64,000 nucleotides of DNA from Myxococcales bacterium (GTDB lineage Bacteria > Myxococcota_A > UBA9042): contig SHZF01000007.1 of the NCBI GenBank assembly GCA_009692425.1, positions 62,001-126,000 of the forward strand, written 5' to 3'. Shown piece by piece: positions 1 through 64,000 of the stretch. How positions within the stretch are numbered: the first letter of the stretch is position 1; each line of letters begins with the position of its first letter. Position numbers and translations under genes: made by a program. Under the pieces are notes generated by a model. It was not told the DNA's origin, did not search any database, and worked only from the letters and a program-made list of their open reading frames with translations.

Positions 1-1089
1 GGCCAGGTGCTCGCATATCCGCCGTTCCCGACGTCGTTCGCGTGGGCCATGACGCTTTTCACGGTTCCGCTGACGCTGCTGGCCGTGTTTGCGCTCGGGT
101 TCGCGGTCGTGCATCGGCCACGCACGCTGCCCGACGCGCTGCGGCGACTGCTCCGGCTCCCGGAGCCCGCCTTGAGCGACATTCGCGGCCCGCCCCCGAC
201 GGCCCTGCGCGCACCATCGGCCCAGACCGGAGCCCGCCGCCGCAAACAGAGCTCTCATTACCTGACCGCATGGACGCGCATGGACGCCTTCGACGCCGTG
301 GGGCGCACCGCCGAATTGCGCGCGCACGACCGACTGGTGCTGCTCAGCGTGCTGTGGCCGCTCGCGCTGATTTCGTTGCCCGGCACGCCGATTTTCGGGG
401 GCACGAAGCACTGGATGTCCGCGTTCCCGTTCATGCTCGTGCTCGGCGCACGCGGGCTCGACTGGGTACTGCGGACACTGGAAGACGCGATCGCGCCGCC
501 CCAACACCTCGACCCGCAATTCAACCCCACTGGCACCGAGGCAGCGCTCGCACGCATGGGCGTGATCAGGGTCGAGGGCGCGGCGGCCCCCGGCTGGTTC
601 CGCGCAAGGCTCTGCCCGGCCGTGCTGACCCTGGTGCTGGTCGGGCTCGTGCTGGTCCCAGCGGCGGTGGCGACGGCCGACGTGCATCCGCATGGCAGCG
701 CCTACTACAACGAACTGGTGGGCGGCCTGCCCGGTGCGGCGGAACGCGACATGCAGCGCCAGTTTTGGGGCGGCACGACCCGCGAGGGTCTCGAGGAGAT
801 CAACCGCCGGGCGCCCCGTGGCGCGTCGGTCTGGTTCCACAAAAGCGCGTGGGGCGCGTACCAGATGTATGTGCGCGAGGGGTGGCTCCGCCACGACCTG
901 CGCTACTCCGGGGGACCGGAAGGCACGCAATTGGGGCTCTACCACCACCAGCGCGACCACGACGACTACGAGTTGGAGGCCCAGCGCGAGTGGGGCACGC
1001 GGGCGCCCGTGTGGCAGGCGGATCGCGATGGGGTGGCGCTGCTCTCCGTCTACGAGCGCCCGCTGCCGCCCAGCAGCGCCGGGCGTTGA
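1..1089 (+). CDS. GT39-type membrane glycosyltransferase, C-terminal part (partial)
   Basis: The reading frame is open to the left edge, so only the last 362 residues are seen. Hydrophobic segments lie near the start (about residues 14-35), near 115-160 and near 205-225. The ordering 'GTKHWMSAFPF' and then 'HPHGSAYYNELVGGLPGA' with 'FWGG' resembles the last membrane helices and the C-terminal periplasmic domain of GT39 (dolichyl-phosphate-mannose mannosyltransferase-like) proteins. Such enzymes move a sugar from a lipid-phosphate donor to an acceptor on the outer face of the inner membrane. The catalytic N-terminal loop is outside the window, so donor and acceptor are unknown. A GTG at 7 is possible but is unlikely to be the true start. 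The barrel gene lies 125 nt downstream on the same strand. Confidence 0.65.
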   Translation, partial: GQVLAYPPFPTSFAWAMTLFTVPLTLLAVFALGFAVVHRPRTLPDALRRLLRLPEPALSDIRGPPPTALRAPSAQTGARRRKQSSHYLTAWTRMDAFDAVGRTAELRAHDRLVLLSVLWPLALISLPGTPIFGGTKHWMSAFPFMLVLGARGLDWVLRTLEDAIAPPQHLDPQFNPTGTEAALARMGVIRVEGAAAPGWFRARLCPAVLTLVLVGLVLVPAAVATADVHPHGSAYYNELVGGLPGAAERDMQRQFWGGTTREGLEEINRRAPRGASVWFHKSAWGAYQMYVREGWLRHDLRYSGGPEGTQLGLYHHQRDHDDYELEAQREWGTRAPVWQADRDGVALLSVYERPLPPSSAGR

Positions 1090-1214
1090 AGCCAGACGCC
1101 CCTGCCCGTACACTCGCGCGCCCTGCGCCGCAGCCAGCCCGGCCGCGCGCGGAGTCTGCGGAGCCGCTCTTGCCCCTGCCGAACCCGACACGCCACTGCG
1201 CTTGGTCCACCCAG

Positions 1215-2855
1215 ATGGTCGACTGCGTGCTTGCCGTGGCCGTGCTGGCGGCAGGGACCCTGAGCCCGGGCCGTGGCAGCGCGCTCACGCCAGCACCGGC
1301 GTCGGCGAGCCCGCCAGCCCCGTTCGAGGCCGCGCCGGTACTCGACGAGGGCGCGCCGACTGCCCATCCTTTGGTGTCGCTGCAATGGGCCGGCGACCTG
1401 CGCGTGCGCGGCGAGCGCTGGTCCGGCGTGCGGTGGTCGCTGGGCAACCCGGGTCCGCTGCACCCGCTGCTGCGCCACGGCGCGGCCACGTCCGGCTTGT
1501 CTGACGGCAGCGCGGTCCACACGACAGACCTGCGCCTGCGCCTGGAGCCGACGCTGCACGTCGCCGAATGGTCGCAGGTTCACGCCCAGTTGGACCTCGG
1601 CCTTGGCGCCGGCGTTCCGCTGGGCGGCGACACAGCGACCTTCCTGGGCGGCAGCGCGCAAGGCGACGTGGGCAGCGAGACCGGCGCGGCCCCCGTGCGC
1701 GGCGGCTTCGGCGTGCGACGCTTGTGGCTGACCGCCAAACTGATCGGCATGGCCGACCTCGAGTTGGGACGCACCCCGGACCACTTCGGCATGGGGCTCG
1801 TGCGCAACGCAGGCGGCGGCTTTGACGGGGATTTCCAGAGCGATGTCGATCGGATCGCACTGCAGGCCGAACTGTTCGGCTTCCAGTTCAAGGTGGCGCG
1901 CGACTGGCTGGCTGGCTGGCTGCCGGAGCCCGCCTCGGCTCCGGGCGGCGTCGCCATGCCGCTGCAAGACTCCGCCGACGTGGTGCGCTGGGTCTTCGAG
2001 GCCGGCGGCGACCGACCCGCGACCGATCGGGGCCTGCGCTGGGGAGCCGCGTTGCTGTACACGACGCAAGAAGTCGGGCACCTGCTCGAGCACGTCGCGC
2101 CTGACGCGGCCCAGGGCGCCCAGGGCGAGTGCCTCGCCAGCGGCCGTTCGGTCGACCCCTCGTGCCAGGGACTGCTGCCGCGCACAGCACGCTTTTTCAC
2201 GAGCCAGGGTGCGCTCGACTGGAAGCTCGGGCGCCTGCACGCCGAACTCGAAGCCGCGTTCGTGTACGGCACGGTCGGCATCACCGATGAGCGGCGCGAG
2301 ACGGCGAGTGCAAAGTCGTGGCTGTCGGGCGGGGCCGCAGGGCGGCTGGCGTGGCGCGAACACCGGCGCGAATTGCGGCTCGACGCGGGGTTTGCCACCG
2401 GCGAGAATTCGGGCGGCTTCGGCGTGCTCGACACCAACAACTTCCGCACCGGTCCCGGCCAGGACGACCCCCAGCGCGCCACGATGACCGGCTTTCGTTT
2501 CCACCGGGGCTTGCGCGTCGATGGGCTGCTTTTCCGCGACTTGATCGGGTCCGTGGCCAATGCCGTGTACGCGCGCCCTGCGCTGCGCTGGCACCTGCAC
2601 GAAGGCGCAGCCGGCGACGGGCTGTGGGTGGAACCCGCCGTGCTGATGGCGGTCGCAGCGAGCCCCGAAGCGACGCCGGGCAGGGCGCGCTGGCTCGGCG
2701 TGGAGCCTGAATTCACCGCACGCTGGCGGGCAGGCACGACGGAACTGGGCCTGCGCGCCACGTTCCTGTTGCCGGGCGGTGCGCTGGCGGCCGAAGACGG
2801 CAGTGCGGCGCAGGCCGCGTGGCGCGTCGAAGCGGGCTGGCGCGCCACCTGGTAG
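1215..2855 (+). CDS. Probable outer-membrane beta-barrel protein, TIGR04551-like
   Basis: The predicted protein has 546 residues. I chose ATG 1215 because it gives a short hydrophobic signal peptide (VDCVLAVAVLAAG) followed by a Pro/Ala-rich stretch; the frame stays open upstream without coding character. The mature part has alternating strands rich in R/L/E/W and ends in a tryptophan (RATW), as barrel proteins recognised by the Bam machinery often do. A central block reading 'LELGRTPDHFGMGLVRN', then 'FDGDFQSDVDRI', resembles the TIGR04551 family of myxobacterial outer-membrane proteins; this is from memory and not searched. Substrate or ligand is unknown. It is the first of three consecutive rightward genes ending in a C-terminal Trp. 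Confidence 0.6.
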   Translation: MVDCVLAVAVLAAGTLSPGRGSALTPAPASASPPAPFEAAPVLDEGAPTAHPLVSLQWAGDLRVRGERWSGVRWSLGNPGPLHPLLRHGAATSGLSDGSAVHTTDLRLRLEPTLHVAEWSQVHAQLDLGLGAGVPLGGDTATFLGGSAQGDVGSETGAAPVRGGFGVRRLWLTAKLIGMADLELGRTPDHFGMGLVRNAGGGFDGDFQSDVDRIALQAELFGFQFKVARDWLAGWLPEPASAPGGVAMPLQDSADVVRWVFEAGGDRPATDRGLRWGAALLYTTQEVGHLLEHVAPDAAQGAQGECLASGRSVDPSCQGLLPRTARFFTSQGALDWKLGRLHAELEAAFVYGTVGITDERRETASAKSWLSGGAAGRLAWREHRRELRLDAGFATGENSGGFGVLDTNNFRTGPGQDDPQRATMTGFRFHRGLRVDGLLFRDLIGSVANAVYARPALRWHLHEGAAGDGLWVEPAVLMAVAASPEATPGRARWLGVEPEFTARWRAGTTELGLRATFLLPGGALAAEDGSAAQAAWRVEAGWRATW

Positions 2856-2937
2856 GGCCTCATTCCCTTCAAGCGATGAGGTTGGTAGACTGCACGCGCC
2901 CTGGGCACCGCTGCCGGGGAACCGGAGTTTCCGCGCC

Positions 2938-3801
2938 ATGCGCAGCCCCCCCTTGCTTGGCCCCACCGCGCTGACGGATGCACCCTTGCGCGCGCGGCGC
3001 CGTCCCTTCGCCTGGGCCTGTACGCTTGCCTGCGCCGTGTTCGGCACCGCATCCGTGGCAGGGGCCCAGCCGGTGGGTCCCGCGCCTGAGCGCCCGACGT
3101 CTGCAACCGCGACCGACCCCGCTGCAGTGCCGCCGTACCAGCCGCCCCCCATGGCGGTAGCGCCACTGCCCGTGCGCGAGCCACCCGCCGCACACGCACC
3201 GCAACTCCCTGCGGGTGCATTGAGTGTCGGTGGCGCCGCCGATCCCGAGCCGACGCGGGGCCAGAACAACGTCCACGGCTTGGGATTCTCGGCGAGCTAT
3301 TCGTCGGGCTCCGGCTTCACCTACCGGCGCTACTTCGGCGACACTGCGGTGCAGTTCGCAGGTTTGGCGGTCATCCAGAACCGCGGCGACGATGCGTGGA
3401 TTCTCGCCGGCATCGGCGCCACGCAGTACCTGCTCGTGTGGCACCAACCCAACTCGCGCGGCCTGCTGCCGGCCGTGACCGCGCTGCGCCTGACGGGCGG
3501 CACGTCGGTGTTTCACGACGCCACGAGTACGCAGAACTTCGTTCCGGTCAAGGAGGCGTGCGCGGAGCCGTTCGACTTGGTGGCGTGCCCCGTCGATGCG
3601 GTGCCGACGACGACGAAGCGGACGATGGCGAACCTCGGCGTCGGCATCGGCTTCGAATTTGGCGGCGTCATGCGGTCGGGATTTTCGTTGTCGCTCGACC
3701 TGCTGCTGACGGCCGCGTTCAAGTTGACGGCGACGGACAGCCGGCGTGGCCTCGCCTTCATCTATCCGCTGCCGCAAATGGCGCTGATCTACAACTGGTA
3801 G
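2938..3801 (+). CDS. Outer-membrane beta-barrel-like protein, paralogue 1
   Basis: The protein has 287 residues. ATG 2938 gives a basic N-region, a hydrophobic core (FAWACTLACAVFGTASVAGA) and a likely cleavage after AGA. A Pro-rich linker (about residues 45-100) leads to a small predicted barrel that begins 'NNVHGLGFSASY' and ends 'ALIYNW'. The barrel part aligns by eye with the next gene: both have HGLGF, a 'YRRYFG/YRNYLG' block, 'ATALRL/ATALRV', 'GFEFGGVMRSGFS/GFEFGAVMRPGFS', 'YPLP' and a final W. This looks like a tandem duplication, with this copy carrying the extra Pro-rich linker. The function is not recognised; an envelope role is inferred from the signal peptide and terminal Trp. Confidence 0.65.
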   Translation: MRSPPLLGPTALTDAPLRARRRPFAWACTLACAVFGTASVAGAQPVGPAPERPTSATATDPAAVPPYQPPPMAVAPLPVREPPAAHAPQLPAGALSVGGAADPEPTRGQNNVHGLGFSASYSSGSGFTYRRYFGDTAVQFAGLAVIQNRGDDAWILAGIGATQYLLVWHQPNSRGLLPAVTALRLTGGTSVFHDATSTQNFVPVKEACAEPFDLVACPVDAVPTTTKRTMANLGVGIGFEFGGVMRSGFSLSLDLLLTAAFKLTATDSRRGLAFIYPLPQMALIYNW

Positions 3802-3831
3802 CTGACCGACAACCGGTTGGGGGAGCCCCGC

Positions 3832-4467
3832 ATGCACGGCATCCACTGCACTCCGCGCGGCATCGCGATCGGCTTGGCGCTCGCGCTTGGGATCACGCTG
3901 GCGGGCGGCGCGGCACACGCCGGCGGCGTCATCAAGGGCCACGAACAGACGTTACAGCGCAACCGCCACGGCCTCGGCTTTATCGCGGGCGTCGATGGCA
4001 CGTTGGGCTTCGCGTACCGCAACTACCTGGGCAACTCGGCGATCCAGATCAACGCGCTGCCCTTGTTTGCCGACTACGGCGACTATCTGTCGGTGCGCCT
4101 CGGCGCACAGGTCATCAATTACATGCTCGTATGGTCGCGCGGCCAGGGCATGGCGGTCGTGCCGGGGGCCACGGCGCTGCGGGTCGTCGGCGCGTACGGT
4201 TTGTACCTGTCGCGCGACCAGACGGCCAACGTCAACGTGGCGCCGGAAAACTGCAAGACGGTGCAGTGCCAGAAGATCACCGAACCGGGCAAGGGAGCGG
4301 TCGAGACTTGGCATTCGCTTGCGGCGGGTTTTGGCTTCGAGTTCGGCGCCGTCATGCGGCCGGGGTTTTCGATAGCGCTCGATCTGCTGATGACGCTGCG
4401 CTGGGACCGCGATGGCTTCTATGGGGCCTACCCGCTGCCGTCCGGCGCACTCACGTATTCGTGGTAG
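3832..4467 (+). CDS. Outer-membrane beta-barrel-like protein, paralogue 2
   Basis: The protein has 211 residues. The frame opens at TTG 3817, but GGGGAG at 3819-3824 lies seven bases before ATG 3832, so ATG 3832 is chosen. It yields a clear signal peptide (IAIGLALALGITLAGGAAHA). The mature protein is nearly all barrel-like sequence and ends 'ALTYSW'. It is a paralogue of the preceding gene, 30 nt upstream, without that protein's Pro-rich linker. Two cysteines (in ENCKTVQCQK) could form a disulfide in a loop. The last 17 nt overlap the 3' end of aroE on the other strand. The function is not recognised. Confidence 0.68.
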   Translation: MHGIHCTPRGIAIGLALALGITLAGGAAHAGGVIKGHEQTLQRNRHGLGFIAGVDGTLGFAYRNYLGNSAIQINALPLFADYGDYLSVRLGAQVINYMLVWSRGQGMAVVPGATALRVVGAYGLYLSRDQTANVNVAPENCKTVQCQKITEPGKGAVETWHSLAAGFGFEFGAVMRPGFSIALDLLMTLRWDRDGFYGAYPLPSGALTYSW

Positions 4468-5347
4468 GCGGGCCGAACGCGGCGACCGCCAGCGCGCGCC
4501 GATCGATGGCGTGACCTGTCCACCACCCGAAGCTGCGCGCGGCCTGCGCGACCAGCATCGCCCGGCCAAACCGGTTCAGCACGCGGTCGGCGAGCCACGG
4601 CGCGGCAGCCCGCTCGAACGCCGTGGGCCCGGCCGGCGCATAGACCAAGTCGGCCGCCCGCACGCCGCGTCGAGCCCAGGCGGCCCAGGGCAACCAGGCG
4701 AACGGATCCGGTTCGAGCGCCGCCGCGCCCAGGTGACCGATGGCGGTGGCGTGGATGCACAGATCGACTGTGTGGAGCGACGCCGCCTGGCCCCACGCGA
4801 CCGCGCCGATTGCGGTGGTCGACCCGGCGGAGCGGACGCGCTGCACCAGTTCGGCGGCTGCTGCGTTGCGGCGTGCGGTAACGAACACACGGTCCACCGC
4901 TCCCGGGCCAGCCAACGCTTGCGCAGCCGCCGTGGCAGCGCCACCGGAGCCGACGATCAGGATGCGCGCACCCGCAGGGTCGGCACCGGCATCGCCGAGC
5001 GCGTCGAGCAAGCCGGGGCCGTCGAGGTCGATGCCCTCGAGCGCGCCGTCGTTGCGGCGGCGCAAGGCGTTGACGCTGAAGCGCGCGCCTTCGGCAGCGG
5101 GTTCACAACGCGCGGCGGCCCACGCCTTCCACGGCATCGTGACGTTCAGTCCATCGAGGCTCTCGCGGCGAACGCGCTCGCAGACCGCCGTGGCGGCTTC
5201 GCCATCGGCGGCGTCGCAGCATTCGTAGGAGACGCCGAGGCCGGCCAGCCTGCCTGCCGCAGCGTGCAGTTGCGGCGACAGCGAAGCGGCAACGGGGTGG
5301 CCCAGCAGACCGAACCGCCAGGTCGTGAAGCCCGCCCCGGACTTCAC
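4451..5347 (-). CDS. aroE: Shikimate dehydrogenase (AroE-type)
   Basis: AroE reduces 3-dehydroshikimate to shikimate with NADPH in the cytoplasmic chorismate pathway. The 298-residue protein has the expected order: an N-terminal substrate domain with SLSP (residues 22-25), 'GLNVTMPWK' with catalytic Lys74, 'GIDLDG' with Asp109, a nucleotide loop 'VGSGGAATAAAQAL', 'ATAIG', and a C-terminal 'FGRAMLVAQAARSF'. GTG 5347 overlaps the ribF stop by four bases (GTGA), implying translational coupling. Oddities: the usual His before SLSP is Ala, and the usual N-T-D of the second substrate motif reads D-L-D. Lys and Asp are kept, so activity is likely, but the substrate may differ. aroC lies about 28 kb away. 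Confidence 0.85.
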   Translation of the reverse strand: MKSGAGFTTWRFGLLGHPVAASLSPQLHAAAGRLAGLGVSYECCDAADGEAATAVCERVRRESLDGLNVTMPWKAWAAARCEPAAEGARFSVNALRRRNDGALEGIDLDGPGLLDALGDAGADPAGARILIVGSGGAATAAAQALAGPGAVDRVFVTARRNAAAAELVQRVRSAGSTTAIGAVAWGQAASLHTVDLCIHATAIGHLGAAALEPDPFAWLPWAAWARRGVRAADLVYAPAGPTAFERAAAPWLADRVLNRFGRAMLVAQAARSFGWWTGHAIDRRALAVAAFGPPTTNT

Positions 5348-6336
5348 GGTCCGGAGTGCGGCGCGGGTACGAGACCGAGCGCCTTCCGGGCGGCCGCGGT
5401 GTCGCGACCGATCTGGCTGCGCAGGCCGTCGAGGCTGTCGAACCGAACCTCGGCTCGCAGGCGTTCGACGAGGTGCAGGACCGCGGCGCAGCCGTACAGG
5501 TCTCCGGAAAAATCCAACACGTGGGCCTCGACGCGGAGGGCGTCCGCACCGAACGTGGGCCGCACGCCGAGATTGGCCACGGCCGGATGCAGGGCGCCCC
5601 CGACCTCGAGCCGGGCCGCGTAGACACCGTGGGCCGGAACGACCTGGCCGTGGACGTCGAGGTTCGCCGTCGGGAAGCCCAGGGTGCGCCCGCGCCGGTC
5701 GCCGGCGACGACCGTGCCGCGCAGCGCATACAGACGGCCGAGCATGCGCGCCGCATGGGCTACCTCGCCCCCAGCCACCGCGGTGCGGATGCGCGACGAC
5801 GAAACCGCGAGGCCCTCGAATTCGACGCCCGCACACGTCTGCACGCTCCCGCCGACCTGGGCCAGTTCGGCGCCCAGCAGCGCGAGGTCGCCTGCACCCC
5901 CATGGCCGAAGCGGACGCCCGGCCCGGCGACGACGGCCCGCACGCCCAACCGCTCGCACAACACCTCGCGCACGAACCACGTGGGGGTGCGCGCCGCGAG
6001 CAGCGCATCGAACGGAAGGACCAGCACCCGATCGACGCCGCAATCAGCCAGCAGCGCCAGGCGTTGCGCCAGTGGATCCAGGGCGAGCGGCGCACGGTCC
6101 GGCTGCAGCACACGAAGCGGGTGTGGGTCGAAGGTCACGACCGCAGCAGGCCCGCCCAGGTCGCGTGCGACTGCGACGACGACGTCCAATAGCGCGCGGT
6201 GGCCCAGGTGGACGCCGTCGAAGTTGCCGAATGCGGCGGCAGTGGGCAGCGCAGGCACAGGCAGCGACTCGGTCGAGGCGAAAACGAGCACGCAGCAGAC
6301 CTCACTGGCGCGCGGACGCCGGGGCCGGGATGGCAC
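5344..6336 (-). CDS. ribF: Bifunctional riboflavin kinase/FAD synthetase
   Basis: RibF phosphorylates riboflavin to FMN and adenylates FMN to FAD. The 330-residue protein has the FAD synthetase domain first, with 'FGNFDGVHLGH' near residue 40 and 'SSSRIRTAVAGGEV' near 195. The C-terminal flavokinase domain follows, with 'GRTLGFPTANLD', 'GVYAA', 'ANLGVRPTFG' and 'VEAHVLDFSGDLYG'. The start used is GTG 6336. A start 12-17 codons later would still leave the first motif intact, so the exact N-terminus is uncertain. It is the first gene of a leftward pair with aroE and is divergent from the PHP-like gene across 449 bp. Confidence 0.92.
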   Translation of the reverse strand: MPSRPRRPRASEVCCVLVFASTESLPVPALPTAAAFGNFDGVHLGHRALLDVVVAVARDLGGPAAVVTFDPHPLRVLQPDRAPLALDPLAQRLALLADCGVDRVLVLPFDALLAARTPTWFVREVLCERLGVRAVVAGPGVRFGHGGAGDLALLGAELAQVGGSVQTCAGVEFEGLAVSSSRIRTAVAGGEVAHAARMLGRLYALRGTVVAGDRRGRTLGFPTANLDVHGQVVPAHGVYAARLEVGGALHPAVANLGVRPTFGADALRVEAHVLDFSGDLYGCAAVLHLVERLRAEVRFDSLDGLRSQIGRDTAAARKALGLVPAPHSGP

Positions 6337-6785
6337 CGCACGAGTTCCCGCTTGTCAACGCGGGGCGCTCAGAGAGGCTCAGAGAGGGCAAGAGGGCGCG
6401 CGGCGCCCCCAAGAGAACGATCTACCTAGAGGGGCGGGCGCTGCACAATGGCCGGTTTTGGGGCTTTTGCACGGGCTTCCGCTTTGCTATGCTGGAGGCC
6501 ACCGGTGGGTCGCATGTTCGCCCTGCCGGACCGCGGTCTCAGGGCCGCACCCGCTCCCTGCGGCTGCTCACCCGCCCCTGCTGCCCAGCCGCCCGTGCAC
6601 CCCGTCGAGGTTCGGCCGGGGTGCGGTGGCTCAGTTGGTCGGGGCGCCATCGGGCAGGCGGGAGCCAGCGGCGCCGTTGGCGAGTCGCCCACGGATACCT
6701 CGCATGCCTCCGGTACTGGCCGGGGTGTGAGGCGCGGGAACAGCGAGTCCCCGGTGCCAAGCCGGGTCGACTGCCAGGAGCATCT
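6337..6785. other. Divergent intergenic region with hairpin-rich leader
   Basis: These 449 bp separate leftward ribF from the rightward PHP-like gene. No convincing gene was found. A weak promoter-like pair precedes about 290 nt of leader. The leader holds a perfect 8-bp stem (6597-6604 with 6617-6624, 12-nt loop), a possible 6-bp long-range pairing (6627-6632 with 6662-6667) and a 5-bp hairpin just before the ribosome binding site (6750-6754 with 6762-6766). No known riboswitch consensus was recognised. Hairpins arise easily by chance at this GC content. Confidence 0.4.
6467..6493 (+). promoter_or_regulatory. Weak sigma-70-like promoter candidate for the PHP-like gene
   Basis: TTGCAC (6467-6472) and TATGCT (6488-6493) are separated by 15 bp, shorter than the usual 16-18. 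It lies in the least GC-rich part of the divergent region. If real, it produces a 5' leader of about 290 nt. Confidence 0.25.
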
Positions 6786-8147
6786 GTGACGCCCGCCCTG
6801 ATCGATCTGCACGTGAAGCCCGTGCTCAATGAAATCGGCCACCATGACATCGAACTGATCGCCGTGCAGGCGCGCGACCGCGGCATCGACGGCGTGGTCG
6901 TCATCGCGGCGAACGAGGCGGTCAACCTGGGCGACACGCGCGAGGTCAGCGCCGCGACGGGCGTCCATCTGTTCGCGGGCGTCGAGGTGGAGACCGAGAG
7001 TGGGCGACTGCTGTGCTACCCGCGCACGATCGACGACTGGTTCTTGTGCGAGGAATGGCGCAGTGTCGAGCACACCAACGGTGCGGGCCCGACGCGCTAC
7101 GATTCCGCCGGGATCGTGCGGGCGTTCACGGAGCGCGGCGGCGCCGTGGTCGGCGTGCCGCTGCGCACTGACGCGGAAGGCATCGGCCCGCTGGTGCCAG
7201 GCGTGTCGGCCTTGCTCGTCACCGATGGTGCGTCGGGCGTCGATGATCGGGCTGTGCGCGTGGCATTCGAGAATCGCGTGGCATGTGTCGGGGGCTCGGT
7301 CGGTGTGCCGGGCGACGATCGTTTTGGCGCGGTGGCGACGGTATTCGCTGCGCCGCCGACGTCGCAGGAGTCCATGGTCGAAGGCCTGCGATCGGGCCGG
7401 GTCTGGCCGGCGGAGATTGGCGCCAGTTGGGCGGTCGCCGCGCCGGTCGCGCGCAAGCCGGAACGACCTCGCGCAGACCTGAAGTCCGATGCGCGCGGCG
7501 ACGACCGCCGAGACGTCGCACGTGCCGAGGTCCGTACAGACGGGCGCGACGGCGTGCGGCCAGACGGGCGCACAGATGGGCGTACAGACGGGCGCGACAG
7601 CGTCCGACCGGACGGGCGTACAGACGGGCGCGGGAACGAACTCGCGGACGCTGCGCCGCGCCCACCCTTTTCACGTGCCGTACGCGAGCCACCCCGCCCC
7701 TCGCGCTACGACGGCTTTGATCGACCCGGCGACAACCGCGGCAACCGCTTGAACCGCGACGAGTTGCAGCGCCGCATTCCGATGGCGGTGCCGGACGACG
7801 GTCAGCCGTCGATCGATCCGATTGCGGTCATGTATGGGGTCGAGCGCCGCGCGCACCGACTGCAGCGCATGAGCGACGATGAATTGGACCGCATCAACGG
7901 CAACCGCGCCCGCGGCCCAGACCCGAACGTCATGGCAATGCCATCTTTCGAGGAGTTGCGCCCGGACCGCGGCAACCTCCAGGCCCTGCTCGGCCGGGCC
8001 GACGAGGAAGACGGCGACGTCGCCGACAGCGTATCGCTGCGTTTCGCGCTGGCCCACTACAACCAGACGTTGGGCCAGTTGTCGCTGCAGCACCTGCCCG
8101 GCGGTGGGCGGCCCCAACGCAACGGCGGTCGGCGGCGCCGCCACTGA
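6786..8147 (+). CDS. PHP-like protein with DGR-repeat linker
   Basis: The protein has 453 residues. GTG 6786 is preceded by AGGAG (6776-6780) at a spacing of five bases. Residues 1-215 resemble a PHP-type metal-dependent phosphoesterase fold: it opens 'LIDLHVKP', continues 'ARDRGIDGVVVIAANEA', and has 'GVHLFAGVEVETESGRLLCYPR'. In typical PHP proteins the first motif is DLHxH; here the second His is Lys11, so metal binding may be altered or lost. Residues about 250-282 are a low-complexity run of TDGR/RPDGR units, part of a disordered basic/acidic linker (220-315). The C-terminal 130 residues form a predicted helical region of no recognised family. The exact activity is unknown. Confidence 0.6.
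   Translation: MTPALIDLHVKPVLNEIGHHDIELIAVQARDRGIDGVVVIAANEAVNLGDTREVSAATGVHLFAGVEVETESGRLLCYPRTIDDWFLCEEWRSVEHTNGAGPTRYDSAGIVRAFTERGGAVVGVPLRTDAEGIGPLVPGVSALLVTDGASGVDDRAVRVAFENRVACVGGSVGVPGDDRFGAVATVFAAPPTSQESMVEGLRSGRVWPAEIGASWAVAAPVARKPERPRADLKSDARGDDRRDVARAEVRTDGRDGVRPDGRTDGRTDGRDSVRPDGRTDGRGNELADAAPRPPFSRAVREPPRPSRYDGFDRPGDNRGNRLNRDELQRRIPMAVPDDGQPSIDPIAVMYGVERRAHRLQRMSDDELDRINGNRARGPDPNVMAMPSFEELRPDRGNLQALLGRADEEDGDVADSVSLRFALAHYNQTLGQLSLQHLPGGGRPQRNGGRRRRH
7534..7633 (+). repeat. Imperfect tandem repeat encoding TDGR units
   Basis: Near-identical 11-12 base units of the form 'acagacgggcg' recur about six times, interspersed with variant units encoding DGVRP/DSVRP. All stay in frame within the PHP-like gene. 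Such repeats can change copy number by slippage without breaking the frame. Confidence 0.75.
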
Positions 8148-8153
8148 GCGCAG

Positions 8154-9908
8154 CTACGGCGGTCCTGGCTGGCACGCAGTGCTCGCGCGCAAATCGATGC
8201 CGAGCCAAGGATTGAAGCAGAAGTCGAGCGACATGCCGGCCTGCTTGGCCGGGTCCCATGCCAGCGCCGGATTCGCCTCGCCACCCAGGCGCACCCACAG
8301 CGCCCAGGCCGGATCGAGCCACAGCGCCCCGCGCGGCATCTTGTACCAGCTCGCGGCTTGCCAGCCCCAGGCCCACGGCGGTCGGCCGAAATCGTCCGTC
8401 TTCTGCGGGTTTCGCATGATGCTCGCCACCTTGGGGAGCCCCGCACCTGGGCGACCTGGGGCAGGTTGCCAGGCGAACAGCACGTCGTCGAAGAGCGTGC
8501 CGGCTCCGGTCTCATCGCGATGCGGGTACCAGGCGTCGTGCAGCGGTTGCAGCGCGTAGGCAACGGTCGGCCCAGGGTTCGCGCCATTCGGCGGCGCTGT
8601 GGTGGCGAGGGCTTGGGGCAAGTAGTCCAGCCAGGCGAGGTCTGCCTTCACCTTGGCGCTCGTCAGGCATTGCGGTACCTGCAGCAGGCCCGCGCTGCCG
8701 GCGTCGAGCCACAGGCAACTCTGGTGCGTGCCCGCCGTCAAGTAGCCCGGGTACCGACGCGGTGTACAGCCGGCCAGGTTCTCGCAGCCAAACGTGTCGG
8801 CAGGTTGCGCCGATGGGAACAGGTCCGCCGCAGCCAGCGCGCCGCGCAGGTAGTACGCGTCCGGCTTCTTGCCCGGCGGCAGCAGGCCTGACTCGACTGT
8901 GACCCAGGCCCACTGCTCCTCGGTGGCCTTCGCCTTGAACCAGGTGACGAGCGCGACCGGCACCTCCTGCGGCGCGCGGTCGACGACGACGAGGGCGCCG
9001 GCGCTGTCATTATGGAACGGTGGCAGGGCATCGATGCCGGGTCGCGCGGGCCAGTAGAACACGTAGCCGATGAACCAATGGCTGCGCGTTTCGACGACCG
9101 ACCAGCCGACCGTACCGAGTGCCTCGGCGCTGGCCGCGTGGGCCGCGTTGTCGTCGGCCGACCAGTTGCCGTCGAAATCGAGCGCCCGCAGCCGATCAAG
9201 GGCTCCCGCAGCACCGGCGCCCATGCCCTGGCGCAGCGTGGGAGCGTAGCGCGCGGCGAGCCGGGCATAGGGTGCCGTTTCGCCATACCCGGCGGTGTAG
9301 AAGTGGAACGTGACCGGTTCTCCGAGGCCGACGCCCGCGTACGACTGGACCAGCGGCCCGACGACCACGCGGATGCGGCTGGCGGGCGGAATCGGGCCGG
9401 TCGCCGCGAAGGTCGCCGTCGCGCCGCTTGCGCTGAACTGGCCGGCCACCTCGATGTCGCCGGGGCCCAGCACGAAGATGGTGGCCTTGCCGACGGACGC
9501 CGCCTTCAGCGGGTGGCTGAACGTCAGGGTGACGACCCACGGCGCGGCGACCGCCGCCTGGCCCGAAGCCGGCTTGTGGGAAACAAGCGCAAACCCGACG
9601 GTATCGGACAGCCGTGCGCCATCGGGTGCGACTCTTGCGTCGGGCGCCCTTGCGGTGTCGGCGCTGGCGTCTGCAAGAGGTGCATCGGCGAACGCGCCTG
9701 CATCCAGGCCCGCGGCATCGACATCGGGCGCGGCAGCAGCGGCATCGGCAGCGACGGGGCTAGCAAAACCGATCGCGGCGCTGTCGGTGGCGGCGCCGGC
9801 AGCCCGCGGCGTCAAGGGCGGATCGCCGCACGCGCCGCAGAGGAAAAGGGCCAGCGCGAGCGCGGCCCCAGCGCGCCAGCACAGTCTCGCCTTTGCCTCG
9901 TGTCTCAC
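8154..9908 (-). CDS. Exported protein with SbsA-like Ig domain and aromatic-rich C-terminal domain
   Basis: The protein has 584 residues. GTG 9908 gives a basic N-region and hydrophobic core ending 'LFLCGACGDPP'. The Cys suggests a lipoprotein, but the lipobox is not canonical. Residues about 30-105 are an Ala/Asp-rich linker. About 110-205 reads like a Big_5/SbsA Ig-like domain: 'SHKPASGQAAV', 'VTLTFSHPLKAASV', 'VTFHFYTAGY'. The C-terminal domain contains 'DFDGNWSADDNAAH', 'VVETRSHWFIGYVFYWP' and 'FHNDSAGALVVVDR'. I associate that pattern with uncharacterised secreted proteins of Myxococcota. The 3' end is only six bases from the PHP-like gene. It is divergent from the LolC/E-type permease gene across 102 bp. 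Confidence 0.6.
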   Translation of the reverse strand: MRHEAKARLCWRAGAALALALFLCGACGDPPLTPRAAGAATDSAAIGFASPVAADAAAAAPDVDAAGLDAGAFADAPLADASADTARAPDARVAPDGARLSDTVGFALVSHKPASGQAAVAAPWVVTLTFSHPLKAASVGKATIFVLGPGDIEVAGQFSASGATATFAATGPIPPASRIRVVVGPLVQSYAGVGLGEPVTFHFYTAGYGETAPYARLAARYAPTLRQGMGAGAAGALDRLRALDFDGNWSADDNAAHAASAEALGTVGWSVVETRSHWFIGYVFYWPARPGIDALPPFHNDSAGALVVVDRAPQEVPVALVTWFKAKATEEQWAWVTVESGLLPPGKKPDAYYLRGALAAADLFPSAQPADTFGCENLAGCTPRRYPGYLTAGTHQSCLWLDAGSAGLLQVPQCLTSAKVKADLAWLDYLPQALATTAPPNGANPGPTVAYALQPLHDAWYPHRDETGAGTLFDDVLFAWQPAPGRPGAGLPKVASIMRNPQKTDDFGRPPWAWGWQAASWYKMPRGALWLDPAWALWVRLGGEANPALAWDPAKQAGMSLDFCFNPWLGIDLRASTACQPGPP

Positions 9909-10010
9909 CTTTGTGTCCTTGCCCAGCGTGCCGGTCCGTGCCAACGTCCCGCGCCCTTGCGCAGCATCGGACGCGGCCAGAAGGTCCGTCAAGCGCAACC
10001 GGATGCTGGC

Positions 10011-11969
10011 ATGGCCGCCGATCACCTGTACGAATGGACGTTGGCCTCGCGCATCCTGCGATCGCGGCGCAGCGCCCACCTGTCGCTCGTCACTGCGATG
10101 TCGACGGGCGGCATTGCGCTCGGCGTGGGTGCCCTCATCGTCGTGCTGGCGGTCAACACCGGGTTCCAGGCCGCGTTCCAGGATCGCATCCTTGCCACCT
10201 GGCCCCACCTCGTGGTCATGCGCCGCGGCGTCGACCTGCGCGACTGGCAGGACGTGACCCAGCGCCTCTCCCAGGTGCCCGGCGTGCGTTCGGTGGTGCC
10301 GGCGACCTACGACGACATGATGCTGGCCGGCCCGCTGGGGCGCGCGGGCGCCATCGTGCGGGGCATTCCCGCAGCGGCCCTCGGCGCCTTGCCGGAGGGT
10401 TCGGTGATCGCGGGCGCCCTCGACCTCCACGGCGAAGGGCCGCGCACCCGCTGGCAAGGCGACACGCTGCACATCGACGCGGCAACAGCCGGCGCGCGCC
10501 ATGTGCTCGTGGTCGGGCATGGTGGCGGGCCTTGGCTGCACACGGTGGCGGTGCTGCCACCACCGGCGGGGCTGGCGGGGCTCGTCGTGTTCGACCCGAC
10601 CGGCTGCGACGCGGGCGATGGCGCGCGGCCCGACGGCGAAGTGTGGCTCGTGCATCCGGACACCGGCGACGTGGTGCGGCGGGCCCCACGCACGCGTTGC
10701 GCGCAACTGGCCGCGTGGGAGGTCGCGCCGGGCCACTGGACCCTGCGCTGGCGCGGCGTGGCCGGCGTACAACGCGATCAGGCCCTGGATCTCGACGAAG
10801 GCGGCGCGGCCGTAGTGGCCATCGACGCGGACCAGGCCCGGCTCGCGCCACCTCCGCCGGCGGATCTGCCGGCCCAGGCGGCGGGCGTCTGCGTCGTTGG
10901 CATGGGCGGTCGCGGCCTGCGGGTTTATGGACCCGGCACCGGCGTTTTGCCTGCCACGCCCGCGCCGCAATGGCACGCCCTGCCTGCCGCGCTGCCCGCC
11001 ATCGCACTCGGCGAAGGCCTCGCCAAGCGGTTGCAGGTGCGCATCGGCGACGAGGTGCGCGCAGTGTCGCCGCTGCGTGGGATCGACCGCGGCACCGAGG
11101 CCTCGCCCGGCAGCGCGGCGGGCCGGTTTCGCGTGCGGACCATCGTGCGGACCGGCTTTCATGACCACGATCAGCGCTTGGCGATCGTCGACTTTCGCGC
11201 CGCCCAGCGCTTTCTCGGCCGCGGCGATCTGGCGCGCTGGGTCGAGGTCCGCATCGACGATCCGATCCTGGCCAAGGCGCGCATCCCCCGGCTACAGGCG
11301 GCGCTCGAACCCACGACGCTGCACGATCTGCTGACCGGGTCCAACGGCCTGCGCGAGCGTTTCGCGACGATCGCACGCCAACCTGAGACCGGTGTGGAAC
11401 TGCGGCCTCCGCGCGATGCGGTCGCGACGGTCGACAACTGGGTGTCGGCGCTGCGGGCCGCGCGACAACTGCGGATTCGCACTGGCGGCGCATGGCGCGT
11501 GGTCGATTGGGAGGAGATGAACAAGAACATCTTCGACGCCGCGCGCATGCAGAAGGTCGCGATGTCATTGTTTCCTTTTATCATCGTGCTGGTCGCCGCG
11601 CTCAACGTCGTCGGCACGCAGGCGGTCGTGGTGCACGAGCGGGCGCGCGACATCGCGATCCTGCGGGCCATGGGGGCGACACGGCGGTCCGTGGCGCTCA
11701 TCTTCCTGCTGCAGGGCCTCGCCGTCGGCGTGTCCGGTACCTTCCTGGGACTCCTGGCGGGCGGCGTTGCAACCGTGCTGCTCGACGCGGTCGGTTATCC
11801 ACTGGACCCGCAGGTCTACCTGATTTCACGGCTGCCCGTGCTCATCGAACCGGCCACGTTCTGGCTGGCGGGGAGCGCCGCCATCGTGCTGTCGTTCGGC
11901 GCGGCATGGCTGGCGGCACAGCGGGCGGCATCTCGGCCGCCGGTCGAAGCGCTGCGGCGGCTGGATTGA
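10011..11969 (+). CDS. LolC/LolE-family ABC permease with large periplasmic insertion
   Basis: LolC/E permeases extract lipoproteins from the inner membrane with the ATPase LolD. The 652-residue protein (ATG 10011) has the family layout: one N-terminal membrane helix after 'EWTLASRILRSRRSAHLSL', a periplasmic MacB-like domain ('IALGEGLAKRLQVRIGDEV', 'FRVRTIVRTGFHDHD'), and three C-terminal helices of the FtsX type from about residue 515 ('VVVHERARDIAILRAMGATR'). LolC/E proteins are usually about 400-420 residues. The excess is an insertion of about 175 residues (roughly 140-315) in the periplasmic domain. No LolD ATPase gene lies nearby, so it must use a distant ATPase. Confidence 0.82.
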   Translation: MAADHLYEWTLASRILRSRRSAHLSLVTAMSTGGIALGVGALIVVLAVNTGFQAAFQDRILATWPHLVVMRRGVDLRDWQDVTQRLSQVPGVRSVVPATYDDMMLAGPLGRAGAIVRGIPAAALGALPEGSVIAGALDLHGEGPRTRWQGDTLHIDAATAGARHVLVVGHGGGPWLHTVAVLPPPAGLAGLVVFDPTGCDAGDGARPDGEVWLVHPDTGDVVRRAPRTRCAQLAAWEVAPGHWTLRWRGVAGVQRDQALDLDEGGAAVVAIDADQARLAPPPPADLPAQAAGVCVVGMGGRGLRVYGPGTGVLPATPAPQWHALPAALPAIALGEGLAKRLQVRIGDEVRAVSPLRGIDRGTEASPGSAAGRFRVRTIVRTGFHDHDQRLAIVDFRAAQRFLGRGDLARWVEVRIDDPILAKARIPRLQAALEPTTLHDLLTGSNGLRERFATIARQPETGVELRPPRDAVATVDNWVSALRAARQLRIRTGGAWRVVDWEEMNKNIFDAARMQKVAMSLFPFIIVLVAALNVVGTQAVVVHERARDIAILRAMGATRRSVALIFLLQGLAVGVSGTFLGLLAGGVATVLLDAVGYPLDPQVYLISRLPVLIEPATFWLAGSAAIVLSFGAAWLAAQRAASRPPVEALRRLD

Positions 11970-12073
11970 CGCGGGCGTCATACCAAAGCCCGCCGAATCG
12001 GATCGAGGGCTCGCGCGAGGCAAGGCGCGAAGGCGAAGGAATAGTAGGACCCTTTCGAGCCTGAGCAACGCAG

Positions 12074-12118
12074 CCGCAGCCGTCGCGGGCGAGCGAGCAC
12101 CGTGCAGAATTCAAGGGA
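12074..12118 (-). repeat. Dispersed 45-bp repeat, copy A
   Basis: On the minus strand this segment matches + strand 36947-36991 at 39 of 45 positions. Shared blocks are TCCCTTGAATTC and CGGTGCTCGCT. This copy is non-coding, 16 nt beyond the stop of the lytic transglycosylase gene. It lies in a 164-bp gap (11970-12133) that also contains the palindrome CTCGCGCGAG (12010-12019) and no gene. Confidence 0.5.
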
Positions 12119-12133
12119 TTTGGGATCAGGCGG

Positions 12134-14635
12134 TCAATTCGCCAGGGCCGCGCGTTGGGCACACGGCGGCTTCATGAAGGGCCCAAGCGACTCCGGCACT
12201 GCGGTTCCGCGGCTGAGTCGATCGCGCTCCCCTTCGGACCACTCCGGGTACAAGAACGCATAGGTCTGCGCGGTGGCCGTCACCTGCATCACGTAGGCCC
12301 GTGTCGCCGGATAGGGGATGTTCTCGACAAACACGTCGAGGGGCTGGCGCGCTGCCTTCTTCACCCACCCCTGCACCGCGTACGGTCCGGCATTGTACGC
12401 GGCAGCCACGAGCAGGTGGTTGCCGCGGAACAACGAGGCCAACTGCGCCAGATACAGGGCGCCCAGATCGAGGTTGCGCTCGGGCTGGAACAGTTGCCGC
12501 GTGCTCGGCAGCGGACGGTCGTGCACGGTGGCGACGTTGCGGGCGACGTCGGGCAGCAACTGGACGAGGCCGCAAGCGCCCGCTTTCGATTGGGCGGTGG
12601 CGAGAAACCCGGATTCGTGGCGCGCGATGGCATACAGCAGGCTGCGCGGCAACCCGGCGCCATCGGCCGCGGGCACCACCGCTTCGAAGTAAGCCTTCGG
12701 GAAGGACTGGCGCCACACCTGGGCCGTCGCGTCGTCGGGCCGGGCGGCGCGGCGGGTGTGGCGTTCGACGACGGCGTAGGCGGCACGCGGCGCACCTTGG
12801 AGTTCGTACAGCGTGGCCAGCAGGTGGATGCCATCGCGCGGCAGCCCGCGGGCCAGTTGCCCGCGCAGCAGCGTGCGCGCCTCGGCGAGGAGCCCCGCAC
12901 GCACGAGCAGGGCCGCCTCATCGAGCGCATCGGAGCGCTGCACGCGCAACTGTGCCACGTCGGGCACTTGGATCGTCACGGCATCCGACGGGCTGGGCGG
13001 CGGCCCCTGCAAGCGGTCGGCCCGGTCCCGATCGAGTTCGCGCACGCGATCGACCGCCAACACCCCGTAGTACGTCTGCGGCCACGTGTTTGCCACCGTT
13101 GCCCACGCCTCGTTGGCGGGGTCGACCTGGCCCAGCGCCAACAGGCTGCGACCCTGCCAGTAGATCGCCTTGGCGCGCCACGGTTGCTGCGCGCCGGTCC
13201 ACAGGTGGCCGAAGTCCCGCTCCAGTTGGACGAAGTGCTTGAGCGCGCTGGCCCAGTCGCCCTGCTGGAAGCGTTGCCACCCCAGGCTCCACACTGCGAG
13301 TTCGCGCGCGTCGGCATCGGGGTGGTGGTCGAGCAACTGGACGAGCGCCCGCTCCGCATCGGCCGCGGCCGCGACGTTCATGTACAGGCGATGCAGGCGC
13401 TGCAGGGCGCGGGCGCGCAGGTCGGCCGGAATGTCGGCCGCGTCCAGCCGCTCCAGGGCGTCGATGGCGCCACGGTCGTCGCCGGTCTTGCCGAGTGCAT
13501 CGCCCCAAGCAAACAGGGCACGGGCGCGCAGCAGCGGGTCTTCGAGGCGCTCCTGGGCACAGGCCAACAGCGCGAGCCCGGCCGCCCGCGTCTTCTTGTC
13601 GCGCATGGCCAGCGCGCCGTGCACGTAGTCGCGCAGACCAGACGCCTCGTCGGCTACCGCGTCGGCCTCGCGCAGCCACCCGCGCACCTGGTGGGCGCTG
13701 ACCTCACGGCGGCGCAGGATGCGCTCGATGTGGTCCGCGGGCGTCGGCGCCGCGTCCAGTCTTTCCAGCCTGCGCTGGGCGTCGGCAGCGTGGGGCATCT
13801 CGTCGAGGTTCCACGCGACCCGCCAATGCTGCGCGGCCTCTGCCGGCCGCCCGGAGCGTTCGGCCGCCTCGCCCGCCAGCACGGCCTGCAGCGCGCGGTC
13901 CGAGCGGGTCAGCAACTCAGGCCTTACGCGCTCCAGAGCGTCGCGGGCACGGCCGATCTCGCCGCGCTGGAGTTCAAGTCGCGCCATCTGCAAGTTGGCC
14001 TGATCGCGCTGCGGGTGCCACGGCGCCACGGCGGCGTACTGGGAGAGCGCTTCGTCGAGGTCCTTGCGCCGCAACGCTGCTTCGGCCAGGGCCAGCCGGG
14101 CACGCTGGGCGAGCGGTCCCGACTGGGCCAAGCGCTGCCATGCCCGCACCGCCCCATCGCGGTCGCCGATCGCGGTGCGGGCCAGGGCGTCGTGCAGCAC
14201 GGCCGCATCTCGCAACGCCCGGTCGTGCTGCGCATCGGCACTGCTGGCGACGACGGCCGCGTGGGCCATGACGCGCTTCCACTGGCGCCCGGCCGCTGCG
14301 GCTGCCAGTTCGGCATAGGCCGCCGACCGCAGGGCCAAAGGCGTCAAGTCGTACAGGTCGTCCGTAGAAGCCGCCGCCCGGCGCAGCCCGAGCGAGCGCT
14401 CCGGCGCTTCCGGCTGGCCATCGGGGGCGAGGGTCGCTGCCGGCGCAGCGGCTGGCCCGTCGAGCAACGCGTCCTCTTCTCCTTCAAAGTCGGGGGGCGC
14501 TGCAACCGCCGAGGCCGGCATGGCCAGCACCGCCGCGGCCCAAACGACAACAACAAGGCAGGCCTGGGGGCGTGGCCCGGGGTGACGGGCAAGGCGAGGG
14601 AAGCGTGGCGGCGACGACAGGCGCATCCCGGACAT
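12134..14635 (-). CDS. Soluble lytic murein transglycosylase, Slt70-like
   Basis: The enzyme cleaves the MurNAc-GlcNAc bond of peptidoglycan with formation of 1,6-anhydroMurNAc, in the periplasm. The 833-residue protein has a signal peptide (ACLVVVVWAAAVLAMPASAVA), a long helical region of TPR-like repeats (about 90-640) as in the Slt70 superhelix, and a C-terminal SLT domain. The SLT domain has 'YAIARHESGF' (catalytic Glu near residue 674), 'AGACGLVQLLPDVA', 'ERNLDLGALYL' and 'AAAYNAGPYAVQGW'. The frame opens at TTG 14662; I prefer ATG 14635, or possibly ATG 14626, because they sit nearer the signal peptide. It is leftward, downstream of the zinc-ribbon gene across 137 bp. Confidence 0.88.
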   Translation of the reverse strand: MSGMRLSSPPRFPRLARHPGPRPQACLVVVVWAAAVLAMPASAVAAPPDFEGEEDALLDGPAAAPAATLAPDGQPEAPERSLGLRRAAASTDDLYDLTPLALRSAAYAELAAAAAGRQWKRVMAHAAVVASSADAQHDRALRDAAVLHDALARTAIGDRDGAVRAWQRLAQSGPLAQRARLALAEAALRRKDLDEALSQYAAVAPWHPQRDQANLQMARLELQRGEIGRARDALERVRPELLTRSDRALQAVLAGEAAERSGRPAEAAQHWRVAWNLDEMPHAADAQRRLERLDAAPTPADHIERILRRREVSAHQVRGWLREADAVADEASGLRDYVHGALAMRDKKTRAAGLALLACAQERLEDPLLRARALFAWGDALGKTGDDRGAIDALERLDAADIPADLRARALQRLHRLYMNVAAAADAERALVQLLDHHPDADARELAVWSLGWQRFQQGDWASALKHFVQLERDFGHLWTGAQQPWRAKAIYWQGRSLLALGQVDPANEAWATVANTWPQTYYGVLAVDRVRELDRDRADRLQGPPPSPSDAVTIQVPDVAQLRVQRSDALDEAALLVRAGLLAEARTLLRGQLARGLPRDGIHLLATLYELQGAPRAAYAVVERHTRRAARPDDATAQVWRQSFPKAYFEAVVPAADGAGLPRSLLYAIARHESGFLATAQSKAGACGLVQLLPDVARNVATVHDRPLPSTRQLFQPERNLDLGALYLAQLASLFRGNHLLVAAAYNAGPYAVQGWVKKAARQPLDVFVENIPYPATRAYVMQVTATAQTYAFLYPEWSEGERDRLSRGTAVPESLGPFMKPPCAQRAALAN

Positions 14636-14772
14636 CGTGGACCGGAGTGGACGGTCACGCAAGAATGCACGAACTCGCAGGTACCGCCGCAGCCAGCCAG
14701 CCGTGGTCCTCCACCGCGAACCTTCCCCGTCCCCAGAATCCGGATGCAGATCAAGGCGGAGCTAGGAATCGG

Positions 14773-16338
14773 CTACTGCTCTCCGGGCTTCGGGCACTCG
14801 TACGCCTTGATCTCATCGGCGACGTGCTTCTTCCAGGCGTCGAGGGCTGTCGGCGCATCGGCGTACGGCGGCAAGGGTGCCGGCGGCGGCGTTCCCGGAG
14901 CCGGGACCGGCGCTCCGGGTGCCGGCTCGGGTACGATCGCGACACGGTTGGCGGCGTCGTTGTACGTGGCCAGCACGTCGTTCGCTTCGGCTACGGCGCG
15001 GCGCTCCTTGGTGAACGCCTTCTGCTCCCAGATCAGGTCTTCACTGTCCTTCTTGCCCTGGTCGGTCCTGCCCTTGTAGTCGGCAGTCTGGCGCACACAG
15101 TGCAGGTCTTTCAGGACCGCGACGTACTTGTAGCGAATCGTCAGCGGCTGTTCGAGCAGGTCGAAGCTCGAGTTGTCGATCACGAAGCGGCCGTCGGGGC
15201 TGCGCTTGAACTTGCGCGCGACGTAGCTGCCATCGTCCTTCGACTTCGTGTCGACGCCAAGCGGCGCCGGGTGCTCGTAGAACACGACCTTGCGGCCCTG
15301 CCAGCCGGCGCCCTGCATGTCGATCTCGTAGACCCACGTCGACAGGTCGGTTGTCCGAATCTTGTGCGCATCGTCGATAACGCGGTGACCCTCGTCGTCG
15401 CGCGGCAGGTTTTCGAGTTCCTTGGCGACCCGATCGACATCGGTCGCCGACAGCCGCTTGCCCGTCGCGTCGGCCTGTTCCTTTTCGAGCAACGGCAGGT
15501 TGGCGAGCGTCAGCGGCATCAGCAGCTTGAGCTTCTTGACCGGGTCGGGCTTCCACGTCAGCTCGCCTGCCGTCCCGGCAAACGAGATGACGCCCTTAAT
15601 CTGGCCATCGACCGCCTTGCCCTGGGAGTAGACGCCCGACTTCGCCTCCTTGGCCGTGCGCTTGTCTTCGCCGCCGTCGCGAATACGTTTGACGTAGTCC
15701 GCCCGGGTCTCCTCATAGCGGCGCTGGGTGATCGTCAAGTTCAACACCTCGACGGCGTCTTCGGGGCCCACCGACAGGTCAAAGCTGCCGTAATGGTGGC
15801 CCATCAACTCCATTTCTTCACGCTTTTCCGCCTGTTCCAGTGCGAAGCGCCTGTCGGCCTCCGTTTCGCACTTCTCCTTGCGGCCGAGCACGCGGCATTG
15901 GATCGCCGCAGACCGCTCCTCGTCCGTGAAGATGAATGCGAGCAGGCCGATCAGGAACACCAAGAACACGACCATGACGGCGATGCCCCACGGGAACGGC
16001 TTCTTGCCCGCAGCGATGTCGCCTGCTTCGGGCTGGCCGAGGTGGTCGTCGGCGTTGTCTTCGAGGATGTGGGCGAGCGGGTCTTCGAACTGGCCACCGG
16101 AATGCCGGGCGTGGCTGCGGTCGTGAGGTTCGTCGTCTGCGGCGGCCGCAGAGGCGGCAGAAGCAGAGGCGGCAGAAGCAGAGGCGGCAGAAGCAGCGCC
16201 AGCCGGGTCCACCGGCCCATCCGGCGTCTTGCCAACGGCGGCTGCGGCCCCGACCTTGGCGCCGCAGCCAGCACAGAACTTGGCCCCGGCCTGCAGGGGA
16301 GCGCCGCATTCGGCGCAGAACTTGGGCGTAGACGACAT
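14773..16338 (-). CDS. Zinc-ribbon single-pass membrane protein, unknown function
   Basis: The protein has 521 residues. ATG 16338 has AGGAG eight bases upstream. Residues 8-25 form a zinc ribbon with Cys at 8, 11, 22 and 25 (FCAECG ... FCAGCG). An Ala/Ser repeat (50-66) and an acidic stretch follow, then one membrane helix (116-137). The remaining 380 residues are charged and presumably periplasmic; they contain 'VSFAGTAGELTWKPDPVKKLKLL'-type strands but no motif I recognise. A Pro-rich tail precedes the end. Topology is probably ribbon inside, large domain outside. Related architectures are common as uncharacterised Myxococcota proteins. Confidence 0.65.
   Translation of the reverse strand: MSSTPKFCAECGAPLQAGAKFCAGCGAKVGAAAAVGKTPDGPVDPAGAASAASASAASASAASAAAADDEPHDRSHARHSGGQFEDPLAHILEDNADDHLGQPEAGDIAAGKKPFPWGIAVMVVFLVFLIGLLAFIFTDEERSAAIQCRVLGRKEKCETEADRRFALEQAEKREEMELMGHHYGSFDLSVGPEDAVEVLNLTITQRRYEETRADYVKRIRDGGEDKRTAKEAKSGVYSQGKAVDGQIKGVISFAGTAGELTWKPDPVKKLKLLMPLTLANLPLLEKEQADATGKRLSATDVDRVAKELENLPRDDEGHRVIDDAHKIRTTDLSTWVYEIDMQGAGWQGRKVVFYEHPAPLGVDTKSKDDGSYVARKFKRSPDGRFVIDNSSFDLLEQPLTIRYKYVAVLKDLHCVRQTADYKGRTDQGKKDSEDLIWEQKAFTKERRAVAEANDVLATYNDAANRVAIVPEPAPGAPVPAPGTPPPAPLPPYADAPTALDAWKKHVADEIKAYECPKPGEQ
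16148..16192 (-). repeat. Three exact 15-bp tandem repeats (SASAA units)
   Basis: The unit GCAGAGGCGGCAGAA is repeated three times on the + strand. It encodes the Ala/Ser linker between the zinc ribbon and the membrane helix of the leftward gene. Confidence 0.9.
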
Positions 16339-16447
16339 CGGGCTGGCTCCTGCAAGGCGATCGCCGCGACGGACTCCCGCGGGCGGGCGCGATGCTGGCA
16401 AGGCTGTGGCGGGGCGTCAACCTCAGCGACTCGCGCTGCCACAGGTA

Positions 16448-16729
16448 TCAGGGTTCGGCGGGAGCCTTGTCGTGAATGCACCGCACCGAAAACACCTCGT
16501 CGCGCCGCAAGGGCTGGATGTCGGTGATCGCGACGACGACGACCGCTACCGTGTCGCCGAGCGCCCCATGCACCTCGATGGCGACGCCGGCCACGCCGCC
16601 CGAAGTGTCCGTCGGCGCAAGCACATCGAGCACCACGCAGACATCGCCCGCCCGCAACCCGTGGTACGGCACGTCGACGGCGAGCGCCACGCGCACGTAG
16701 CGCAGGTCGGCGGGCAGCGACGCGGTCAT
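16448..16729 (-). CDS. Small DUF4926-like protein
   Basis: The protein has 93 residues. ATG 16729 overlaps the upstream stop by four bases (ATGA). The sequence pattern 'ALAVDVPYHGLRAGDVCVVLDVL', then a block ending 'VAITDIQPLRRDEVFSVR', is like the small SH3/KOW-type beta-barrel proteins called DUF4926. These often follow genes of the DUF6883 type, as here. It carries no signal peptide and should be cytoplasmic. The function is unknown. The strict overlap suggests one-to-one production with its partner, as in toxin-antitoxin or toxin-immunity pairs, but that is inference. Confidence 0.6.
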   Translation of the reverse strand: MTASLPADLRYVRVALAVDVPYHGLRAGDVCVVLDVLAPTDTSGGVAGVAIEVHGALGDTVAVVVVAITDIQPLRRDEVFSVRCIHDKAPAEP

Positions 16730-17124
16730 GGGCGGGGATCCGGCGCCGGCCAGGCCGAAAGCAGCCGCGACTCCAGCGGCGTGCCGGTGCGCACCCAGAC
16801 GGTTACGACGTGCAGCGGCGCCCGGCCACGCGCCGCCAGCTTGCCGCGCACGGTGTAGACCGGGCCCCAGTCGGTTGGGTCGATGCCGACCAGTTCCCCC
16901 GTCGCGCCGACCTCCATGAGGCCCAACGCGAGTTGGCTCCACGTCATCAGCGAAAAGCCGGCGTCGCCCAGCCACTTCGACCGGTCGCCGTGGTCGCGGC
17001 GTTGCAACAGCCAGCGGATCACGCGCTCTTCGCTGACGGCATACGGCGGCGGTAGGCGGGCGTAGCTCTCCGTCGCGTGCGGCCCAAGCGAGCCGGACCC
17101 GGTCGGCGGGGTCATGTCGGACAC
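16726..17124 (-). CDS. Small DUF6883-like protein
   Basis: The protein has 132 residues from GTG 17124, preceded by AAGGGG about eight bases upstream; ATG 17115 is the alternative. The body reads 'YAVSEERVIRWLLQRRDHGDRSKWLGDAGF', then 'WGPVYTVRGKL' and 'VVTVWVRTG'. This matches my memory of DUF6883: a helix containing K-W/F, a strand pair, and a final strand with V-x-T-V-W. The domain also occurs at the C-termini of secreted polymorphic toxins, which is why the pair is of interest. It starts 33 nt after the M16 peptidase gene and overlaps the DUF4926-like gene. No function is proven. Confidence 0.6.
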   Translation of the reverse strand: MSDMTPPTGSGSLGPHATESYARLPPPYAVSEERVIRWLLQRRDHGDRSKWLGDAGFSLMTWSQLALGLMEVGATGELVGIDPTDWGPVYTVRGKLAARGRAPLHVVTVWVRTGTPLESRLLSAWPAPDPRP

Positions 17125-17157
17125 GGCAACACCCCTTGGCAGCCACACAGGTGCGGC

Positions 17158-19722
17158 CTACGCGTTGGGCGCCAGCACCACTTCGACGCAGCGTTGCGTG
17201 TCGAGGTAGCGGCGCGCCACGTCCAGCACGTCGTCCGCGAGCACGGCATCGAGGCGCTCCAGGTGCCCCTTCCACGCCGAGCGGCCGAGGCCGTACAATT
17301 CGTTCAGGCACAAGGTCGCCGCCCGCGCCGAGCGTCGTTGCAGCGCCGTGGCGTGGTTGCCGGCGAGGCTGGCCTTGGCTCGTGCCAATTCCTCGGGAGC
17401 GGGCGGCGCCTGCAGCACGCGGTCCAGTTCGGCGCGCAGGCCGGCCGTCGCCTGCTGCACCTTGTCGGGCGATGTGCCGATGTAGAACACGAAGTTGCCG
17501 GTATCGAGACCCGGCGCGTGGAATGCCGACACCGAATAGGCCAGCGACTGGCGGTCGCGCAGTTCGAGGAAAAGCCGCCCGGCCTGGCCGCCCAGCACCG
17601 TCGCCAACACGTCGAGTGCAAAGCGATCGGCCTCGTTGAGCCGGGCGGCACGAAAACCGAGGGCGACATGGGCCTGCTGCTTGTCGGCGACGCGCCGCAA
17701 CTGGACGGGACCGGCCAACGCAGGCGGCGCGGGCGGGCGCGGCGCGGCTAGGCCGCTGCGGCCGTGGGGCGTGCGGTCCGACAGGGCGCGGGCCAACTCG
17801 TGCGGGTCGATGTCGCCGGCAGCCCCGTAGACGAGTTGTCCGGGAGCCAACCGGCCGCGCAGGTGATCGAGCAGGTCTGCCTGCTTGAGCGACCGCACGC
17901 TCGCCTCGGAGCCCAACATGTCCATGCCGTACGGATGGCTGCCATAGAGTTCCGCCGTCAGCGTGCGCAGGGCCACGCGGGCCGGCTGGTCGGCTTCGTG
18001 GCGCAGGTCCTCCAACTGCACGCTGCGTTCCTGTTCGAGGTCGGCCTCGGGTAGCATGGCCTCGTGCAACGCATCGCAGAACAGGTCGAGCACCGCAGCG
18101 CGCGCACTTGACATGCCGACGGCTTGCAATGACAAGCTGTTGCGACCGGCCGAGCCCGCCAGACCCGCAGCAAGCGCTTCGACTTCGCGCGCCACGTCGT
18201 GCGCCGATCGCCGCCCGGAGCCGCGCGTGAGCAACTGCGCCTGGAGGTGGGCCCGACCGTTCGTCGTCGCGTCTTCGTCGCGCAGGCCGCCGAGCACGGC
18301 CACACGCAGGCTCCACACCGGCACGCTGCGGTCGGGGCGCGCCACCAGCACGTCGCCCGACGGCAACAGGATGCGCTCGATGCCGTCGAGCACGTCGGGC
18401 GTACGCAGGGCCAGGTCGGCAGGATGCAGGCGCAACCGCGCCGCCGTGTCGGCCAGCAGCCCGTCGGTGCGCAGCGGCGAGGGGTCGCCGTGCCCCGACA
18501 CGTCTTCGGTGCCCGCGAGTTCGACCACGCACACGCGGTCGGGTCCGAGATACTGGCGCGCCACGCGGAGCACGTCGGCGGCCGTAACCGCACGGACCCG
18601 GTCGTCGTACACGCGGTCCCAGTGGGGGTCACCTGTCGCCGCGGCAAAGTAGCCCAAGGCGTTCGCCTGCCCTTGCGCGGTCTCGAGCTTGTAGGTCGCG
18701 TCGGCCAACAGGTTTGCCCGCGCCTTGGCGAGGTCTGCGTCGGCAATGCCGTCCTTGCGCACAGCCTGCACGACATCGAGTGCCGCGGCGCGGGCGGCGT
18801 CGAGGCGGTCGCGGCTGGTCAGCGCGGTGATGGCGAACAGGCCCGTGCGAGGCGGGGTCCACGTCGACGACCCGATCTCGTTCGCCAACTGCTGATCGCG
18901 TTGCACGATGCGCACGAGCCGCGACGAATCGCCCTGGCCCAGCGCCAACGCCAGCACGTCCAGCGCGGCGCCGTCGGGGTGCTCCAGCCCGGGCACCGGC
19001 CACGCGACGACAAAGCGGCTCTCCGAGAACTTCACGTCGAGCACGGCGCCGCGCGGTTCGGTCACGCTCAGGTGTCCGGTCGACCGCGTGGGCGGCGGTC
19101 CCTTGGGCTGATCGACAAAAGCGGCTGCGATCGCGGCGTGCACCGCATCGGCATCGACATCGCCGGCAACGACCACCGTCGTGTTCGGCGCGACATAGTG
19201 CTTGCGCCAGAAGTCTCGCATGCGGTCGGGCGTCATCGAACGCACCGACTCCACCGTGCCGAGCACGGGCCGCGCGTAGGGGTGGCCCGCAAACAGCTCC
19301 GCAAAGACACGCTCGTACACGACGTGCATTGGATTGTCGGCGGCGCGGCGGATCTCTTCGACCACGACCTCGATTTCTCGGGCCAGTTCGGCCGCGTCGA
19401 AAAGGGGCCGGCTGACGGCGTCGGCGAGCACTTCTACGGCGGTGAACCACGACCGGCTTGGGACGACGGCGTGGTAGCAGGTGTGATCGTTGCTCGTCCA
19501 GGCGTTGATGTCGCCGCCGACGCGCTCGACAGCGGCGGCCACTTCGCCGACGCCGCGCGTGGGCGTGCCCTTGAAAAGCATGTGCTCGTGCAGGTGGGCC
19601 AGACCTTCTTCGTCGGCGAGTTCGTCCGCGCCGCCCGAGCCGATCCACACCTGCACGGCAGTCACGGGCGCCCCAGGCACCGCCAGCACGAGTGCCCGCA
19701 GGCCAGAGTCGAGCGTTCTCAT
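17158..19722 (-). CDS. M16-family zinc peptidase, two-domain
   Basis: M16 (pitrilysin-type) peptidases use an inverted zinc motif. The 854-residue protein has 'HLHEH' with His43, Glu46 and His47, and the distal ligand Glu122 or Glu123 in 'EVVVEEIRR', at the usual spacing of about 75 residues. Two homologous halves follow the M16 layout. The C-terminal half (from about 430) lacks HxxEH, as usual for the inactive partner domain, but keeps the 'ELYGSHPYGMDMLGS' region. There is no signal peptide from ATG 19722, so it may be cytoplasmic. ATG 19722 overlaps the mtnA stop by one base (TGATG). The small DUF pair follows. Confidence 0.88.
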   Translation of the reverse strand: MRTLDSGLRALVLAVPGAPVTAVQVWIGSGGADELADEEGLAHLHEHMLFKGTPTRGVGEVAAAVERVGGDINAWTSNDHTCYHAVVPSRSWFTAVEVLADAVSRPLFDAAELAREIEVVVEEIRRAADNPMHVVYERVFAELFAGHPYARPVLGTVESVRSMTPDRMRDFWRKHYVAPNTTVVVAGDVDADAVHAAIAAAFVDQPKGPPPTRSTGHLSVTEPRGAVLDVKFSESRFVVAWPVPGLEHPDGAALDVLALALGQGDSSRLVRIVQRDQQLANEIGSSTWTPPRTGLFAITALTSRDRLDAARAAALDVVQAVRKDGIADADLAKARANLLADATYKLETAQGQANALGYFAAATGDPHWDRVYDDRVRAVTAADVLRVARQYLGPDRVCVVELAGTEDVSGHGDPSPLRTDGLLADTAARLRLHPADLALRTPDVLDGIERILLPSGDVLVARPDRSVPVWSLRVAVLGGLRDEDATTNGRAHLQAQLLTRGSGRRSAHDVAREVEALAAGLAGSAGRNSLSLQAVGMSSARAAVLDLFCDALHEAMLPEADLEQERSVQLEDLRHEADQPARVALRTLTAELYGSHPYGMDMLGSEASVRSLKQADLLDHLRGRLAPGQLVYGAAGDIDPHELARALSDRTPHGRSGLAAPRPPAPPALAGPVQLRRVADKQQAHVALGFRAARLNEADRFALDVLATVLGGQAGRLFLELRDRQSLAYSVSAFHAPGLDTGNFVFYIGTSPDKVQQATAGLRAELDRVLQAPPAPEELARAKASLAGNHATALQRRSARAATLCLNELYGLGRSAWKGHLERLDAVLADDVLDVARRYLDTQRCVEVVLAPNA

Positions 19723-20873
19723 CAAGAGGCACCTCCCGCACGCCGTAGCGCGGCGCGGGTCACCATGGCTTCGAGGTCGGGCGCAAACGGCGCGCGCGCC
19801 ACGCCCTCCTCAGTGACAATGCCGGCGATCAATTCCGCCGGGGTCACGTCGAAGGCCGGATTGAACACATCGACCCCGGCAGGGGCGACGCGCACACCGG
19901 CCACGTGCGTCAGTTCGTCGGGCTGCCGCTCTTCGATCGGAATGGCAGCGCCGTGCGGGCACGTCCGGTCGATCGTCGACGTCGGCGCGGCCACGTAGAA
20001 CGGCACGCCATGGTAGCGGCACAGCACCGCCAATCCGTACGTTCCGATCTTGTTGGCGCTGTCGCCGTTGGCCGCGATCCGGTCGGCGCCGACAATCGCG
20101 GCCTGGATGCGTCCGGCCCGCAACAGCACGGCGGCCATCGAATCGGCGAGCAGGGTCGCGGCAATGCCGTCGCGCTGACACTCCCACGCCGTCAGCCGCG
20201 CACCTTGCAGCAACGGCCGGGTCTCGTCGATGTACACGTGCAGGCGCCGACCCATGGCCAGCGCCGTCCGCACCACACCGAGCGCCGTGCCGATGCCGCC
20301 GGTGGCGAGAGCGCCCGTGTTGCAGTGCGTGATCACGCCGCCGTCGAGCAGGAGCGGCGCGCCGTGGCGGCCGATGGCCAGGCAGCACGCGGCGTCGTCG
20401 AGATGGAGGGCGCGCGCTGCGGCGAATAGGGCGGCGGCGCGTGGGCCTGGAAGCACCCCGGCAGTCGCCCGCACGCAGCGCGCCATGGCGTCGAGGGCCC
20501 AGAACAGGTTGACGGCGGTCGGCCGCGTGGCGGCGTAGCGGGCGATGACGGCGGCCGCGCACGCATCGAAGGCCTCAGAGGTTGCCGTGCCGACGTCGAC
20601 CCGCAGTCCCGCATCGGCGGCCTGGCGCATGGCCTGGGCAACCCCGTAGGCGGCGGCGATCCCAATGGCGGGCGCCCCGCGCACGGCGAGCGTCCGGATG
20701 GCGTCCTGCAGGGCGGACTCGGTCGTGCAGTCGAGGTAGGCCTCGGCCGCCGGCAGGCGCCGCTGATCGAGCAGGCGCACGGTCGGTCCCGCGTCGAGCC
20801 ACTGCACGGCATGCACCGCCGACCCGAGCGTCTCCGTCGGCGCGCGCCTCCCGGTGGTGCCGGCAGCAGCCAT
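19722..20873 (-). CDS. mtnA: S-methyl-5-thioribose-1-phosphate isomerase
   Basis: MtnA converts methylthioribose-1-phosphate to methylthioribulose-1-phosphate in methionine salvage. The 383-residue protein has 'RGAPAIGIAAAYG' (65-77), 'THCNTGALATGGIGTALG' with catalytic Cys184, 'DETRPLLQGARLTAWE' and 'VGADRIAANGDSANKIGT' with catalytic Asp264. A GTG at 20876 directly precedes ATG 20873; the ATG is used, and either start lies within a few bases of the upstream stop. No other methionine-salvage gene is nearby. It sits between a large glycosyltransferase and an M16 peptidase, so the operon is not functionally tight. Confidence 0.93.
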   Translation of the reverse strand: MAAAGTTGRRAPTETLGSAVHAVQWLDAGPTVRLLDQRRLPAAEAYLDCTTESALQDAIRTLAVRGAPAIGIAAAYGVAQAMRQAADAGLRVDVGTATSEAFDACAAAVIARYAATRPTAVNLFWALDAMARCVRATAGVLPGPRAAALFAAARALHLDDAACCLAIGRHGAPLLLDGGVITHCNTGALATGGIGTALGVVRTALAMGRRLHVYIDETRPLLQGARLTAWECQRDGIAATLLADSMAAVLLRAGRIQAAIVGADRIAANGDSANKIGTYGLAVLCRYHGVPFYVAAPTSTIDRTCPHGAAIPIEERQPDELTHVAGVRVAPAGVDVFNPAFDVTPAELIAGIVTEEGVARAPFAPDLEAMVTRAALRRAGGAS

Positions 20874-20877
20874 CACG

Positions 20878-23800
20878 TCAACGCACCTGCAGGTGGCCGA
20901 TGGTCACCCGGTTGTCGGCGTGCTTGAAGACGCCTTCGCCCGACGCGGAAACAAGGTTCATGCGGGTGTCCGACGACGGATTGTACCAGCCCAGGATGAT
21001 CTCGTTCGGCCCCGCGTTCGTGCCCAGCGGCACCTCCTGGTCGAACGAATCGACGATGATGTCGCCTGCCAGCCAATGGTTGGTCTGGAAGCAGCCGGCG
21101 CACGGCTTGTTCTCGTCTTCGCTCGGGTCCGGTTGCGTCAGCGGCCAGCGGTCGAGATGGAGCGGATGCGGGTGCATGAACAGCTTCCATGAGGTCGACG
21201 TGGGCTTGGCGACCTTCCAGTAGAAGGTCATGCGGTATTTCTGGGCGCGCGCCACGCTGTATTCGGCTAGCTGGTAGCCGACGAGGTGGATGGAATTCTC
21301 GAAGTTCGCGTCGATGCGCTTGATGCCCGGCAACGCCTCGAATGCGGCGGGCGTGAGCAGCGCCTTGCCGATCCAGTTCTGGTCGTCCTGGCCCTTGTTC
21401 AGGCTCGTGGCGCACAGCACCAGACGCGACGAGGCCGCATCGAGCACCGGCACGTGGCGCCCGTCGTACACCATGCGAAAAGCGTGGTTGAGCTCGCTGA
21501 ACCCGTCGCGCGGCACCACCACGAAGCGCTGCAGCGGGTCGAGCTTGACCTCGCGCGTGCCGCCCTCGCCATACAACGTGATGCGCGTCTGTACCGCCTT
21601 GCCCGCCAGCAGATCGAGTACCGCGGAGCGATCGTCGATCGCGGGCATCGACTGCAGGTAGAAGTTCGAGTCGCCGCTTGAACGGCCCGACCCGTGGCTG
21701 AACGTGCGCGGCGCCCCCGTCTTGTCGTTGCCCGCGCCACCCGCGTCGGCGATGCGGACCAGCAGGTGCTTCTGGCTGTAGTGGAGTGACAGGCCCGGCA
21801 GCAGCGTCCAGGCGAAGCCGGTCGTGAAGGCGACGCCCGCGATGCCGAGGGCGATTGCGGCCGTGCGCGGATGCTCGAGTCGGCCGACCCCGCGCAGCAG
21901 CAGTTCGTAGAGGCGGGCGAGCAAGGCCTTTTCGGCGGCCAGCCGGTTCAGCACCAGCGCGACACCCACGCCGACGAACGCGCCGGCATCAGGAGAGGTC
22001 AGCAACGCGTGCAGCAGGTAGCGGGGACCAGAGCCGTCAGCGGCGGTCTCGGCGACGTAGCGCAGCGCCAGCGGAGCGAACAGGCTCGCAAAGACCCACG
22101 TGCCGAGGCCCGCGGCGACCCAGCCGTACCCGCCCGGCCGGTACTGTGCGGTGCCGGCGGTGGTCAAGCCGAGTGCAAGGAACAGACCCCACACGGCGGC
22201 GAGGTAGCCGTACGTCCAGGTGCCGGCGGCCTGGCTCGCGCCGATGCCGATGCCTGCGGCCGCGCACAGCCCGAGGGCGCCCAACACCCGGCCGGCGTCG
22301 AGGTGGAGGCCGATCAGGAGCGGACCAAACAGGGAATGCTCGCGCAGGGGGTCGAGCCAGTGGCCGCTGCCGCCGTCGCCACGCGGCAGCAGCCAGCGCA
22401 AGACGCAGATGCCCAGGAACGCAACGGCCGGCACCAGGAACGCGGACGACCGCACGCCGTCGCCCAGCGCGACGCCCCAGCCCTGTTTGTGTACGGCCGC
22501 GTGCACCGCGCACCCCGCCAACAGCACGCCGGTCGCGCAAACCGCAAGCGTGGCCAGCGCGACGACGCTCCACTGCAGCAACCCGCCCAACTGGATCGGC
22601 AGGCGCAGCCACGCCTTGCCCTCAGCCACCGCCCGATCGTGCATGGCAACGCCCGCCGCGAGCGCACCGATGCCGGCCAGCACGGCGGCACCCGCGACGA
22701 GTTCGGGTCGCGTCGCCTGGATCGTCACCCACAGTCGATCGTACGGATAGCCGTTCGTGGCCGCATTCGTTTTGAGCAGCACGTCGAGTCGCGTGCCGAG
22801 CGACACGAGCGCATCGAGCCCCCACACGAATGCGACGCCGCCGAGGGCCCACGCCGCCGGGCGCGTGCGCCGCAAGCGGTGCACCAATGTGCGCAAAACG
22901 GCAGCGGGGCGTGCCACGCCGAGGCAGAATGCCAGCACGCTCACCAGGGCGACGGCCCGCAGCGGGCGCGGCAGCACGAGTTCGACCGGCCACAGCGGTT
23001 CGCCCGTGCCGAACGAGAATGGCGGATCAAACGCCAGAAAGCGTGTCACCGATTCGGCACTCTTGCCGATCTCCCGGTGCAGCAGCAAGGTTGCCAGCGC
23101 GACGTAGATGCCGACCAGTCGCCCGCCGACGCGGCCAGCCAAGGCATCGTGTAGGAGCCAGGCGATCGCCACGGCGGCCATCGGAGCGGCGGGCGCGACA
23201 AGGTGCTGGAACGAGCGCACCATCGCGGCGGCCGCGACCAAGGGGCCGAGCGCGGCAAAGAACACTGCGATCGCCGCCTTGCGCTGCGCTGGCAGCCGAT
23301 CGTCGGCGACCCCGGGTGCGCCTGCGAGACCCGCCAGGGCCAGCACGAACGGCGCGCCCCACGGGTACAGGCCGAAGCCGATCTGGCCGACGAACCACCC
23401 GAAATCGCGCCGGGTCGCGTCGATGCCGGCACCGAACGGAGCCTGGGTAAAGCGCAGCCCACGCAGCAGCGGATTCTCTGGATGCGACAAAACGACCCAT
23501 GCCGCCAGGCCGAGCACCGCGAGGGTGGCCAGGAGCAGCAACCACGGCCCACGCCGGCGCTCCGCGGTGGCCAGCACGTAGGCCAGGGTCACGCCTGCTG
23601 CGGTCGCGAGCCCGGCGAGCCCCTCGCCCGGCAGCAAGACCGCCAGGCCGACCGCGCACAGCAGCGCCCATCTTTGCGCCGCCCCCGCGACCCCGAGCGC
23701 AAGGCCCAGCCCGTACAGGGCGTAGCCGAGGGGCGCCGTCGCCTCGAACGTCAGCGTGCGACCCAACCCGACGGTCAGGGGCAGCGTCGCGTAGACCAGC

Positions 23801-24735
23801 AAGGCCAGCCACCCGCCAATTGGCCCCAGCAGCCGCGCCGTGCCCCAGACCACCAGCAGGCCGCCGATCAGGGCAAGCAGCGCAGCCGGCAGCCGCACCG
23901 CAAACTCCGACGCCCCGAGGGTGCGCACTGACAGGGCCGACAAGACAGCTTCGAGCCACGGCACCGAGTAGACTTGGCCATCGCGCTTGTGCACCGGCGA
24001 CGCCAGCGGAGCCGGCACGACGCTGCGCAGGGTGTCGGCGAGCGCGGCGCGGGTCACGACAAGGTCTCCGCGCGAGAGCGGGCGCGCGAGCGCGATGTCG
24101 AGGTCGGGCGTCTTCCAGACTTCGGCCAGGATGCCGTCGCCCCACGTGCGCTGCAGGCCGCGGGCGCGCGCTGCGCCCAGGTGCAGGCGCAAGCGTTCGA
24201 TGTCGGTGGCTGCTGTCACGAAGACGAATGCGGTGCCGCGGTTCTGGAGTTCGGCGGCCGTCAACTGGCGGAACACCGCGTCGAGTCGGTCGCGCAGACC
24301 GGGCGCTTGGGCAATCGGCACCGCTCTGCCGTCGACACCGGCCACCACTGCGTCGAGATCGACGACCAAGGCGTGGGCGGGCTGGCGTTGGAGCCGCTGC
24401 ACGGCCTGAGTCAGCGCAGCCATGGGCGACGCGTCGGAGTCGGTGGAGCCCGAGACCAGGGCGTACTGACCGGGAGCGGCCTTGTCGAGGGCGGCCAGCA
24501 AGCTCGGGGGCCTGGCGGCAGCCCCTGGCGTCGGAATGGACGGGGCCGCACCCTCGGCCACGACGACGCGCGGTCGCCCAGCCATGAGGCGCGCCACCGC
24601 CGCACGGTCCATTTCCCACGGATCGAGCAGCCCGGGACCGCCCAGGCCCGGCAGCAGCAGCACAGCGAGCACAACCGCGGCGGCCGCCAACGGCCAACGC
24701 TGCAACGTCGCAAATGCAGTGCGCAGGGCGTCCAT
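20878..24735 (-). CDS. Very large GT39-like membrane glycosyltransferase
   Basis: The protein has 1285 residues. ATG 24735 starts a helix (about 15-36) followed by 'GGPGLLDPWEMDRAAVARLMAG', whose DPWE (38-41) matches the acidic motif in the first periplasmic loop of GT39/ArnT-type enzymes. Normally a 'KPPLxxWL' segment follows within about 40 residues; here its counterpart 'VPWLEAVLSALSVRTLGASEFAVRLPAALLAL' begins only at about residue 258. About 150 residues (62-215) are therefore inserted. A dozen or more membrane helices occupy about 265-1000, and a soluble periplasmic domain of about 280 residues ends the protein. Sugar donor and acceptor are unknown. It precedes mtnA by four bases. Confidence 0.72.
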   Translation of the reverse strand: MDALRTAFATLQRWPLAAAAVVLAVLLLPGLGGPGLLDPWEMDRAAVARLMAGRPRVVVAEGAAPSIPTPGAAARPPSLLAALDKAAPGQYALVSGSTDSDASPMAALTQAVQRLQRQPAHALVVDLDAVVAGVDGRAVPIAQAPGLRDRLDAVFRQLTAAELQNRGTAFVFVTAATDIERLRLHLGAARARGLQRTWGDGILAEVWKTPDLDIALARPLSRGDLVVTRAALADTLRSVVPAPLASPVHKRDGQVYSVPWLEAVLSALSVRTLGASEFAVRLPAALLALIGGLLVVWGTARLLGPIGGWLALLVYATLPLTVGLGRTLTFEATAPLGYALYGLGLALGVAGAAQRWALLCAVGLAVLLPGEGLAGLATAAGVTLAYVLATAERRRGPWLLLLATLAVLGLAAWVVLSHPENPLLRGLRFTQAPFGAGIDATRRDFGWFVGQIGFGLYPWGAPFVLALAGLAGAPGVADDRLPAQRKAAIAVFFAALGPLVAAAAMVRSFQHLVAPAAPMAAVAIAWLLHDALAGRVGGRLVGIYVALATLLLHREIGKSAESVTRFLAFDPPFSFGTGEPLWPVELVLPRPLRAVALVSVLAFCLGVARPAAVLRTLVHRLRRTRPAAWALGGVAFVWGLDALVSLGTRLDVLLKTNAATNGYPYDRLWVTIQATRPELVAGAAVLAGIGALAAGVAMHDRAVAEGKAWLRLPIQLGGLLQWSVVALATLAVCATGVLLAGCAVHAAVHKQGWGVALGDGVRSSAFLVPAVAFLGICVLRWLLPRGDGGSGHWLDPLREHSLFGPLLIGLHLDAGRVLGALGLCAAAGIGIGASQAAGTWTYGYLAAVWGLFLALGLTTAGTAQYRPGGYGWVAAGLGTWVFASLFAPLALRYVAETAADGSGPRYLLHALLTSPDAGAFVGVGVALVLNRLAAEKALLARLYELLLRGVGRLEHPRTAAIALGIAGVAFTTGFAWTLLPGLSLHYSQKHLLVRIADAGGAGNDKTGAPRTFSHGSGRSSGDSNFYLQSMPAIDDRSAVLDLLAGKAVQTRITLYGEGGTREVKLDPLQRFVVVPRDGFSELNHAFRMVYDGRHVPVLDAASSRLVLCATSLNKGQDDQNWIGKALLTPAAFEALPGIKRIDANFENSIHLVGYQLAEYSVARAQKYRMTFYWKVAKPTSTSWKLFMHPHPLHLDRWPLTQPDPSEDENKPCAGCFQTNHWLAGDIIVDSFDQEVPLGTNAGPNEIILGWYNPSSDTRMNLVSASGEGVFKHADNRVTIGHLQVR

Positions 24736-24865
24736 GCGGGGGGTCGACTCCGGCGGAGGCGGGCCGGTCGGACCGCGCGAAGGGGCCGGGAGCGTAGCAC
24801 GCGCTCGCGGGGAGGCCAAGGATGCCCGCGCCTTTCCGCGGCGCGTCGGTCGGTCGGCGTGGAGC

Positions 24866-25849
24866 CTACTGGGCCTGCCAACACGCGACGGCAACACCCT
24901 TGGAGCCGGTGCCGCAGGGCCGCAGCGCCTGGTGCTCGACGCGACAACGGGGCGTGGCGGCCGGGCAGCGCGGGTGGAATGCGCACCCCGTCGGAGGCGA
25001 ACGCAGGTTGGGGATTTCGCCTTCGAGCACCTGGAAGCCGTGCGCCTTGGCTTGCACCGGGTCCGTTCGCGGCACCGCGCGCAGCAGGGCTTGCGTGTAC
25101 GGGTGGCGCGGCGCCGCGAGCACGTTTTCGGCCGGCCCGATCTCGACGATGCGCCCGAGATACATGACGGCGACGCGATCGGCGAGGTGGGCGACTGCGC
25201 CGAGGTCATGGGCGATGAACAGGTACGCCAGGCCGCGCTGCTGGCGCAGGTCGGCGAGCAAGTTCAGCACCTGCGCCTGCACGGAGACGTCGAGCGCACT
25301 GACGGGTTCGTCGAGCACCACCAGATCCGGGTCCGTGGCGAGGGCGCGGGCGATGCCGACCCGCTGGCGCTGGCCGCCGGAGAACTCGTGCGGCCAGCGC
25401 TGGCGCAACGCGGCGTCGAGCCCGACCGCTTCGAACAGTTGCGCGACCTTCGCTTCGCGCGCAGGCCACGAGAGCCGCAGGTGTACGTCGAGCGGTTCCG
25501 CGACGGACTCGCCGACGCGCATCCGCGGGTCCAGCGCGGCATCGGGGTCTTGGAACACGACCTGCAGGCGCCGCCGCATCGGCAGCAACCGAGCGCGCGA
25601 CCATCGCGTCACGTCGGCACCGTCGAACCAGACCGTTCCGCTGGTCGGCGGAGTCAAGCGCAAGAGCGCGCGACCCGCCGTCGACTTGCCGGAGCCTGAC
25701 TCGCCGACGAGCCCCAAAACCTCGCCGCGCTCGATCGAAAGCGACACGCCATCGACAGCGCGGACGCGGGCCACCTCGCGCTGGAGCAGGCCGCGTCGGA
25801 TGGGGAAGTGCACCGAAACGTCTCGCAATTCTGCAAGTGCGCCGCTCAA
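24866..25849 (-). CDS. Oligopeptide/dipeptide-type ABC transporter ATPase, OppF-like
   Basis: The protein has 327 residues. TTG 25849 overlaps the oppD-like stop (TTGA) and is preceded by AGGAGG at a four-base spacing, which decides this rare start. Walker A is 'GESGSGKST', the signature 'FSGGQRQRVGIARAL', Walker B 'LVVLDEPVSALD' and the switch His is in 'FIAHDL'. The C-terminal Opp/Dpp domain follows, 'HPYTQALLRAVP' and then 'CAFHPRCP' with further Cys. It should energise import of peptides or other small solutes. No permease or binding-protein gene is adjacent, which is unusual for this family. Confidence 0.88.
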   Translation of the reverse strand: MSGALAELRDVSVHFPIRRGLLQREVARVRAVDGVSLSIERGEVLGLVGESGSGKSTAGRALLRLTPPTSGTVWFDGADVTRWSRARLLPMRRRLQVVFQDPDAALDPRMRVGESVAEPLDVHLRLSWPAREAKVAQLFEAVGLDAALRQRWPHEFSGGQRQRVGIARALATDPDLVVLDEPVSALDVSVQAQVLNLLADLRQQRGLAYLFIAHDLGAVAHLADRVAVMYLGRIVEIGPAENVLAAPRHPYTQALLRAVPRTDPVQAKAHGFQVLEGEIPNLRSPPTGCAFHPRCPAATPRCRVEHQALRPCGTGSKGVAVACWQAQ

Positions 25850-26907
25850 GCAGCCTCCTGCGGAAGCGCGGCCCAGGCAGGCACTTCGGCTGCTTTCCAG
25901 CACCGCGCTGCATGGGCGACGGCGCCAGGTTGGGCGAGCAAGCCCGGCCGCTCGTGTCGGCAGCGTTCGTCGGCCAGCGCACAGCGAGGAGCAAAGGCGC
26001 AACCTGGCGGGCGGGCCTGCGGCAGCGGCGGCATGCCGGCAAGTGCGGCCAGGCGGCTGCGGCGCGCGGCACCAGGTTGTGGGCGGCTGCGCAGCAACGC
26101 GACCGTGTACGGGTGGCGGGGCGCGCCCAGCACGACTTCGCAGGGACCCTCCTCCACAGCCATTCCGGCGTACATCACCACGACGCGGTCGGCCATGTGG
26201 GCGACCACGCCCATGTCGTGGGTGACGAGCGCGACCGCCATCCCGAGCGCGCGCTGGCGTTCTTGGACGAGGCGCAACACCTGGGCTTGCGTCGTGACAT
26301 CGAGCGCCGTGGTCGGCTCGTCGGCCACCAGCAGCGCCGGGCCGCACAACAGGGCCATCGCCAGGCACACGCGCTGCCGCATGCCGCCGGACAGTTCGTG
26401 CGGGTAGGTGCGCAAGCGGTCGTGCACAGACGGGATGCCGACGTCGGTCAGCATGCGAGCCGCGGCCGCCAGCGCCGCTGCGCGCGTCGCCCCCCGGTGG
26501 ACGGTCAACACTTCGGCCAGTTGATCGCCGATCCGCAAGTACGGGTTCAGCGCCGTCATCGGATCCTGGAACACGACCGCCATCCGGTCGCCGCGCAGGC
26601 TGCGCCGGGCCGCCGGAGAGAGCTGGCCCAGGTCCGTCCCTTCGAAATGCAGGCGAACGGCTGCCACGTCCGTCGTGCGTGCGTCATGCAGGCCGAGCGC
26701 CGCCAGGGCCGACACCGTCTTGCCGCTGCCCGATTCGCCGACGAGGCACAGCGTCTCGCCGCAGCCGACCGCAAAGCCGACATCGACCACGGCCGGAACC
26801 AAACCACGATCGGTCCGAAACGTGACGCGCAGGCCGGCTACTTCGAGCGTGGGGACACCCGCCGGCCCCGGCGCGCCGGCAGCGTCCGGTTGGCCCGACC
26901 GGGTCAC
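25846..26907 (-). CDS. Oligopeptide/dipeptide-type ABC transporter ATPase, OppD-like
   Basis: The protein has 353 residues. GTG 26907 overlaps the stop of the upstream lipoprotein gene by four bases (GTGA). Walker A is 'GESGSGKTV', the signature 'LSGGMRQRVCLAMAL', Walker B 'LLVADEPTTALD' and the H-loop 'VTHDM'. The C-terminal domain has 'HPYTVALLRSRP' and the Cys pattern 'GCAFAPRCALADERC'. It is coupled to the OppF-like ATPase, and the two probably form a heterodimer. The first 20 residues are a Gly/Ala/Pro-rich tail of no clear use. The permease partners are not in the window. Confidence 0.88.
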   Translation of the reverse strand: MTRSGQPDAAGAPGPAGVPTLEVAGLRVTFRTDRGLVPAVVDVGFAVGCGETLCLVGESGSGKTVSALAALGLHDARTTDVAAVRLHFEGTDLGQLSPAARRSLRGDRMAVVFQDPMTALNPYLRIGDQLAEVLTVHRGATRAAALAAAARMLTDVGIPSVHDRLRTYPHELSGGMRQRVCLAMALLCGPALLVADEPTTALDVTTQAQVLRLVQERQRALGMAVALVTHDMGVVAHMADRVVVMYAGMAVEEGPCEVVLGAPRHPYTVALLRSRPQPGAARRSRLAALAGMPPLPQARPPGCAFAPRCALADERCRHERPGLLAQPGAVAHAARCWKAAEVPAWAALPQEAA

Positions 26908-28157
26908 GGCACCGCGTGCAGGGGGCTGCTGGGCGTGGGGCTGCCGGGCGCGTTTGGCGCGGGTGCGTTCGCCGGCACGCTGCTGACGTCCACCGACACA
27001 CGGAACAGGCGAGACCGTACGTGGCACGGCGTGCCCTTGGCAGCGCTGGCGCACGTGTCGCGCAAGGCGTCGATGGCACGCACGACCTCGTCCCAGGGGG
27101 CATCGACGGTGGCGCGGACGGTCGCGGTCTCAACGCCTGGCGCCGCCACCCGCAGCCGCTGGGCCCAGGCGTTGAGCGTCTCGAGCACGTTGCCGAGCAA
27201 CTCGGGCGTCACCGGCTCGCCAACGGGCCGTACCAGTTCGAGGGCCATGCCGCGGGCGCCGACGCGCACCGTCACGGCTGTCAAGTCGTCAGGGACCCCG
27301 TCGTTGGCGCCCGGGTCCGCTGGCGTTCCGGGCGCGGGGCTCGCAGCAACGGGCGGGGTACCCGTGGGCAGTGGCGTCCCCGCCGGTCCAAGTGGATCGA
27401 CGAGCAGACCGAAGTAGCTCGCCACGGCAAGCTGCGGCCGCGCGCCAACGCCGGCCAGGGTCCGCCGCGTCCGTTCCACTGCACCAGCGGCGATGCGGCG
27501 GTCTGCCACCACGACGACGTCGCGGTCCCGCAGGCCGGCGGCCGCCTGGGCCAGTTCGGCGACCGCAGCATCGACCGCGCCTTCGCCCAGGTCGAGCACC
27601 TGCTTGCCGGACGGCCCCTGCAAGGCAGCCGCATCGCACAGGCCCGCCGGTGCGGTGCAGCGCACGGCGCCCATCGGCTTGCCGTCGAGGAACCATTGGC
27701 GGCGACCGATCACGATCGTGGCGCGCGTCCATTGGACGACCGCGGCTGCGACGGGTGGCGGGCGCGGCGCACCAGGGGCCGATGGCGCAACGCCCGGCGC
27801 TCCGTCGGCACGGGCCGGCGGCGGGGGAGGCGCGGTCGGGGTGACCTCGACGAAAGGCAAGGCCACCTCGTCCGTCGCCGTCGAGCGCGGCGGCTCGACC
27901 TCGTAGAGCGCGTCGAGCACCGCGATGGGTTCCGATGCGTGCACGGGCGCGCCCTGATTGGCCTCCACCGGTCCGGCCGCCCCGGTAGCCGGCGCTCCGG
28001 GGGCGTTCGGACCCTGTGCCGCGGGGTGGGCGCCCGGCGCAGCGTGCTCGGGTCCGCCACTGCCTTGGGGCCCGCTCTTGCCGCAGGCCGCGGCGAGCAC
28101 CACCGCGCCACAGAACGATGCAATCTCAAGCAAGTGCCGTCGATTCCAGCCCATCAT
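26904..28157 (-). CDS. Lipoprotein with ExbD/TolR-like segments, unknown function
   Basis: The protein has 417 residues. GGGGAGG precedes tandem ATGs at 28157 and 28154; spacing slightly favours the second. The signal peptide ends 'AVVLAAACGKSG', a plausible lipobox with Cys near 25. Pro/Ala/Gly-rich linkers occupy about 30-130. A central part has 'ATIVIGRRQWFLDGKPMGAVRC', then 'LRDRDVVVVADRRIAAGAVERTRRTLAGVGARPQLAVASY', which recalls the periplasmic strand-helix-strand of ExbD/TolR. That similarity is a weak guess. It follows pdxA by 61 nt and is translationally coupled to the OppD-like ATPase, so a role alongside that transporter is possible. Confidence 0.5.
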   Translation of the reverse strand: MMGWNRRHLLEIASFCGAVVLAAACGKSGPQGSGGPEHAAPGAHPAAQGPNAPGAPATGAAGPVEANQGAPVHASEPIAVLDALYEVEPPRSTATDEVALPFVEVTPTAPPPPPARADGAPGVAPSAPGAPRPPPVAAAVVQWTRATIVIGRRQWFLDGKPMGAVRCTAPAGLCDAAALQGPSGKQVLDLGEGAVDAAVAELAQAAAGLRDRDVVVVADRRIAAGAVERTRRTLAGVGARPQLAVASYFGLLVDPLGPAGTPLPTGTPPVAASPAPGTPADPGANDGVPDDLTAVTVRVGARGMALELVRPVGEPVTPELLGNVLETLNAWAQRLRVAAPGVETATVRATVDAPWDEVVRAIDALRDTCASAAKGTPCHVRSRLFRVSVDVSSVPANAPAPNAPGSPTPSSPLHAVP

Positions 28158-28218
28158 GGGACCTCCCCGCTCGGCCGGAGCCAAGCCACCGCTACATTCC
28201 ATTTCTGAGCACTGGCCA

Positions 28219-29322
28219 TTACATTTCCGTCCACGCGCCGTCGGGTCCGCGCTGCATCTGGGCCATCCGCTCGGCCCGCACGAGCGCCTGCACCATCGAA
28301 CCCGCATCGGCGACGCCCTTGCCCGCGATATCGTAGGCCGTGCCGTGGTCGGGCGAAAGACGCGGCACTGGCAGCCCGCACGTGACGTTGACCGCCTCGT
28401 GGAAGTGCACCGTCTTGAGCGGCCCGAGTGCCTGATCATGGTACATGCACAGGACTGCGTCGTAGCGGCCCGTCATGGCCTGGTGGAAGACGGCGTCGGC
28501 CACGACCGGGCCGCGCGCGTCGATGCCGAGTTGGCGCAGGCGCTGGACGGCAGGTGCAATGATCGTGGCCTCCTCATCGCCCAAGCGCCCGCCCTCGCCA
28601 GCGTGGGGATTCAGGCCGCACACAGCCAGCCGGGGCGCGGCGATCGCGAACCAGCGCACCAATGCGTCGGCCGCCGCTTCGCCCGCCGCCACGATGGCAT
28701 CGGACGTCAGGAGTTCGGCCACCCGCCGCAGCGGCACATGCGTCGTCACCGGCACCACCCGCAGGCGAGGCCCAGCCAGCATCATCGCAAAGCGTTGGGC
28801 ACCGAGGCGTTCGGCAAGGTATTCGGTCTGACCCGGGGGGCGCGGATCGAGGTGGTCGAAGATCGCCTTGGGCACGGGGCCCGTGACCATGGCGTCGATC
28901 TCGCCGCGGCGGGCGGCTGCTGCCATGGCGTCCAGCGCTGCGAACGCTTGGGCACGGCTCGCATCGGTGGGGTGGCCCGCCTCGGGCACCGGAGCCGGGG
29001 CCGGGCCGCGTTCACCCACCGCGATGAGGTGCAGACCCGGCGCAGCCGGCCGGACCGACCCGGTCGGCAACCCGAAGCGGGCGCATACCGCGCGCAGCCA
29101 GGCTTCGAGGGCCGCAGCGACGTAGACCTGGACGCGCGCCCGCTCGTGCAGGTGTGTGTGGCCGAGTGCCTGCAGCAGCACCTCCGGGCCGATGCCCGCA
29201 GCGTCGCCCAACGTGACGCCAATCCGCGTCACGCCCGGCGGCCGCCGCGCGCCCGGGTGTGGCCCTTGCGAACGCGGCGCGTCGGGGTCCTGCGTGGACG
29301 AAGTCGGCGGAAGCACACTCAT
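28219..29322 (-). CDS. pdxA: 4-hydroxythreonine-4-phosphate dehydrogenase
   Basis: PdxA oxidises 4-phosphohydroxy-L-threonine with NAD in the DXP-dependent pyridoxal phosphate pathway. The 367-residue protein (ATG 29322, AGGA eight bases upstream) has 'GQTEYLAERL', 'VTTHVPLRRV', 'CGLNPHAGEGGRLGDEE', 'YHDQALGPLK' and 'GLPVPRLSPDHGTAYDIAGKG', which include the metal-binding His residues. The first motif reads 'TLGDAAGIGPE' where Pro is usual at the first Ala. An N-terminal extension of about 30 residues precedes the fold. It appears to head a leftward gene series. Confidence 0.92.
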   Translation of the reverse strand: MSVLPPTSSTQDPDAPRSQGPHPGARRPPGVTRIGVTLGDAAGIGPEVLLQALGHTHLHERARVQVYVAAALEAWLRAVCARFGLPTGSVRPAAPGLHLIAVGERGPAPAPVPEAGHPTDASRAQAFAALDAMAAAARRGEIDAMVTGPVPKAIFDHLDPRPPGQTEYLAERLGAQRFAMMLAGPRLRVVPVTTHVPLRRVAELLTSDAIVAAGEAAADALVRWFAIAAPRLAVCGLNPHAGEGGRLGDEEATIIAPAVQRLRQLGIDARGPVVADAVFHQAMTGRYDAVLCMYHDQALGPLKTVHFHEAVNVTCGLPVPRLSPDHGTAYDIAGKGVADAGSMVQALVRAERMAQMQRGPDGAWTEM

Positions 29323-29505
29323 CGCGTCGGTCCTGCGGCGGCCAGGGGCCTGGGAGGGTGACGAACCGCCGGCCCAGGGTCTGGAGCGCGCCGACCCGCG
29401 ATGCTAGCCTCTGCGCGTGGCGTTGCAACCCGATCGTTCCTTGGCAGGGCAGGCGCGCCATCCGGTTGCCGGGTCGGGGCGCGCCTGCTGCGTCGGATTG
29501 TCGAC

Positions 29506-30234
29506 ATGACACGCGCGCCGACGGGACCGCCGCGCGGGCTTGCCGCCGGCCTGCGCTTCGAGGCGGCGCCGGACCTCGACCCTGCCGTCCTGGCCATCCT
29601 CAGCCGCGAAGGCGATGGCTTGGCACGGGCGTTGGCGGCGTGGGGTCGCTTCCGGCAGCCCGTGCGCGTGCGCACGACCACGACAGGTGCCGCCCTGCGC
29701 GCCGCCGCGCCCTGCCCGACGGACTTGAACCTGCATGGTCTCGCCGGCCTGGACGAACTCGTCTTGCTGGCACCCGCGGCGTGGCTCGAGCCGCCCGCAG
29801 ACGGAGAACTGGTGCGGACACTGCACCACGAACTGGCCCATGTGTTGCTGTTCCAGCGTTGCGCGACGGCGGGCTCGGCACGTGCCCCGTGGTTGCCGAC
29901 CTGGTTCCGCGAGGGCATGGCGACCGTGGCTTCTGAGGGGCGGCCTCCCCCGCGACTGCGCCGCCACCTGGGCGCGCACCCGGCGCTCGACGACCTGCCA
30001 GGTGCTGGCGAAGAGGTCCTGGGAGCCCACGCCCAGGCCTGCTACGACGTCGCGGCGTTGGCATTCCAGGACTGGTACGACCGGTTCGGAGGCCGCGGCC
30101 TGACCGCGCTGTGTGCCGCCATGCGCGCCGGGCACTCGTTCGCCGCCGCATTCACGCGGGCGTGCGGGCAGCCCGAGGCGACCTGGCTGGCTGGATGGCT
30201 CGCCGGGCTGCGGCGCGACGCCGGCCAGCGCTGA
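29506..30234 (+). CDS. Gluzincin-type zinc metallopeptidase, MA-like
   Basis: The protein has 242 residues if ATG 29506 is used; the frame is open from ATG 29401, adding 35 residues without a clear signal peptide. Zinc motif HExxH is at 108-112 (LHHELAHVLLF), and the third ligand Glu136 lies in 'WFREGMAT', as in peptidase MA-like (gluzincin) domains. A linker of about 20 residues between the two motifs matches small members of the clan. A substrate cannot be predicted. It is divergent from pdxA and convergent with frr across 56 bp. Confidence 0.65.
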   Translation: MTRAPTGPPRGLAAGLRFEAAPDLDPAVLAILSREGDGLARALAAWGRFRQPVRVRTTTTGAALRAAAPCPTDLNLHGLAGLDELVLLAPAAWLEPPADGELVRTLHHELAHVLLFQRCATAGSARAPWLPTWFREGMATVASEGRPPPRLRRHLGAHPALDDLPGAGEEVLGAHAQACYDVAALAFQDWYDRFGGRGLTALCAAMRAGHSFAAAFTRACGQPEATWLAGWLAGLRRDAGQR

Positions 30235-30290
30235 ACCCGACCGTCCGCGGCCGGATCCGCCCGTGGCCGGGCATGACCGCCGAAAACCCT

Positions 30291-30839
30291 TCAAACTTCA
30301 AGGATTTCAGCTTCCTTGTCGGCGCTCACCTGGTCGATGCGCTTCACCGCAGCGTCGGTCGCATCCTGGACCTTCTTCTTGGCGCGGTGCAGATCGTCGT
30401 CGGGCATGTCCTCGTCGAGTTCGAGCAGGTCCATCGCCTCGCGTCGGCCGTGCCGCGCGCTGACCCGCGCCTCCTCGGCCAGCTTGTGCAGCACCTTGAC
30501 CATCTCGCGGCGCCGATCCCCGGTCGGCGGCGGCACCGGGACGAGCACGACGTCGCCCCGGTTCGTCGGCGTCACACCCAGGTTGGCCGCGAAGATCGCC
30601 TTTTCGACGGCCGGGCACATCTGGCGCTCCCACGGTTTGACCTGAATCAGGCGGGGATCGACAACGGTCACGCTTGCGATCTGGTTCAGGGGCGTCTCGG
30701 CTCCATAGTAATCGACCCGGACCCCGTCGAGCAGCGCCGCGTGGGCGCGACCGGTGCGCAGCCGCATCGCCTCGCGTCGAAACGCCTCAAGGGTGGCCGC
30801 GAGCGCGGTCTCCAAGTCGGCGAGAATCTGCTCTTCCAT
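30291..30839 (-). CDS. frr: Ribosome recycling factor
   Basis: RRF splits post-termination ribosomes together with EF-G. The 182-residue protein has the family block 'LRTGRAHAALLDGVRVDYYGAETPLNQIASV' split over residues 27-57, and 'DDDLHRAKKKVQDATD' near the C-terminus. Two ATGs are possible: at 30845 the GGAGG would be only one base away, while at 30839 it lies seven bases upstream, so 30839 is chosen. It is 97 nt downstream of pyrH, the usual bacterial order. Confidence 0.95.
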   Translation of the reverse strand: MEEQILADLETALAATLEAFRREAMRLRTGRAHAALLDGVRVDYYGAETPLNQIASVTVVDPRLIQVKPWERQMCPAVEKAIFAANLGVTPTNRGDVVLVPVPPPTGDRRREMVKVLHKLAEEARVSARHGRREAMDLLELDEDMPDDDLHRAKKKVQDATDAAVKRIDQVSADKEAEILEV

Positions 30840-30936
30840 GGCCATGCCTCCGCTGCGAATCCTCTCCTGCCAGTTGCCAGCAGCCGTTCGCCCGCGGCTG
30901 ACGTCCGCCCAGAATGCCTGGGCCGCTGCGAGTTGT

Positions 30937-33679
<2,743 letters not shown>

Positions 33680-33683
33680 AGCG

Positions 33684-34850
33684 ATGCCGGGCTCTTCGAT
33701 CGGCGGCGCGCTGCGGCTGCAGACGTTCGGCGAATCGCACGGCGCGGCCGTCGGCTGCGTGGTCGATGGCTGCCCGGCTGGCGTGCCGCTCGATGTCGCG
33801 CGCATCTCAGGCTGGCTGGCGCGGCGTCGGCCAGGTTCAGGACCCCACGTCAGTGCGCGGCGCGAGCCCGACGTTCCGAGGGTGTTGTCTGGCACCTACG
33901 AGGGCCTGACGCTGGGTACGCCGATCTGCGTCGTGGTGGAGAACTTGGACGCGCGGCCAGACGACTACGCGGCAATGCACCAGTGGTTTCGCCCCGGCCA
34001 TGCCGACTTCGGCTGGCACGCCCGCTTCGGCCATCGCGACCCGCGCGGCGGTGGCAGGTCGAGTGCGCGCGAGACGGTCGGCCGCGTGATCGGCGGCGCA
34101 GTCGCGCAAGCCATCTTTGACGCCTGGACGACGCTACGCGGCCATCCGCGCCTCGAAATCGTGGCCTGGGTGCAGTCCTTGGGCGCCATCGAGGCCCACG
34201 GGCCCGCGCCGCACATGCTGGGCGGGTCGATCGTGCCGGCTGGCGCAGCGTTCGCGTTCGACCCCCAGACCCTGACTTCGACAGACGTCGATCGCACGCC
34301 GTTGCGCTGCCCCGACGCCACGGCACACGCCGCGATGGTCGCCGCGCTGGAATGCGCGCGCCGCGACCGCGATAGCCTCGGCGGCGTCGTGCGCTGCGTT
34401 GCGCGCAATGTGCCGGCTGGGCTCGGCGACCCGACCTTCGACAAGGTGACAGGCCTGCTGGCCCACGCGCTCGGCTCGCTGCCGGCGGTCCGCGGCGTGC
34501 AGTTCGGGTCGGGTTTCGCGGCTGCAGGCCTGCGCGGCAGCGCCCACAACGACGCGTTCGTGCGGACGGGCTCTGGGGGCGTCGCCACGGCCACGAACCA
34601 TGCCGGTGGCGCGCTGGGCGGATTGACGACCGGCATGCCCCTCGTGATCGACGTCGCGTTCAAGCCACCGGCGACGATTCCCCAGCCCCAGACCGGCATC
34701 GGGCCAGCGGGGCCGGCGGAATCGCGCACTGTGACGGGCCGCCACGACCCGTGTGTGGCTCCGCGCGCGGTGCCGATCGTCGAGGCGGCGGTCTTTTTCG
34801 TGCTGGCCGATCTGCTGCTCCGGCCGGCGCGGCTGGATTCGTTGCCGTGA
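33684..34850 (+). CDS. aroC: Chorismate synthase
   Basis: AroC removes phosphate from EPSP to form chorismate with reduced FMN. The 388-residue protein has 'TFGESHGAAVGCVVDGCPAG', 'RRRPGSGPHVSARREPD', 'RGGGRSSARETVGRVIGGA', 'GSAHNDAF', 'NHAGGALGGLTTGMP' and 'GRHDPCVAPRAVPIVEAAVF', all in order and with the FMN/EPSP-contacting His and Arg residues. ATG 33684 lies four bases after the SpoIID-like stop. The next gene overlaps its stop by four bases. With aroE, two chorismate-pathway genes occur here, but not together. Confidence 0.96.
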   Translation: MPGSSIGGALRLQTFGESHGAAVGCVVDGCPAGVPLDVARISGWLARRRPGSGPHVSARREPDVPRVLSGTYEGLTLGTPICVVVENLDARPDDYAAMHQWFRPGHADFGWHARFGHRDPRGGGRSSARETVGRVIGGAVAQAIFDAWTTLRGHPRLEIVAWVQSLGAIEAHGPAPHMLGGSIVPAGAAFAFDPQTLTSTDVDRTPLRCPDATAHAAMVAALECARRDRDSLGGVVRCVARNVPAGLGDPTFDKVTGLLAHALGSLPAVRGVQFGSGFAAAGLRGSAHNDAFVRTGSGGVATATNHAGGALGGLTTGMPLVIDVAFKPPATIPQPQTGIGPAGPAESRTVTGRHDPCVAPRAVPIVEAAVFFVLADLLLRPARLDSLP

Positions 34851-35593
34851 AGCGGGGGGCGCGGGCGGTCGCGGTCGCGCTGGCCGCGCTGGGCTGCGTG
34901 CCACCTTGCTGCGCACAGTTGCTCGAGACGCGGGACTTGCGCGTCGAGGTGCTGGAACCGGCGCGCACGGTCGAAGTCGCGCTCGGCTCGGGGCTAGCAG
35001 TGCGGGGTGCGCGCAAGGGCGAGTATGTGCAGGCCCACGTCGAGCGGGTCGAGCGCTGCGCCCGCGAAGAGCAGCAGCGGGTCCTCGGCATCGAGGTGGT
35101 GGTCCGGCGCGCCGTGGGGGCGTCGCTGCTGCTGGAATGGGGCTTCAGTGGCGTGTTTGCGCTGGCGGGCGGTTGGTTGCTTGCCGAGTCGTTCGAGCAA
35201 CCGGACGTCGGTCCCCCGACCGGGGAGATCGCAGCACCGCGGTCGCAGTCGCTGCGCGTCACGGGGCTGGCCATCGGTCTGGCGGGCCTCGGCCTGCTGG
35301 GCGCGGCGGCTGTGCAAACGGTCAGCCTCGGCGTGCACGAGCGCCCGCTCGGCGAGCGCACCCTGCGCCGACAGAGCCCCGGATACGCGTGCCGCGCAGC
35401 GCCGGCAGCGGCGGCGACGGTGCGCCTGACCCTGCCCGATGGGACCCAGATCGAGGCATTGACGGGCGCGGACGGCACCGCGAGCTTGCCGCTCCCCGCC
35501 GACGTCAGCGCCATCGTCGCACGCGAAGGCCGCGCCCGCGCGACCCTGGAGGCACTGGGCGATGCCAAGGCCCAAATTCGCATTGAATTGTAG
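34847..35593 (+). CDS. Exported or membrane protein of unknown function
   Basis: The protein has 248 residues. GTG 34847 overlaps the aroC stop (GTGA). An N-terminal signal-like segment (AVAVALAALGCVPPCCAQ) precedes a soluble stretch. Two hydrophobic segments follow, about 98-120 (LLLEWGFSGVFALAGGWLL) and 142-166 (VTGLAIGLAGLGLLGAAAV). The C-terminal 55 residues look like a small beta domain (TVRLTLPDGTQIEALTGADGTASLPLP), reminiscent of carboxypeptidase-regulatory-like folds. No family is recognised. Coupling to aroC suggests co-expression, not shared function. Confidence 0.5.
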   Translation: MKRGARAVAVALAALGCVPPCCAQLLETRDLRVEVLEPARTVEVALGSGLAVRGARKGEYVQAHVERVERCAREEQQRVLGIEVVVRRAVGASLLLEWGFSGVFALAGGWLLAESFEQPDVGPPTGEIAAPRSQSLRVTGLAIGLAGLGLLGAAAVQTVSLGVHERPLGERTLRRQSPGYACRAAPAAAATVRLTLPDGTQIEALTGADGTASLPLPADVSAIVAREGRARATLEALGDAKAQIRIEL

Positions 35594-35595
35594 TC

Positions 35596-35609
35596 GCGCT
35601 GGCCAGCGC
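35596..35609. terminator. Palindrome between convergent genes, possible terminator
   Basis: GCGCTGGCCAGCGC is a perfect palindrome (stem of five, GGCC loop) three bases after the rightward stop and before the convergent leftward 3' end at 35645. No U-tract follows, so intrinsic termination is uncertain. A direct repeat GTGTCGATC (about 35620-35646) lies beside it. Confidence 0.25.
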
Positions 35610-35644
35610 TCCGCTTCCGTGTCGATCGAAACGCTCGGTGTCGA

Positions 35645-36814
35645 TCAGAACGCGACGTGCAGCGTCAGGCCAGGCCCGTGGGCGGTCGCGCACGGCACCA
35701 AGATCAGGCCCGCACCCAGCGGCCCAGCGGCGCCCGGAGACTGCGAGGGACCGCTTGCCCCGACCACGATGCCTGTGATCAGCAGCCCGCCACCGAGCAC
35801 GGCGCCGCCGATGCCGCCCCAGTATAGGAGGTCGGCCGTGTTCTTGTCGGTCAGGTACGCGTCGTAGCCGTTGTCGCCGGTGCCGTAGACGCCATTCTTG
35901 GCGTCGGCATTCGCCTGCGTGCCCTTATTCATGCCGAGGAACAGCGCGGCGGCGCCGCCGGCCGCGAGCACGCCGCCCACCCCCGACAGCACCCACGCGG
36001 CCGTCGAACTCCGGGGTGCGGGTTTCGCAATGCCGATGGGAGCAGCGGCCCCGTCGCCAGGCGCGGCGCTGCTGGCCTGTCCGGTCCCGGCCCGGGCGCC
36101 GCCGGCCTGCCCAGCACCTGGCTGGACCCCAGCGGGCGGCGGCAGCGCGGGCGTCGGCAGGTTCCATCCATTCCAGGCCGTGGCCTGGCCCTGCTTCTGC
36201 ACCTCGACGAGCCGAGACTGCACGCGCTTGAGGCCCGCTTCGATGCGCTCGCGATCATTGGGCTGCACGGCACCGAGACGGGCGACTTCGTAGAACTTCT
36301 CGGCCTTCTTGAGCGCCGCTTCGTCGCCGATCTTTTCGAGCGCGAGGGCCGCCTCCTCCTCCAGTTGGGCTTCGGGAAAGCGCTTCGTGGCATCGAGCAG
36401 GGCATCGAGGATTTGCTGGGGAGTCGCCTTGCGCAGCGGCTCCAGCTTATCGACGATGCTCGTGCGCAGGGCCTCATCGGGTTCGACTTCGACGTAGCGC
36501 TCCAGCAGGTTGAGTGCGCGCTGCCAGTGGCCGATTTCCTGCCAGGCGCGTCCGGCATAGCGCAGGTTCTTGGGGTCGCGCTTGTCGAACTGGTACGCCT
36601 GCATGAACGCCGTCGCGGCTTCGTAGTACTGCTTGTTCTTGAAAGCGGCAGCGCCCTTCTGCGCGAGTTCGGCGGATTCTTCGACGGGCCCAGCCCAGGC
36701 GGGCGACGGCGCGGCGCTGGCCCACACGAGGCTGGCGGCACCCATCGCGGCGAGCAAGCGCTGCCAGACATTTCGAGGCAACTGGCGGGTGCAATGGGGG
36801 ACACCACGGCGCAT
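35645..36814 (-). CDS. TPR protein with C-terminal membrane segments
   Basis: The protein has 389 residues. ATG 36814 has GGAGG at a five-base spacing. A long signal region ends 'SPAWAGP'. Residues about 45-215 are helical repeats of TPR character: 'AFKNKQYYEAATAFMQAYQFDKRDPKNLRYAGRAWQEIGHW' (split over 57-98) is a textbook TPR pair. A Pro/Gly/Ala-rich linker precedes two hydrophobic segments, 'AAWVLSGVGGVLAAGGAAALFLGM' and 'LLYWGGIGGAVLGGGLLITGIVVGA', each about 24 residues. Such TPR proteins with two C-terminal helices are common in Myxococcota near Ser/Thr kinases, as here. Partner unknown. Confidence 0.65.
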   Translation of the reverse strand: MRRGVPHCTRQLPRNVWQRLLAAMGAASLVWASAAPSPAWAGPVEESAELAQKGAAAFKNKQYYEAATAFMQAYQFDKRDPKNLRYAGRAWQEIGHWQRALNLLERYVEVEPDEALRTSIVDKLEPLRKATPQQILDALLDATKRFPEAQLEEEAALALEKIGDEAALKKAEKFYEVARLGAVQPNDRERIEAGLKRVQSRLVEVQKQGQATAWNGWNLPTPALPPPAGVQPGAGQAGGARAGTGQASSAAPGDGAAAPIGIAKPAPRSSTAAWVLSGVGGVLAAGGAAALFLGMNKGTQANADAKNGVYGTGDNGYDAYLTDKNTADLLYWGGIGGAVLGGGLLITGIVVGASGPSQSPGAAGPLGAGLILVPCATAHGPGLTLHVAF

Positions 36815-36851
36815 GGGAACCTCCGCGGACGAAAAAAGCAGGGGCGCCGCC

Positions 36852-36880
36852 AGTGTAGGCGGGGGGCGCGGCAGCGACAA
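36852..36880 (-). promoter_or_regulatory. Sigma-70-like promoter of the TPR gene
   Basis: On the minus strand TTGTCG (36880-36875) and TACACT (36857-36852) are 17 bp apart, each matching consensus at four of six positions. The expected transcript starts about 30 nt before ATG 36814, leaving a short leader with the GGAGG site. Confidence 0.5.
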
Positions 36881-36936
36881 GGGAGACGATGTGGTCCGAT
36901 GCCGACGGCAGGCTCGCAACAGACGCACAAGCACGC

Positions 36937-38895
36937 TTATATTAGTTCCCTTGAATTCGGCTCGGTGCTCGCTGGCACGCGCCGGCGGCGGCGGTACAGC
37001 CAAACGGCGAGCCCGCAGCTTGCGGCAAAGCTACCCAGTCCCAGCGCGAGCCAGCCGCGCTGCACGCCATCGGTGGGCGCAGTCGGCGCGTAATGGCCCG
37101 GGCGATCCCACAGCGGCGGAAGGACACCCTGGCGCAACAGTGCCAGTTCCTGGCGCACGCGCTCCGTCTTGTGCGGGAACTGCAGCGACCCCGGTGCGTC
37201 AGCCAGTTCGACGTAGCGCTCGAGAGCCTTGGCCGCGGCCGGCAGATCGTGCGTGCGCAACACCTGCGAGCGGCAGTAGTGCACGTCGGGGTCAAGCGGA
37301 TTGACCGCAGCCGCGCGCTCGATGAACGCCGCGGCCTGCTGCGGGCGCCCCAACCACAGGTGGGCCATGCCGATGTAGATGAAGACCCGGCCCTCGTTCG
37401 GCACCCGGGCCTGGAGCGGCTCCAACTGGCGCAACGCTTCGTCGAAGCGGCCGTCGTAGAACACCGACACGGCCGTCAGGAATTGCGCCACGGTATCTGC
37501 CGGGTCGTGGGCGGCGCGGTCGGCCAGTTGCGCCCGGACGCGCGCCCAGTCGCCCGGAGCCGGCCGGCCAGCGCGGGCGGCTTCGTCTTCGACGCGCCCG
37601 AGGTCGCCGAGCACGCCGGCCAGCTTGCCGAGCACGTCTTTGCGCTGGGGCGAGCGGCGATGCAGCGCTTCGAACGCCGCGATGGCCTCGAGGTGACGGC
37701 TGGAGCGGAACAAGGCCATGCCGTGGGCGTCGTGGAGGTCGGCATCGGCGGGATGCGCGGCGACGGCAGCTTCGGTCCATTTCAGTTCGCCGACGGCATC
37801 CGCCTGGCGCGTCGCCAGCCCGATGCGGGCCTGGTAGACCGACGGCGCCGCCACGCCTGGACCCGCGAGCCGGCCGTCGAGCAGCGCCGCCGCCAGGGTC
37901 ACGGCCCCTGCCAGTTCGAACGCGTCGGCCAGGGGCCGTGGATCGCAGGGCTGGCCCGCGATGCGGTCGCAGTCTGCCAAAGTACGGCGGCCGTCGTCGG
38001 CGCGCCCGACAAGCACGAGAGCCGCGGCCGCCCGCGGCGCCACGACGCTCCACTGCCGGTCTGCCGGGTCACCCGGCCGCGGTGCGCGCGCCCACACCCC
38101 ACGCACGGCGCGCTCGGCCTGGGCGCGGGCGACGTCGGCACGTCCCAGCCGTGCGGCGACGAGGGCAAGGTCGGCGCGCACCGCTGGCGCCAGATCATCG
38201 GGCAGCCTGGCGAGCAACGCGTCGAGCAGGCGGCGGGCCTCGGCACGGTCGGCAGCGCGCAGCGCCAGATCGACCGCACGCAGCGGTTCGCCCAGGTTGG
38301 CCGCATCGACACCGGCTGTCGTCGTGTGCACCTGACCGCCCCGCTCCGCCAAGCGCTGCCGCAAGACCGGCACGCACGCTGCCAGCGCATCCGCATCGAT
38401 CTGGCACGGGCCGGCGCTTGCAACGAATGCGGCGAGTTCGGGCTCAATCCCTGCGGAATCGGGCGGCGTCGGCGCGGGCAGTTGGCACGGCAGGGCAAGA
38501 TCGAGGTGGACGGCGCTGCCGTCCACCGGCAGGCGCACCAACCAGACGGCGCGCCCTCCGGCGAGGCTGCGCACCTCGAATGCGACCCGCGCGCGCCCGA
38601 CGCGGACGTCGCCGCGCAGCAGACCGGCCGGCAGCGCGAGGCCATCAAACAGGGCATCGACGGCCGCTTCCTGGCCCGGCGCGAGCACTGGGGTCGGAGC
38701 CGACGGCACGCCAGCCAGTCCGGGGTGCGCGATGGTCACTCCTGGCTGCGCGATCGCGCCGGCACCGGCCGCCACGGAAACCGCGACGGAAACGGCGACG
38801 GAAACGGCGACGGAAACGGCGACGGACACGGCGACGGGCGCTGCGGGGCACGCACCGAAGACCCTGACGGGCAATGGGAGGAATTTGCGCGACAA
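36937..38895 (-). CDS. TPR protein with repeat-built signal peptide and C-terminal membrane anchor
   Basis: The protein has 652 residues. TTG 38895 lies nine bases after the kinase stop; no strong ribosome site is seen, so the start is tentative. The hydrophobic core of the signal peptide is five copies of A-V-S-V, encoded by a 12-bp tandem repeat. A beta-rich region (about 55-130) is followed by helical repeats of TPR type over about 175-580, such as 'IAAFEALHRRSPQRKDVLGKLAGVLGDLG' split over 400-430 and 'VFIYIGMAHLWLGRPQQAAAFIERAAAVNPLDP'. One C-terminal membrane helix (WLALGLGSFAASCGLAVWL) is followed by a basic tail RRRRR. The last codons lie in dispersed repeat copy B. Confidence 0.6.
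   Translation of the reverse strand: MSRKFLPLPVRVFGACPAAPVAVSVAVSVAVSVAVSVAVSVAAGAGAIAQPGVTIAHPGLAGVPSAPTPVLAPGQEAAVDALFDGLALPAGLLRGDVRVGRARVAFEVRSLAGGRAVWLVRLPVDGSAVHLDLALPCQLPAPTPPDSAGIEPELAAFVASAGPCQIDADALAACVPVLRQRLAERGGQVHTTTAGVDAANLGEPLRAVDLALRAADRAEARRLLDALLARLPDDLAPAVRADLALVAARLGRADVARAQAERAVRGVWARAPRPGDPADRQWSVVAPRAAAALVLVGRADDGRRTLADCDRIAGQPCDPRPLADAFELAGAVTLAAALLDGRLAGPGVAAPSVYQARIGLATRQADAVGELKWTEAAVAAHPADADLHDAHGMALFRSSRHLEAIAAFEALHRRSPQRKDVLGKLAGVLGDLGRVEDEAARAGRPAPGDWARVRAQLADRAAHDPADTVAQFLTAVSVFYDGRFDEALRQLEPLQARVPNEGRVFIYIGMAHLWLGRPQQAAAFIERAAAVNPLDPDVHYCRSQVLRTHDLPAAAKALERYVELADAPGSLQFPHKTERVRQELALLRQGVLPPLWDRPGHYAPTAPTDGVQRGWLALGLGSFAASCGLAVWLYRRRRRVPASTEPNSRELI
36947..36991 (+). 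repeat. Dispersed 45-bp repeat, copy B
   Basis: It matches the minus strand of 12118-12074 at 39 of 45 positions. Here it overlaps the last codons of the leftward TPR gene (encoding about RRRRVPASTEPNSRE). In copy A the same sequence is non-coding, so conservation is not explained by protein function. Confidence 0.5.
38773..38832 (-). repeat. 12-bp tandem repeat inside a signal peptide
   Basis: The + strand unit GACGGAAACGGC occurs five times: three exact copies at 38785-38820 and single-base or two-base variants on each side. It encodes A-V-S-V repeats forming the signal peptide core of the leftward gene. Confidence 0.9.
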
Positions 38896-38904
38896 GCGGG
38901 GCTC

Positions 38905-40941
<2,037 letters not shown>

Positions 40942-41016
40942 CGTGCTTCGGCCTCCCCGGCCGCCGTTCGGTTCACGAAGAGGGGCTCTCTCGCCGACCG
41001 ATTCATCCACCCACCA

Positions 41017-41045
41017 GACATACCGCCAATTGGCTCTCCGTGCAA
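41017..41045 (-). promoter_or_regulatory. Promoter candidate for the Ser/Thr kinase operon
   Basis: On the minus strand TTGCAC (41045-41040) and TATGTC (41022-41017) lie 17 bp apart in the 195-bp divergent gap. Both boxes are only partial matches, so this is tentative. Confidence 0.28.
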
Positions 41046-41136
41046 CCTCGCACCGCGCGATCGCTGCCCGCCGGCTTGCCAACGCCTCGGCAGCCGTGCA
41101 CGATTCTGCCGGGAATCCCCCTCGGTGGTGCCCGTG

Positions 41137-44031
41137 ATGCCGCTCCCTTCCCTTGCCGCGCGGCCCCTGTCTCGCGGCGACTCGCCCCGTGCGCGGCGAC
41201 TGCGGCGCGGCCCGCTGCACCCGTGTCTGGTTGCCGCTGTCCTGTTGGGCGGGTTGGGGTGCCAGGAAGCCACTCTCGACGTCGAGGCCTTCGATCCGAA
41301 GCCCGCCGCCGTGGTGCCAGACGTGCCGGCCAGTCCCGATGTCGCCGACGCGGGTGTCGATGCCGCGCCGCCGCAACTGACCTGCAAGGACGTGTGCCCA
41401 GACAGCGGCAACCCGTGCAAGCTGAACGTATGCAAGAACGCCATCTGCGGGCTTGTTGATGGCCCGGACGCCACGAAGTGCGAAGACGGCAACCCGTGCT
41501 CCGAGGGCGAGAAATGCGCCAAGGGCGAATGCACAGGGAGCACGCCCAAGAAGTGCGACGACGGCAACGCGTGCACCGTCGATACGTGTGCGAAGCCGGG
41601 GGGCTGCGCGGTCGCGGCGTTTTCGGGGGCCTGCAACACCGACGGCGACACGTGTACCGCCGAGACGTGCAAGGACAACAAGTGCGTCTACCAGGGCATC
41701 GCGCCGAGTTGCGACTGTACCGCGGACACCGACTGCAACGCGAAGGGCTTCCTCGACTCGCTCAATGCCAACCTGTGCAACGGCAAGTACTTCTGCGACA
41801 AGTCCACGGTCGGCAAGAACCTGTGCGTGCAGAACAAGGCGACCGAAATCAAGTGCAAGCCGATCGGCCCGGACGACATGGCCAACCCCGGCGACGAGCA
41901 GTGCCGCGAGAACAAGTGCAACCCCAAGACCGGCGCGTGCGAGGTGACGAACAAGGCGAACAACCTCGCGTGCGACGACAAGATCGACTGCACGCCGGCG
42001 ACCTGCAATGCGGGGCTGTGTACGGTGAGCGGCGCGGCGAACCAGTGCGACTGCCTGAGCAAGCAGGACGCGGACTGCGACACGTGCAGCTACAGCACGC
42101 CAGACCTCGGCTTCGGCTCGCACTGCCAGAAGATCAGCGACGGGAAAAAGAACATCTGCGCCGGCAAGTGGTACTGCGACCAGACGACACGCAACTGCGT
42201 GCTGAACAAGGCGACCGTCGTCAAGTGCTCGAGCATCGACGACGGCAAGTGCCAGAAGACGGATTGCGACAGCGTTACGGGCAAGTGCGTCAAGAATTTC
42301 CTAAACAATACCAAGGTGTGCGAAGACGGCGACCCGTGCACGGTCAACGACGTGTGCAATAGCGGCAAATGCACGGCCGGGCCGGTCAACACGTGCCCGT
42401 GCACGAAAAACGCGGACTGCATGGATGACGGCGACCTGTGCAATGGCGTGCCGTTCTGCCAACTCTCCGAAGACGGCAAGAGCAACAAGTGCGTGATCAA
42501 CCCGGCCAGCGCGGTGCCGTGCCCGACGACGGGCGACTCGCAGTGCCTGCGCCACACGTGCCACCCCAAGATCGGCAAGTGCGATGTGTACCCGATCGAG
42601 AAGCTCAAGAAGCAGCCCAATTGCGTGGAGCCCGATGTCGGGCTCGTCGACTCGAAGTGTCCGCTCGTGCCGATCGACAAGGGCGACGAGGTGTGGGCCG
42701 CGCTGTCGTGTGACGATGGACTGCCGTGTACGGCGTCGAGTTCGTGCAAGGGAGGCAAGTGCTCGGCCGAACCTACGTCGTACATCTGTTTCTGCGAGAA
42801 GGACGCCGACTGCAAGGACGACGGCGACCTGTGCAATGGCGTGCCGTACTGCCACCTGCTGGCGCCCGACCCGAGCGACGCAGCGAAGAAGAAACCGGCG
42901 TGCAAGACGAATCCGGTCACGGTCAAGAGCTGCAGCCCGATCAACGACACGATCTGCATCAAGAATTCGTGCGACCCGAAGACCGGCAAGTGCGAAATGA
43001 CGCCGCCGTTCGGCAAGGTCTACTGCGACGATGGAGACCCGTGCACCGCGCTCGGGGAGTGTACAGAAGGCAAGTGCGTCAATGGCATCGGCATCTGCCC
43101 GTGCACGAGCAATGCGGACTGCAAGGACAAAGGTGACCAGTGCAACGGCACGGCCTATTGCGACAAGTCGCAGAGCCCGCCGCAGTGCATCGTGAATCCG
43201 GCGACCGTGATCAAGTGCAATCCGACCTTCGACAAGTTCTGCCTGGCGAACAGGTGCGACAAGGCGACCGGCAAGTGCGACATGAAGCCAGTCAAGGAGT
43301 ACCAACTGTGCGACGACGGCAATCCGTGCACGACGAGCGAGGTGTGCACCGCCGGGGATTGCCTCGCCGAGACAAACATCTGCATATGCATGCAGAACTC
43401 CGATTGTGCCAAGGAGGAGGACTCCGACATCTGCAACGGCACGCTGTACTGCGACAAGTTGGACGCGAAGGCGGGCAACAAGTGCGTGGTCAACCCGGCC
43501 ACGATCGTCAACTGTTTGGCGACCGACGACACCGAATGCATGCACAACACCTGCGACCCCAAGACCGCAACGTGCGCGATGAAGCCGGTGCCGAACGCGC
43601 AATTCGTGCCGTGCACCGACAGCAACCCGTGCACCAAAGGCGACTACTGCACCGAGGCCGGGGCGTGCAAGTCGGGAACCGACACGTGTGGCTGCACCGA
43701 CGACCTGAAGTGTCAGCAGGCCGATGACGGCAACCCGTGCAACGGGGAGCTTTTCTGCGACAAGACGGTGCCCGGCGCGTTCAAGTGCGTGACGAAGCCG
43801 AACTCGGTGGTCTCGTGCCCGGACGGCGCCACGGGCAGTTGCATGGTGCCGAAGTGCGACCCGAAGAGCGGGTCCTGCAAGGCCGTCGAGAGCCCCGGCC
43901 TGTGCAACGACGGCAACCCATGCACGCTCGACTCGTGTACTAGCGACCAGTGCAAGAAGGCGCCGGCGCCGGACGGCACCGCGTGCGGCCCCGGTCTGGC
44001 GTGCAAGGCATCAAAGTGCGAGCCGAAATAG
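41137..44031 (+). CDS. Cys-rich repeat lipoprotein
   Basis: The protein has 964 residues. ATG 41137 (or the adjacent GTG 41134) gives a basic N-region and hydrophobic core ending 'LLGGLGCQEATLD', a probable lipoprotein Cys. A D/A/P-rich stalk leads to about 900 residues built from seven Cys-rich modules of roughly 80-130 residues. Each has a 'C-N-G-x-x-Y/F-C-D-K' core, then 'CVVNPATVVKC', 'CDPKTGKC' and 'CDDGNPCT' elements. The Cys spacing resembles the Dickkopf-like Cys-rich repeats found in myxobacterial surface proteins. Disulfides would form in the periplasm or outside the cell. Partners are unknown. It is divergent from the kinase and convergent with the lipoprotein gene at 44149. Confidence 0.8.
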   Translation: MPLPSLAARPLSRGDSPRARRLRRGPLHPCLVAAVLLGGLGCQEATLDVEAFDPKPAAVVPDVPASPDVADAGVDAAPPQLTCKDVCPDSGNPCKLNVCKNAICGLVDGPDATKCEDGNPCSEGEKCAKGECTGSTPKKCDDGNACTVDTCAKPGGCAVAAFSGACNTDGDTCTAETCKDNKCVYQGIAPSCDCTADTDCNAKGFLDSLNANLCNGKYFCDKSTVGKNLCVQNKATEIKCKPIGPDDMANPGDEQCRENKCNPKTGACEVTNKANNLACDDKIDCTPATCNAGLCTVSGAANQCDCLSKQDADCDTCSYSTPDLGFGSHCQKISDGKKNICAGKWYCDQTTRNCVLNKATVVKCSSIDDGKCQKTDCDSVTGKCVKNFLNNTKVCEDGDPCTVNDVCNSGKCTAGPVNTCPCTKNADCMDDGDLCNGVPFCQLSEDGKSNKCVINPASAVPCPTTGDSQCLRHTCHPKIGKCDVYPIEKLKKQPNCVEPDVGLVDSKCPLVPIDKGDEVWAALSCDDGLPCTASSSCKGGKCSAEPTSYICFCEKDADCKDDGDLCNGVPYCHLLAPDPSDAAKKKPACKTNPVTVKSCSPINDTICIKNSCDPKTGKCEMTPPFGKVYCDDGDPCTALGECTEGKCVNGIGICPCTSNADCKDKGDQCNGTAYCDKSQSPPQCIVNPATVIKCNPTFDKFCLANRCDKATGKCDMKPVKEYQLCDDGNPCTTSEVCTAGDCLAETNICICMQNSDCAKEEDSDICNGTLYCDKLDAKAGNKCVVNPATIVNCLATDDTECMHNTCDPKTATCAMKPVPNAQFVPCTDSNPCTKGDYCTEAGACKSGTDTCGCTDDLKCQQADDGNPCNGELFCDKTVPGAFKCVTKPNSVVSCPDGATGSCMVPKCDPKSGSCKAVESPGLCNDGNPCTLDSCTSDQCKKAPAPDGTACGPGLACKASKCEPK

Positions 44032-44038
44032 CTGAGCC

Positions 44039-44094
44039 GACCTCGCTGTGCTGACCTCGCTGTGCTGACCTCGCTGTGCTGACCTCGCTGGGCT
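44039..44094 (+). repeat. Four 14-bp tandem repeats after the Cys-rich gene
   Basis: The unit GACCTCGCTGTGCT occurs three times exactly and once with one change (GACCTCGCTGGGCT), seven bases beyond the stop of the Cys-rich gene and before the convergent gene at 44149. No open frame uses it. Confidence 0.92.
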
Positions 44095-44148
44095 GGAATC
44101 GCGTAGCGAGAGCCCGCCGCAGGCGACTCATGTGGCGCGACAGCGCAC

Positions 44149-45411
44149 TCACAACGTCTTGGGTGGGTCGTTTAGTATTTCGATGTACCAAGCGTGGCCG
44201 ACGTCGTGGAAAAGCACGGCAGGCTGGCCCGGCGCCACCCACAGCAAGGGCCGGAACTCCTCGTAGAGCGCGTTGGCCACGGCGGGCTTGTGCTTCTTCC
44301 AGATGCCCTTGGCCTCGAAAAGCTTCGTCCACGAATCGTCCGTCTGACTGTTCTCGTAGCCGTTCGCGGCGATGCGCTGCCAGCCGGTGACAGGGTCCTT
44401 GGTGCGAGTGCACGGCAACGCGAACGTCTCAGAGCCCGTGGCGTAGCTGCCGTCGCCCCCGTCCCATGACGTGTTGAGCGTGGCCGTCATCGTGCAGGGG
44501 GTCGGCACATCGACCGGAGCGAGCGGCCCGCCGAAATCGAGCTGGATTGTGACGATGCGCACCTGCAGCGCCCCAGACGCCGGCATCACGGTATCGGAGC
44601 GATCGGCACGCTTGTATTGGTTGGCAGCGGCGTTCCAGGCGTAGGCCATGCGGTTGAAGGCGCGCTTGCCGGGCGTGTAGCCAGGGCCGTTGGGCTGCGG
44701 CACCGGCAGCGGCCATGGATCGACGACGACCGCGGTGTGGCGGCGGGTGTTGAAGGCGTCCTTCGGGTTCCAGACGTACTCGATGGTGTGGTCAGGCAGC
44801 ACCTTCATGTCGCCGAGCGTCTTCTTGATGGACTGCGGCCCGCACGAGTCGCGATCGACGATGACCTGCTGGAACCCCTGCGGCGGCGCAAACATCAGCC
44901 ACTCCTCGGCGTCGATGCAGTTGCCGATCGTGCGGCGCACCCAGTGGCCGGCGAGCGTCTTGCTGAACGCCACGGTCGGGTCGGGCACCGCGTCGGAGCC
45001 TGGGGTGCCATCAGCAGCGGAGGAACCGCTTGAGTCGGACCCCGGCGTCATGTCGGCCGGGACATCGCTCGCGCCACCGTCGGGGAACTTGTCGACGGGA
45101 CCCGTGGCGATTGCGCCGCCGTCGCCCAGGCCGGAGTCCCCCGCCAGGGCGACGGAGTCACCCGCCGGCAGCGCGTCGCCGAGCTGGGTCGCAGCACTGT
45201 TCGCCCCGCCCACGGCGCCGTCGGCCACCTTGCCGGAGCCCACGTCCGAGACCGTCGCGTCCGCTGCGGCACCCCCGGCCACTTCGACGTCGGTGCCGCA
45301 CGCCGCCAGCCCGCTCACCGTGAACCAGGTCGCGACCCGGACCACCAGCGCGGAGCCGCCGTGCGGCCGTCGGCTGCGTGGGCCCGCCCGATTCGGTCCT
45401 TGCTCGTGCAT
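44149..45411 (-). CDS. Lipoprotein of unknown function
   Basis: The protein has 420 residues. ATG 45411 gives a 38-residue N-terminus ending in the lipobox 'SGLAACGTD'. Residues about 40-140 are an Asp/Ala/Gly/Ser-rich stalk (DGGASDVPADMTPGSDSSG). The folded part (about 145-420) begins 'FSKTLAGHWVRRTIGNCIDAEEWLMF' and is rich in aromatic strands, with Cys at several positions that may pair. No family is recognised. It is the last gene of the leftward surface cluster, 123 bp after the SurA-like gene. Confidence 0.55.
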   Translation of the reverse strand: MHEQGPNRAGPRSRRPHGGSALVVRVATWFTVSGLAACGTDVEVAGGAAADATVSDVGSGKVADGAVGGANSAATQLGDALPAGDSVALAGDSGLGDGGAIATGPVDKFPDGGASDVPADMTPGSDSSGSSAADGTPGSDAVPDPTVAFSKTLAGHWVRRTIGNCIDAEEWLMFAPPQGFQQVIVDRDSCGPQSIKKTLGDMKVLPDHTIEYVWNPKDAFNTRRHTAVVVDPWPLPVPQPNGPGYTPGKRAFNRMAYAWNAAANQYKRADRSDTVMPASGALQVRIVTIQLDFGGPLAPVDVPTPCTMTATLNTSWDGGDGSYATGSETFALPCTRTKDPVTGWQRIAANGYENSQTDDSWTKLFEAKGIWKKHKPAVANALYEEFRPLLWVAPGQPAVLFHDVGHAWYIEILNDPPKTL

Positions 45412-45534
45412 GTTCGGCCCCCAGATGGTCCTGCCTGGCCGGGCGGCTCCGCCCGCTACCTGTTGCCTTGCCCAACGGGCGCGTGCTGCGGGTTGGACGG
45501 TGCGTGCGCGTCGGGCGGGTTCATGGCGCGCCGG

Positions 45535-46551
45535 CTACGGTGGGTTGGGCAGGCGCAGGTTGATGTGCGTCGTGGCCCGGAGTTCCTCGATCCAGGCCCG
45601 GTAGAGCCGCACGAGTTGCTCTTCGCTCAGGCGGCCGCGCACGACTTGTTCCAGCAGGTCCTTGTCTTTGACATCGGTGCGGCGCCGGTCGAGCATCTTG
45701 ATGATGTGAAAGCCGAACGGCGTCTGCACCACCCCAGAGACCTCGCCCCTCTTCATCGACCACAGCTTGTTGGCAAACGTCGGGTCGAGCGTCCAGCGCT
45801 TCTGCCAGCCGAGCGCGCCGTGCTCAGCGCCGCGATCGTCCGAGTGCTCGTCGGCGAGGTCCTCGAACGACTTGGCGCCCTGCTTGATCGCGTCGTGTAC
45901 CTGCCACGCGCGCTCGCGTCGGCGGGCGACCTCGAGCGGGCTGGCATCGGGCGCCACGCCGATGAGGATGTGCTGGGCCATCACCTCGTCTTCGTGCGTG
46001 CCGCCGCCGTGCTCCAGTTCGATGACGCGCTTGACCTCCTCGTCGGTGATGCGGAGCCGCGAACCGAGCTTGACCTTGAGCATCTGCATGCGCAGCAGTT
46101 CGGCGCGCACGTGGGCGCGGTAGCCGACGAGGTCGGAGAACCCGAGTTTCTTCACGTTCTCGTCGAGTTCTTCGTCCGTCCAGTTCGTGCGCTTGCGCGT
46201 CTGTTCGATCTGGGCATCGACCTCCTTGTCGTCGACGGCGAGGCCGAGGTCCTTTGCGGCCTTGCCGACCAGCACGTTGTCAATGAGCGACTGCAGCGTC
46301 TGCACGCGCAAGGCCGCCGGCGAGCGCGGCCGTTCAGCGTCGGCGGGCACCACCTGCTGGCTGGTCTGGTGGGAGCCCTCGGCGCGCCGCAGTTCGCTCG
46401 CCGTGATCACCTTGTCGCCGACGACGGCCACGATCGCTTCGACCTCGACGAAGCCGGCCGGCAGGGTCGCGCGCCGGGTCTGCGCGAATCCCTCTCGCGC
46501 TGCGCCCGCCACACCGAGCGTGGCCAACACGATCGCGATCGTGCTGTTCAT
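45535..46551 (-). CDS. SurA-like periplasmic chaperone/prolyl isomerase
   Basis: SurA-type proteins chaperone unfolded outer-membrane proteins. The 338-residue protein starts at ATG 46551 (AGGAGG four bases upstream) with a signal peptide 'MNSTIAIVLATLGVAGAA'. The N-domain (36-175) has 'VEAIVAVVGDKVITASELRR' and 'LQSLIDNVLVGKAAKDLGLAV', typical of SurA. One parvulin domain (about 185-300) has 'QHILIGV', 'FEDLADEHSDDRGAEHGALGW' and 'VVQTPFGFHIIKMLDRR'. E. coli SurA has two parvulin domains; this has one. ATG 46551 overlaps the stop of the upstream isomerase by four bases, so the two are co-produced. Confidence 0.85.
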   Translation of the reverse strand: MNSTIAIVLATLGVAGAAREGFAQTRRATLPAGFVEVEAIVAVVGDKVITASELRRAEGSHQTSQQVVPADAERPRSPAALRVQTLQSLIDNVLVGKAAKDLGLAVDDKEVDAQIEQTRKRTNWTDEELDENVKKLGFSDLVGYRAHVRAELLRMQMLKVKLGSRLRITDEEVKRVIELEHGGGTHEDEVMAQHILIGVAPDASPLEVARRRERAWQVHDAIKQGAKSFEDLADEHSDDRGAEHGALGWQKRWTLDPTFANKLWSMKRGEVSGVVQTPFGFHIIKMLDRRRTDVKDKDLLEQVVRGRLSEEQLVRLYRAWIEELRATTHINLRLPNPP

Positions 46552-47711
46552 TGCGCCTCCTGCGGGGAGCCGCTCTCGGCGCCGTGATCCTGGCCGGGTT
46601 GGCCGTGGCCGACGTGGGCGGGGTCCGCCGGCACGAGCTTGGGTCCCTTCGAGCCTGCCGCGGCCTCGATCTCGATCAGCCGCACGACATCGTCGTTGAC
46701 GTCGATCTTCGCCTTGGCGCGCAGGTCGTCGAGGCGCCGCTGGCGCAGCAGTTCCCGCTCGCGCTTGGCGACGCGCTGGGCAATCGAGTCCTTCACCTCG
46801 TCGAACGTCTTCTCGACGGCCGGGCTGCGCGAAGTCACCATCACCACATGGAAGCCGCGCGCGGTCGCCACCACCGGCCCGACCTCGAAGGCCTTGAGCG
46901 CAAACGCCGCCTCGATCAGTTCCGGCGGGATGACCGCCAACCGCGCGACCTCGGCCGGCGCCGCGCCGTGGGGAGCCGCCCGCGCCACAAGGCCGAGCGC
47001 ACCCAGTTGTGGTGCCGTGTCCTTGTCTTCCGAGAGTCGCACCACGTAGTCGTTCCACAGCGAGACCAACTGCGCCGTGTTGCCGGCCGACCCCGCGATC
47101 AGTTCGAGCCGCACCTTGTCGGCCTTGGCGCGGTTGGCGAAAAGCATATGGCTCACGTCGACCTGTTCGGGCTTGTGGTAGAGCTGCGGGTTCTGGTCGT
47201 AGTAGCTGCGTAGGTCGGCCGCCGGGATCGTCGCAGGCTTGATCTCAGCGTCGCCCACCGTTGCCAACCAGCGTCGCACCAGAGCTTGCCGGGTGATTTC
47301 GAGCACCTCGGGGTCGCGATCGAGACCCTGGCGGCGCGCTTCGGCGGCCAGCACCTCGAACTGCACCATCTTCTGCAGGTAGTCCTTGCGCTTCTGCACC
47401 GACGCGAACTGGCTGCGGATGACGGCCGGTTCGGCAAGCAGGCGCTGTTCGAGTTCGCCAAGCGTGATCTGGCGGGCGCCGATGGTCGCAACGATGACGG
47501 CGGCCTGCTCGGCGCTCAGCTTGGAGCCTTCGGTGCGCGGCGGCGCGGGCACATTCTCGACCTTGGCGGCCGCTGCGGCTGGTGTCTGGCCCGGGCCGGC
47601 GGGATGGGGCCGCTCCGGGCGGGCGCAACTGGCAAGGATGGCGCTGACCACCAGCACCGCCGGGAGCAGGAGGTTCGGGCTGAATGGCTGCTGTCGCATG
47701 GGTGGCTTCAT
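46548..47711 (-). CDS. Parvulin-type prolyl isomerase lipoprotein
   Basis: The protein has 387 residues from ATG 47711 (ATG 47699 is the alternative). The signal peptide ends in the lipobox 'AILASCARPE'. A Pro/Ala linker leads to a SurA/PrsA-like N-domain: 'VIVATIGARQITLGELEQRL', 'DYLQKMVQFEVLAAEARRQGL'. A parvulin-like domain follows (about 195-325) with 'VDVSHMLFANRAKA', 'LGALGLVARA' and 'ATARGFHVVMVTSRSP'. Conservation of the active site is weaker than in the SurA-like neighbour, so it may act mainly as a chaperone. The tail is Gly/Gln/His-rich. It is co-translated with the SurA-like gene. Confidence 0.82.
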   Translation of the reverse strand: MKPPMRQQPFSPNLLLPAVLVVSAILASCARPERPHPAGPGQTPAAAAAKVENVPAPPRTEGSKLSAEQAAVIVATIGARQITLGELEQRLLAEPAVIRSQFASVQKRKDYLQKMVQFEVLAAEARRQGLDRDPEVLEITRQALVRRWLATVGDAEIKPATIPAADLRSYYDQNPQLYHKPEQVDVSHMLFANRAKADKVRLELIAGSAGNTAQLVSLWNDYVVRLSEDKDTAPQLGALGLVARAAPHGAAPAEVARLAVIPPELIEAAFALKAFEVGPVVATARGFHVVMVTSRSPAVEKTFDEVKDSIAQRVAKRERELLRQRRLDDLRAKAKIDVNDDVVRLIEIEAAAGSKGPKLVPADPAHVGHGQPGQDHGAESGSPQEAQ

Positions 47712-47805
47712 CGGGAGGCGCCGCGCAAACAAGGTGGTAGCGGGGCGCACGGTCATGGCACAGGACACCGCGGGGCGCAACCGGCGGGCAGCAGGAACGG
47801 CCTGA

Positions 47806-49302
47806 TCACGGCACCGCACACGCTGCCGCGCAAAGTTTGGATTTGCAGGAGTCGCTCGCGCACTCGTCGCCGCTTGTGCACGCCTTGCCCGCGTCCTTGC
47901 GCGCGCCGCACACCTGGGTCGTCGCGTCGCACGTGAACGGCGCGGCGCAGTCCTTGTCGCACGGCTTGCCGGCACCGGGCGGCAGAGCACACGCTTTTGT
48001 CGCCGCGTCGCACGTCAAGTAGGGGCCGCACGCCAACGTAACCTCGCATGCCGCGCCCACCGGCGGCGGATCGACGCACACCTTCGTCACGGTGTCGCAC
48101 AGGAAGCCGATCTTGCAGATGCGCGTGACATTGACGGGCGGCGGTCCGCTCGGCTCGCCGCCGCCGTCCACGCCTGCATCGGCACTCGCGCTCGGGCCGG
48201 CCTCTGAACCGGCGTCCTTCGTGCTGCTCGCCGCATCCGTTGCAACGGGTCGCCGGGCCGCACCGCCGCCGCTGGCCGTCGAGCCTGACGACTCGCCGGA
48301 CAGCGCGCCAACGCACGGGCTGCCCTTGCCGACGTAGGCGGTGGCGGACTTCAGCGTGCACACGAAGGCGTTGGTCTCCTTGTCGAGCTTGCATGACGTC
48401 GATGGGTTGCTGAACCCTTCGCTGGGTGCCACGCCCGCCAGCGCCTTGAGCTGGTCCATCGTGTGGCAGGTGCCGGAGACACACTGGGCACCAGATGGGC
48501 ACTCGAGGCCGGTCTTGCAGGCACCCCCGGCGGCGACCCGCACCGTGCAGACCTTGGCAGCGGAACAGTATTGGCTGGCATCGCAGGAGAGTTCCATGTC
48601 GCACGCTTCGCCGGCCTTGGGCGGTACTGCGCAGACCTTGCCGTCCTTGCAGGTCAGCCCCGCCGCGCACTTGGCCGTGTCACACGACTCTCCCGCCTTG
48701 GCATAGACCGTGCATTTGCCAACCTGGCACTGGCCGCCCACGCCCGCCTTGTCGCAGAAGCCAGCGGGTTTGCACTCCGTGGAATCGACGCAAGGGTCGC
48801 CGAGCTTGCGACCGCCCGTGGCGAAGTCGGCACACGCCGCTGGCGACTGCGTCAGGCACATCGAGCCGATCGCCGAATAGCAGGCCGTGAACTTGGCCTG
48901 GTCGATCTTCACGGTCCCCTTCTTCACCATCTCGATCGCCGGCCCGACGCTCGCGATGCAATCCGCGACGTTCCGCTGCGTGGCCTTCAGTGCCAGGCAC
49001 GCCACTTTCGTGGCCGCCTTCTTGCACGCGACCTGACCGCCGCAGTTGGCGTCCATGAGTGCCAGGCACAAGCCTTCGGCCGTCTGCGTCGCCGTCGCGA
49101 GGTTCGCACTCACCGGCAACGGGCTGTTCGGGTTCGACGCCGGCACGTTCGCGGGCGGCGTCCCGGTACCGGCTCCCGGCCCGGCGCCGCCGCCGTTGGT
49201 GCCACCGCCCGCGCCCGCGGGGGCGTTCGTGCAAGCGATCAGGCTGGCGGGGATCACGAGCAGCGCCAGGAACGCGCGGGCAAAAGTGCAGGAACCGAAC
49301 AT
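47806..49302 (-). CDS. Cys-rich lipoprotein
   Basis: The protein has 498 residues. ATG 49302 has GGGAGG six bases upstream, and the lipobox is 'ASLIACTNA'. A Gly-rich stalk leads to a Cys-paired helical domain (about 70-165: 'LCLALMDANCGGQVACKKAATKVACLALK' split). Cys-rich repeats of the type 'G-x-x-C-D-x-x-x-x-C-x-x-G-x-x-C-x-x-G-x-C' follow, interrupted by an Ala/Ser/Gly/Asp-rich linker (about 355-410). The repeats resemble those of the 964-residue protein but are shorter. Surface location is inferred. It lies in the middle of the leftward cluster. Confidence 0.7.
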   Translation of the reverse strand: MFGSCTFARAFLALLVIPASLIACTNAPAGAGGGTNGGGAGPGAGTGTPPANVPASNPNSPLPVSANLATATQTAEGLCLALMDANCGGQVACKKAATKVACLALKATQRNVADCIASVGPAIEMVKKGTVKIDQAKFTACYSAIGSMCLTQSPAACADFATGGRKLGDPCVDSTECKPAGFCDKAGVGGQCQVGKCTVYAKAGESCDTAKCAAGLTCKDGKVCAVPPKAGEACDMELSCDASQYCSAAKVCTVRVAAGGACKTGLECPSGAQCVSGTCHTMDQLKALAGVAPSEGFSNPSTSCKLDKETNAFVCTLKSATAYVGKGSPCVGALSGESSGSTASGGGAARRPVATDAASSTKDAGSEAGPSASADAGVDGGGEPSGPPPVNVTRICKIGFLCDTVTKVCVDPPPVGAACEVTLACGPYLTCDAATKACALPPGAGKPCDKDCAAPFTCDATTQVCGARKDAGKACTSGDECASDSCKSKLCAAACAVP

Positions 49303-49367
49303 GATGGACCTCCCAGTCCGACGAGCCTGGGCCGCGAGCACGCAGCACGCAAGGAAGGGTGCGGGCG

Positions 49368-51431
49368 CTACTGCTGCCGCGTCGCGAAGAACGTCGCCTT
49401 GATCTGCTCCGGTTTCGATGCGAACTGCAGGGTCATGTCCCACTGGCATTGGTCGGCCGGCTGCAGCGGGTTGGGCGAGCCGACAAGGTCGATCCAGCCG
49501 TCATCGTCCGCGTCGAAGATCGGACACTTGTCGGTGCCGAGCAGCAGGCCCTTGCCAGAGTTGGGGTCGCCCGACTTGAGTTCGAGCCCGGTCAACTGCG
49601 CCTTCAAGAAGCCCACACCGACTGTGATCACCATCTCGCACATGGCGGCGAGGAAGTCGGGCTTGAGCAGCGACTGCTTCCCCGCCAGTTGGGCGCCGAA
49701 CTCTTCGCAGCAGGTGTCCTTGACCAGGCACTTCTTGCCGGCGATGACCGACTTGATCAGTTTCTCGTAGCTATCGACCACGGGGCCGGTCGGGTTCTTG
49801 GGGTCGAACGTGATCGCCGGCAGCACCTGCTTCTCGATGAGGTAGCTGACCAGCGCGCCCCATTTCACGTCGAGCGCGTGCTTGCCGATCTTGATCTCCC
49901 ACTTGGCGGCGTCGCGCCACAGGTCGAACGAGCCCACGATCGCGTTGGACTGGAACTTGTCGATGTCGAACGTCACCTTGCCGCAGTTCGCATCTGCGGG
50001 CTTGCAACCCTTGCCGAGCGACCACTTGTAGGTGATCTTCGTCCACGTCTGCTTCGTCATGGTTTTTGGTACAAAACCCGCAGCATCGGGCTCCTGGTCG
50101 ATCTGCAGCGTGCCGCCGACTTCGAGGTTCGTGAGGATTTCGGCGAGGTCGCCCGCCGTCTGCAGTCCCGCCTGCACGTTCGCCGGCAACAGGCCAACCA
50201 GGATCGCGTTGAGGAATTCGACGATGATCCCACCGAACGGCGACTGCAACTGGTTGATGTTCGGTTTCTTCGCATCCTGGAAGATGTTCTTGCACAGGCT
50301 TTCGAGGCTGCCCTGGCTCAGCTTGCAGGCGAGCGCAAAGATGCCGGCGACGGGCTTCTTCACGATGTCGAGGATGGCCGCCACCACGATCTCGACGCCA
50401 TCGGGCAACACGCTGACGAGGTTGAGGTAGGTCGTCAGATCGTAGGTGCCCTTGAGGCGCGGCGGGATGTCCTTGACGTCGACCGTGACGGCTTCGCCCT
50501 GCAGCGTCTTCGTCTTGGGGTCCCACCACACCTGTGCGCCGCTGTCGACGCAGCCGAACGCCACCGCCTTGCCCGTCAGCGAACTCATGCCGACGGGCCA
50601 CGCCACGCCGACGACGGTGAATGCAACCGGTGCGCCACTCTGCGGCAGCGTGGCAGCGAAGTTGGGGTAGCTGATCGTCCACGGCTTGTCCCATTTCAGC
50701 GCCGGGCTGGTCCAGGCGGCTGGCGGCAGCGCGTCGAGGTCGAGGCTGGCGCACACAGGGGCGCCGGCCGCGTCCTGCTTGGTCAGGCGCGCCTTGATGT
50801 CGCCGAACTCCGCCATCGACTTGGACCCCACATAGTGCAGCGTGATCGCGAGCGGCCCCTTGGCCTTGGAGCCCACCTGGATCGCGAATGCCAACGCGGG
50901 GACTGCGGGCTCGGCTGGCACGTGGGCCGTCACGCTCCACTGACCGAGGCCGAGGCCGACCTTCACTTCGGTGACGGCGAGGCCCTTGTCGTCGGTCATC
51001 ACGTTTTCGAGCAGCAGTTGGCCAAGGGATGCCGCCGGGTCCTGGGCGGCGAACTGGACCGCGACGTCGGCGACCGGTTGGCCGTCTCTCAGGTAGCGCA
51101 CGGCAAGCTTGCGCTGTGTGTTCTGCGTCATGAGCAGCGCGCATACCGGCGGCTCGCAGGGCTGGCCGGAGCCGTCGTCTTTTGCGGTCGCGAAAAGCAG
51201 CACCGGCCCCAGCGACCCGCCGTCCGCAGCGGCACCGCCCGCGCCATCGCCGCCAACCGCCCCGTCCGCCGACGCCGCGCCCGGGGTCCCGCCGTCGAAA
51301 GTGCCGTGGCCATCGACCGCGTTCTTCGCGTCGGGGTACGCGAGTGACCCCACCGTGATGCTATCGCTGCAGGCAGCGAGTGCCCCACAGGCGGTGGCGA
51401 GCAGGAACGAACTCCGGTGGCGAGCGGTCAT
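49368..51431 (-). CDS. Lipoprotein with Ig-like (Big_1-type) N-domain
   Basis: The protein has 687 residues from ATG 51431 (GGAGAG about seven bases upstream). The lipobox is 'GALAACSDS', followed by a D/G/A stalk. A domain at about 95-190 with 'RKLAVRYLRDGQPVADVAVQFA' and 'MTDDKGLAVTEVKVGLGLGQWSVTAHV' matches the pattern of bacterial Ig-like Big_1 domains (free parameter gains a value that later decays in form). A larger domain (about 350-660) of unknown family has amphipathic helices around 'ILDIVKKPVAGIFALACKLSQG' and paired Cys in 'CLVKDTCCEEFG'. It ends with a Ca-loop-like 'FDADDDGWIDLVG' (about 640-652). Function unknown; surface role inferred from context. Confidence 0.6.
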   Translation of the reverse strand: MTARHRSSFLLATACGALAACSDSITVGSLAYPDAKNAVDGHGTFDGGTPGAASADGAVGGDGAGGAAADGGSLGPVLLFATAKDDGSGQPCEPPVCALLMTQNTQRKLAVRYLRDGQPVADVAVQFAAQDPAASLGQLLLENVMTDDKGLAVTEVKVGLGLGQWSVTAHVPAEPAVPALAFAIQVGSKAKGPLAITLHYVGSKSMAEFGDIKARLTKQDAAGAPVCASLDLDALPPAAWTSPALKWDKPWTISYPNFAATLPQSGAPVAFTVVGVAWPVGMSSLTGKAVAFGCVDSGAQVWWDPKTKTLQGEAVTVDVKDIPPRLKGTYDLTTYLNLVSVLPDGVEIVVAAILDIVKKPVAGIFALACKLSQGSLESLCKNIFQDAKKPNINQLQSPFGGIIVEFLNAILVGLLPANVQAGLQTAGDLAEILTNLEVGGTLQIDQEPDAAGFVPKTMTKQTWTKITYKWSLGKGCKPADANCGKVTFDIDKFQSNAIVGSFDLWRDAAKWEIKIGKHALDVKWGALVSYLIEKQVLPAITFDPKNPTGPVVDSYEKLIKSVIAGKKCLVKDTCCEEFGAQLAGKQSLLKPDFLAAMCEMVITVGVGFLKAQLTGLELKSGDPNSGKGLLLGTDKCPIFDADDDGWIDLVGSPNPLQPADQCQWDMTLQFASKPEQIKATFFATRQQ

Positions 51432-51447
51432 CGGCAGACTCTCCGGC

Positions 51448-54210
51448 CTACAGCGGCGTGAACTGCAGCAGCGTGCCGATGTCGCCAGCGACGAGGGCGT
51501 GCTTGCCCTGCACGGCCACTCCAAAGAGCGTGGCGATCGTGTTGGGGTGGAGTTCCTTGAACTGCGTGCCGTCGAACAGGTAGGCCATGCCCTGGGTGCC
51601 CGTGAACACGATCTTCGTGTGCGACCAGCCGGCGATCGAGCGGAACGTGCGCGGCTCGCTCTCCAGGATCGGCGTGTAGGTCCAGGCCTTGCCGTCCCAG
51701 TGGATGAGCACGCCCTTGCCCTTCTCATCCGGCTCGCCAGCGGCCCAAATATCGTCGGGCTTGCCACCCCACACCGCGTGCAGCGTGGTCTTGACCATGT
51801 AGGGCTTCTGGTCTGGGTCCGGCTGGTACGGCTCGATGGGCACCACGGTGAAGCTGCCGCCGGTCGAGTGTGCCACCAGGCCGCCGTCGCCGACGGCCCA
51901 CACGTCGTTCTTCGCGATGCCCCACACGGCGCGCAGGGAGCCCACGACGGGCGCACCGATCTGCGTCCACGCGGCGCCGTCCCAGCGCAGCACGACGCCG
52001 CCGACGCCGACCGCGTAGACCTCGGTGGCCGACCGGCCCCACATGCCAAGGAAGTCGGTATTCTTGGGCACCTTCATGTTGAGCCACGTGGTGCCGTCGT
52101 ACTGGATGATGCTGCCGACGAGGCCAGCGGCGAACACGGCGGTCTTGCTGGCCGCCCATACCGCGCGCAGGTTGACGGTGGTCGAGGTCTTGACCTCCTC
52201 CCAGTCCACGCCGGTGAAGTGGTGCATCAATCCGCCGTCGGCCGCGGCCCAGACGTCGTCGGCGGCCAGCGCGTGCACGGCGTACAGCGAGCCGAAGCCG
52301 GCGATCTGCGGCTGGAAATTCCACGCGCCATTCTTGCGCCACGCCACGAGCCCTGGGTAGCCGACCGCCACCGCCCCGCCGCCGGGCACCGCCGCCACCG
52401 CACTCAACGAACCCGAAGCCGCCGCCTTCAGCGTCCACAACTGACCCGGCGCGCGCTCCCACACCTGGTTGCCGGCGACCGCGACGAAGGTGCCGTCTTC
52501 GAGACCGGCAACGCCCTTCCACTGGGGCGTCGCGGCCGCGCCGACCACGGGAGTCCACGTCGCGCCCGACCACTCGAGCAGGGCGCCGTCGCCAACCGCG
52601 ACCGCCTCCCACGAGCCGTCGGTGACCTTGCGCACCGCGACCGCCCGCAGCGCCTTGGTGGTGCCGGACGGCATCGGACCCAAGCCCACCGCGTCGATCT
52701 TGCCGACCACGCCGCCCTTGCCGACCGCGAAGGCGGGCCCATCTGGCGTGCCGCCGATGCCGTAGAGGTCTTGGGGCGGCGCGCCTCCGGACACGAGGCC
52801 CCAGGCCTTGCCGTCCCAATGGGCCACGGCGCCATCGGCACCGACCGCCCACGCGTCGTCGTCGGCGGCGACCCACGTGCCGAAGAACGTTGCCGCCGTC
52901 AGCCCCTTGCCCGTCGCCTGGCCGGCGCCGCACACCGTGGTGACGAGCACGTCGTCAAGGTAGACGCCTTCGCCCGTGTTGTTGAAGCTGGTCGAGGAAT
53001 CGAAGGCGAACTCCACCTTGACCTTCTGGCCCGCGAACTTCGTCAGGTCGATGGTCTGCACCTGGAACGCGCCGTTCGTCGTGCCCGTCGGCTGCACCTT
53101 GGACTTCTGCCACAGCACCTGTTTGACGCCGACCGCGGGCACCACGGCGACGTTGAGCTGGTCCAACGACGGATCGACGTCGAGCAACAACTGGAACGAG
53201 AGCGTGGCCTGAGCGGCCTTGGGCACAAGGAACTCGCCCGACGTCAGCGTCGCCGCTACGGGTTTGCCGTTGTCGAAGGTCGGACACTTCGCCGCCGGCG
53301 CATCGGCACACGGGACCTCGGGCAGGCCGAAATACGCGGCGTTCGGCGGGCTCGTGTGGCGCGGCTTGCCGTTCTTGCCGACCACGGCTGCGGCGTTCCA
53401 CACGATGCCGCCTTGGCCGTTGACGGCGGCGGTGTCCTTGACGGCCCAGGCGCCGAGGCCCTTGTCGAACGAGTCGGCAAACGCCGACCCGCCGCAGCAG
53501 TTCGCGGCCCCCGATGGCGCATACAGGCACAGGCCCGACTCGCACACGTCGGTCGTGCAGGCGTCGCTGTCGTTGCAGTCGGCGGGCTTCTGGCAGGCGC
53601 CGGGCGGGGTCCACAACTGGCCCACGGCGCCGGCCTTGCCGAACGCGTGCACGACCGTGCCCGCCATGCCGACCGCCACGGCATAGCCACCGCCCGGGCT
53701 GGCCGAGATCGCATTCAGACTGGGAAAGTGGCCGGTCTCGTACACCTTCCAATCCACGCCGTCGTGGCCGGTGACGGTGCCACCGGTGCCGGCGGCGAGC
53801 ACGCGCGTCGGCCCGTCGGCCCAGACGCCGTGATAGCTCGTGTTCGGGATGCCGGGCAGCTTGATCTGCGTCCACAGGCCGACCGGTTGGGGGCCGACGG
53901 GCACGTCCTTCGTGTCTTTCGGCGTCGCGAGGTCGGTCGTGGCAGCGCTGCCGTCGGCCGTCGTGAGGTCGCTGGGGCTGCTATCCTTGACGCCGGCGTC
54001 CGGCGGCGCGGCACTCGTGTCGGCGAGCGCACCGCTGTCGGGCAGGGCGCCCGCGAGACCTCCGCCGTCAAGTCCGTCGCCCGCATCGGGAGCCGCGGAC
54101 GCCGCATCGAAGTTGGCGCAGGCGGCGAAGTTTGCACTTGCGGCCGCCAGTACCAGCCCGGTGACGGCCGCGCGCAGCCCGGCGATCGGGAGGCAAGCAC
54201 TCGACTTCAT
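51448..54210 (-). CDS. Beta-propeller lipoprotein with Cys knot and jelly-roll-like domain
   Basis: The protein has 920 residues. ATG 54210 overlaps the preceding stop by four bases. The lipobox is 'NFAACANFD', followed by a D/A-rich stalk (about 35-105). A first propeller-like segment (105-205) precedes a Cys cluster (about 205-245) and a jelly-roll-like domain ('FDKGLGAWAVKDTAAV' to 'GVYLDDVLVTTVC'). The remaining half is repeats of about 45 residues of the type 'V-W-G-x-x-x-x-D-V-W-A-V-G-x-x-G-x-V-x-H-W-D-G-x-x-W', for example 'VWAAADGGLMHHFTGVDW' and 'VWAVGDGGLVAHST'. Repeats imply one or two propellers. Function is unknown; related repeats occur in the next two genes. Confidence 0.7.
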   Translation of the reverse strand: MKSSACLPIAGLRAAVTGLVLAAASANFAACANFDAASAAPDAGDGLDGGGLAGALPDSGALADTSAAPPDAGVKDSSPSDLTTADGSAATTDLATPKDTKDVPVGPQPVGLWTQIKLPGIPNTSYHGVWADGPTRVLAAGTGGTVTGHDGVDWKVYETGHFPSLNAISASPGGGYAVAVGMAGTVVHAFGKAGAVGQLWTPPGACQKPADCNDSDACTTDVCESGLCLYAPSGAANCCGGSAFADSFDKGLGAWAVKDTAAVNGQGGIVWNAAAVVGKNGKPRHTSPPNAAYFGLPEVPCADAPAAKCPTFDNGKPVAATLTSGEFLVPKAAQATLSFQLLLDVDPSLDQLNVAVVPAVGVKQVLWQKSKVQPTGTTNGAFQVQTIDLTKFAGQKVKVEFAFDSSTSFNNTGEGVYLDDVLVTTVCGAGQATGKGLTAATFFGTWVAADDDAWAVGADGAVAHWDGKAWGLVSGGAPPQDLYGIGGTPDGPAFAVGKGGVVGKIDAVGLGPMPSGTTKALRAVAVRKVTDGSWEAVAVGDGALLEWSGATWTPVVGAAATPQWKGVAGLEDGTFVAVAGNQVWERAPGQLWTLKAAASGSLSAVAAVPGGGAVAVGYPGLVAWRKNGAWNFQPQIAGFGSLYAVHALAADDVWAAADGGLMHHFTGVDWEEVKTSTTVNLRAVWAASKTAVFAAGLVGSIIQYDGTTWLNMKVPKNTDFLGMWGRSATEVYAVGVGGVVLRWDGAAWTQIGAPVVGSLRAVWGIAKNDVWAVGDGGLVAHSTGGSFTVVPIEPYQPDPDQKPYMVKTTLHAVWGGKPDDIWAAGEPDEKGKGVLIHWDGKAWTYTPILESEPRTFRSIAGWSHTKIVFTGTQGMAYLFDGTQFKELHPNTIATLFGVAVQGKHALVAGDIGTLLQFTPL

Positions 54211-56219
54211 GGCAGCTTCTCCGCGACCTGGAACACGCCACCCTTCATGCCGACCGCAACCGTGCCCTTGGGCGACGCAGCGACGCCGTGCAGGCGGTTG
54301 CCGACCTTGCCGTCGAGGCGCACGAACCCGCCGCCCGGTTTGCCGACGACGACCGCACCCGCGTAGCCGACCGCGATCAGTGTGCCATCGGCGCGCCGCG
54401 TCAGGCCGTAGAGGAACAGCGCGTCGGGCGCCTCGAACACGGTCTTCCACCCCGCCGCCGTGCGTGCCATCACGACGCCCCCTTCGCCGACGGCAGCGGC
54501 CTCGTCCGCACTCCATGCCACCACGCGGTACAGTGCGCGCACTTCGTTCGTCTGCTCGGCCGCCCATTTGCCGTCGGCACTGCGCCGCAACACCGTGCCA
54601 GAGTCGCCGGCTGCGTACACGATGCCCGCAGCCTGGGCCACGCTGCGCAGGGCCACGGCGGTGCCGGTCGGCTCGACCTTCCACCCGCCGCCTGTACCAC
54701 CCGCCTGTGCGCTGGCCGCCGTGCGCACGACTGCGAGGCCCGCATCGCCGACGGCGACCCACCCGTCGCCGAGCGGCGCCACCCCGCGCAGGAAGCCGTC
54801 GTGGGCCACGCCCACCACCTTGTCGACGGCAAACGCGCCGCCCGCCGGCCGCCGCACGGCCACGCCGCCCTCGCCGACCGCAACGAGACCCCCATCTTGC
54901 GCCGCCGCGACGTCGAGCAGGGCCGCTGCCGTCACGGGCGCGGCCAGGTCGAAGAAAGGTGCGCCCGCGTCCGCGGCTTCGAGCAGCGTCCCGCCGTCGC
55001 CGCACGCGACGAGGCGTCCATCGGCGAGCGCGGTCACCGCTTGCAGGTCGGCGCCGGTTTCCGCAGGAAAATCCGTCCACTTGTCTTCGCCGCCCGCCGC
55101 GCTGGCCGCCATAATGATGCCGGCGCCCTTATCGCCGACCGCGACCGCCCACGCCTCCTTGTCGGACTTCGCGTGCCCCCAGATCGCGCGAAACGAGGCG
55201 ATCGTCATGTAGGGACCGACGATCGGCACGACGTTCCACTTCGCCGTCAGGTGAAACAGGATGCCCTTGACGCCGATCGCCCACGCATCGTTGTCGCCGC
55301 GCGCCCACACGCCGCTCAGGTCGCGGTCGGGCTCGTCGGGGTCGTTGGCGGGCGTCGCCTCCCACACGCCGGTCTTCGTCGCGGCCAGGAAGCCTTGGTC
55401 GCCCGCCATGAACAACCGCCCACCCGGGCTCGCGTCCAGCGCCCGCAATGCCCGCGCGTTGGCCTTGGGCAGCGCCGTCGCCGACCACGTGCCGCCCGCC
55501 AGCTTGAGCGCCTGCCCGTTGTCGCCGGCCACCCAGACTTGGCCGGGGCCGATCGCCCGCACGGCGCGCAGGTTGAGTTGCGAATTCGTCGCCTCTTTTT
55601 TCCACACGCCGTCGCTGTCGAGTCGCACGACCACGCCGGCGTCCGCCACCACGTACACCGGGCCGCCGGCCAGGGCATGGACAGCGTGCCAGACCGTACC
55701 GGCGGGCTCCTTGGGCGTGCGGTTTTCGAAGCTGCTGCCGTTCCAGCGCAGCACGACGCCGTCGCCCACCAACCACACGTCGTTCGGCCCGCGGCCCCAC
55801 ACGCCGCGCAGATCCTTGGCGGTTCCGGCGTTGCGCGGCACGAGCGTCTTGCCGTTCCAGTGCAGCGCGCGCCCCTGTTTGCCCACTACCCACACGTCGG
55901 CGGCGTGCGCGCCCCACACCGCGAGCAGGTCTTCGCCGAATTTGAGCGGCCGCGACTGCAGCACGCCGGGTGGCCCGGCATCAGCACTGTCGACGCTGGC
56001 GGCGTCTGGGGACGGGCCGGGATCGACGTCCGGCGCCGTCTCCGCGCCGCCATCTTTCGGGCCTGCCACGTCGCCGACGTCGCCGACGCTGATCGCATCG
56101 GCCTTGCCGCCATCGACGCCCGTGCCCACGTAGGCCGCCGGAGCCGGCTCAGCCGTGCAAGCAGCCAGCAGCAGCGCCGCCAGCCCGCCGGCCCATCTGC
56201 ACCGCACGTCTTGTCGCAA
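54207..56219 (-). CDS. Beta-propeller lipoprotein
   Basis: The protein has 670 residues from TTG 56219, with GGAG about seven bases upstream. The lipobox is 'ALLLAACTAEP', followed by a D/G/A stalk. Residues 85-670 are almost all W-G/D-W-A-V-G repeats ('VWGAHAADVWVVGKQGRALHW', 'VWGRGPNDVWLVGDGVVLRW', 'VWARGDNDAWAIGVKGILFHL'), giving a multi-bladed propeller or two. It overlaps the next gene by four bases. It is probably a sister of that protein after duplication, lacking its jelly-roll domain. Binding partners unknown. Confidence 0.72.
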   Translation of the reverse strand: MRQDVRCRWAGGLAALLLAACTAEPAPAAYVGTGVDGGKADAISVGDVGDVAGPKDGGAETAPDVDPGPSPDAASVDSADAGPPGVLQSRPLKFGEDLLAVWGAHAADVWVVGKQGRALHWNGKTLVPRNAGTAKDLRGVWGRGPNDVWLVGDGVVLRWNGSSFENRTPKEPAGTVWHAVHALAGGPVYVVADAGVVVRLDSDGVWKKEATNSQLNLRAVRAIGPGQVWVAGDNGQALKLAGGTWSATALPKANARALRALDASPGGRLFMAGDQGFLAATKTGVWEATPANDPDEPDRDLSGVWARGDNDAWAIGVKGILFHLTAKWNVVPIVGPYMTIASFRAIWGHAKSDKEAWAVAVGDKGAGIIMAASAAGGEDKWTDFPAETGADLQAVTALADGRLVACGDGGTLLEAADAGAPFFDLAAPVTAAALLDVAAAQDGGLVAVGEGGVAVRRPAGGAFAVDKVVGVAHDGFLRGVAPLGDGWVAVGDAGLAVVRTAASAQAGGTGGGWKVEPTGTAVALRSVAQAAGIVYAAGDSGTVLRRSADGKWAAEQTNEVRALYRVVAWSADEAAAVGEGGVVMARTAAGWKTVFEAPDALFLYGLTRRADGTLIAVGYAGAVVVGKPGGGFVRLDGKVGNRLHGVAASPKGTVAVGMKGGVFQVAEKLP

Positions 56220-56240
56220 GGGAGGTCTCCGGCCGGGCGA

Positions 56241-59200
56241 CTACTGCCGCGTGAATAAGAATGAGGTGTACGCCCACGAGCGCCAAGTCAACTGGTTGAA
56301 ATCGCTGCCATCGTAGGCGTCGATGTCGAACCCTTCCTTGTAGATGCGGAACACGGTCAACCGCAGCATCTTGCCCTTCGGAATGCCGGGCGTGCCCTGG
56401 ATCGCCGGGAAATCGGGCAGTTCCACCTCCGTCAGGCTGCCCTTCGTCGTGATGTTCCACACGGGCGTGTCGGGACCCATGCCCGGGATGCCTATCGTTG
56501 CGTAGTTGAAGTGCGGTTCGACCGTCTGCGGGTCCACCTGCCACTTCAACTTCGTGCCCGCCAGCATGCCGCCCTTGAGCGGTTGTACGGCGAGCGGCGG
56601 GTAGAGCATCGGCCCCAGCACGAGTTCCTGCTCGCCCAGCCCAAAGAAATCGCCCTTGCCCGAGACCCACAGCGCGTTCAGCACCTTGTCGACCGATTTG
56701 CCGTCCAGCTTGCTCCACGCCTTGCCGTCCCAGTGCACGACCACGCCGCGCTGGCCGACCGCCCACACGTCGTTCTTGCCGCTGCCCGCGACGGCCGTCA
56801 GCGTGGTCTGCACCGGCGAGCCCATCGCCTTCCACACCAGGCCGTCGAAGAACAGGATCTGGCCCTTCTCGCCGACCGCGAACACGGCGTCGGCGGCCGC
56901 GGCGTAGACGGCACGCAACTGGATCGAGGTGCCGGAAGCCTGCGACTTCCATAGCGCGCCATTCCAGTGCCAGATCGAGCCGAAGGTGCCGACCGCCCAC
57001 ACGTGGCTGCTGTCGCTGCCGTGGATGCCGATGAGGTTGGTGAACGTCGATGGGTTGAACTTCTGCCACGTCGGCACGCCGGCCGCATCGGCGGTCAGCT
57101 TGTAGATGCCGTTCGTGGCCGCCGCCCACACGTCGGTGCCGCCGCTGCCTGCGATCGCGACAACGCCGTTCAGGTTCGTGGTCGCGGGCTGTACTGGCGT
57201 CGCCTTCCACCCCGTGCCGTCGAACTGGGCCGCGGCGCCGTTCCACCCCACCGCCCACAAGTGGCTGGCGTCGGTACCGTGCACCGCCTTGAGGTCTTCC
57301 TTGACCGGGCTCGCCTGCACCGACCAGACGCCGCCGTCCCAGTGTACGATCGCGCCCTTCGCGCCGACCGCCGTCAGGTCTTTGGGCCCCGTGCCCCACA
57401 TGCCGTAGATGTTCGATTTCACACCGGTATCGACGATCTCGAAGTCGCCGCCAGCCAGCCGCCGCACCATCGCGTCGTTCGACAGCGACTTCACGTCGGA
57501 GCGCACCGTCACGCTCGTCGGGTCCTGTTGCCCCTGGCCCGCGTACTCCAGCGCCAGGGCGATGAACGTCAGCGACGCATCGTGGATGTCGCCCGCAAAC
57601 GCCGACGGCAACTGCTCGATCTGCATCTTGTCGTTGTCGGCCTGGAACGGGAACGTGAGCACCTGATCCGGCATGCGGATGGCACCGTCGGCGCCGAAAT
57701 CCATTTCGGCCCAGCCCGCGTAGATGATCTGGCCGCCCGGCGCCACCGGCCACTGGTGCGGCACGTCGATGCGCACGCTGGCCTTTTGCGTCAGCGGGAT
57801 GGTGAGCGCGATGTTCAGTCCCTCGATCTTGTTGAAGTCCGGCTGACCCGGCACCGTCGGCGGCGGCCCGGTCATCACGTGGCGCTTGACGCCCATCATC
57901 AGCGCGGTGAACTCAGCGAGGCTGTTGGCGTCCTCGACGTTGAGCACGGCGCCGTGCTTCTTGTAGCCGCCAAAGCACACGATCGCCATCTCGCCGAACC
58001 CGGTCACGATCTTGTAGCTGAAGCCGTTCTGGGGCGTCGCCTCGAAGCCCTTGCCCTCGGCCGGGTAGTGGTCGCGGGCGAGCGGGTAGCCCTTCGAGTG
58101 GTAGCACACGGCGACGGGCTCGCCCTTGAGCGGCATGCAGCGCGACAGCTCGCCGGGGAACGGAGTGCACTGGAAGCCTTTGCCGCAGCCGACCTGCGAA
58201 CAGTCCTTCAGGCAGCGCTTGCCGCCGAGGCTGCTGGCGAGTTCGACGCACGCATAGCCGGGCTGGAAGGCGCACTGGGCATCGTTCGCACACGGCTGGC
58301 ACGTCGGCACCGGCACTTCGAGGGTGCCGATCAACGTGGGAATCCCCGTCACCGCGTCGCTGCACGACATCGGCGGGATCGCCACGTACTTGTCCAAGCC
58401 CACCACCTTGCCGGACACGGTCGGCAACGGCACGCCGGGCGGTGGCGACCCGGGCGTCGGTGGCGGAATGTAGGTGATGTGCAGGGTCACGTTGGTGGCA
58501 TCGAACAGCACCACCGAGGCCGACTCGTGGCTCGGTTTGGAGGCCGACACCATCTGCTTGCCCATGACGTCGTCGCCCGAAAACGTGATCTGGCCGGCCG
58601 CGTTCGTGAAGCCCTGGTAGGGCGTCGTCGGGTCCGTCCACAGCATGACGAAGGCGTCGCCCACCGGCTTGTTCGAGTTCGATTCCAGCACGGTGATGTT
58701 GACGGAGCCATCGACTTCGCTGCCCCACGTGCCGCCGTTTTTCGACATCGGGTTGAAATAGACGAAGCCGCCCACGAGCACGGCCGACTCCGCACCCACC
58801 TGCGCCACGACATCGACCGCGCCGACCTTGCCGGGCGGCGACTTGACCGTGACGTGGCCCGGGTCGAGGAACGCGAAATGCGTTGCCGGCACACCACCGA
58901 AAAGCACCTGCATCGCCGGCGCGAAGCCGTTGCCGTACAGGTGCACGAGCGTGCCGCCGGCCTGGGCGCCCGCCGACGGGAACGCCACGTAGAGCTGCAG
59001 GCCTTTGCCGGTGTACTGGAAGCCGTTCTTCAGCACGGCGGTCTGCGCGCCGACCGTCACGGCCACGTCCGCGTAGCCGGCGGGCCCGGGCGGGGTCACG
59101 GCCTCGAGAACCTGATCGCTGATGGCGACGACCGCGGCGGCCGGCAGCGCGCCGACCTTGACCGACGGCTTGGCCTTGGCGAACCCGCTGCCCAAGATGA

Positions 59201-60557
59201 CGATCTTCGTGTTGCCCGCGGCCGGCCCGACCGCGGGCGCCACGCTCTTTACGGCGAGCGCATCGGTGTAGGTGTAGCCGCCCGCGAGCGTGTGCGTGCC
59301 CTTTGACGTCAACAGCACGACGTCGACCGGCCCCGGCGCCTTGCCGGCCGGTGCGGTGGCGACGATCGTCTTGTCTGCGCCCGACACGGACGTGATGAGC
59401 GCCTTCTTCTGGCCGAAAAGCAGCGTGGTGTCGGACAGCGAGACGAGCCCGGTCGCCACCACGATGACCGAATTGCCGCCGCCGAGCGGACCGTGGGCGG
59501 GCGCGACCGAGAGCACCTGAGTGGTAGCCTGACCCGCGTCGTCGTTGTAGACGAAGCCGCCGACCAGCGAACCGACACCCCACTTGGACGTCACGGTGAC
59601 GTCGGCCGGCCCCGCCTTGCCGGGCGGCGTGGCGATGCGCAGTTTCTTGTCGCTGACGAACTCGAGCACCGAAGCCTTGGCGGCGCCGATGCTGACTTCG
59701 CTCGTCTTGGTAAAGCCGCTGCCCGTCACGCTCGCCTGAGTGCCGCCGGCCGTCGGACCCGCCGCCGGAGCGACCGCGGCGATGGTCGGCGCGGCGGTAT
59801 AGAAGAAGCCCTTCTTCATCACGCCGACGCCGCGCTCGTTGGCGACGTGGACGGCGGCCGGACCAAACGGACCGGGCGGCGTGATGGCGGCGATCGCGTC
59901 GTCGCCGAGCACCTGGACACCGAGCGCGGGCTTGCCGCCGATGAGCACCGTCGTCTGGCCCTGGAAGCCGGTGCCCTTGATCGTGATCGCCGTGCCGCCG
60001 CCGACTGGCCCTTCGGCCGGGGTCACGGCAGACAGCACGACCTCGTTGAAGTACAGGTACGCATTCGGCAGCTTGGCAACGCGCGCGGGTTCATCCTGCG
60101 TCTTGCCGTCGATGACGGCCTGGATGTCGACGAGGCCGACTTCGTGCGGCGGCATCTTGACCTGCACGGTGCCCTTGTCGACCACGAAGACCGCAGCCGG
60201 GTCGATGGGGGTCGTGCCGACGAGTACCTGCATGCCGGCCTCGAAGGCCTCGCCCGTCAGCGTCACGGTCTCGCCGCCCGACGCCTTGCCTTGCGCCGGG
60301 TTGACCGCCAGCAACTTCAGTTCGAAGCCCATCGGCTTGGGCTTGGCGGCGTCCGCTGCCACGGCGTCCGCGCCGGCCGGACCCGTGGCCGCATCGGCCC
60401 CTGCGCTTGCATCGGGCTTTGCTGCTGCGACATCGGGTGCCACGGCCGCCACATCTGCACCCGTTGCCGTCTTGCCCGCCGCGCCGTCTTCGCTGCAGGC
60501 GACAACCCCGCACAGGAACACCAGGAGTGTGCCGTGCCGCGCGATCCCGCTAATCAT
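56241..60557 (-). CDS. Six-TIG, beta-propeller mosaic lipoprotein
   Basis: The protein has 1438 residues from ATG 60557 (GGGGG six bases upstream). The lipobox is 'GVVACSEDG' and a D/A stalk follows. Residues about 75-610 hold six IPT/TIG (Ig-like) domains, each opening 'V-x-P-x-x-G-P-x-x-G-G-T' and closing 'GGFxY', for example 'VTPAEGPVGGGTAITIKGTGF'. A carboxypeptidase-regulatory-like domain (about 615-700) and a Cys-rich EGF-like region ('CQPCANDAQCAFQ' to 'CGKGFQC', about 755-820) follow. The rest contains W-G/D-V-W-A-V-G repeats such as 'HVWAVGTFGSIWHWNGALW'. TIG domains bind proteins or sugars in adhesins, so an adhesin-like role is inferred. Confidence 0.75.
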   Translation of the reverse strand: MISGIARHGTLLVFLCGVVACSEDGAAGKTATGADVAAVAPDVAAAKPDASAGADAATGPAGADAVAADAAKPKPMGFELKLLAVNPAQGKASGGETVTLTGEAFEAGMQVLVGTTPIDPAAVFVVDKGTVQVKMPPHEVGLVDIQAVIDGKTQDEPARVAKLPNAYLYFNEVVLSAVTPAEGPVGGGTAITIKGTGFQGQTTVLIGGKPALGVQVLGDDAIAAITPPGPFGPAAVHVANERGVGVMKKGFFYTAAPTIAAVAPAAGPTAGGTQASVTGSGFTKTSEVSIGAAKASVLEFVSDKKLRIATPPGKAGPADVTVTSKWGVGSLVGGFVYNDDAGQATTQVLSVAPAHGPLGGGNSVIVVATGLVSLSDTTLLFGQKKALITSVSGADKTIVATAPAGKAPGPVDVVLLTSKGTHTLAGGYTYTDALAVKSVAPAVGPAAGNTKIVILGSGFAKAKPSVKVGALPAAAVVAISDQVLEAVTPPGPAGYADVAVTVGAQTAVLKNGFQYTGKGLQLYVAFPSAGAQAGGTLVHLYGNGFAPAMQVLFGGVPATHFAFLDPGHVTVKSPPGKVGAVDVVAQVGAESAVLVGGFVYFNPMSKNGGTWGSEVDGSVNITVLESNSNKPVGDAFVMLWTDPTTPYQGFTNAAGQITFSGDDVMGKQMVSASKPSHESASVVLFDATNVTLHITYIPPPTPGSPPPGVPLPTVSGKVVGLDKYVAIPPMSCSDAVTGIPTLIGTLEVPVPTCQPCANDAQCAFQPGYACVELASSLGGKRCLKDCSQVGCGKGFQCTPFPGELSRCMPLKGEPVAVCYHSKGYPLARDHYPAEGKGFEATPQNGFSYKIVTGFGEMAIVCFGGYKKHGAVLNVEDANSLAEFTALMMGVKRHVMTGPPPTVPGQPDFNKIEGLNIALTIPLTQKASVRIDVPHQWPVAPGGQIIYAGWAEMDFGADGAIRMPDQVLTFPFQADNDKMQIEQLPSAFAGDIHDASLTFIALALEYAGQGQQDPTSVTVRSDVKSLSNDAMVRRLAGGDFEIVDTGVKSNIYGMWGTGPKDLTAVGAKGAIVHWDGGVWSVQASPVKEDLKAVHGTDASHLWAVGWNGAAAQFDGTGWKATPVQPATTNLNGVVAIAGSGGTDVWAAATNGIYKLTADAAGVPTWQKFNPSTFTNLIGIHGSDSSHVWAVGTFGSIWHWNGALWKSQASGTSIQLRAVYAAAADAVFAVGEKGQILFFDGLVWKAMGSPVQTTLTAVAGSGKNDVWAVGQRGVVVHWDGKAWSKLDGKSVDKVLNALWVSGKGDFFGLGEQELVLGPMLYPPLAVQPLKGGMLAGTKLKWQVDPQTVEPHFNYATIGIPGMGPDTPVWNITTKGSLTEVELPDFPAIQGTPGIPKGKMLRLTVFRIYKEGFDIDAYDGSDFNQLTWRSWAYTSFLFTRQ

Positions 60558-60625
60558 GATCTGCCCCCGTCTCTTGTGCGCGGCGTGCCTCCGTTGGTGC
60601 GGAACCGTCGCGCGCGATCGCCCAG

Positions 60626-62683
60626 CTACTGGCCGGGTTGCTTGATCAGGTCCAGCGTCTTCAGGTCGAGCCCGGCCGGATAGCCGTAGGACACGTACTG
60701 GTCAAACCCGTACACGTCCACGGCCACGGGCCGCGGTTCGTTCTTCATGCGTTTCGACGTGACATTGTGAGTGCCCGACTGCAGCAGCATCCGCGTGAAC
60801 TTGAAGTCCTTCGAGATGCCCGTCCACAAATCCGGGGCGACCACTGCGCCATCGACCACGACCTCGGCGTCTACTGGCGCCGCGATCGAGATGTAGTTGA
60901 AGGCGTACTTGTTCGGCGTCAGGAACACGTAGTCCTCGCGCCACTGCTCGGTCGGGATCGCGAGCAGGAAGGCGGGATCGCCCGTGCCCGCGTCGCCTTG
61001 CTGGGTGCCCGACACGTTCGGGTCCGGTGCGTCCTGGCTCGACATGAAGTGACCGACGAGGATGGGTGCCGGGGCGCCGTCGTCCTTTTTGGCGATGATC
61101 TCGAAGCTGTTCTTGGACTCGAACTCGTACCACTCGCCGGCATCGAGCACGGGCGGATTGATCGCGTGGCCCTTGGGGTCTTTCTGCGGCGGGACCAGCG
61201 CGATCTTCGTGCCGTCGCCGGCCGCCAGGATGCGCCACGAATCGGCCTCCTGCCCGCGCGGAAACAGTTTGACGCCGACGTAATGGCTCGCCCACGTCGT
61301 GACCGGGAACATCTGCATCTCGAGGTGGTCGGCACAGCACGTGATGAAGGCGCCGCAGTGCTCGTTGTTGGAGCAGGCCGTCTTCGGGTCCCACTCGCAG
61401 GCGCCGCACTTGATGCCCTTCTCGGCCTCGCCCGGTTTGCACTTGTCTCTCAAGCAGTGGTTCGTGTTCGGCACGTTGGCGGCCTCAGAGCCGCTGAACA
61501 CCGCCACCTTGTTGTCGGCGAGCACGACTGTTCCGGTCAGGTCGGAGCCCACCTCGTTCGTCTCGATGTTGAGCACGTCCCACTTCTTGAGCTGGAACTG
61601 GGCCGACTCGCCGGCCTTGAACGCCTTGATCTTGCCGTCGCTGCTGGGCAGGGTCGTGCCCGACGTCTTCGAGAACGTGACCGTGACGTTCGTGATGCCA
61701 TCGACCGTGGCGGCCACCGTGACGAAGCCGCGCAGGATGGAAAACGACTGCTCGCGCGTCATCACGATGTACCAGGTGCCGAGTGCTTCGGACGGCAGCA
61801 GCAACGACGCGTCGTTGGAGTACACGTTCACGTTTTCGAGCGGATTGAACTGGTAGGCGGCGATCGGCGCCGAGGTGTCGATGCGGTAGGCCACGGCCTT
61901 GATGCCGGTCGCGTCGGCATCGCGGCGCTGCAGGTTGAACACGCGCAGGTCGCCGGCGCCGAGCGGGCTGACATCGAGCGGATTGAGCTGGGCGTCGAGC
62001 GTGACTTCGCCCTCGTTGTTCTCGACCTTGATTGTCGACGAGAGTTTGTCCGAAGCGTTTGAAACAACAACCGAATATTGGGCACCGGCCGCGTCATAGT
62101 ACTGGCGCTTGCCACCGGGCACGAAGGCGTTGTCGAGATCGACCGCCCAGAATGAGCAGCCGACGTAGCTTTTCCGCTTGACGTGGTAGTCGCAGGCGCG
62201 CTGGCACAGGCCGCCGGCGGTGCAGATTTCGCCCTGCTGGGCGTTGCAGGTCGACTTCTTGTCCCACTTGCCCGCGGCGTTGCAGATCTCGACGACGGTG
62301 GAGTCCTTCGGGCTGCAGCGCGTCAGGTTGACGGGGCAGTTCGTGCACACGCCGGGGTTGAGGCATCCCGTGGCGGCGCCCGTGTCGTCGGTGCACAGGA
62401 TGGCGGCGTAGCCGGCGCCGTCGTCGGTGCAGCGCAGCACGTGGGTTTCGGATTCGCAGCCTTTCGTCGTGCCCGGCGTGCAGATGGCGCCCGCCGGGAG
62501 TTCTGCCGCCACGTCGGTGGTCGCGAGCGGGGCGTCGGGCGTGGCACGGCCGCCGGCGTCGGTCGTTGCTTTGGCGGCATCGGCCGCGCCGGGTTCGGGC
62601 GTGCTGCAGGCGCTGACGGCGGCGACAAGCGCAACGACTCCAACCCAAAGCAGCGCGATGGCAAGGGGGGCTCGTTGCTGCAC
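60626..62683 (-). CDS. IgGFc-binding-like lipoprotein
   Basis: The protein has 685 residues. GTG 62683 is preceded by AGGAG five bases upstream, which decides the start; the frame is open further. The lipobox is 'AAVSACSTP'. A Cys-rich region (about 75-175) is followed by a domain resembling the IgGFc-binding N-domain: 'CSFWAVDLDNAFVPGG', 'YSVVVSNASDKLSSTIKV', 'AYRIDTSAPIAAYQFNPL' and 'DYVFLTPNKYAFNYISIAAP'. In animals that domain is found in mucin-binding FCGBP; bacterial copies are surface proteins of unknown ligand. It is the first gene of the leftward surface cluster and follows a promoter-like sequence. Confidence 0.72.
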   Translation of the reverse strand: MQQRAPLAIALLWVGVVALVAAVSACSTPEPGAADAAKATTDAGGRATPDAPLATTDVAAELPAGAICTPGTTKGCESETHVLRCTDDGAGYAAILCTDDTGAATGCLNPGVCTNCPVNLTRCSPKDSTVVEICNAAGKWDKKSTCNAQQGEICTAGGLCQRACDYHVKRKSYVGCSFWAVDLDNAFVPGGKRQYYDAAGAQYSVVVSNASDKLSSTIKVENNEGEVTLDAQLNPLDVSPLGAGDLRVFNLQRRDADATGIKAVAYRIDTSAPIAAYQFNPLENVNVYSNDASLLLPSEALGTWYIVMTREQSFSILRGFVTVAATVDGITNVTVTFSKTSGTTLPSSDGKIKAFKAGESAQFQLKKWDVLNIETNEVGSDLTGTVVLADNKVAVFSGSEAANVPNTNHCLRDKCKPGEAEKGIKCGACEWDPKTACSNNEHCGAFITCCADHLEMQMFPVTTWASHYVGVKLFPRGQEADSWRILAAGDGTKIALVPPQKDPKGHAINPPVLDAGEWYEFESKNSFEIIAKKDDGAPAPILVGHFMSSQDAPDPNVSGTQQGDAGTGDPAFLLAIPTEQWREDYVFLTPNKYAFNYISIAAPVDAEVVVDGAVVAPDLWTGISKDFKFTRMLLQSGTHNVTSKRMKNEPRPVAVDVYGFDQYVSYGYPAGLDLKTLDLIKQPGQ

Positions 62684-62738
62684 GGACGCTCCTCGGGCAA
62701 AGTCTGGCGGCGGCCCAGCGACGCACCGCCAACCCTTG

Positions 62739-62768
62739 AAGGTACCCGATCTCACTGGACCGGGTCAA
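62739..62768 (-). promoter_or_regulatory. Promoter candidate for the surface lipoprotein cluster
   Basis: On the minus strand TTGACC (62768-62763) and TACCTT (62744-62739) are 18 bp apart. The -35 box matches five of six consensus bases and the -10 box three. The start of transcription would be about 49 nt before GTG 62683. Confidence 0.42.
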
Positions 62769-62856
62769 TGCCGACGCGGCGCCTCCGGTCAGCCGACACG
62801 TTCACGCAACCTATTGTGGGGAAACATCAATCTTGCGCCACTGTCCGACCACGACC

Positions 62857-63609
62857 ATGCCCGCGCTGCCCCGCCATCTGTACTTCTACCTGCAACTCGG
62901 CCTGCGCACCGTGGCGCATGGAGCCGTCGCCGTCGATGCCAGCCTGCGCGGCGATTGGGTCGGCGTCGAGCGCCAGCAGCGCGCGTGGGGTGCGGCCCTG
63001 GCGCGCGCGGCCGGCTTGCGCCTGCATGTCGACGGCGCGCACCTCGCGGTGCCGGGCCGGCCCTACGTCATCATCGCCAACCATGTCACGGCCTTGGATC
63101 CACCGGTGCTTTTCGCCGCGCTGCCCATGGGCACAACCTACGTCGCCAAGCGCGAACTGCTCGATGTTCCCTTTTTCGGCCCCCTCATCGGCCGCACCGG
63201 CGCGGTGTTCATCGACCGCGGCGACAGCCTGCGCAGCCGCCAGGCCCTGCACGCCGCCGTGGCGCGGGTCCACGCCGGCCAGAGCGTGCTTGTGTTTGCC
63301 GAGGGGACGCGCACGCGCTCGGGGCGGCTCAAGCCGTTCAAGAAGGGGGGCTTCGTGCTGGCGATCGGGGCCCAGGTCGACGTGTTGCCGGTCGCGCTGG
63401 GTGGGCTCTACGAGAAACTCAAGCCCGGCGAACTGCTGCCGCGGCCGGGCGAGGTCACGATCCGGTTGTGTGCGCCGATCTCGACGGTCGGCATGGGCTA
63501 CGAGGATCGCGCGCGGCTGATGGCGCAAACCCGGGCGGTCATTGCCGAGGCAACCGGTCAGGAATTGGAGGGCGCGGCCCGTCGAACGCCCGCGGCAGCC
63601 GCACAGTAA
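62857..63609 (+). CDS. 1-acyl-glycerol-3-phosphate acyltransferase family protein (PlsC-like)
   Basis: PlsC adds the second acyl chain to lysophosphatidic acid at the inner membrane. The 250-residue protein has 'IIANHVTALDPPVLFAAL' (NHxxxxD motif with Thr in place of Ser), 'VAKRELLDVPFFGPLIGRTGAVFIDRG', 'VFAEGTRTRSGRLKPFKKGGF' (EGTR motif) and 'VLPVALGG'. The frame opens at TTG 62833; ATG 62857 is preferred. The last 71 nt overlap the 3' end of the convergent kinase gene. Which acyl carrier or lysolipid is used cannot be told. Confidence 0.88.
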   Translation: MPALPRHLYFYLQLGLRTVAHGAVAVDASLRGDWVGVERQQRAWGAALARAAGLRLHVDGAHLAVPGRPYVIIANHVTALDPPVLFAALPMGTTYVAKRELLDVPFFGPLIGRTGAVFIDRGDSLRSRQALHAAVARVHAGQSVLVFAEGTRTRSGRLKPFKKGGFVLAIGAQVDVLPVALGGLYEKLKPGELLPRPGEVTIRLCAPISTVGMGYEDRARLMAQTRAVIAEATGQELEGAARRTPAAAAQ

Positions 63610-64000
63610 ACCGCGTCCCCTTGCCCGGCTCGCTGTCCAGGTCCACGCGGCCCCCGGCCTGGGCCACCACGCGCCGCACGATCGTCAACCCCAGGCCCAT
63701 GCCGCTGCCCGGGCCCTTGGTGGTAAAAAACGGTTCAAAAATCCGGGATTTCTGTTCGGCTGGAATGCCGGTGCCGTTGTCTTCGACTTCCACGACCACG
63801 TCCGCGTCCGTCACGTGCCCGCGCACCGCCACCTTGCCGCCGGACTCGGGTGCAGCCTCGATCGCGTTCTGGATCAGGTTGCTCAGCACCTGCCCGATCT
63901 CCTCCGGAATCGCGATCACGCTGGCCTCGCCGATGAGTTCGACCGCGACCTCGACGGGCCGCCCGGTCGCCGGCAGCACGATCGCCACCGTGTCGCGCGC
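63539..64000 (-). CDS. Sensor histidine kinase, C-terminal part (partial)
   Basis: The gene runs off the right edge; 153 residues of the C-terminus are seen. This is the HATPase domain: N-box 'QVLSNLIQNAIEA', G1 'VEVEDNGTGIP', F-box 'IFEPFFTTK' and G2 'GSGMGLGLTIV'. The end is 'GRVDLDSEPGKGTRFTVRLPRA' (split) plus a Pro/Arg tail. The sensor and dimerisation domains lie outside the window, so the signal is unknown. The 3' end overlaps the PlsC-like gene convergently by 71 nt. Confidence 0.92.
   Translation of the reverse strand, partial: ARDTVAIVLPATGRPVEVAVELIGEASVIAIPEEIGQVLSNLIQNAIEAAPESGGKVAVRGHVTDADVVVEVEDNGTGIPAEQKSRIFEPFFTTKGPGSGMGLGLTIVRRVVAQAGGRVDLDSEPGKGTRFTVRLPRAFDGPRPPIPDRLPRQ

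Follow-up and report, generated by a model that had tools for sequence, protein, structure and literature searches.

The question raised by this locus was whether nine genes encoded on one strand, seven for exported proteins and two for parvulin-type prolyl isomerases, make up one surface-assembly module with its own folding helpers. The gene run was examined for layout and protein families, for gene order in related genomes, and for the predicted localisation of its products.

Layout of the nine-gene run

Nine ORFs, all on the minus strand, were confirmed at positions 44149–62683 of the window (the whole 64,000-nt stretch of DNA that was analysed), and they were designated g1 to g9 (Table 1). 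From g1 to g9, the intergenic gaps were, in order, 68, 21, -4, 16, 65, 94, -4, and 123 nt, and the co-orientation and the gap range given in the original prediction were thus both correct. GC3 across the nine genes was 0.85–0.91, which was the level of the coding genes in the window (70% GC).

Table 1. Genes of the run and the element upstream of it (positions in the window)
Feature	Position	Strand	Description
g1	60626..62683	-	Lipoprotein: Cys-rich head and IgGFc-binding domain
g2	56241..60557	-	1438-aa lipoprotein: six TIG domains and a Ycf48-like propeller region
g3	54207..56219	-	Propeller-repeat lipoprotein (from repeats by inspection, family alignment, and synteny)
g4	51448..54210	-	Propeller lipoprotein in which a MAM/choice-of-anchor-J-like domain is embedded; 4-nt overlap between its start and the g3 stop
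g5	49368..51431	-	Lipoprotein: Big-1/Ig-like part at the N-terminus and a C-terminal domain (residues 305–687)
g6	47806..49302	-	Cys-rich lipoprotein, 48 Cys in the ORF
g7	46548..47711	-	Parvulin-type prolyl isomerase lipoprotein
g8	45535..46551	-	SurA-like prolyl isomerase of the periplasm; 4-nt overlap between its start and the g7 stop
g9	44149..45411	-	Lipoprotein; no Pfam/NCBIfam family
Promoter-like element TTGACC-N17-GTACCT	62740..62768	-	56 nt upstream of g1

The identities that had been proposed from the letters were recovered for the IgGFc-binding-like, TIG/propeller, and prolyl isomerase proteins. The g1 protein belonged to PF17517 (IgGFc_binding; E 8e-56; 189.9 bits against a gathering score of 25.6), g2 carried multiple TIG domains (six stretches; E 8e-61; 202.5 bits), and g7 and g8 belonged to Rotamase families. 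No Pfam family was found for g5, g6, or g9, and g3 and g4 gave sub-threshold matches only. A lipobox was present in g1–g7 and g9 (8/9 genes), while g8 had a signal peptide without a lipobox; the lipobox claimed for every large protein was therefore found, the remaining protein being the SurA-like one.

The D/A/G-rich stalk of the large proteins was also present, but it was not peculiar to the cluster, since a neighbour on the plus strand (40390–44031) had a milder one. This neighbour, which lies beyond g9 and is convergent with it, encodes a large lipoprotein rich in Cys: its ORF has 128 Cys, and Cys motifs recur in it. At the g1 end, a PlsC-like acyltransferase gene, assigned by inspection (62833–63609, plus strand), is divergent from g1, and related ORFs were found upstream of g1 in six family relatives.

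Conservation and predicted co-expression of g1–g5

The order and strand of g1–g5 were kept in 20 of 20 sampled family genomes, a count in which the contig of G013 stops before g5, and the aligned segments were 37–66% identical. The g1 ortholog was the first gene of the cluster in all 20. Orthologs of g2 shared 53–59% identity in the family and 37–41% in other families. Directly after g5, a conserved opposite-strand gene was found in at least 11 of the 20 relatives, so the conserved unit ends at g5. No convincing relative of g6 was found outside the source genome, with weak partial matches only in relatives, and g9 was present in 7 of 21 relatives, on contigs other than those of the parvulin pair. 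On these comparisons, g6 is restricted to the source genome and g9 is patchy, and neither belongs to the conserved unit.

The relatives found in the contig search with the g5 profile, which was the family alignment, were draft genomes, several of them with lake isolate names (e.g., Erken, Baikal); contig G010:C36 holds the g1–g5 cluster. A record titled as a Klebsiella pneumoniae MAG (CAMDBH010000036.1; L162) contained a g5 relative of 52% identity, and its organism name is evidently wrong.

The overlap of g3 and g4 was exactly 4 nt in the source genome and in 16 of 20 relatives, and the other gaps were mostly below 120 nt. The promoter-like site that had been noticed upstream of the cluster was the only TTGACC-N17-GTACCT site in the window. 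Its TTGACC was found upstream of g1 in 15 of 20 family sequences vs about 1.1 expected from shuffling, which bore out the original prediction on this point, and the spacing to a TA-containing hexamer was usually 17–18 nt. Genomes G003–G007, which belong to one genus, lacked TTGACC upstream of g1, and a generic sigma-70 scan detected no promoter. The g3/g4 overlap, the short gaps, and the TTGACC element support one predicted transcript for g1–g5, by which five large outer-membrane lipoproteins would be read from a single promoter upstream of g1, with g3 and g4 probably translationally coupled. No terminator was predicted between g5 and g6; therefore, g6–g9 may be read with g1–g5 in the source genome.

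Outside the family, eight other families of the class had g1 and g2 side by side, in 13 loci in all, with g1 immediately upstream of g2; in 10 of these 13 loci, propeller genes resembling g3/g4 were downstream of them. Homologs of g5 were present in 50 of 52 class genomes, and those outside the family were unlinked from g1–g4. Because of this arrangement, g1–g4 appear to be the older unit, which g5 would have joined in this family, and not all five partners would be obligate. The phylum-wide search was made with g2 only; at E <= 1e-130, a threshold that catches close orthologs only, none of the genomes outside the class, in a sample of 189 from the phylum, gave a g2 match.

Lipoprotein genes are numerous, and g1–g5 could be read as a chance run of unrelated exported proteins: the families of g1 and g2 are represented several times in a genome (with at most 14 and 23 matching stretches, respectively), and large Cys-rich proteins made up about 7% of the sampled genes of at least 300 aa. 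However, chance runs are expected to scatter at such divergence, whereas the specific orthologs of g1–g5, not paralogs, kept order, strand, and the 4-nt overlap across 10 genera, and g1–g2 stayed together across families. A chance run was accordingly considered unlikely, and the comparisons of gene order supported g1–g5 as a conserved multi-lipoprotein module.

The parvulin pair g7–g8

The g7 protein matched Rotamase_2 (Pfam; E 1.5e-18), and one copy was found in each of 22 family genomes. The g8 protein matched both PF00639 Rotamase (E 1e-21) and PF09312 SurA_N (E 1.4e-11) above the cut-off, as expected of a SurA/parvulin protein; against the SurA equivalog NF008038 it scored 93.7 bits, below the cut-off of 394, so g8 was regarded as SurA-like and not as canonical SurA. 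Several NCBIfam parvulin models matched g7 and g8, all below the curated cut-offs. Four more PPIC-type rotamase matches were located on another contig of the source genome (G000:C79, about 18–50 kb).

Comparison of the neighbourhoods showed that g8 adjoined g7 in 21 of 21 relatives and that g8 was present in 47 of 52 class genomes. Up to about 20 kb on each side of the pair, neither g1–g6 nor g9 was found in any of the 21 relatives, except for two weak partial g6 matches several kb off; among the sampled genomes, the pair was downstream of g1–g5 only in the source genome. The commonest identified neighbour of the pair, in and outside the family, was mfd (mfd and LexA neighbours were identified by sequence inspection and tblastn). 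In six family genomes, mfd, coding for a protein of about 1230 aa, was upstream of the pair on the same strand, adjacent or one gene away, and of 20 class loci outside the family, 10 had an mfd match upstream of the pair at a distance of up to about 3.5 kb. The gene lexA was downstream of the pair in four family genomes. No TTGAC-type promoter was found upstream of the pair in any genome searched, and the literature search returned no paper on mfd linked with parvulins.

According to the original prediction, the two parvulins are folding helpers dedicated to the adjacent lipoproteins, which would make the whole run a surface-assembly module. Their co-orientation and the short gaps in the source genome agree with this, and there is a precedent in Lactococcus, where the parvulin lipoprotein PrtM is specific for its client protease PrtP and encoded with it (PMC3307742); as in PrtM/PrtP, a parvulin lipoprotein gene of the source genome stands beside genes for large exported proteins. 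In a second family, a g5-like paralog was directly upstream of the pair on the same strand (G041:C42; L145/L212), the only case among the fetched loci outside the family. Unlike PrtM/PrtP, however, the linkage was not conserved: the parvulin gene was next to the presumed clients in 0 of 21 relatives, and the pair was class-wide with mfd as its commonest identified neighbour. Since the pair was away from g1–g5 in all relatives, the claim of dedicated folding helpers was not supported, and synteny ruled it out as the main explanation; as a reading of the run it was rated improbable. A weak functional attraction between g5-like genes and the parvulin pair may still exist, as the class had two such neighbourhoods (in the window, g5 is one gene away from the pair); the count is small and was made post hoc.

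In 6 of 22 genomes (G011, G014, G016, G019, G021, and the window, where it is g6), the gene upstream of the pair on the same strand encoded a large Cys-rich protein, against the share of about 7% given above for such proteins among the sampled genes; the genomes compared are not independent.

The adjacency of g5–g6 and the parvulins might also be an assembly or binning artefact, as the source genome is a 4.94-Mb draft of 137 contigs and the sole sampled member of its genus. However, the junction is internal to a 128-kb contig and GC3 was unchanged across it, and an artefact was judged very improbable. The nine-gene run is instead probably a composite, formed by a conserved g1–g5 operon and a separate, general parvulin doublet. 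The g7–g8 genes are orthologs of the mfd-linked PpiC/SurA pair of this Myxococcota class, and differ from it in that the pair sits downstream of g5–g6 in the source genome. They would form a general envelope-folding doublet, which may well fold the g1–g5 lipoproteins like other exported proteins and would not be dedicated to them.

Conserved gene order had been set beforehand as the test of the module. It held for g1–g5 in the family (20/20 genomes) and for g1–g2 in other families, and it failed for g7–g8 (0/21). The view that no described system has this set of genes likewise stood for one part of the run: no description of the conserved ordered set g1–g5 was found in the literature searched, while the nine genes together are not one conserved set.

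Predicted localisation, domains, and role of g1–g5

A strict-pattern lipobox was found in 88 of 99 g1–g5 orthologs (19/20, 15/20, 19/20, 18/20, and 17/19 from g1 to g5). At +2 of the mature lipoproteins, Ser, Gly, Ala, or Thr predominated; among the orthologs listed, Lys occurred there once (in a g4) and Asp a few times. A +2 Lys is the mark of inner-membrane lipoproteins in Myxococcus xanthus, and a +7 Ala that of extracellular-matrix lipoproteins (PMC3222651). By the M. xanthus +2 rule, g1–g5, having a lipobox and no retention residue at +2, are therefore predicted to be outer-membrane lipoproteins; the +7 Ala extracellular-matrix signal was not conserved in them. Taken together with the predicted transcript, g1–g5 are very likely a co-expressed set of outer-membrane lipoproteins.

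The TIG region of g2 matched plexin/MET IPT domains and its propeller part matched Ycf48-like propellers (hmmsearch), and a choice-of-anchor Z repeat was found in g2 with NCBIfam. The g4 protein had Ycf48 propeller matches (E 1e-8), a weak InhA-like MAM match below the cut-off, and a sub-threshold choice-of-anchor J match (NCBIfam). In the N-terminal part of g5, Big_1 was found in 5 of 30 members, and the fold search with full-length g5 returned mainly Ig-like domains. The C-terminal 383 residues were modelled by AF2 with a pLDDT of 81.8 and a pTM of 0.72; this model had no PDB match at E<=0.001 in Foldseek, and the region had no Pfam family. PDB profile searches with the g5 and g1 alignments gave no matches. 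Among the g5 residues that were invariant class-wide were the lipid Cys and other cysteines, with a CC pair among the latter, as well as two Trp and one His. A TULIP-like (lipid-binding) reading of the C-terminal half, suggested by the order of helices and sheets, was dropped, as the PDB fold search gave no support.

According to the proposed mechanism, the g1–g5 proteins would receive a lipid anchor, move to the outer membrane, and work jointly in a multi-protein assembly, whose binding modules (IgGFc-binding, TIG, beta-propellers, and Ig-like) would be kept at a distance from the membrane by a flexible linker rich in D/A/G. The assembly would most likely stand at the cell surface and serve attachment or ligand capture. 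The chances that the five proteins assemble into one complex were put at about even, and the case for binding or adhesion as their role, which was judged from the domain types, was equally balanced. A bolder reading, which makes g1–g5 an undescribed surface complex and a hallmark of the class, with a new-fold domain in g5 and with attachment to prey, particles, or kin, is put forward tentatively and was thought rather unlikely in full.

Compared with known systems, g1–g5 resemble the Sus-like surface lipoprotein complexes of Bacteroidetes (PMC5080379) in having several co-encoded lipoproteins made of binding domains. They differ in that no SusC/TonB-dependent transporter was found among the nine proteins, no K-(D/E)2 export signal followed the lipid Cys in g1–g5, and the protein families are unrelated. 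The g1 and g2 proteins are members of the IgGFc-binding (PF17517) and TIG/propeller surface proteins, for which the literature search returned no paper on IgGFc-binding proteins in Myxococcota; the ordered set with g3–g5 is undescribed in the literature searched.

These results indicate that a folding helper encoded beside large exported proteins is not necessarily reserved for them. The g5 protein, present in nearly all class genomes, has a C-terminal domain without a known family or fold match. No cultured member was among the records of the lineages that carry g1–g5, and the unit gives a short list of proteins for them. The operon was kept intact across the class, as four genes class-wide and five in the family, and its function would thus seem to be rarely lost.
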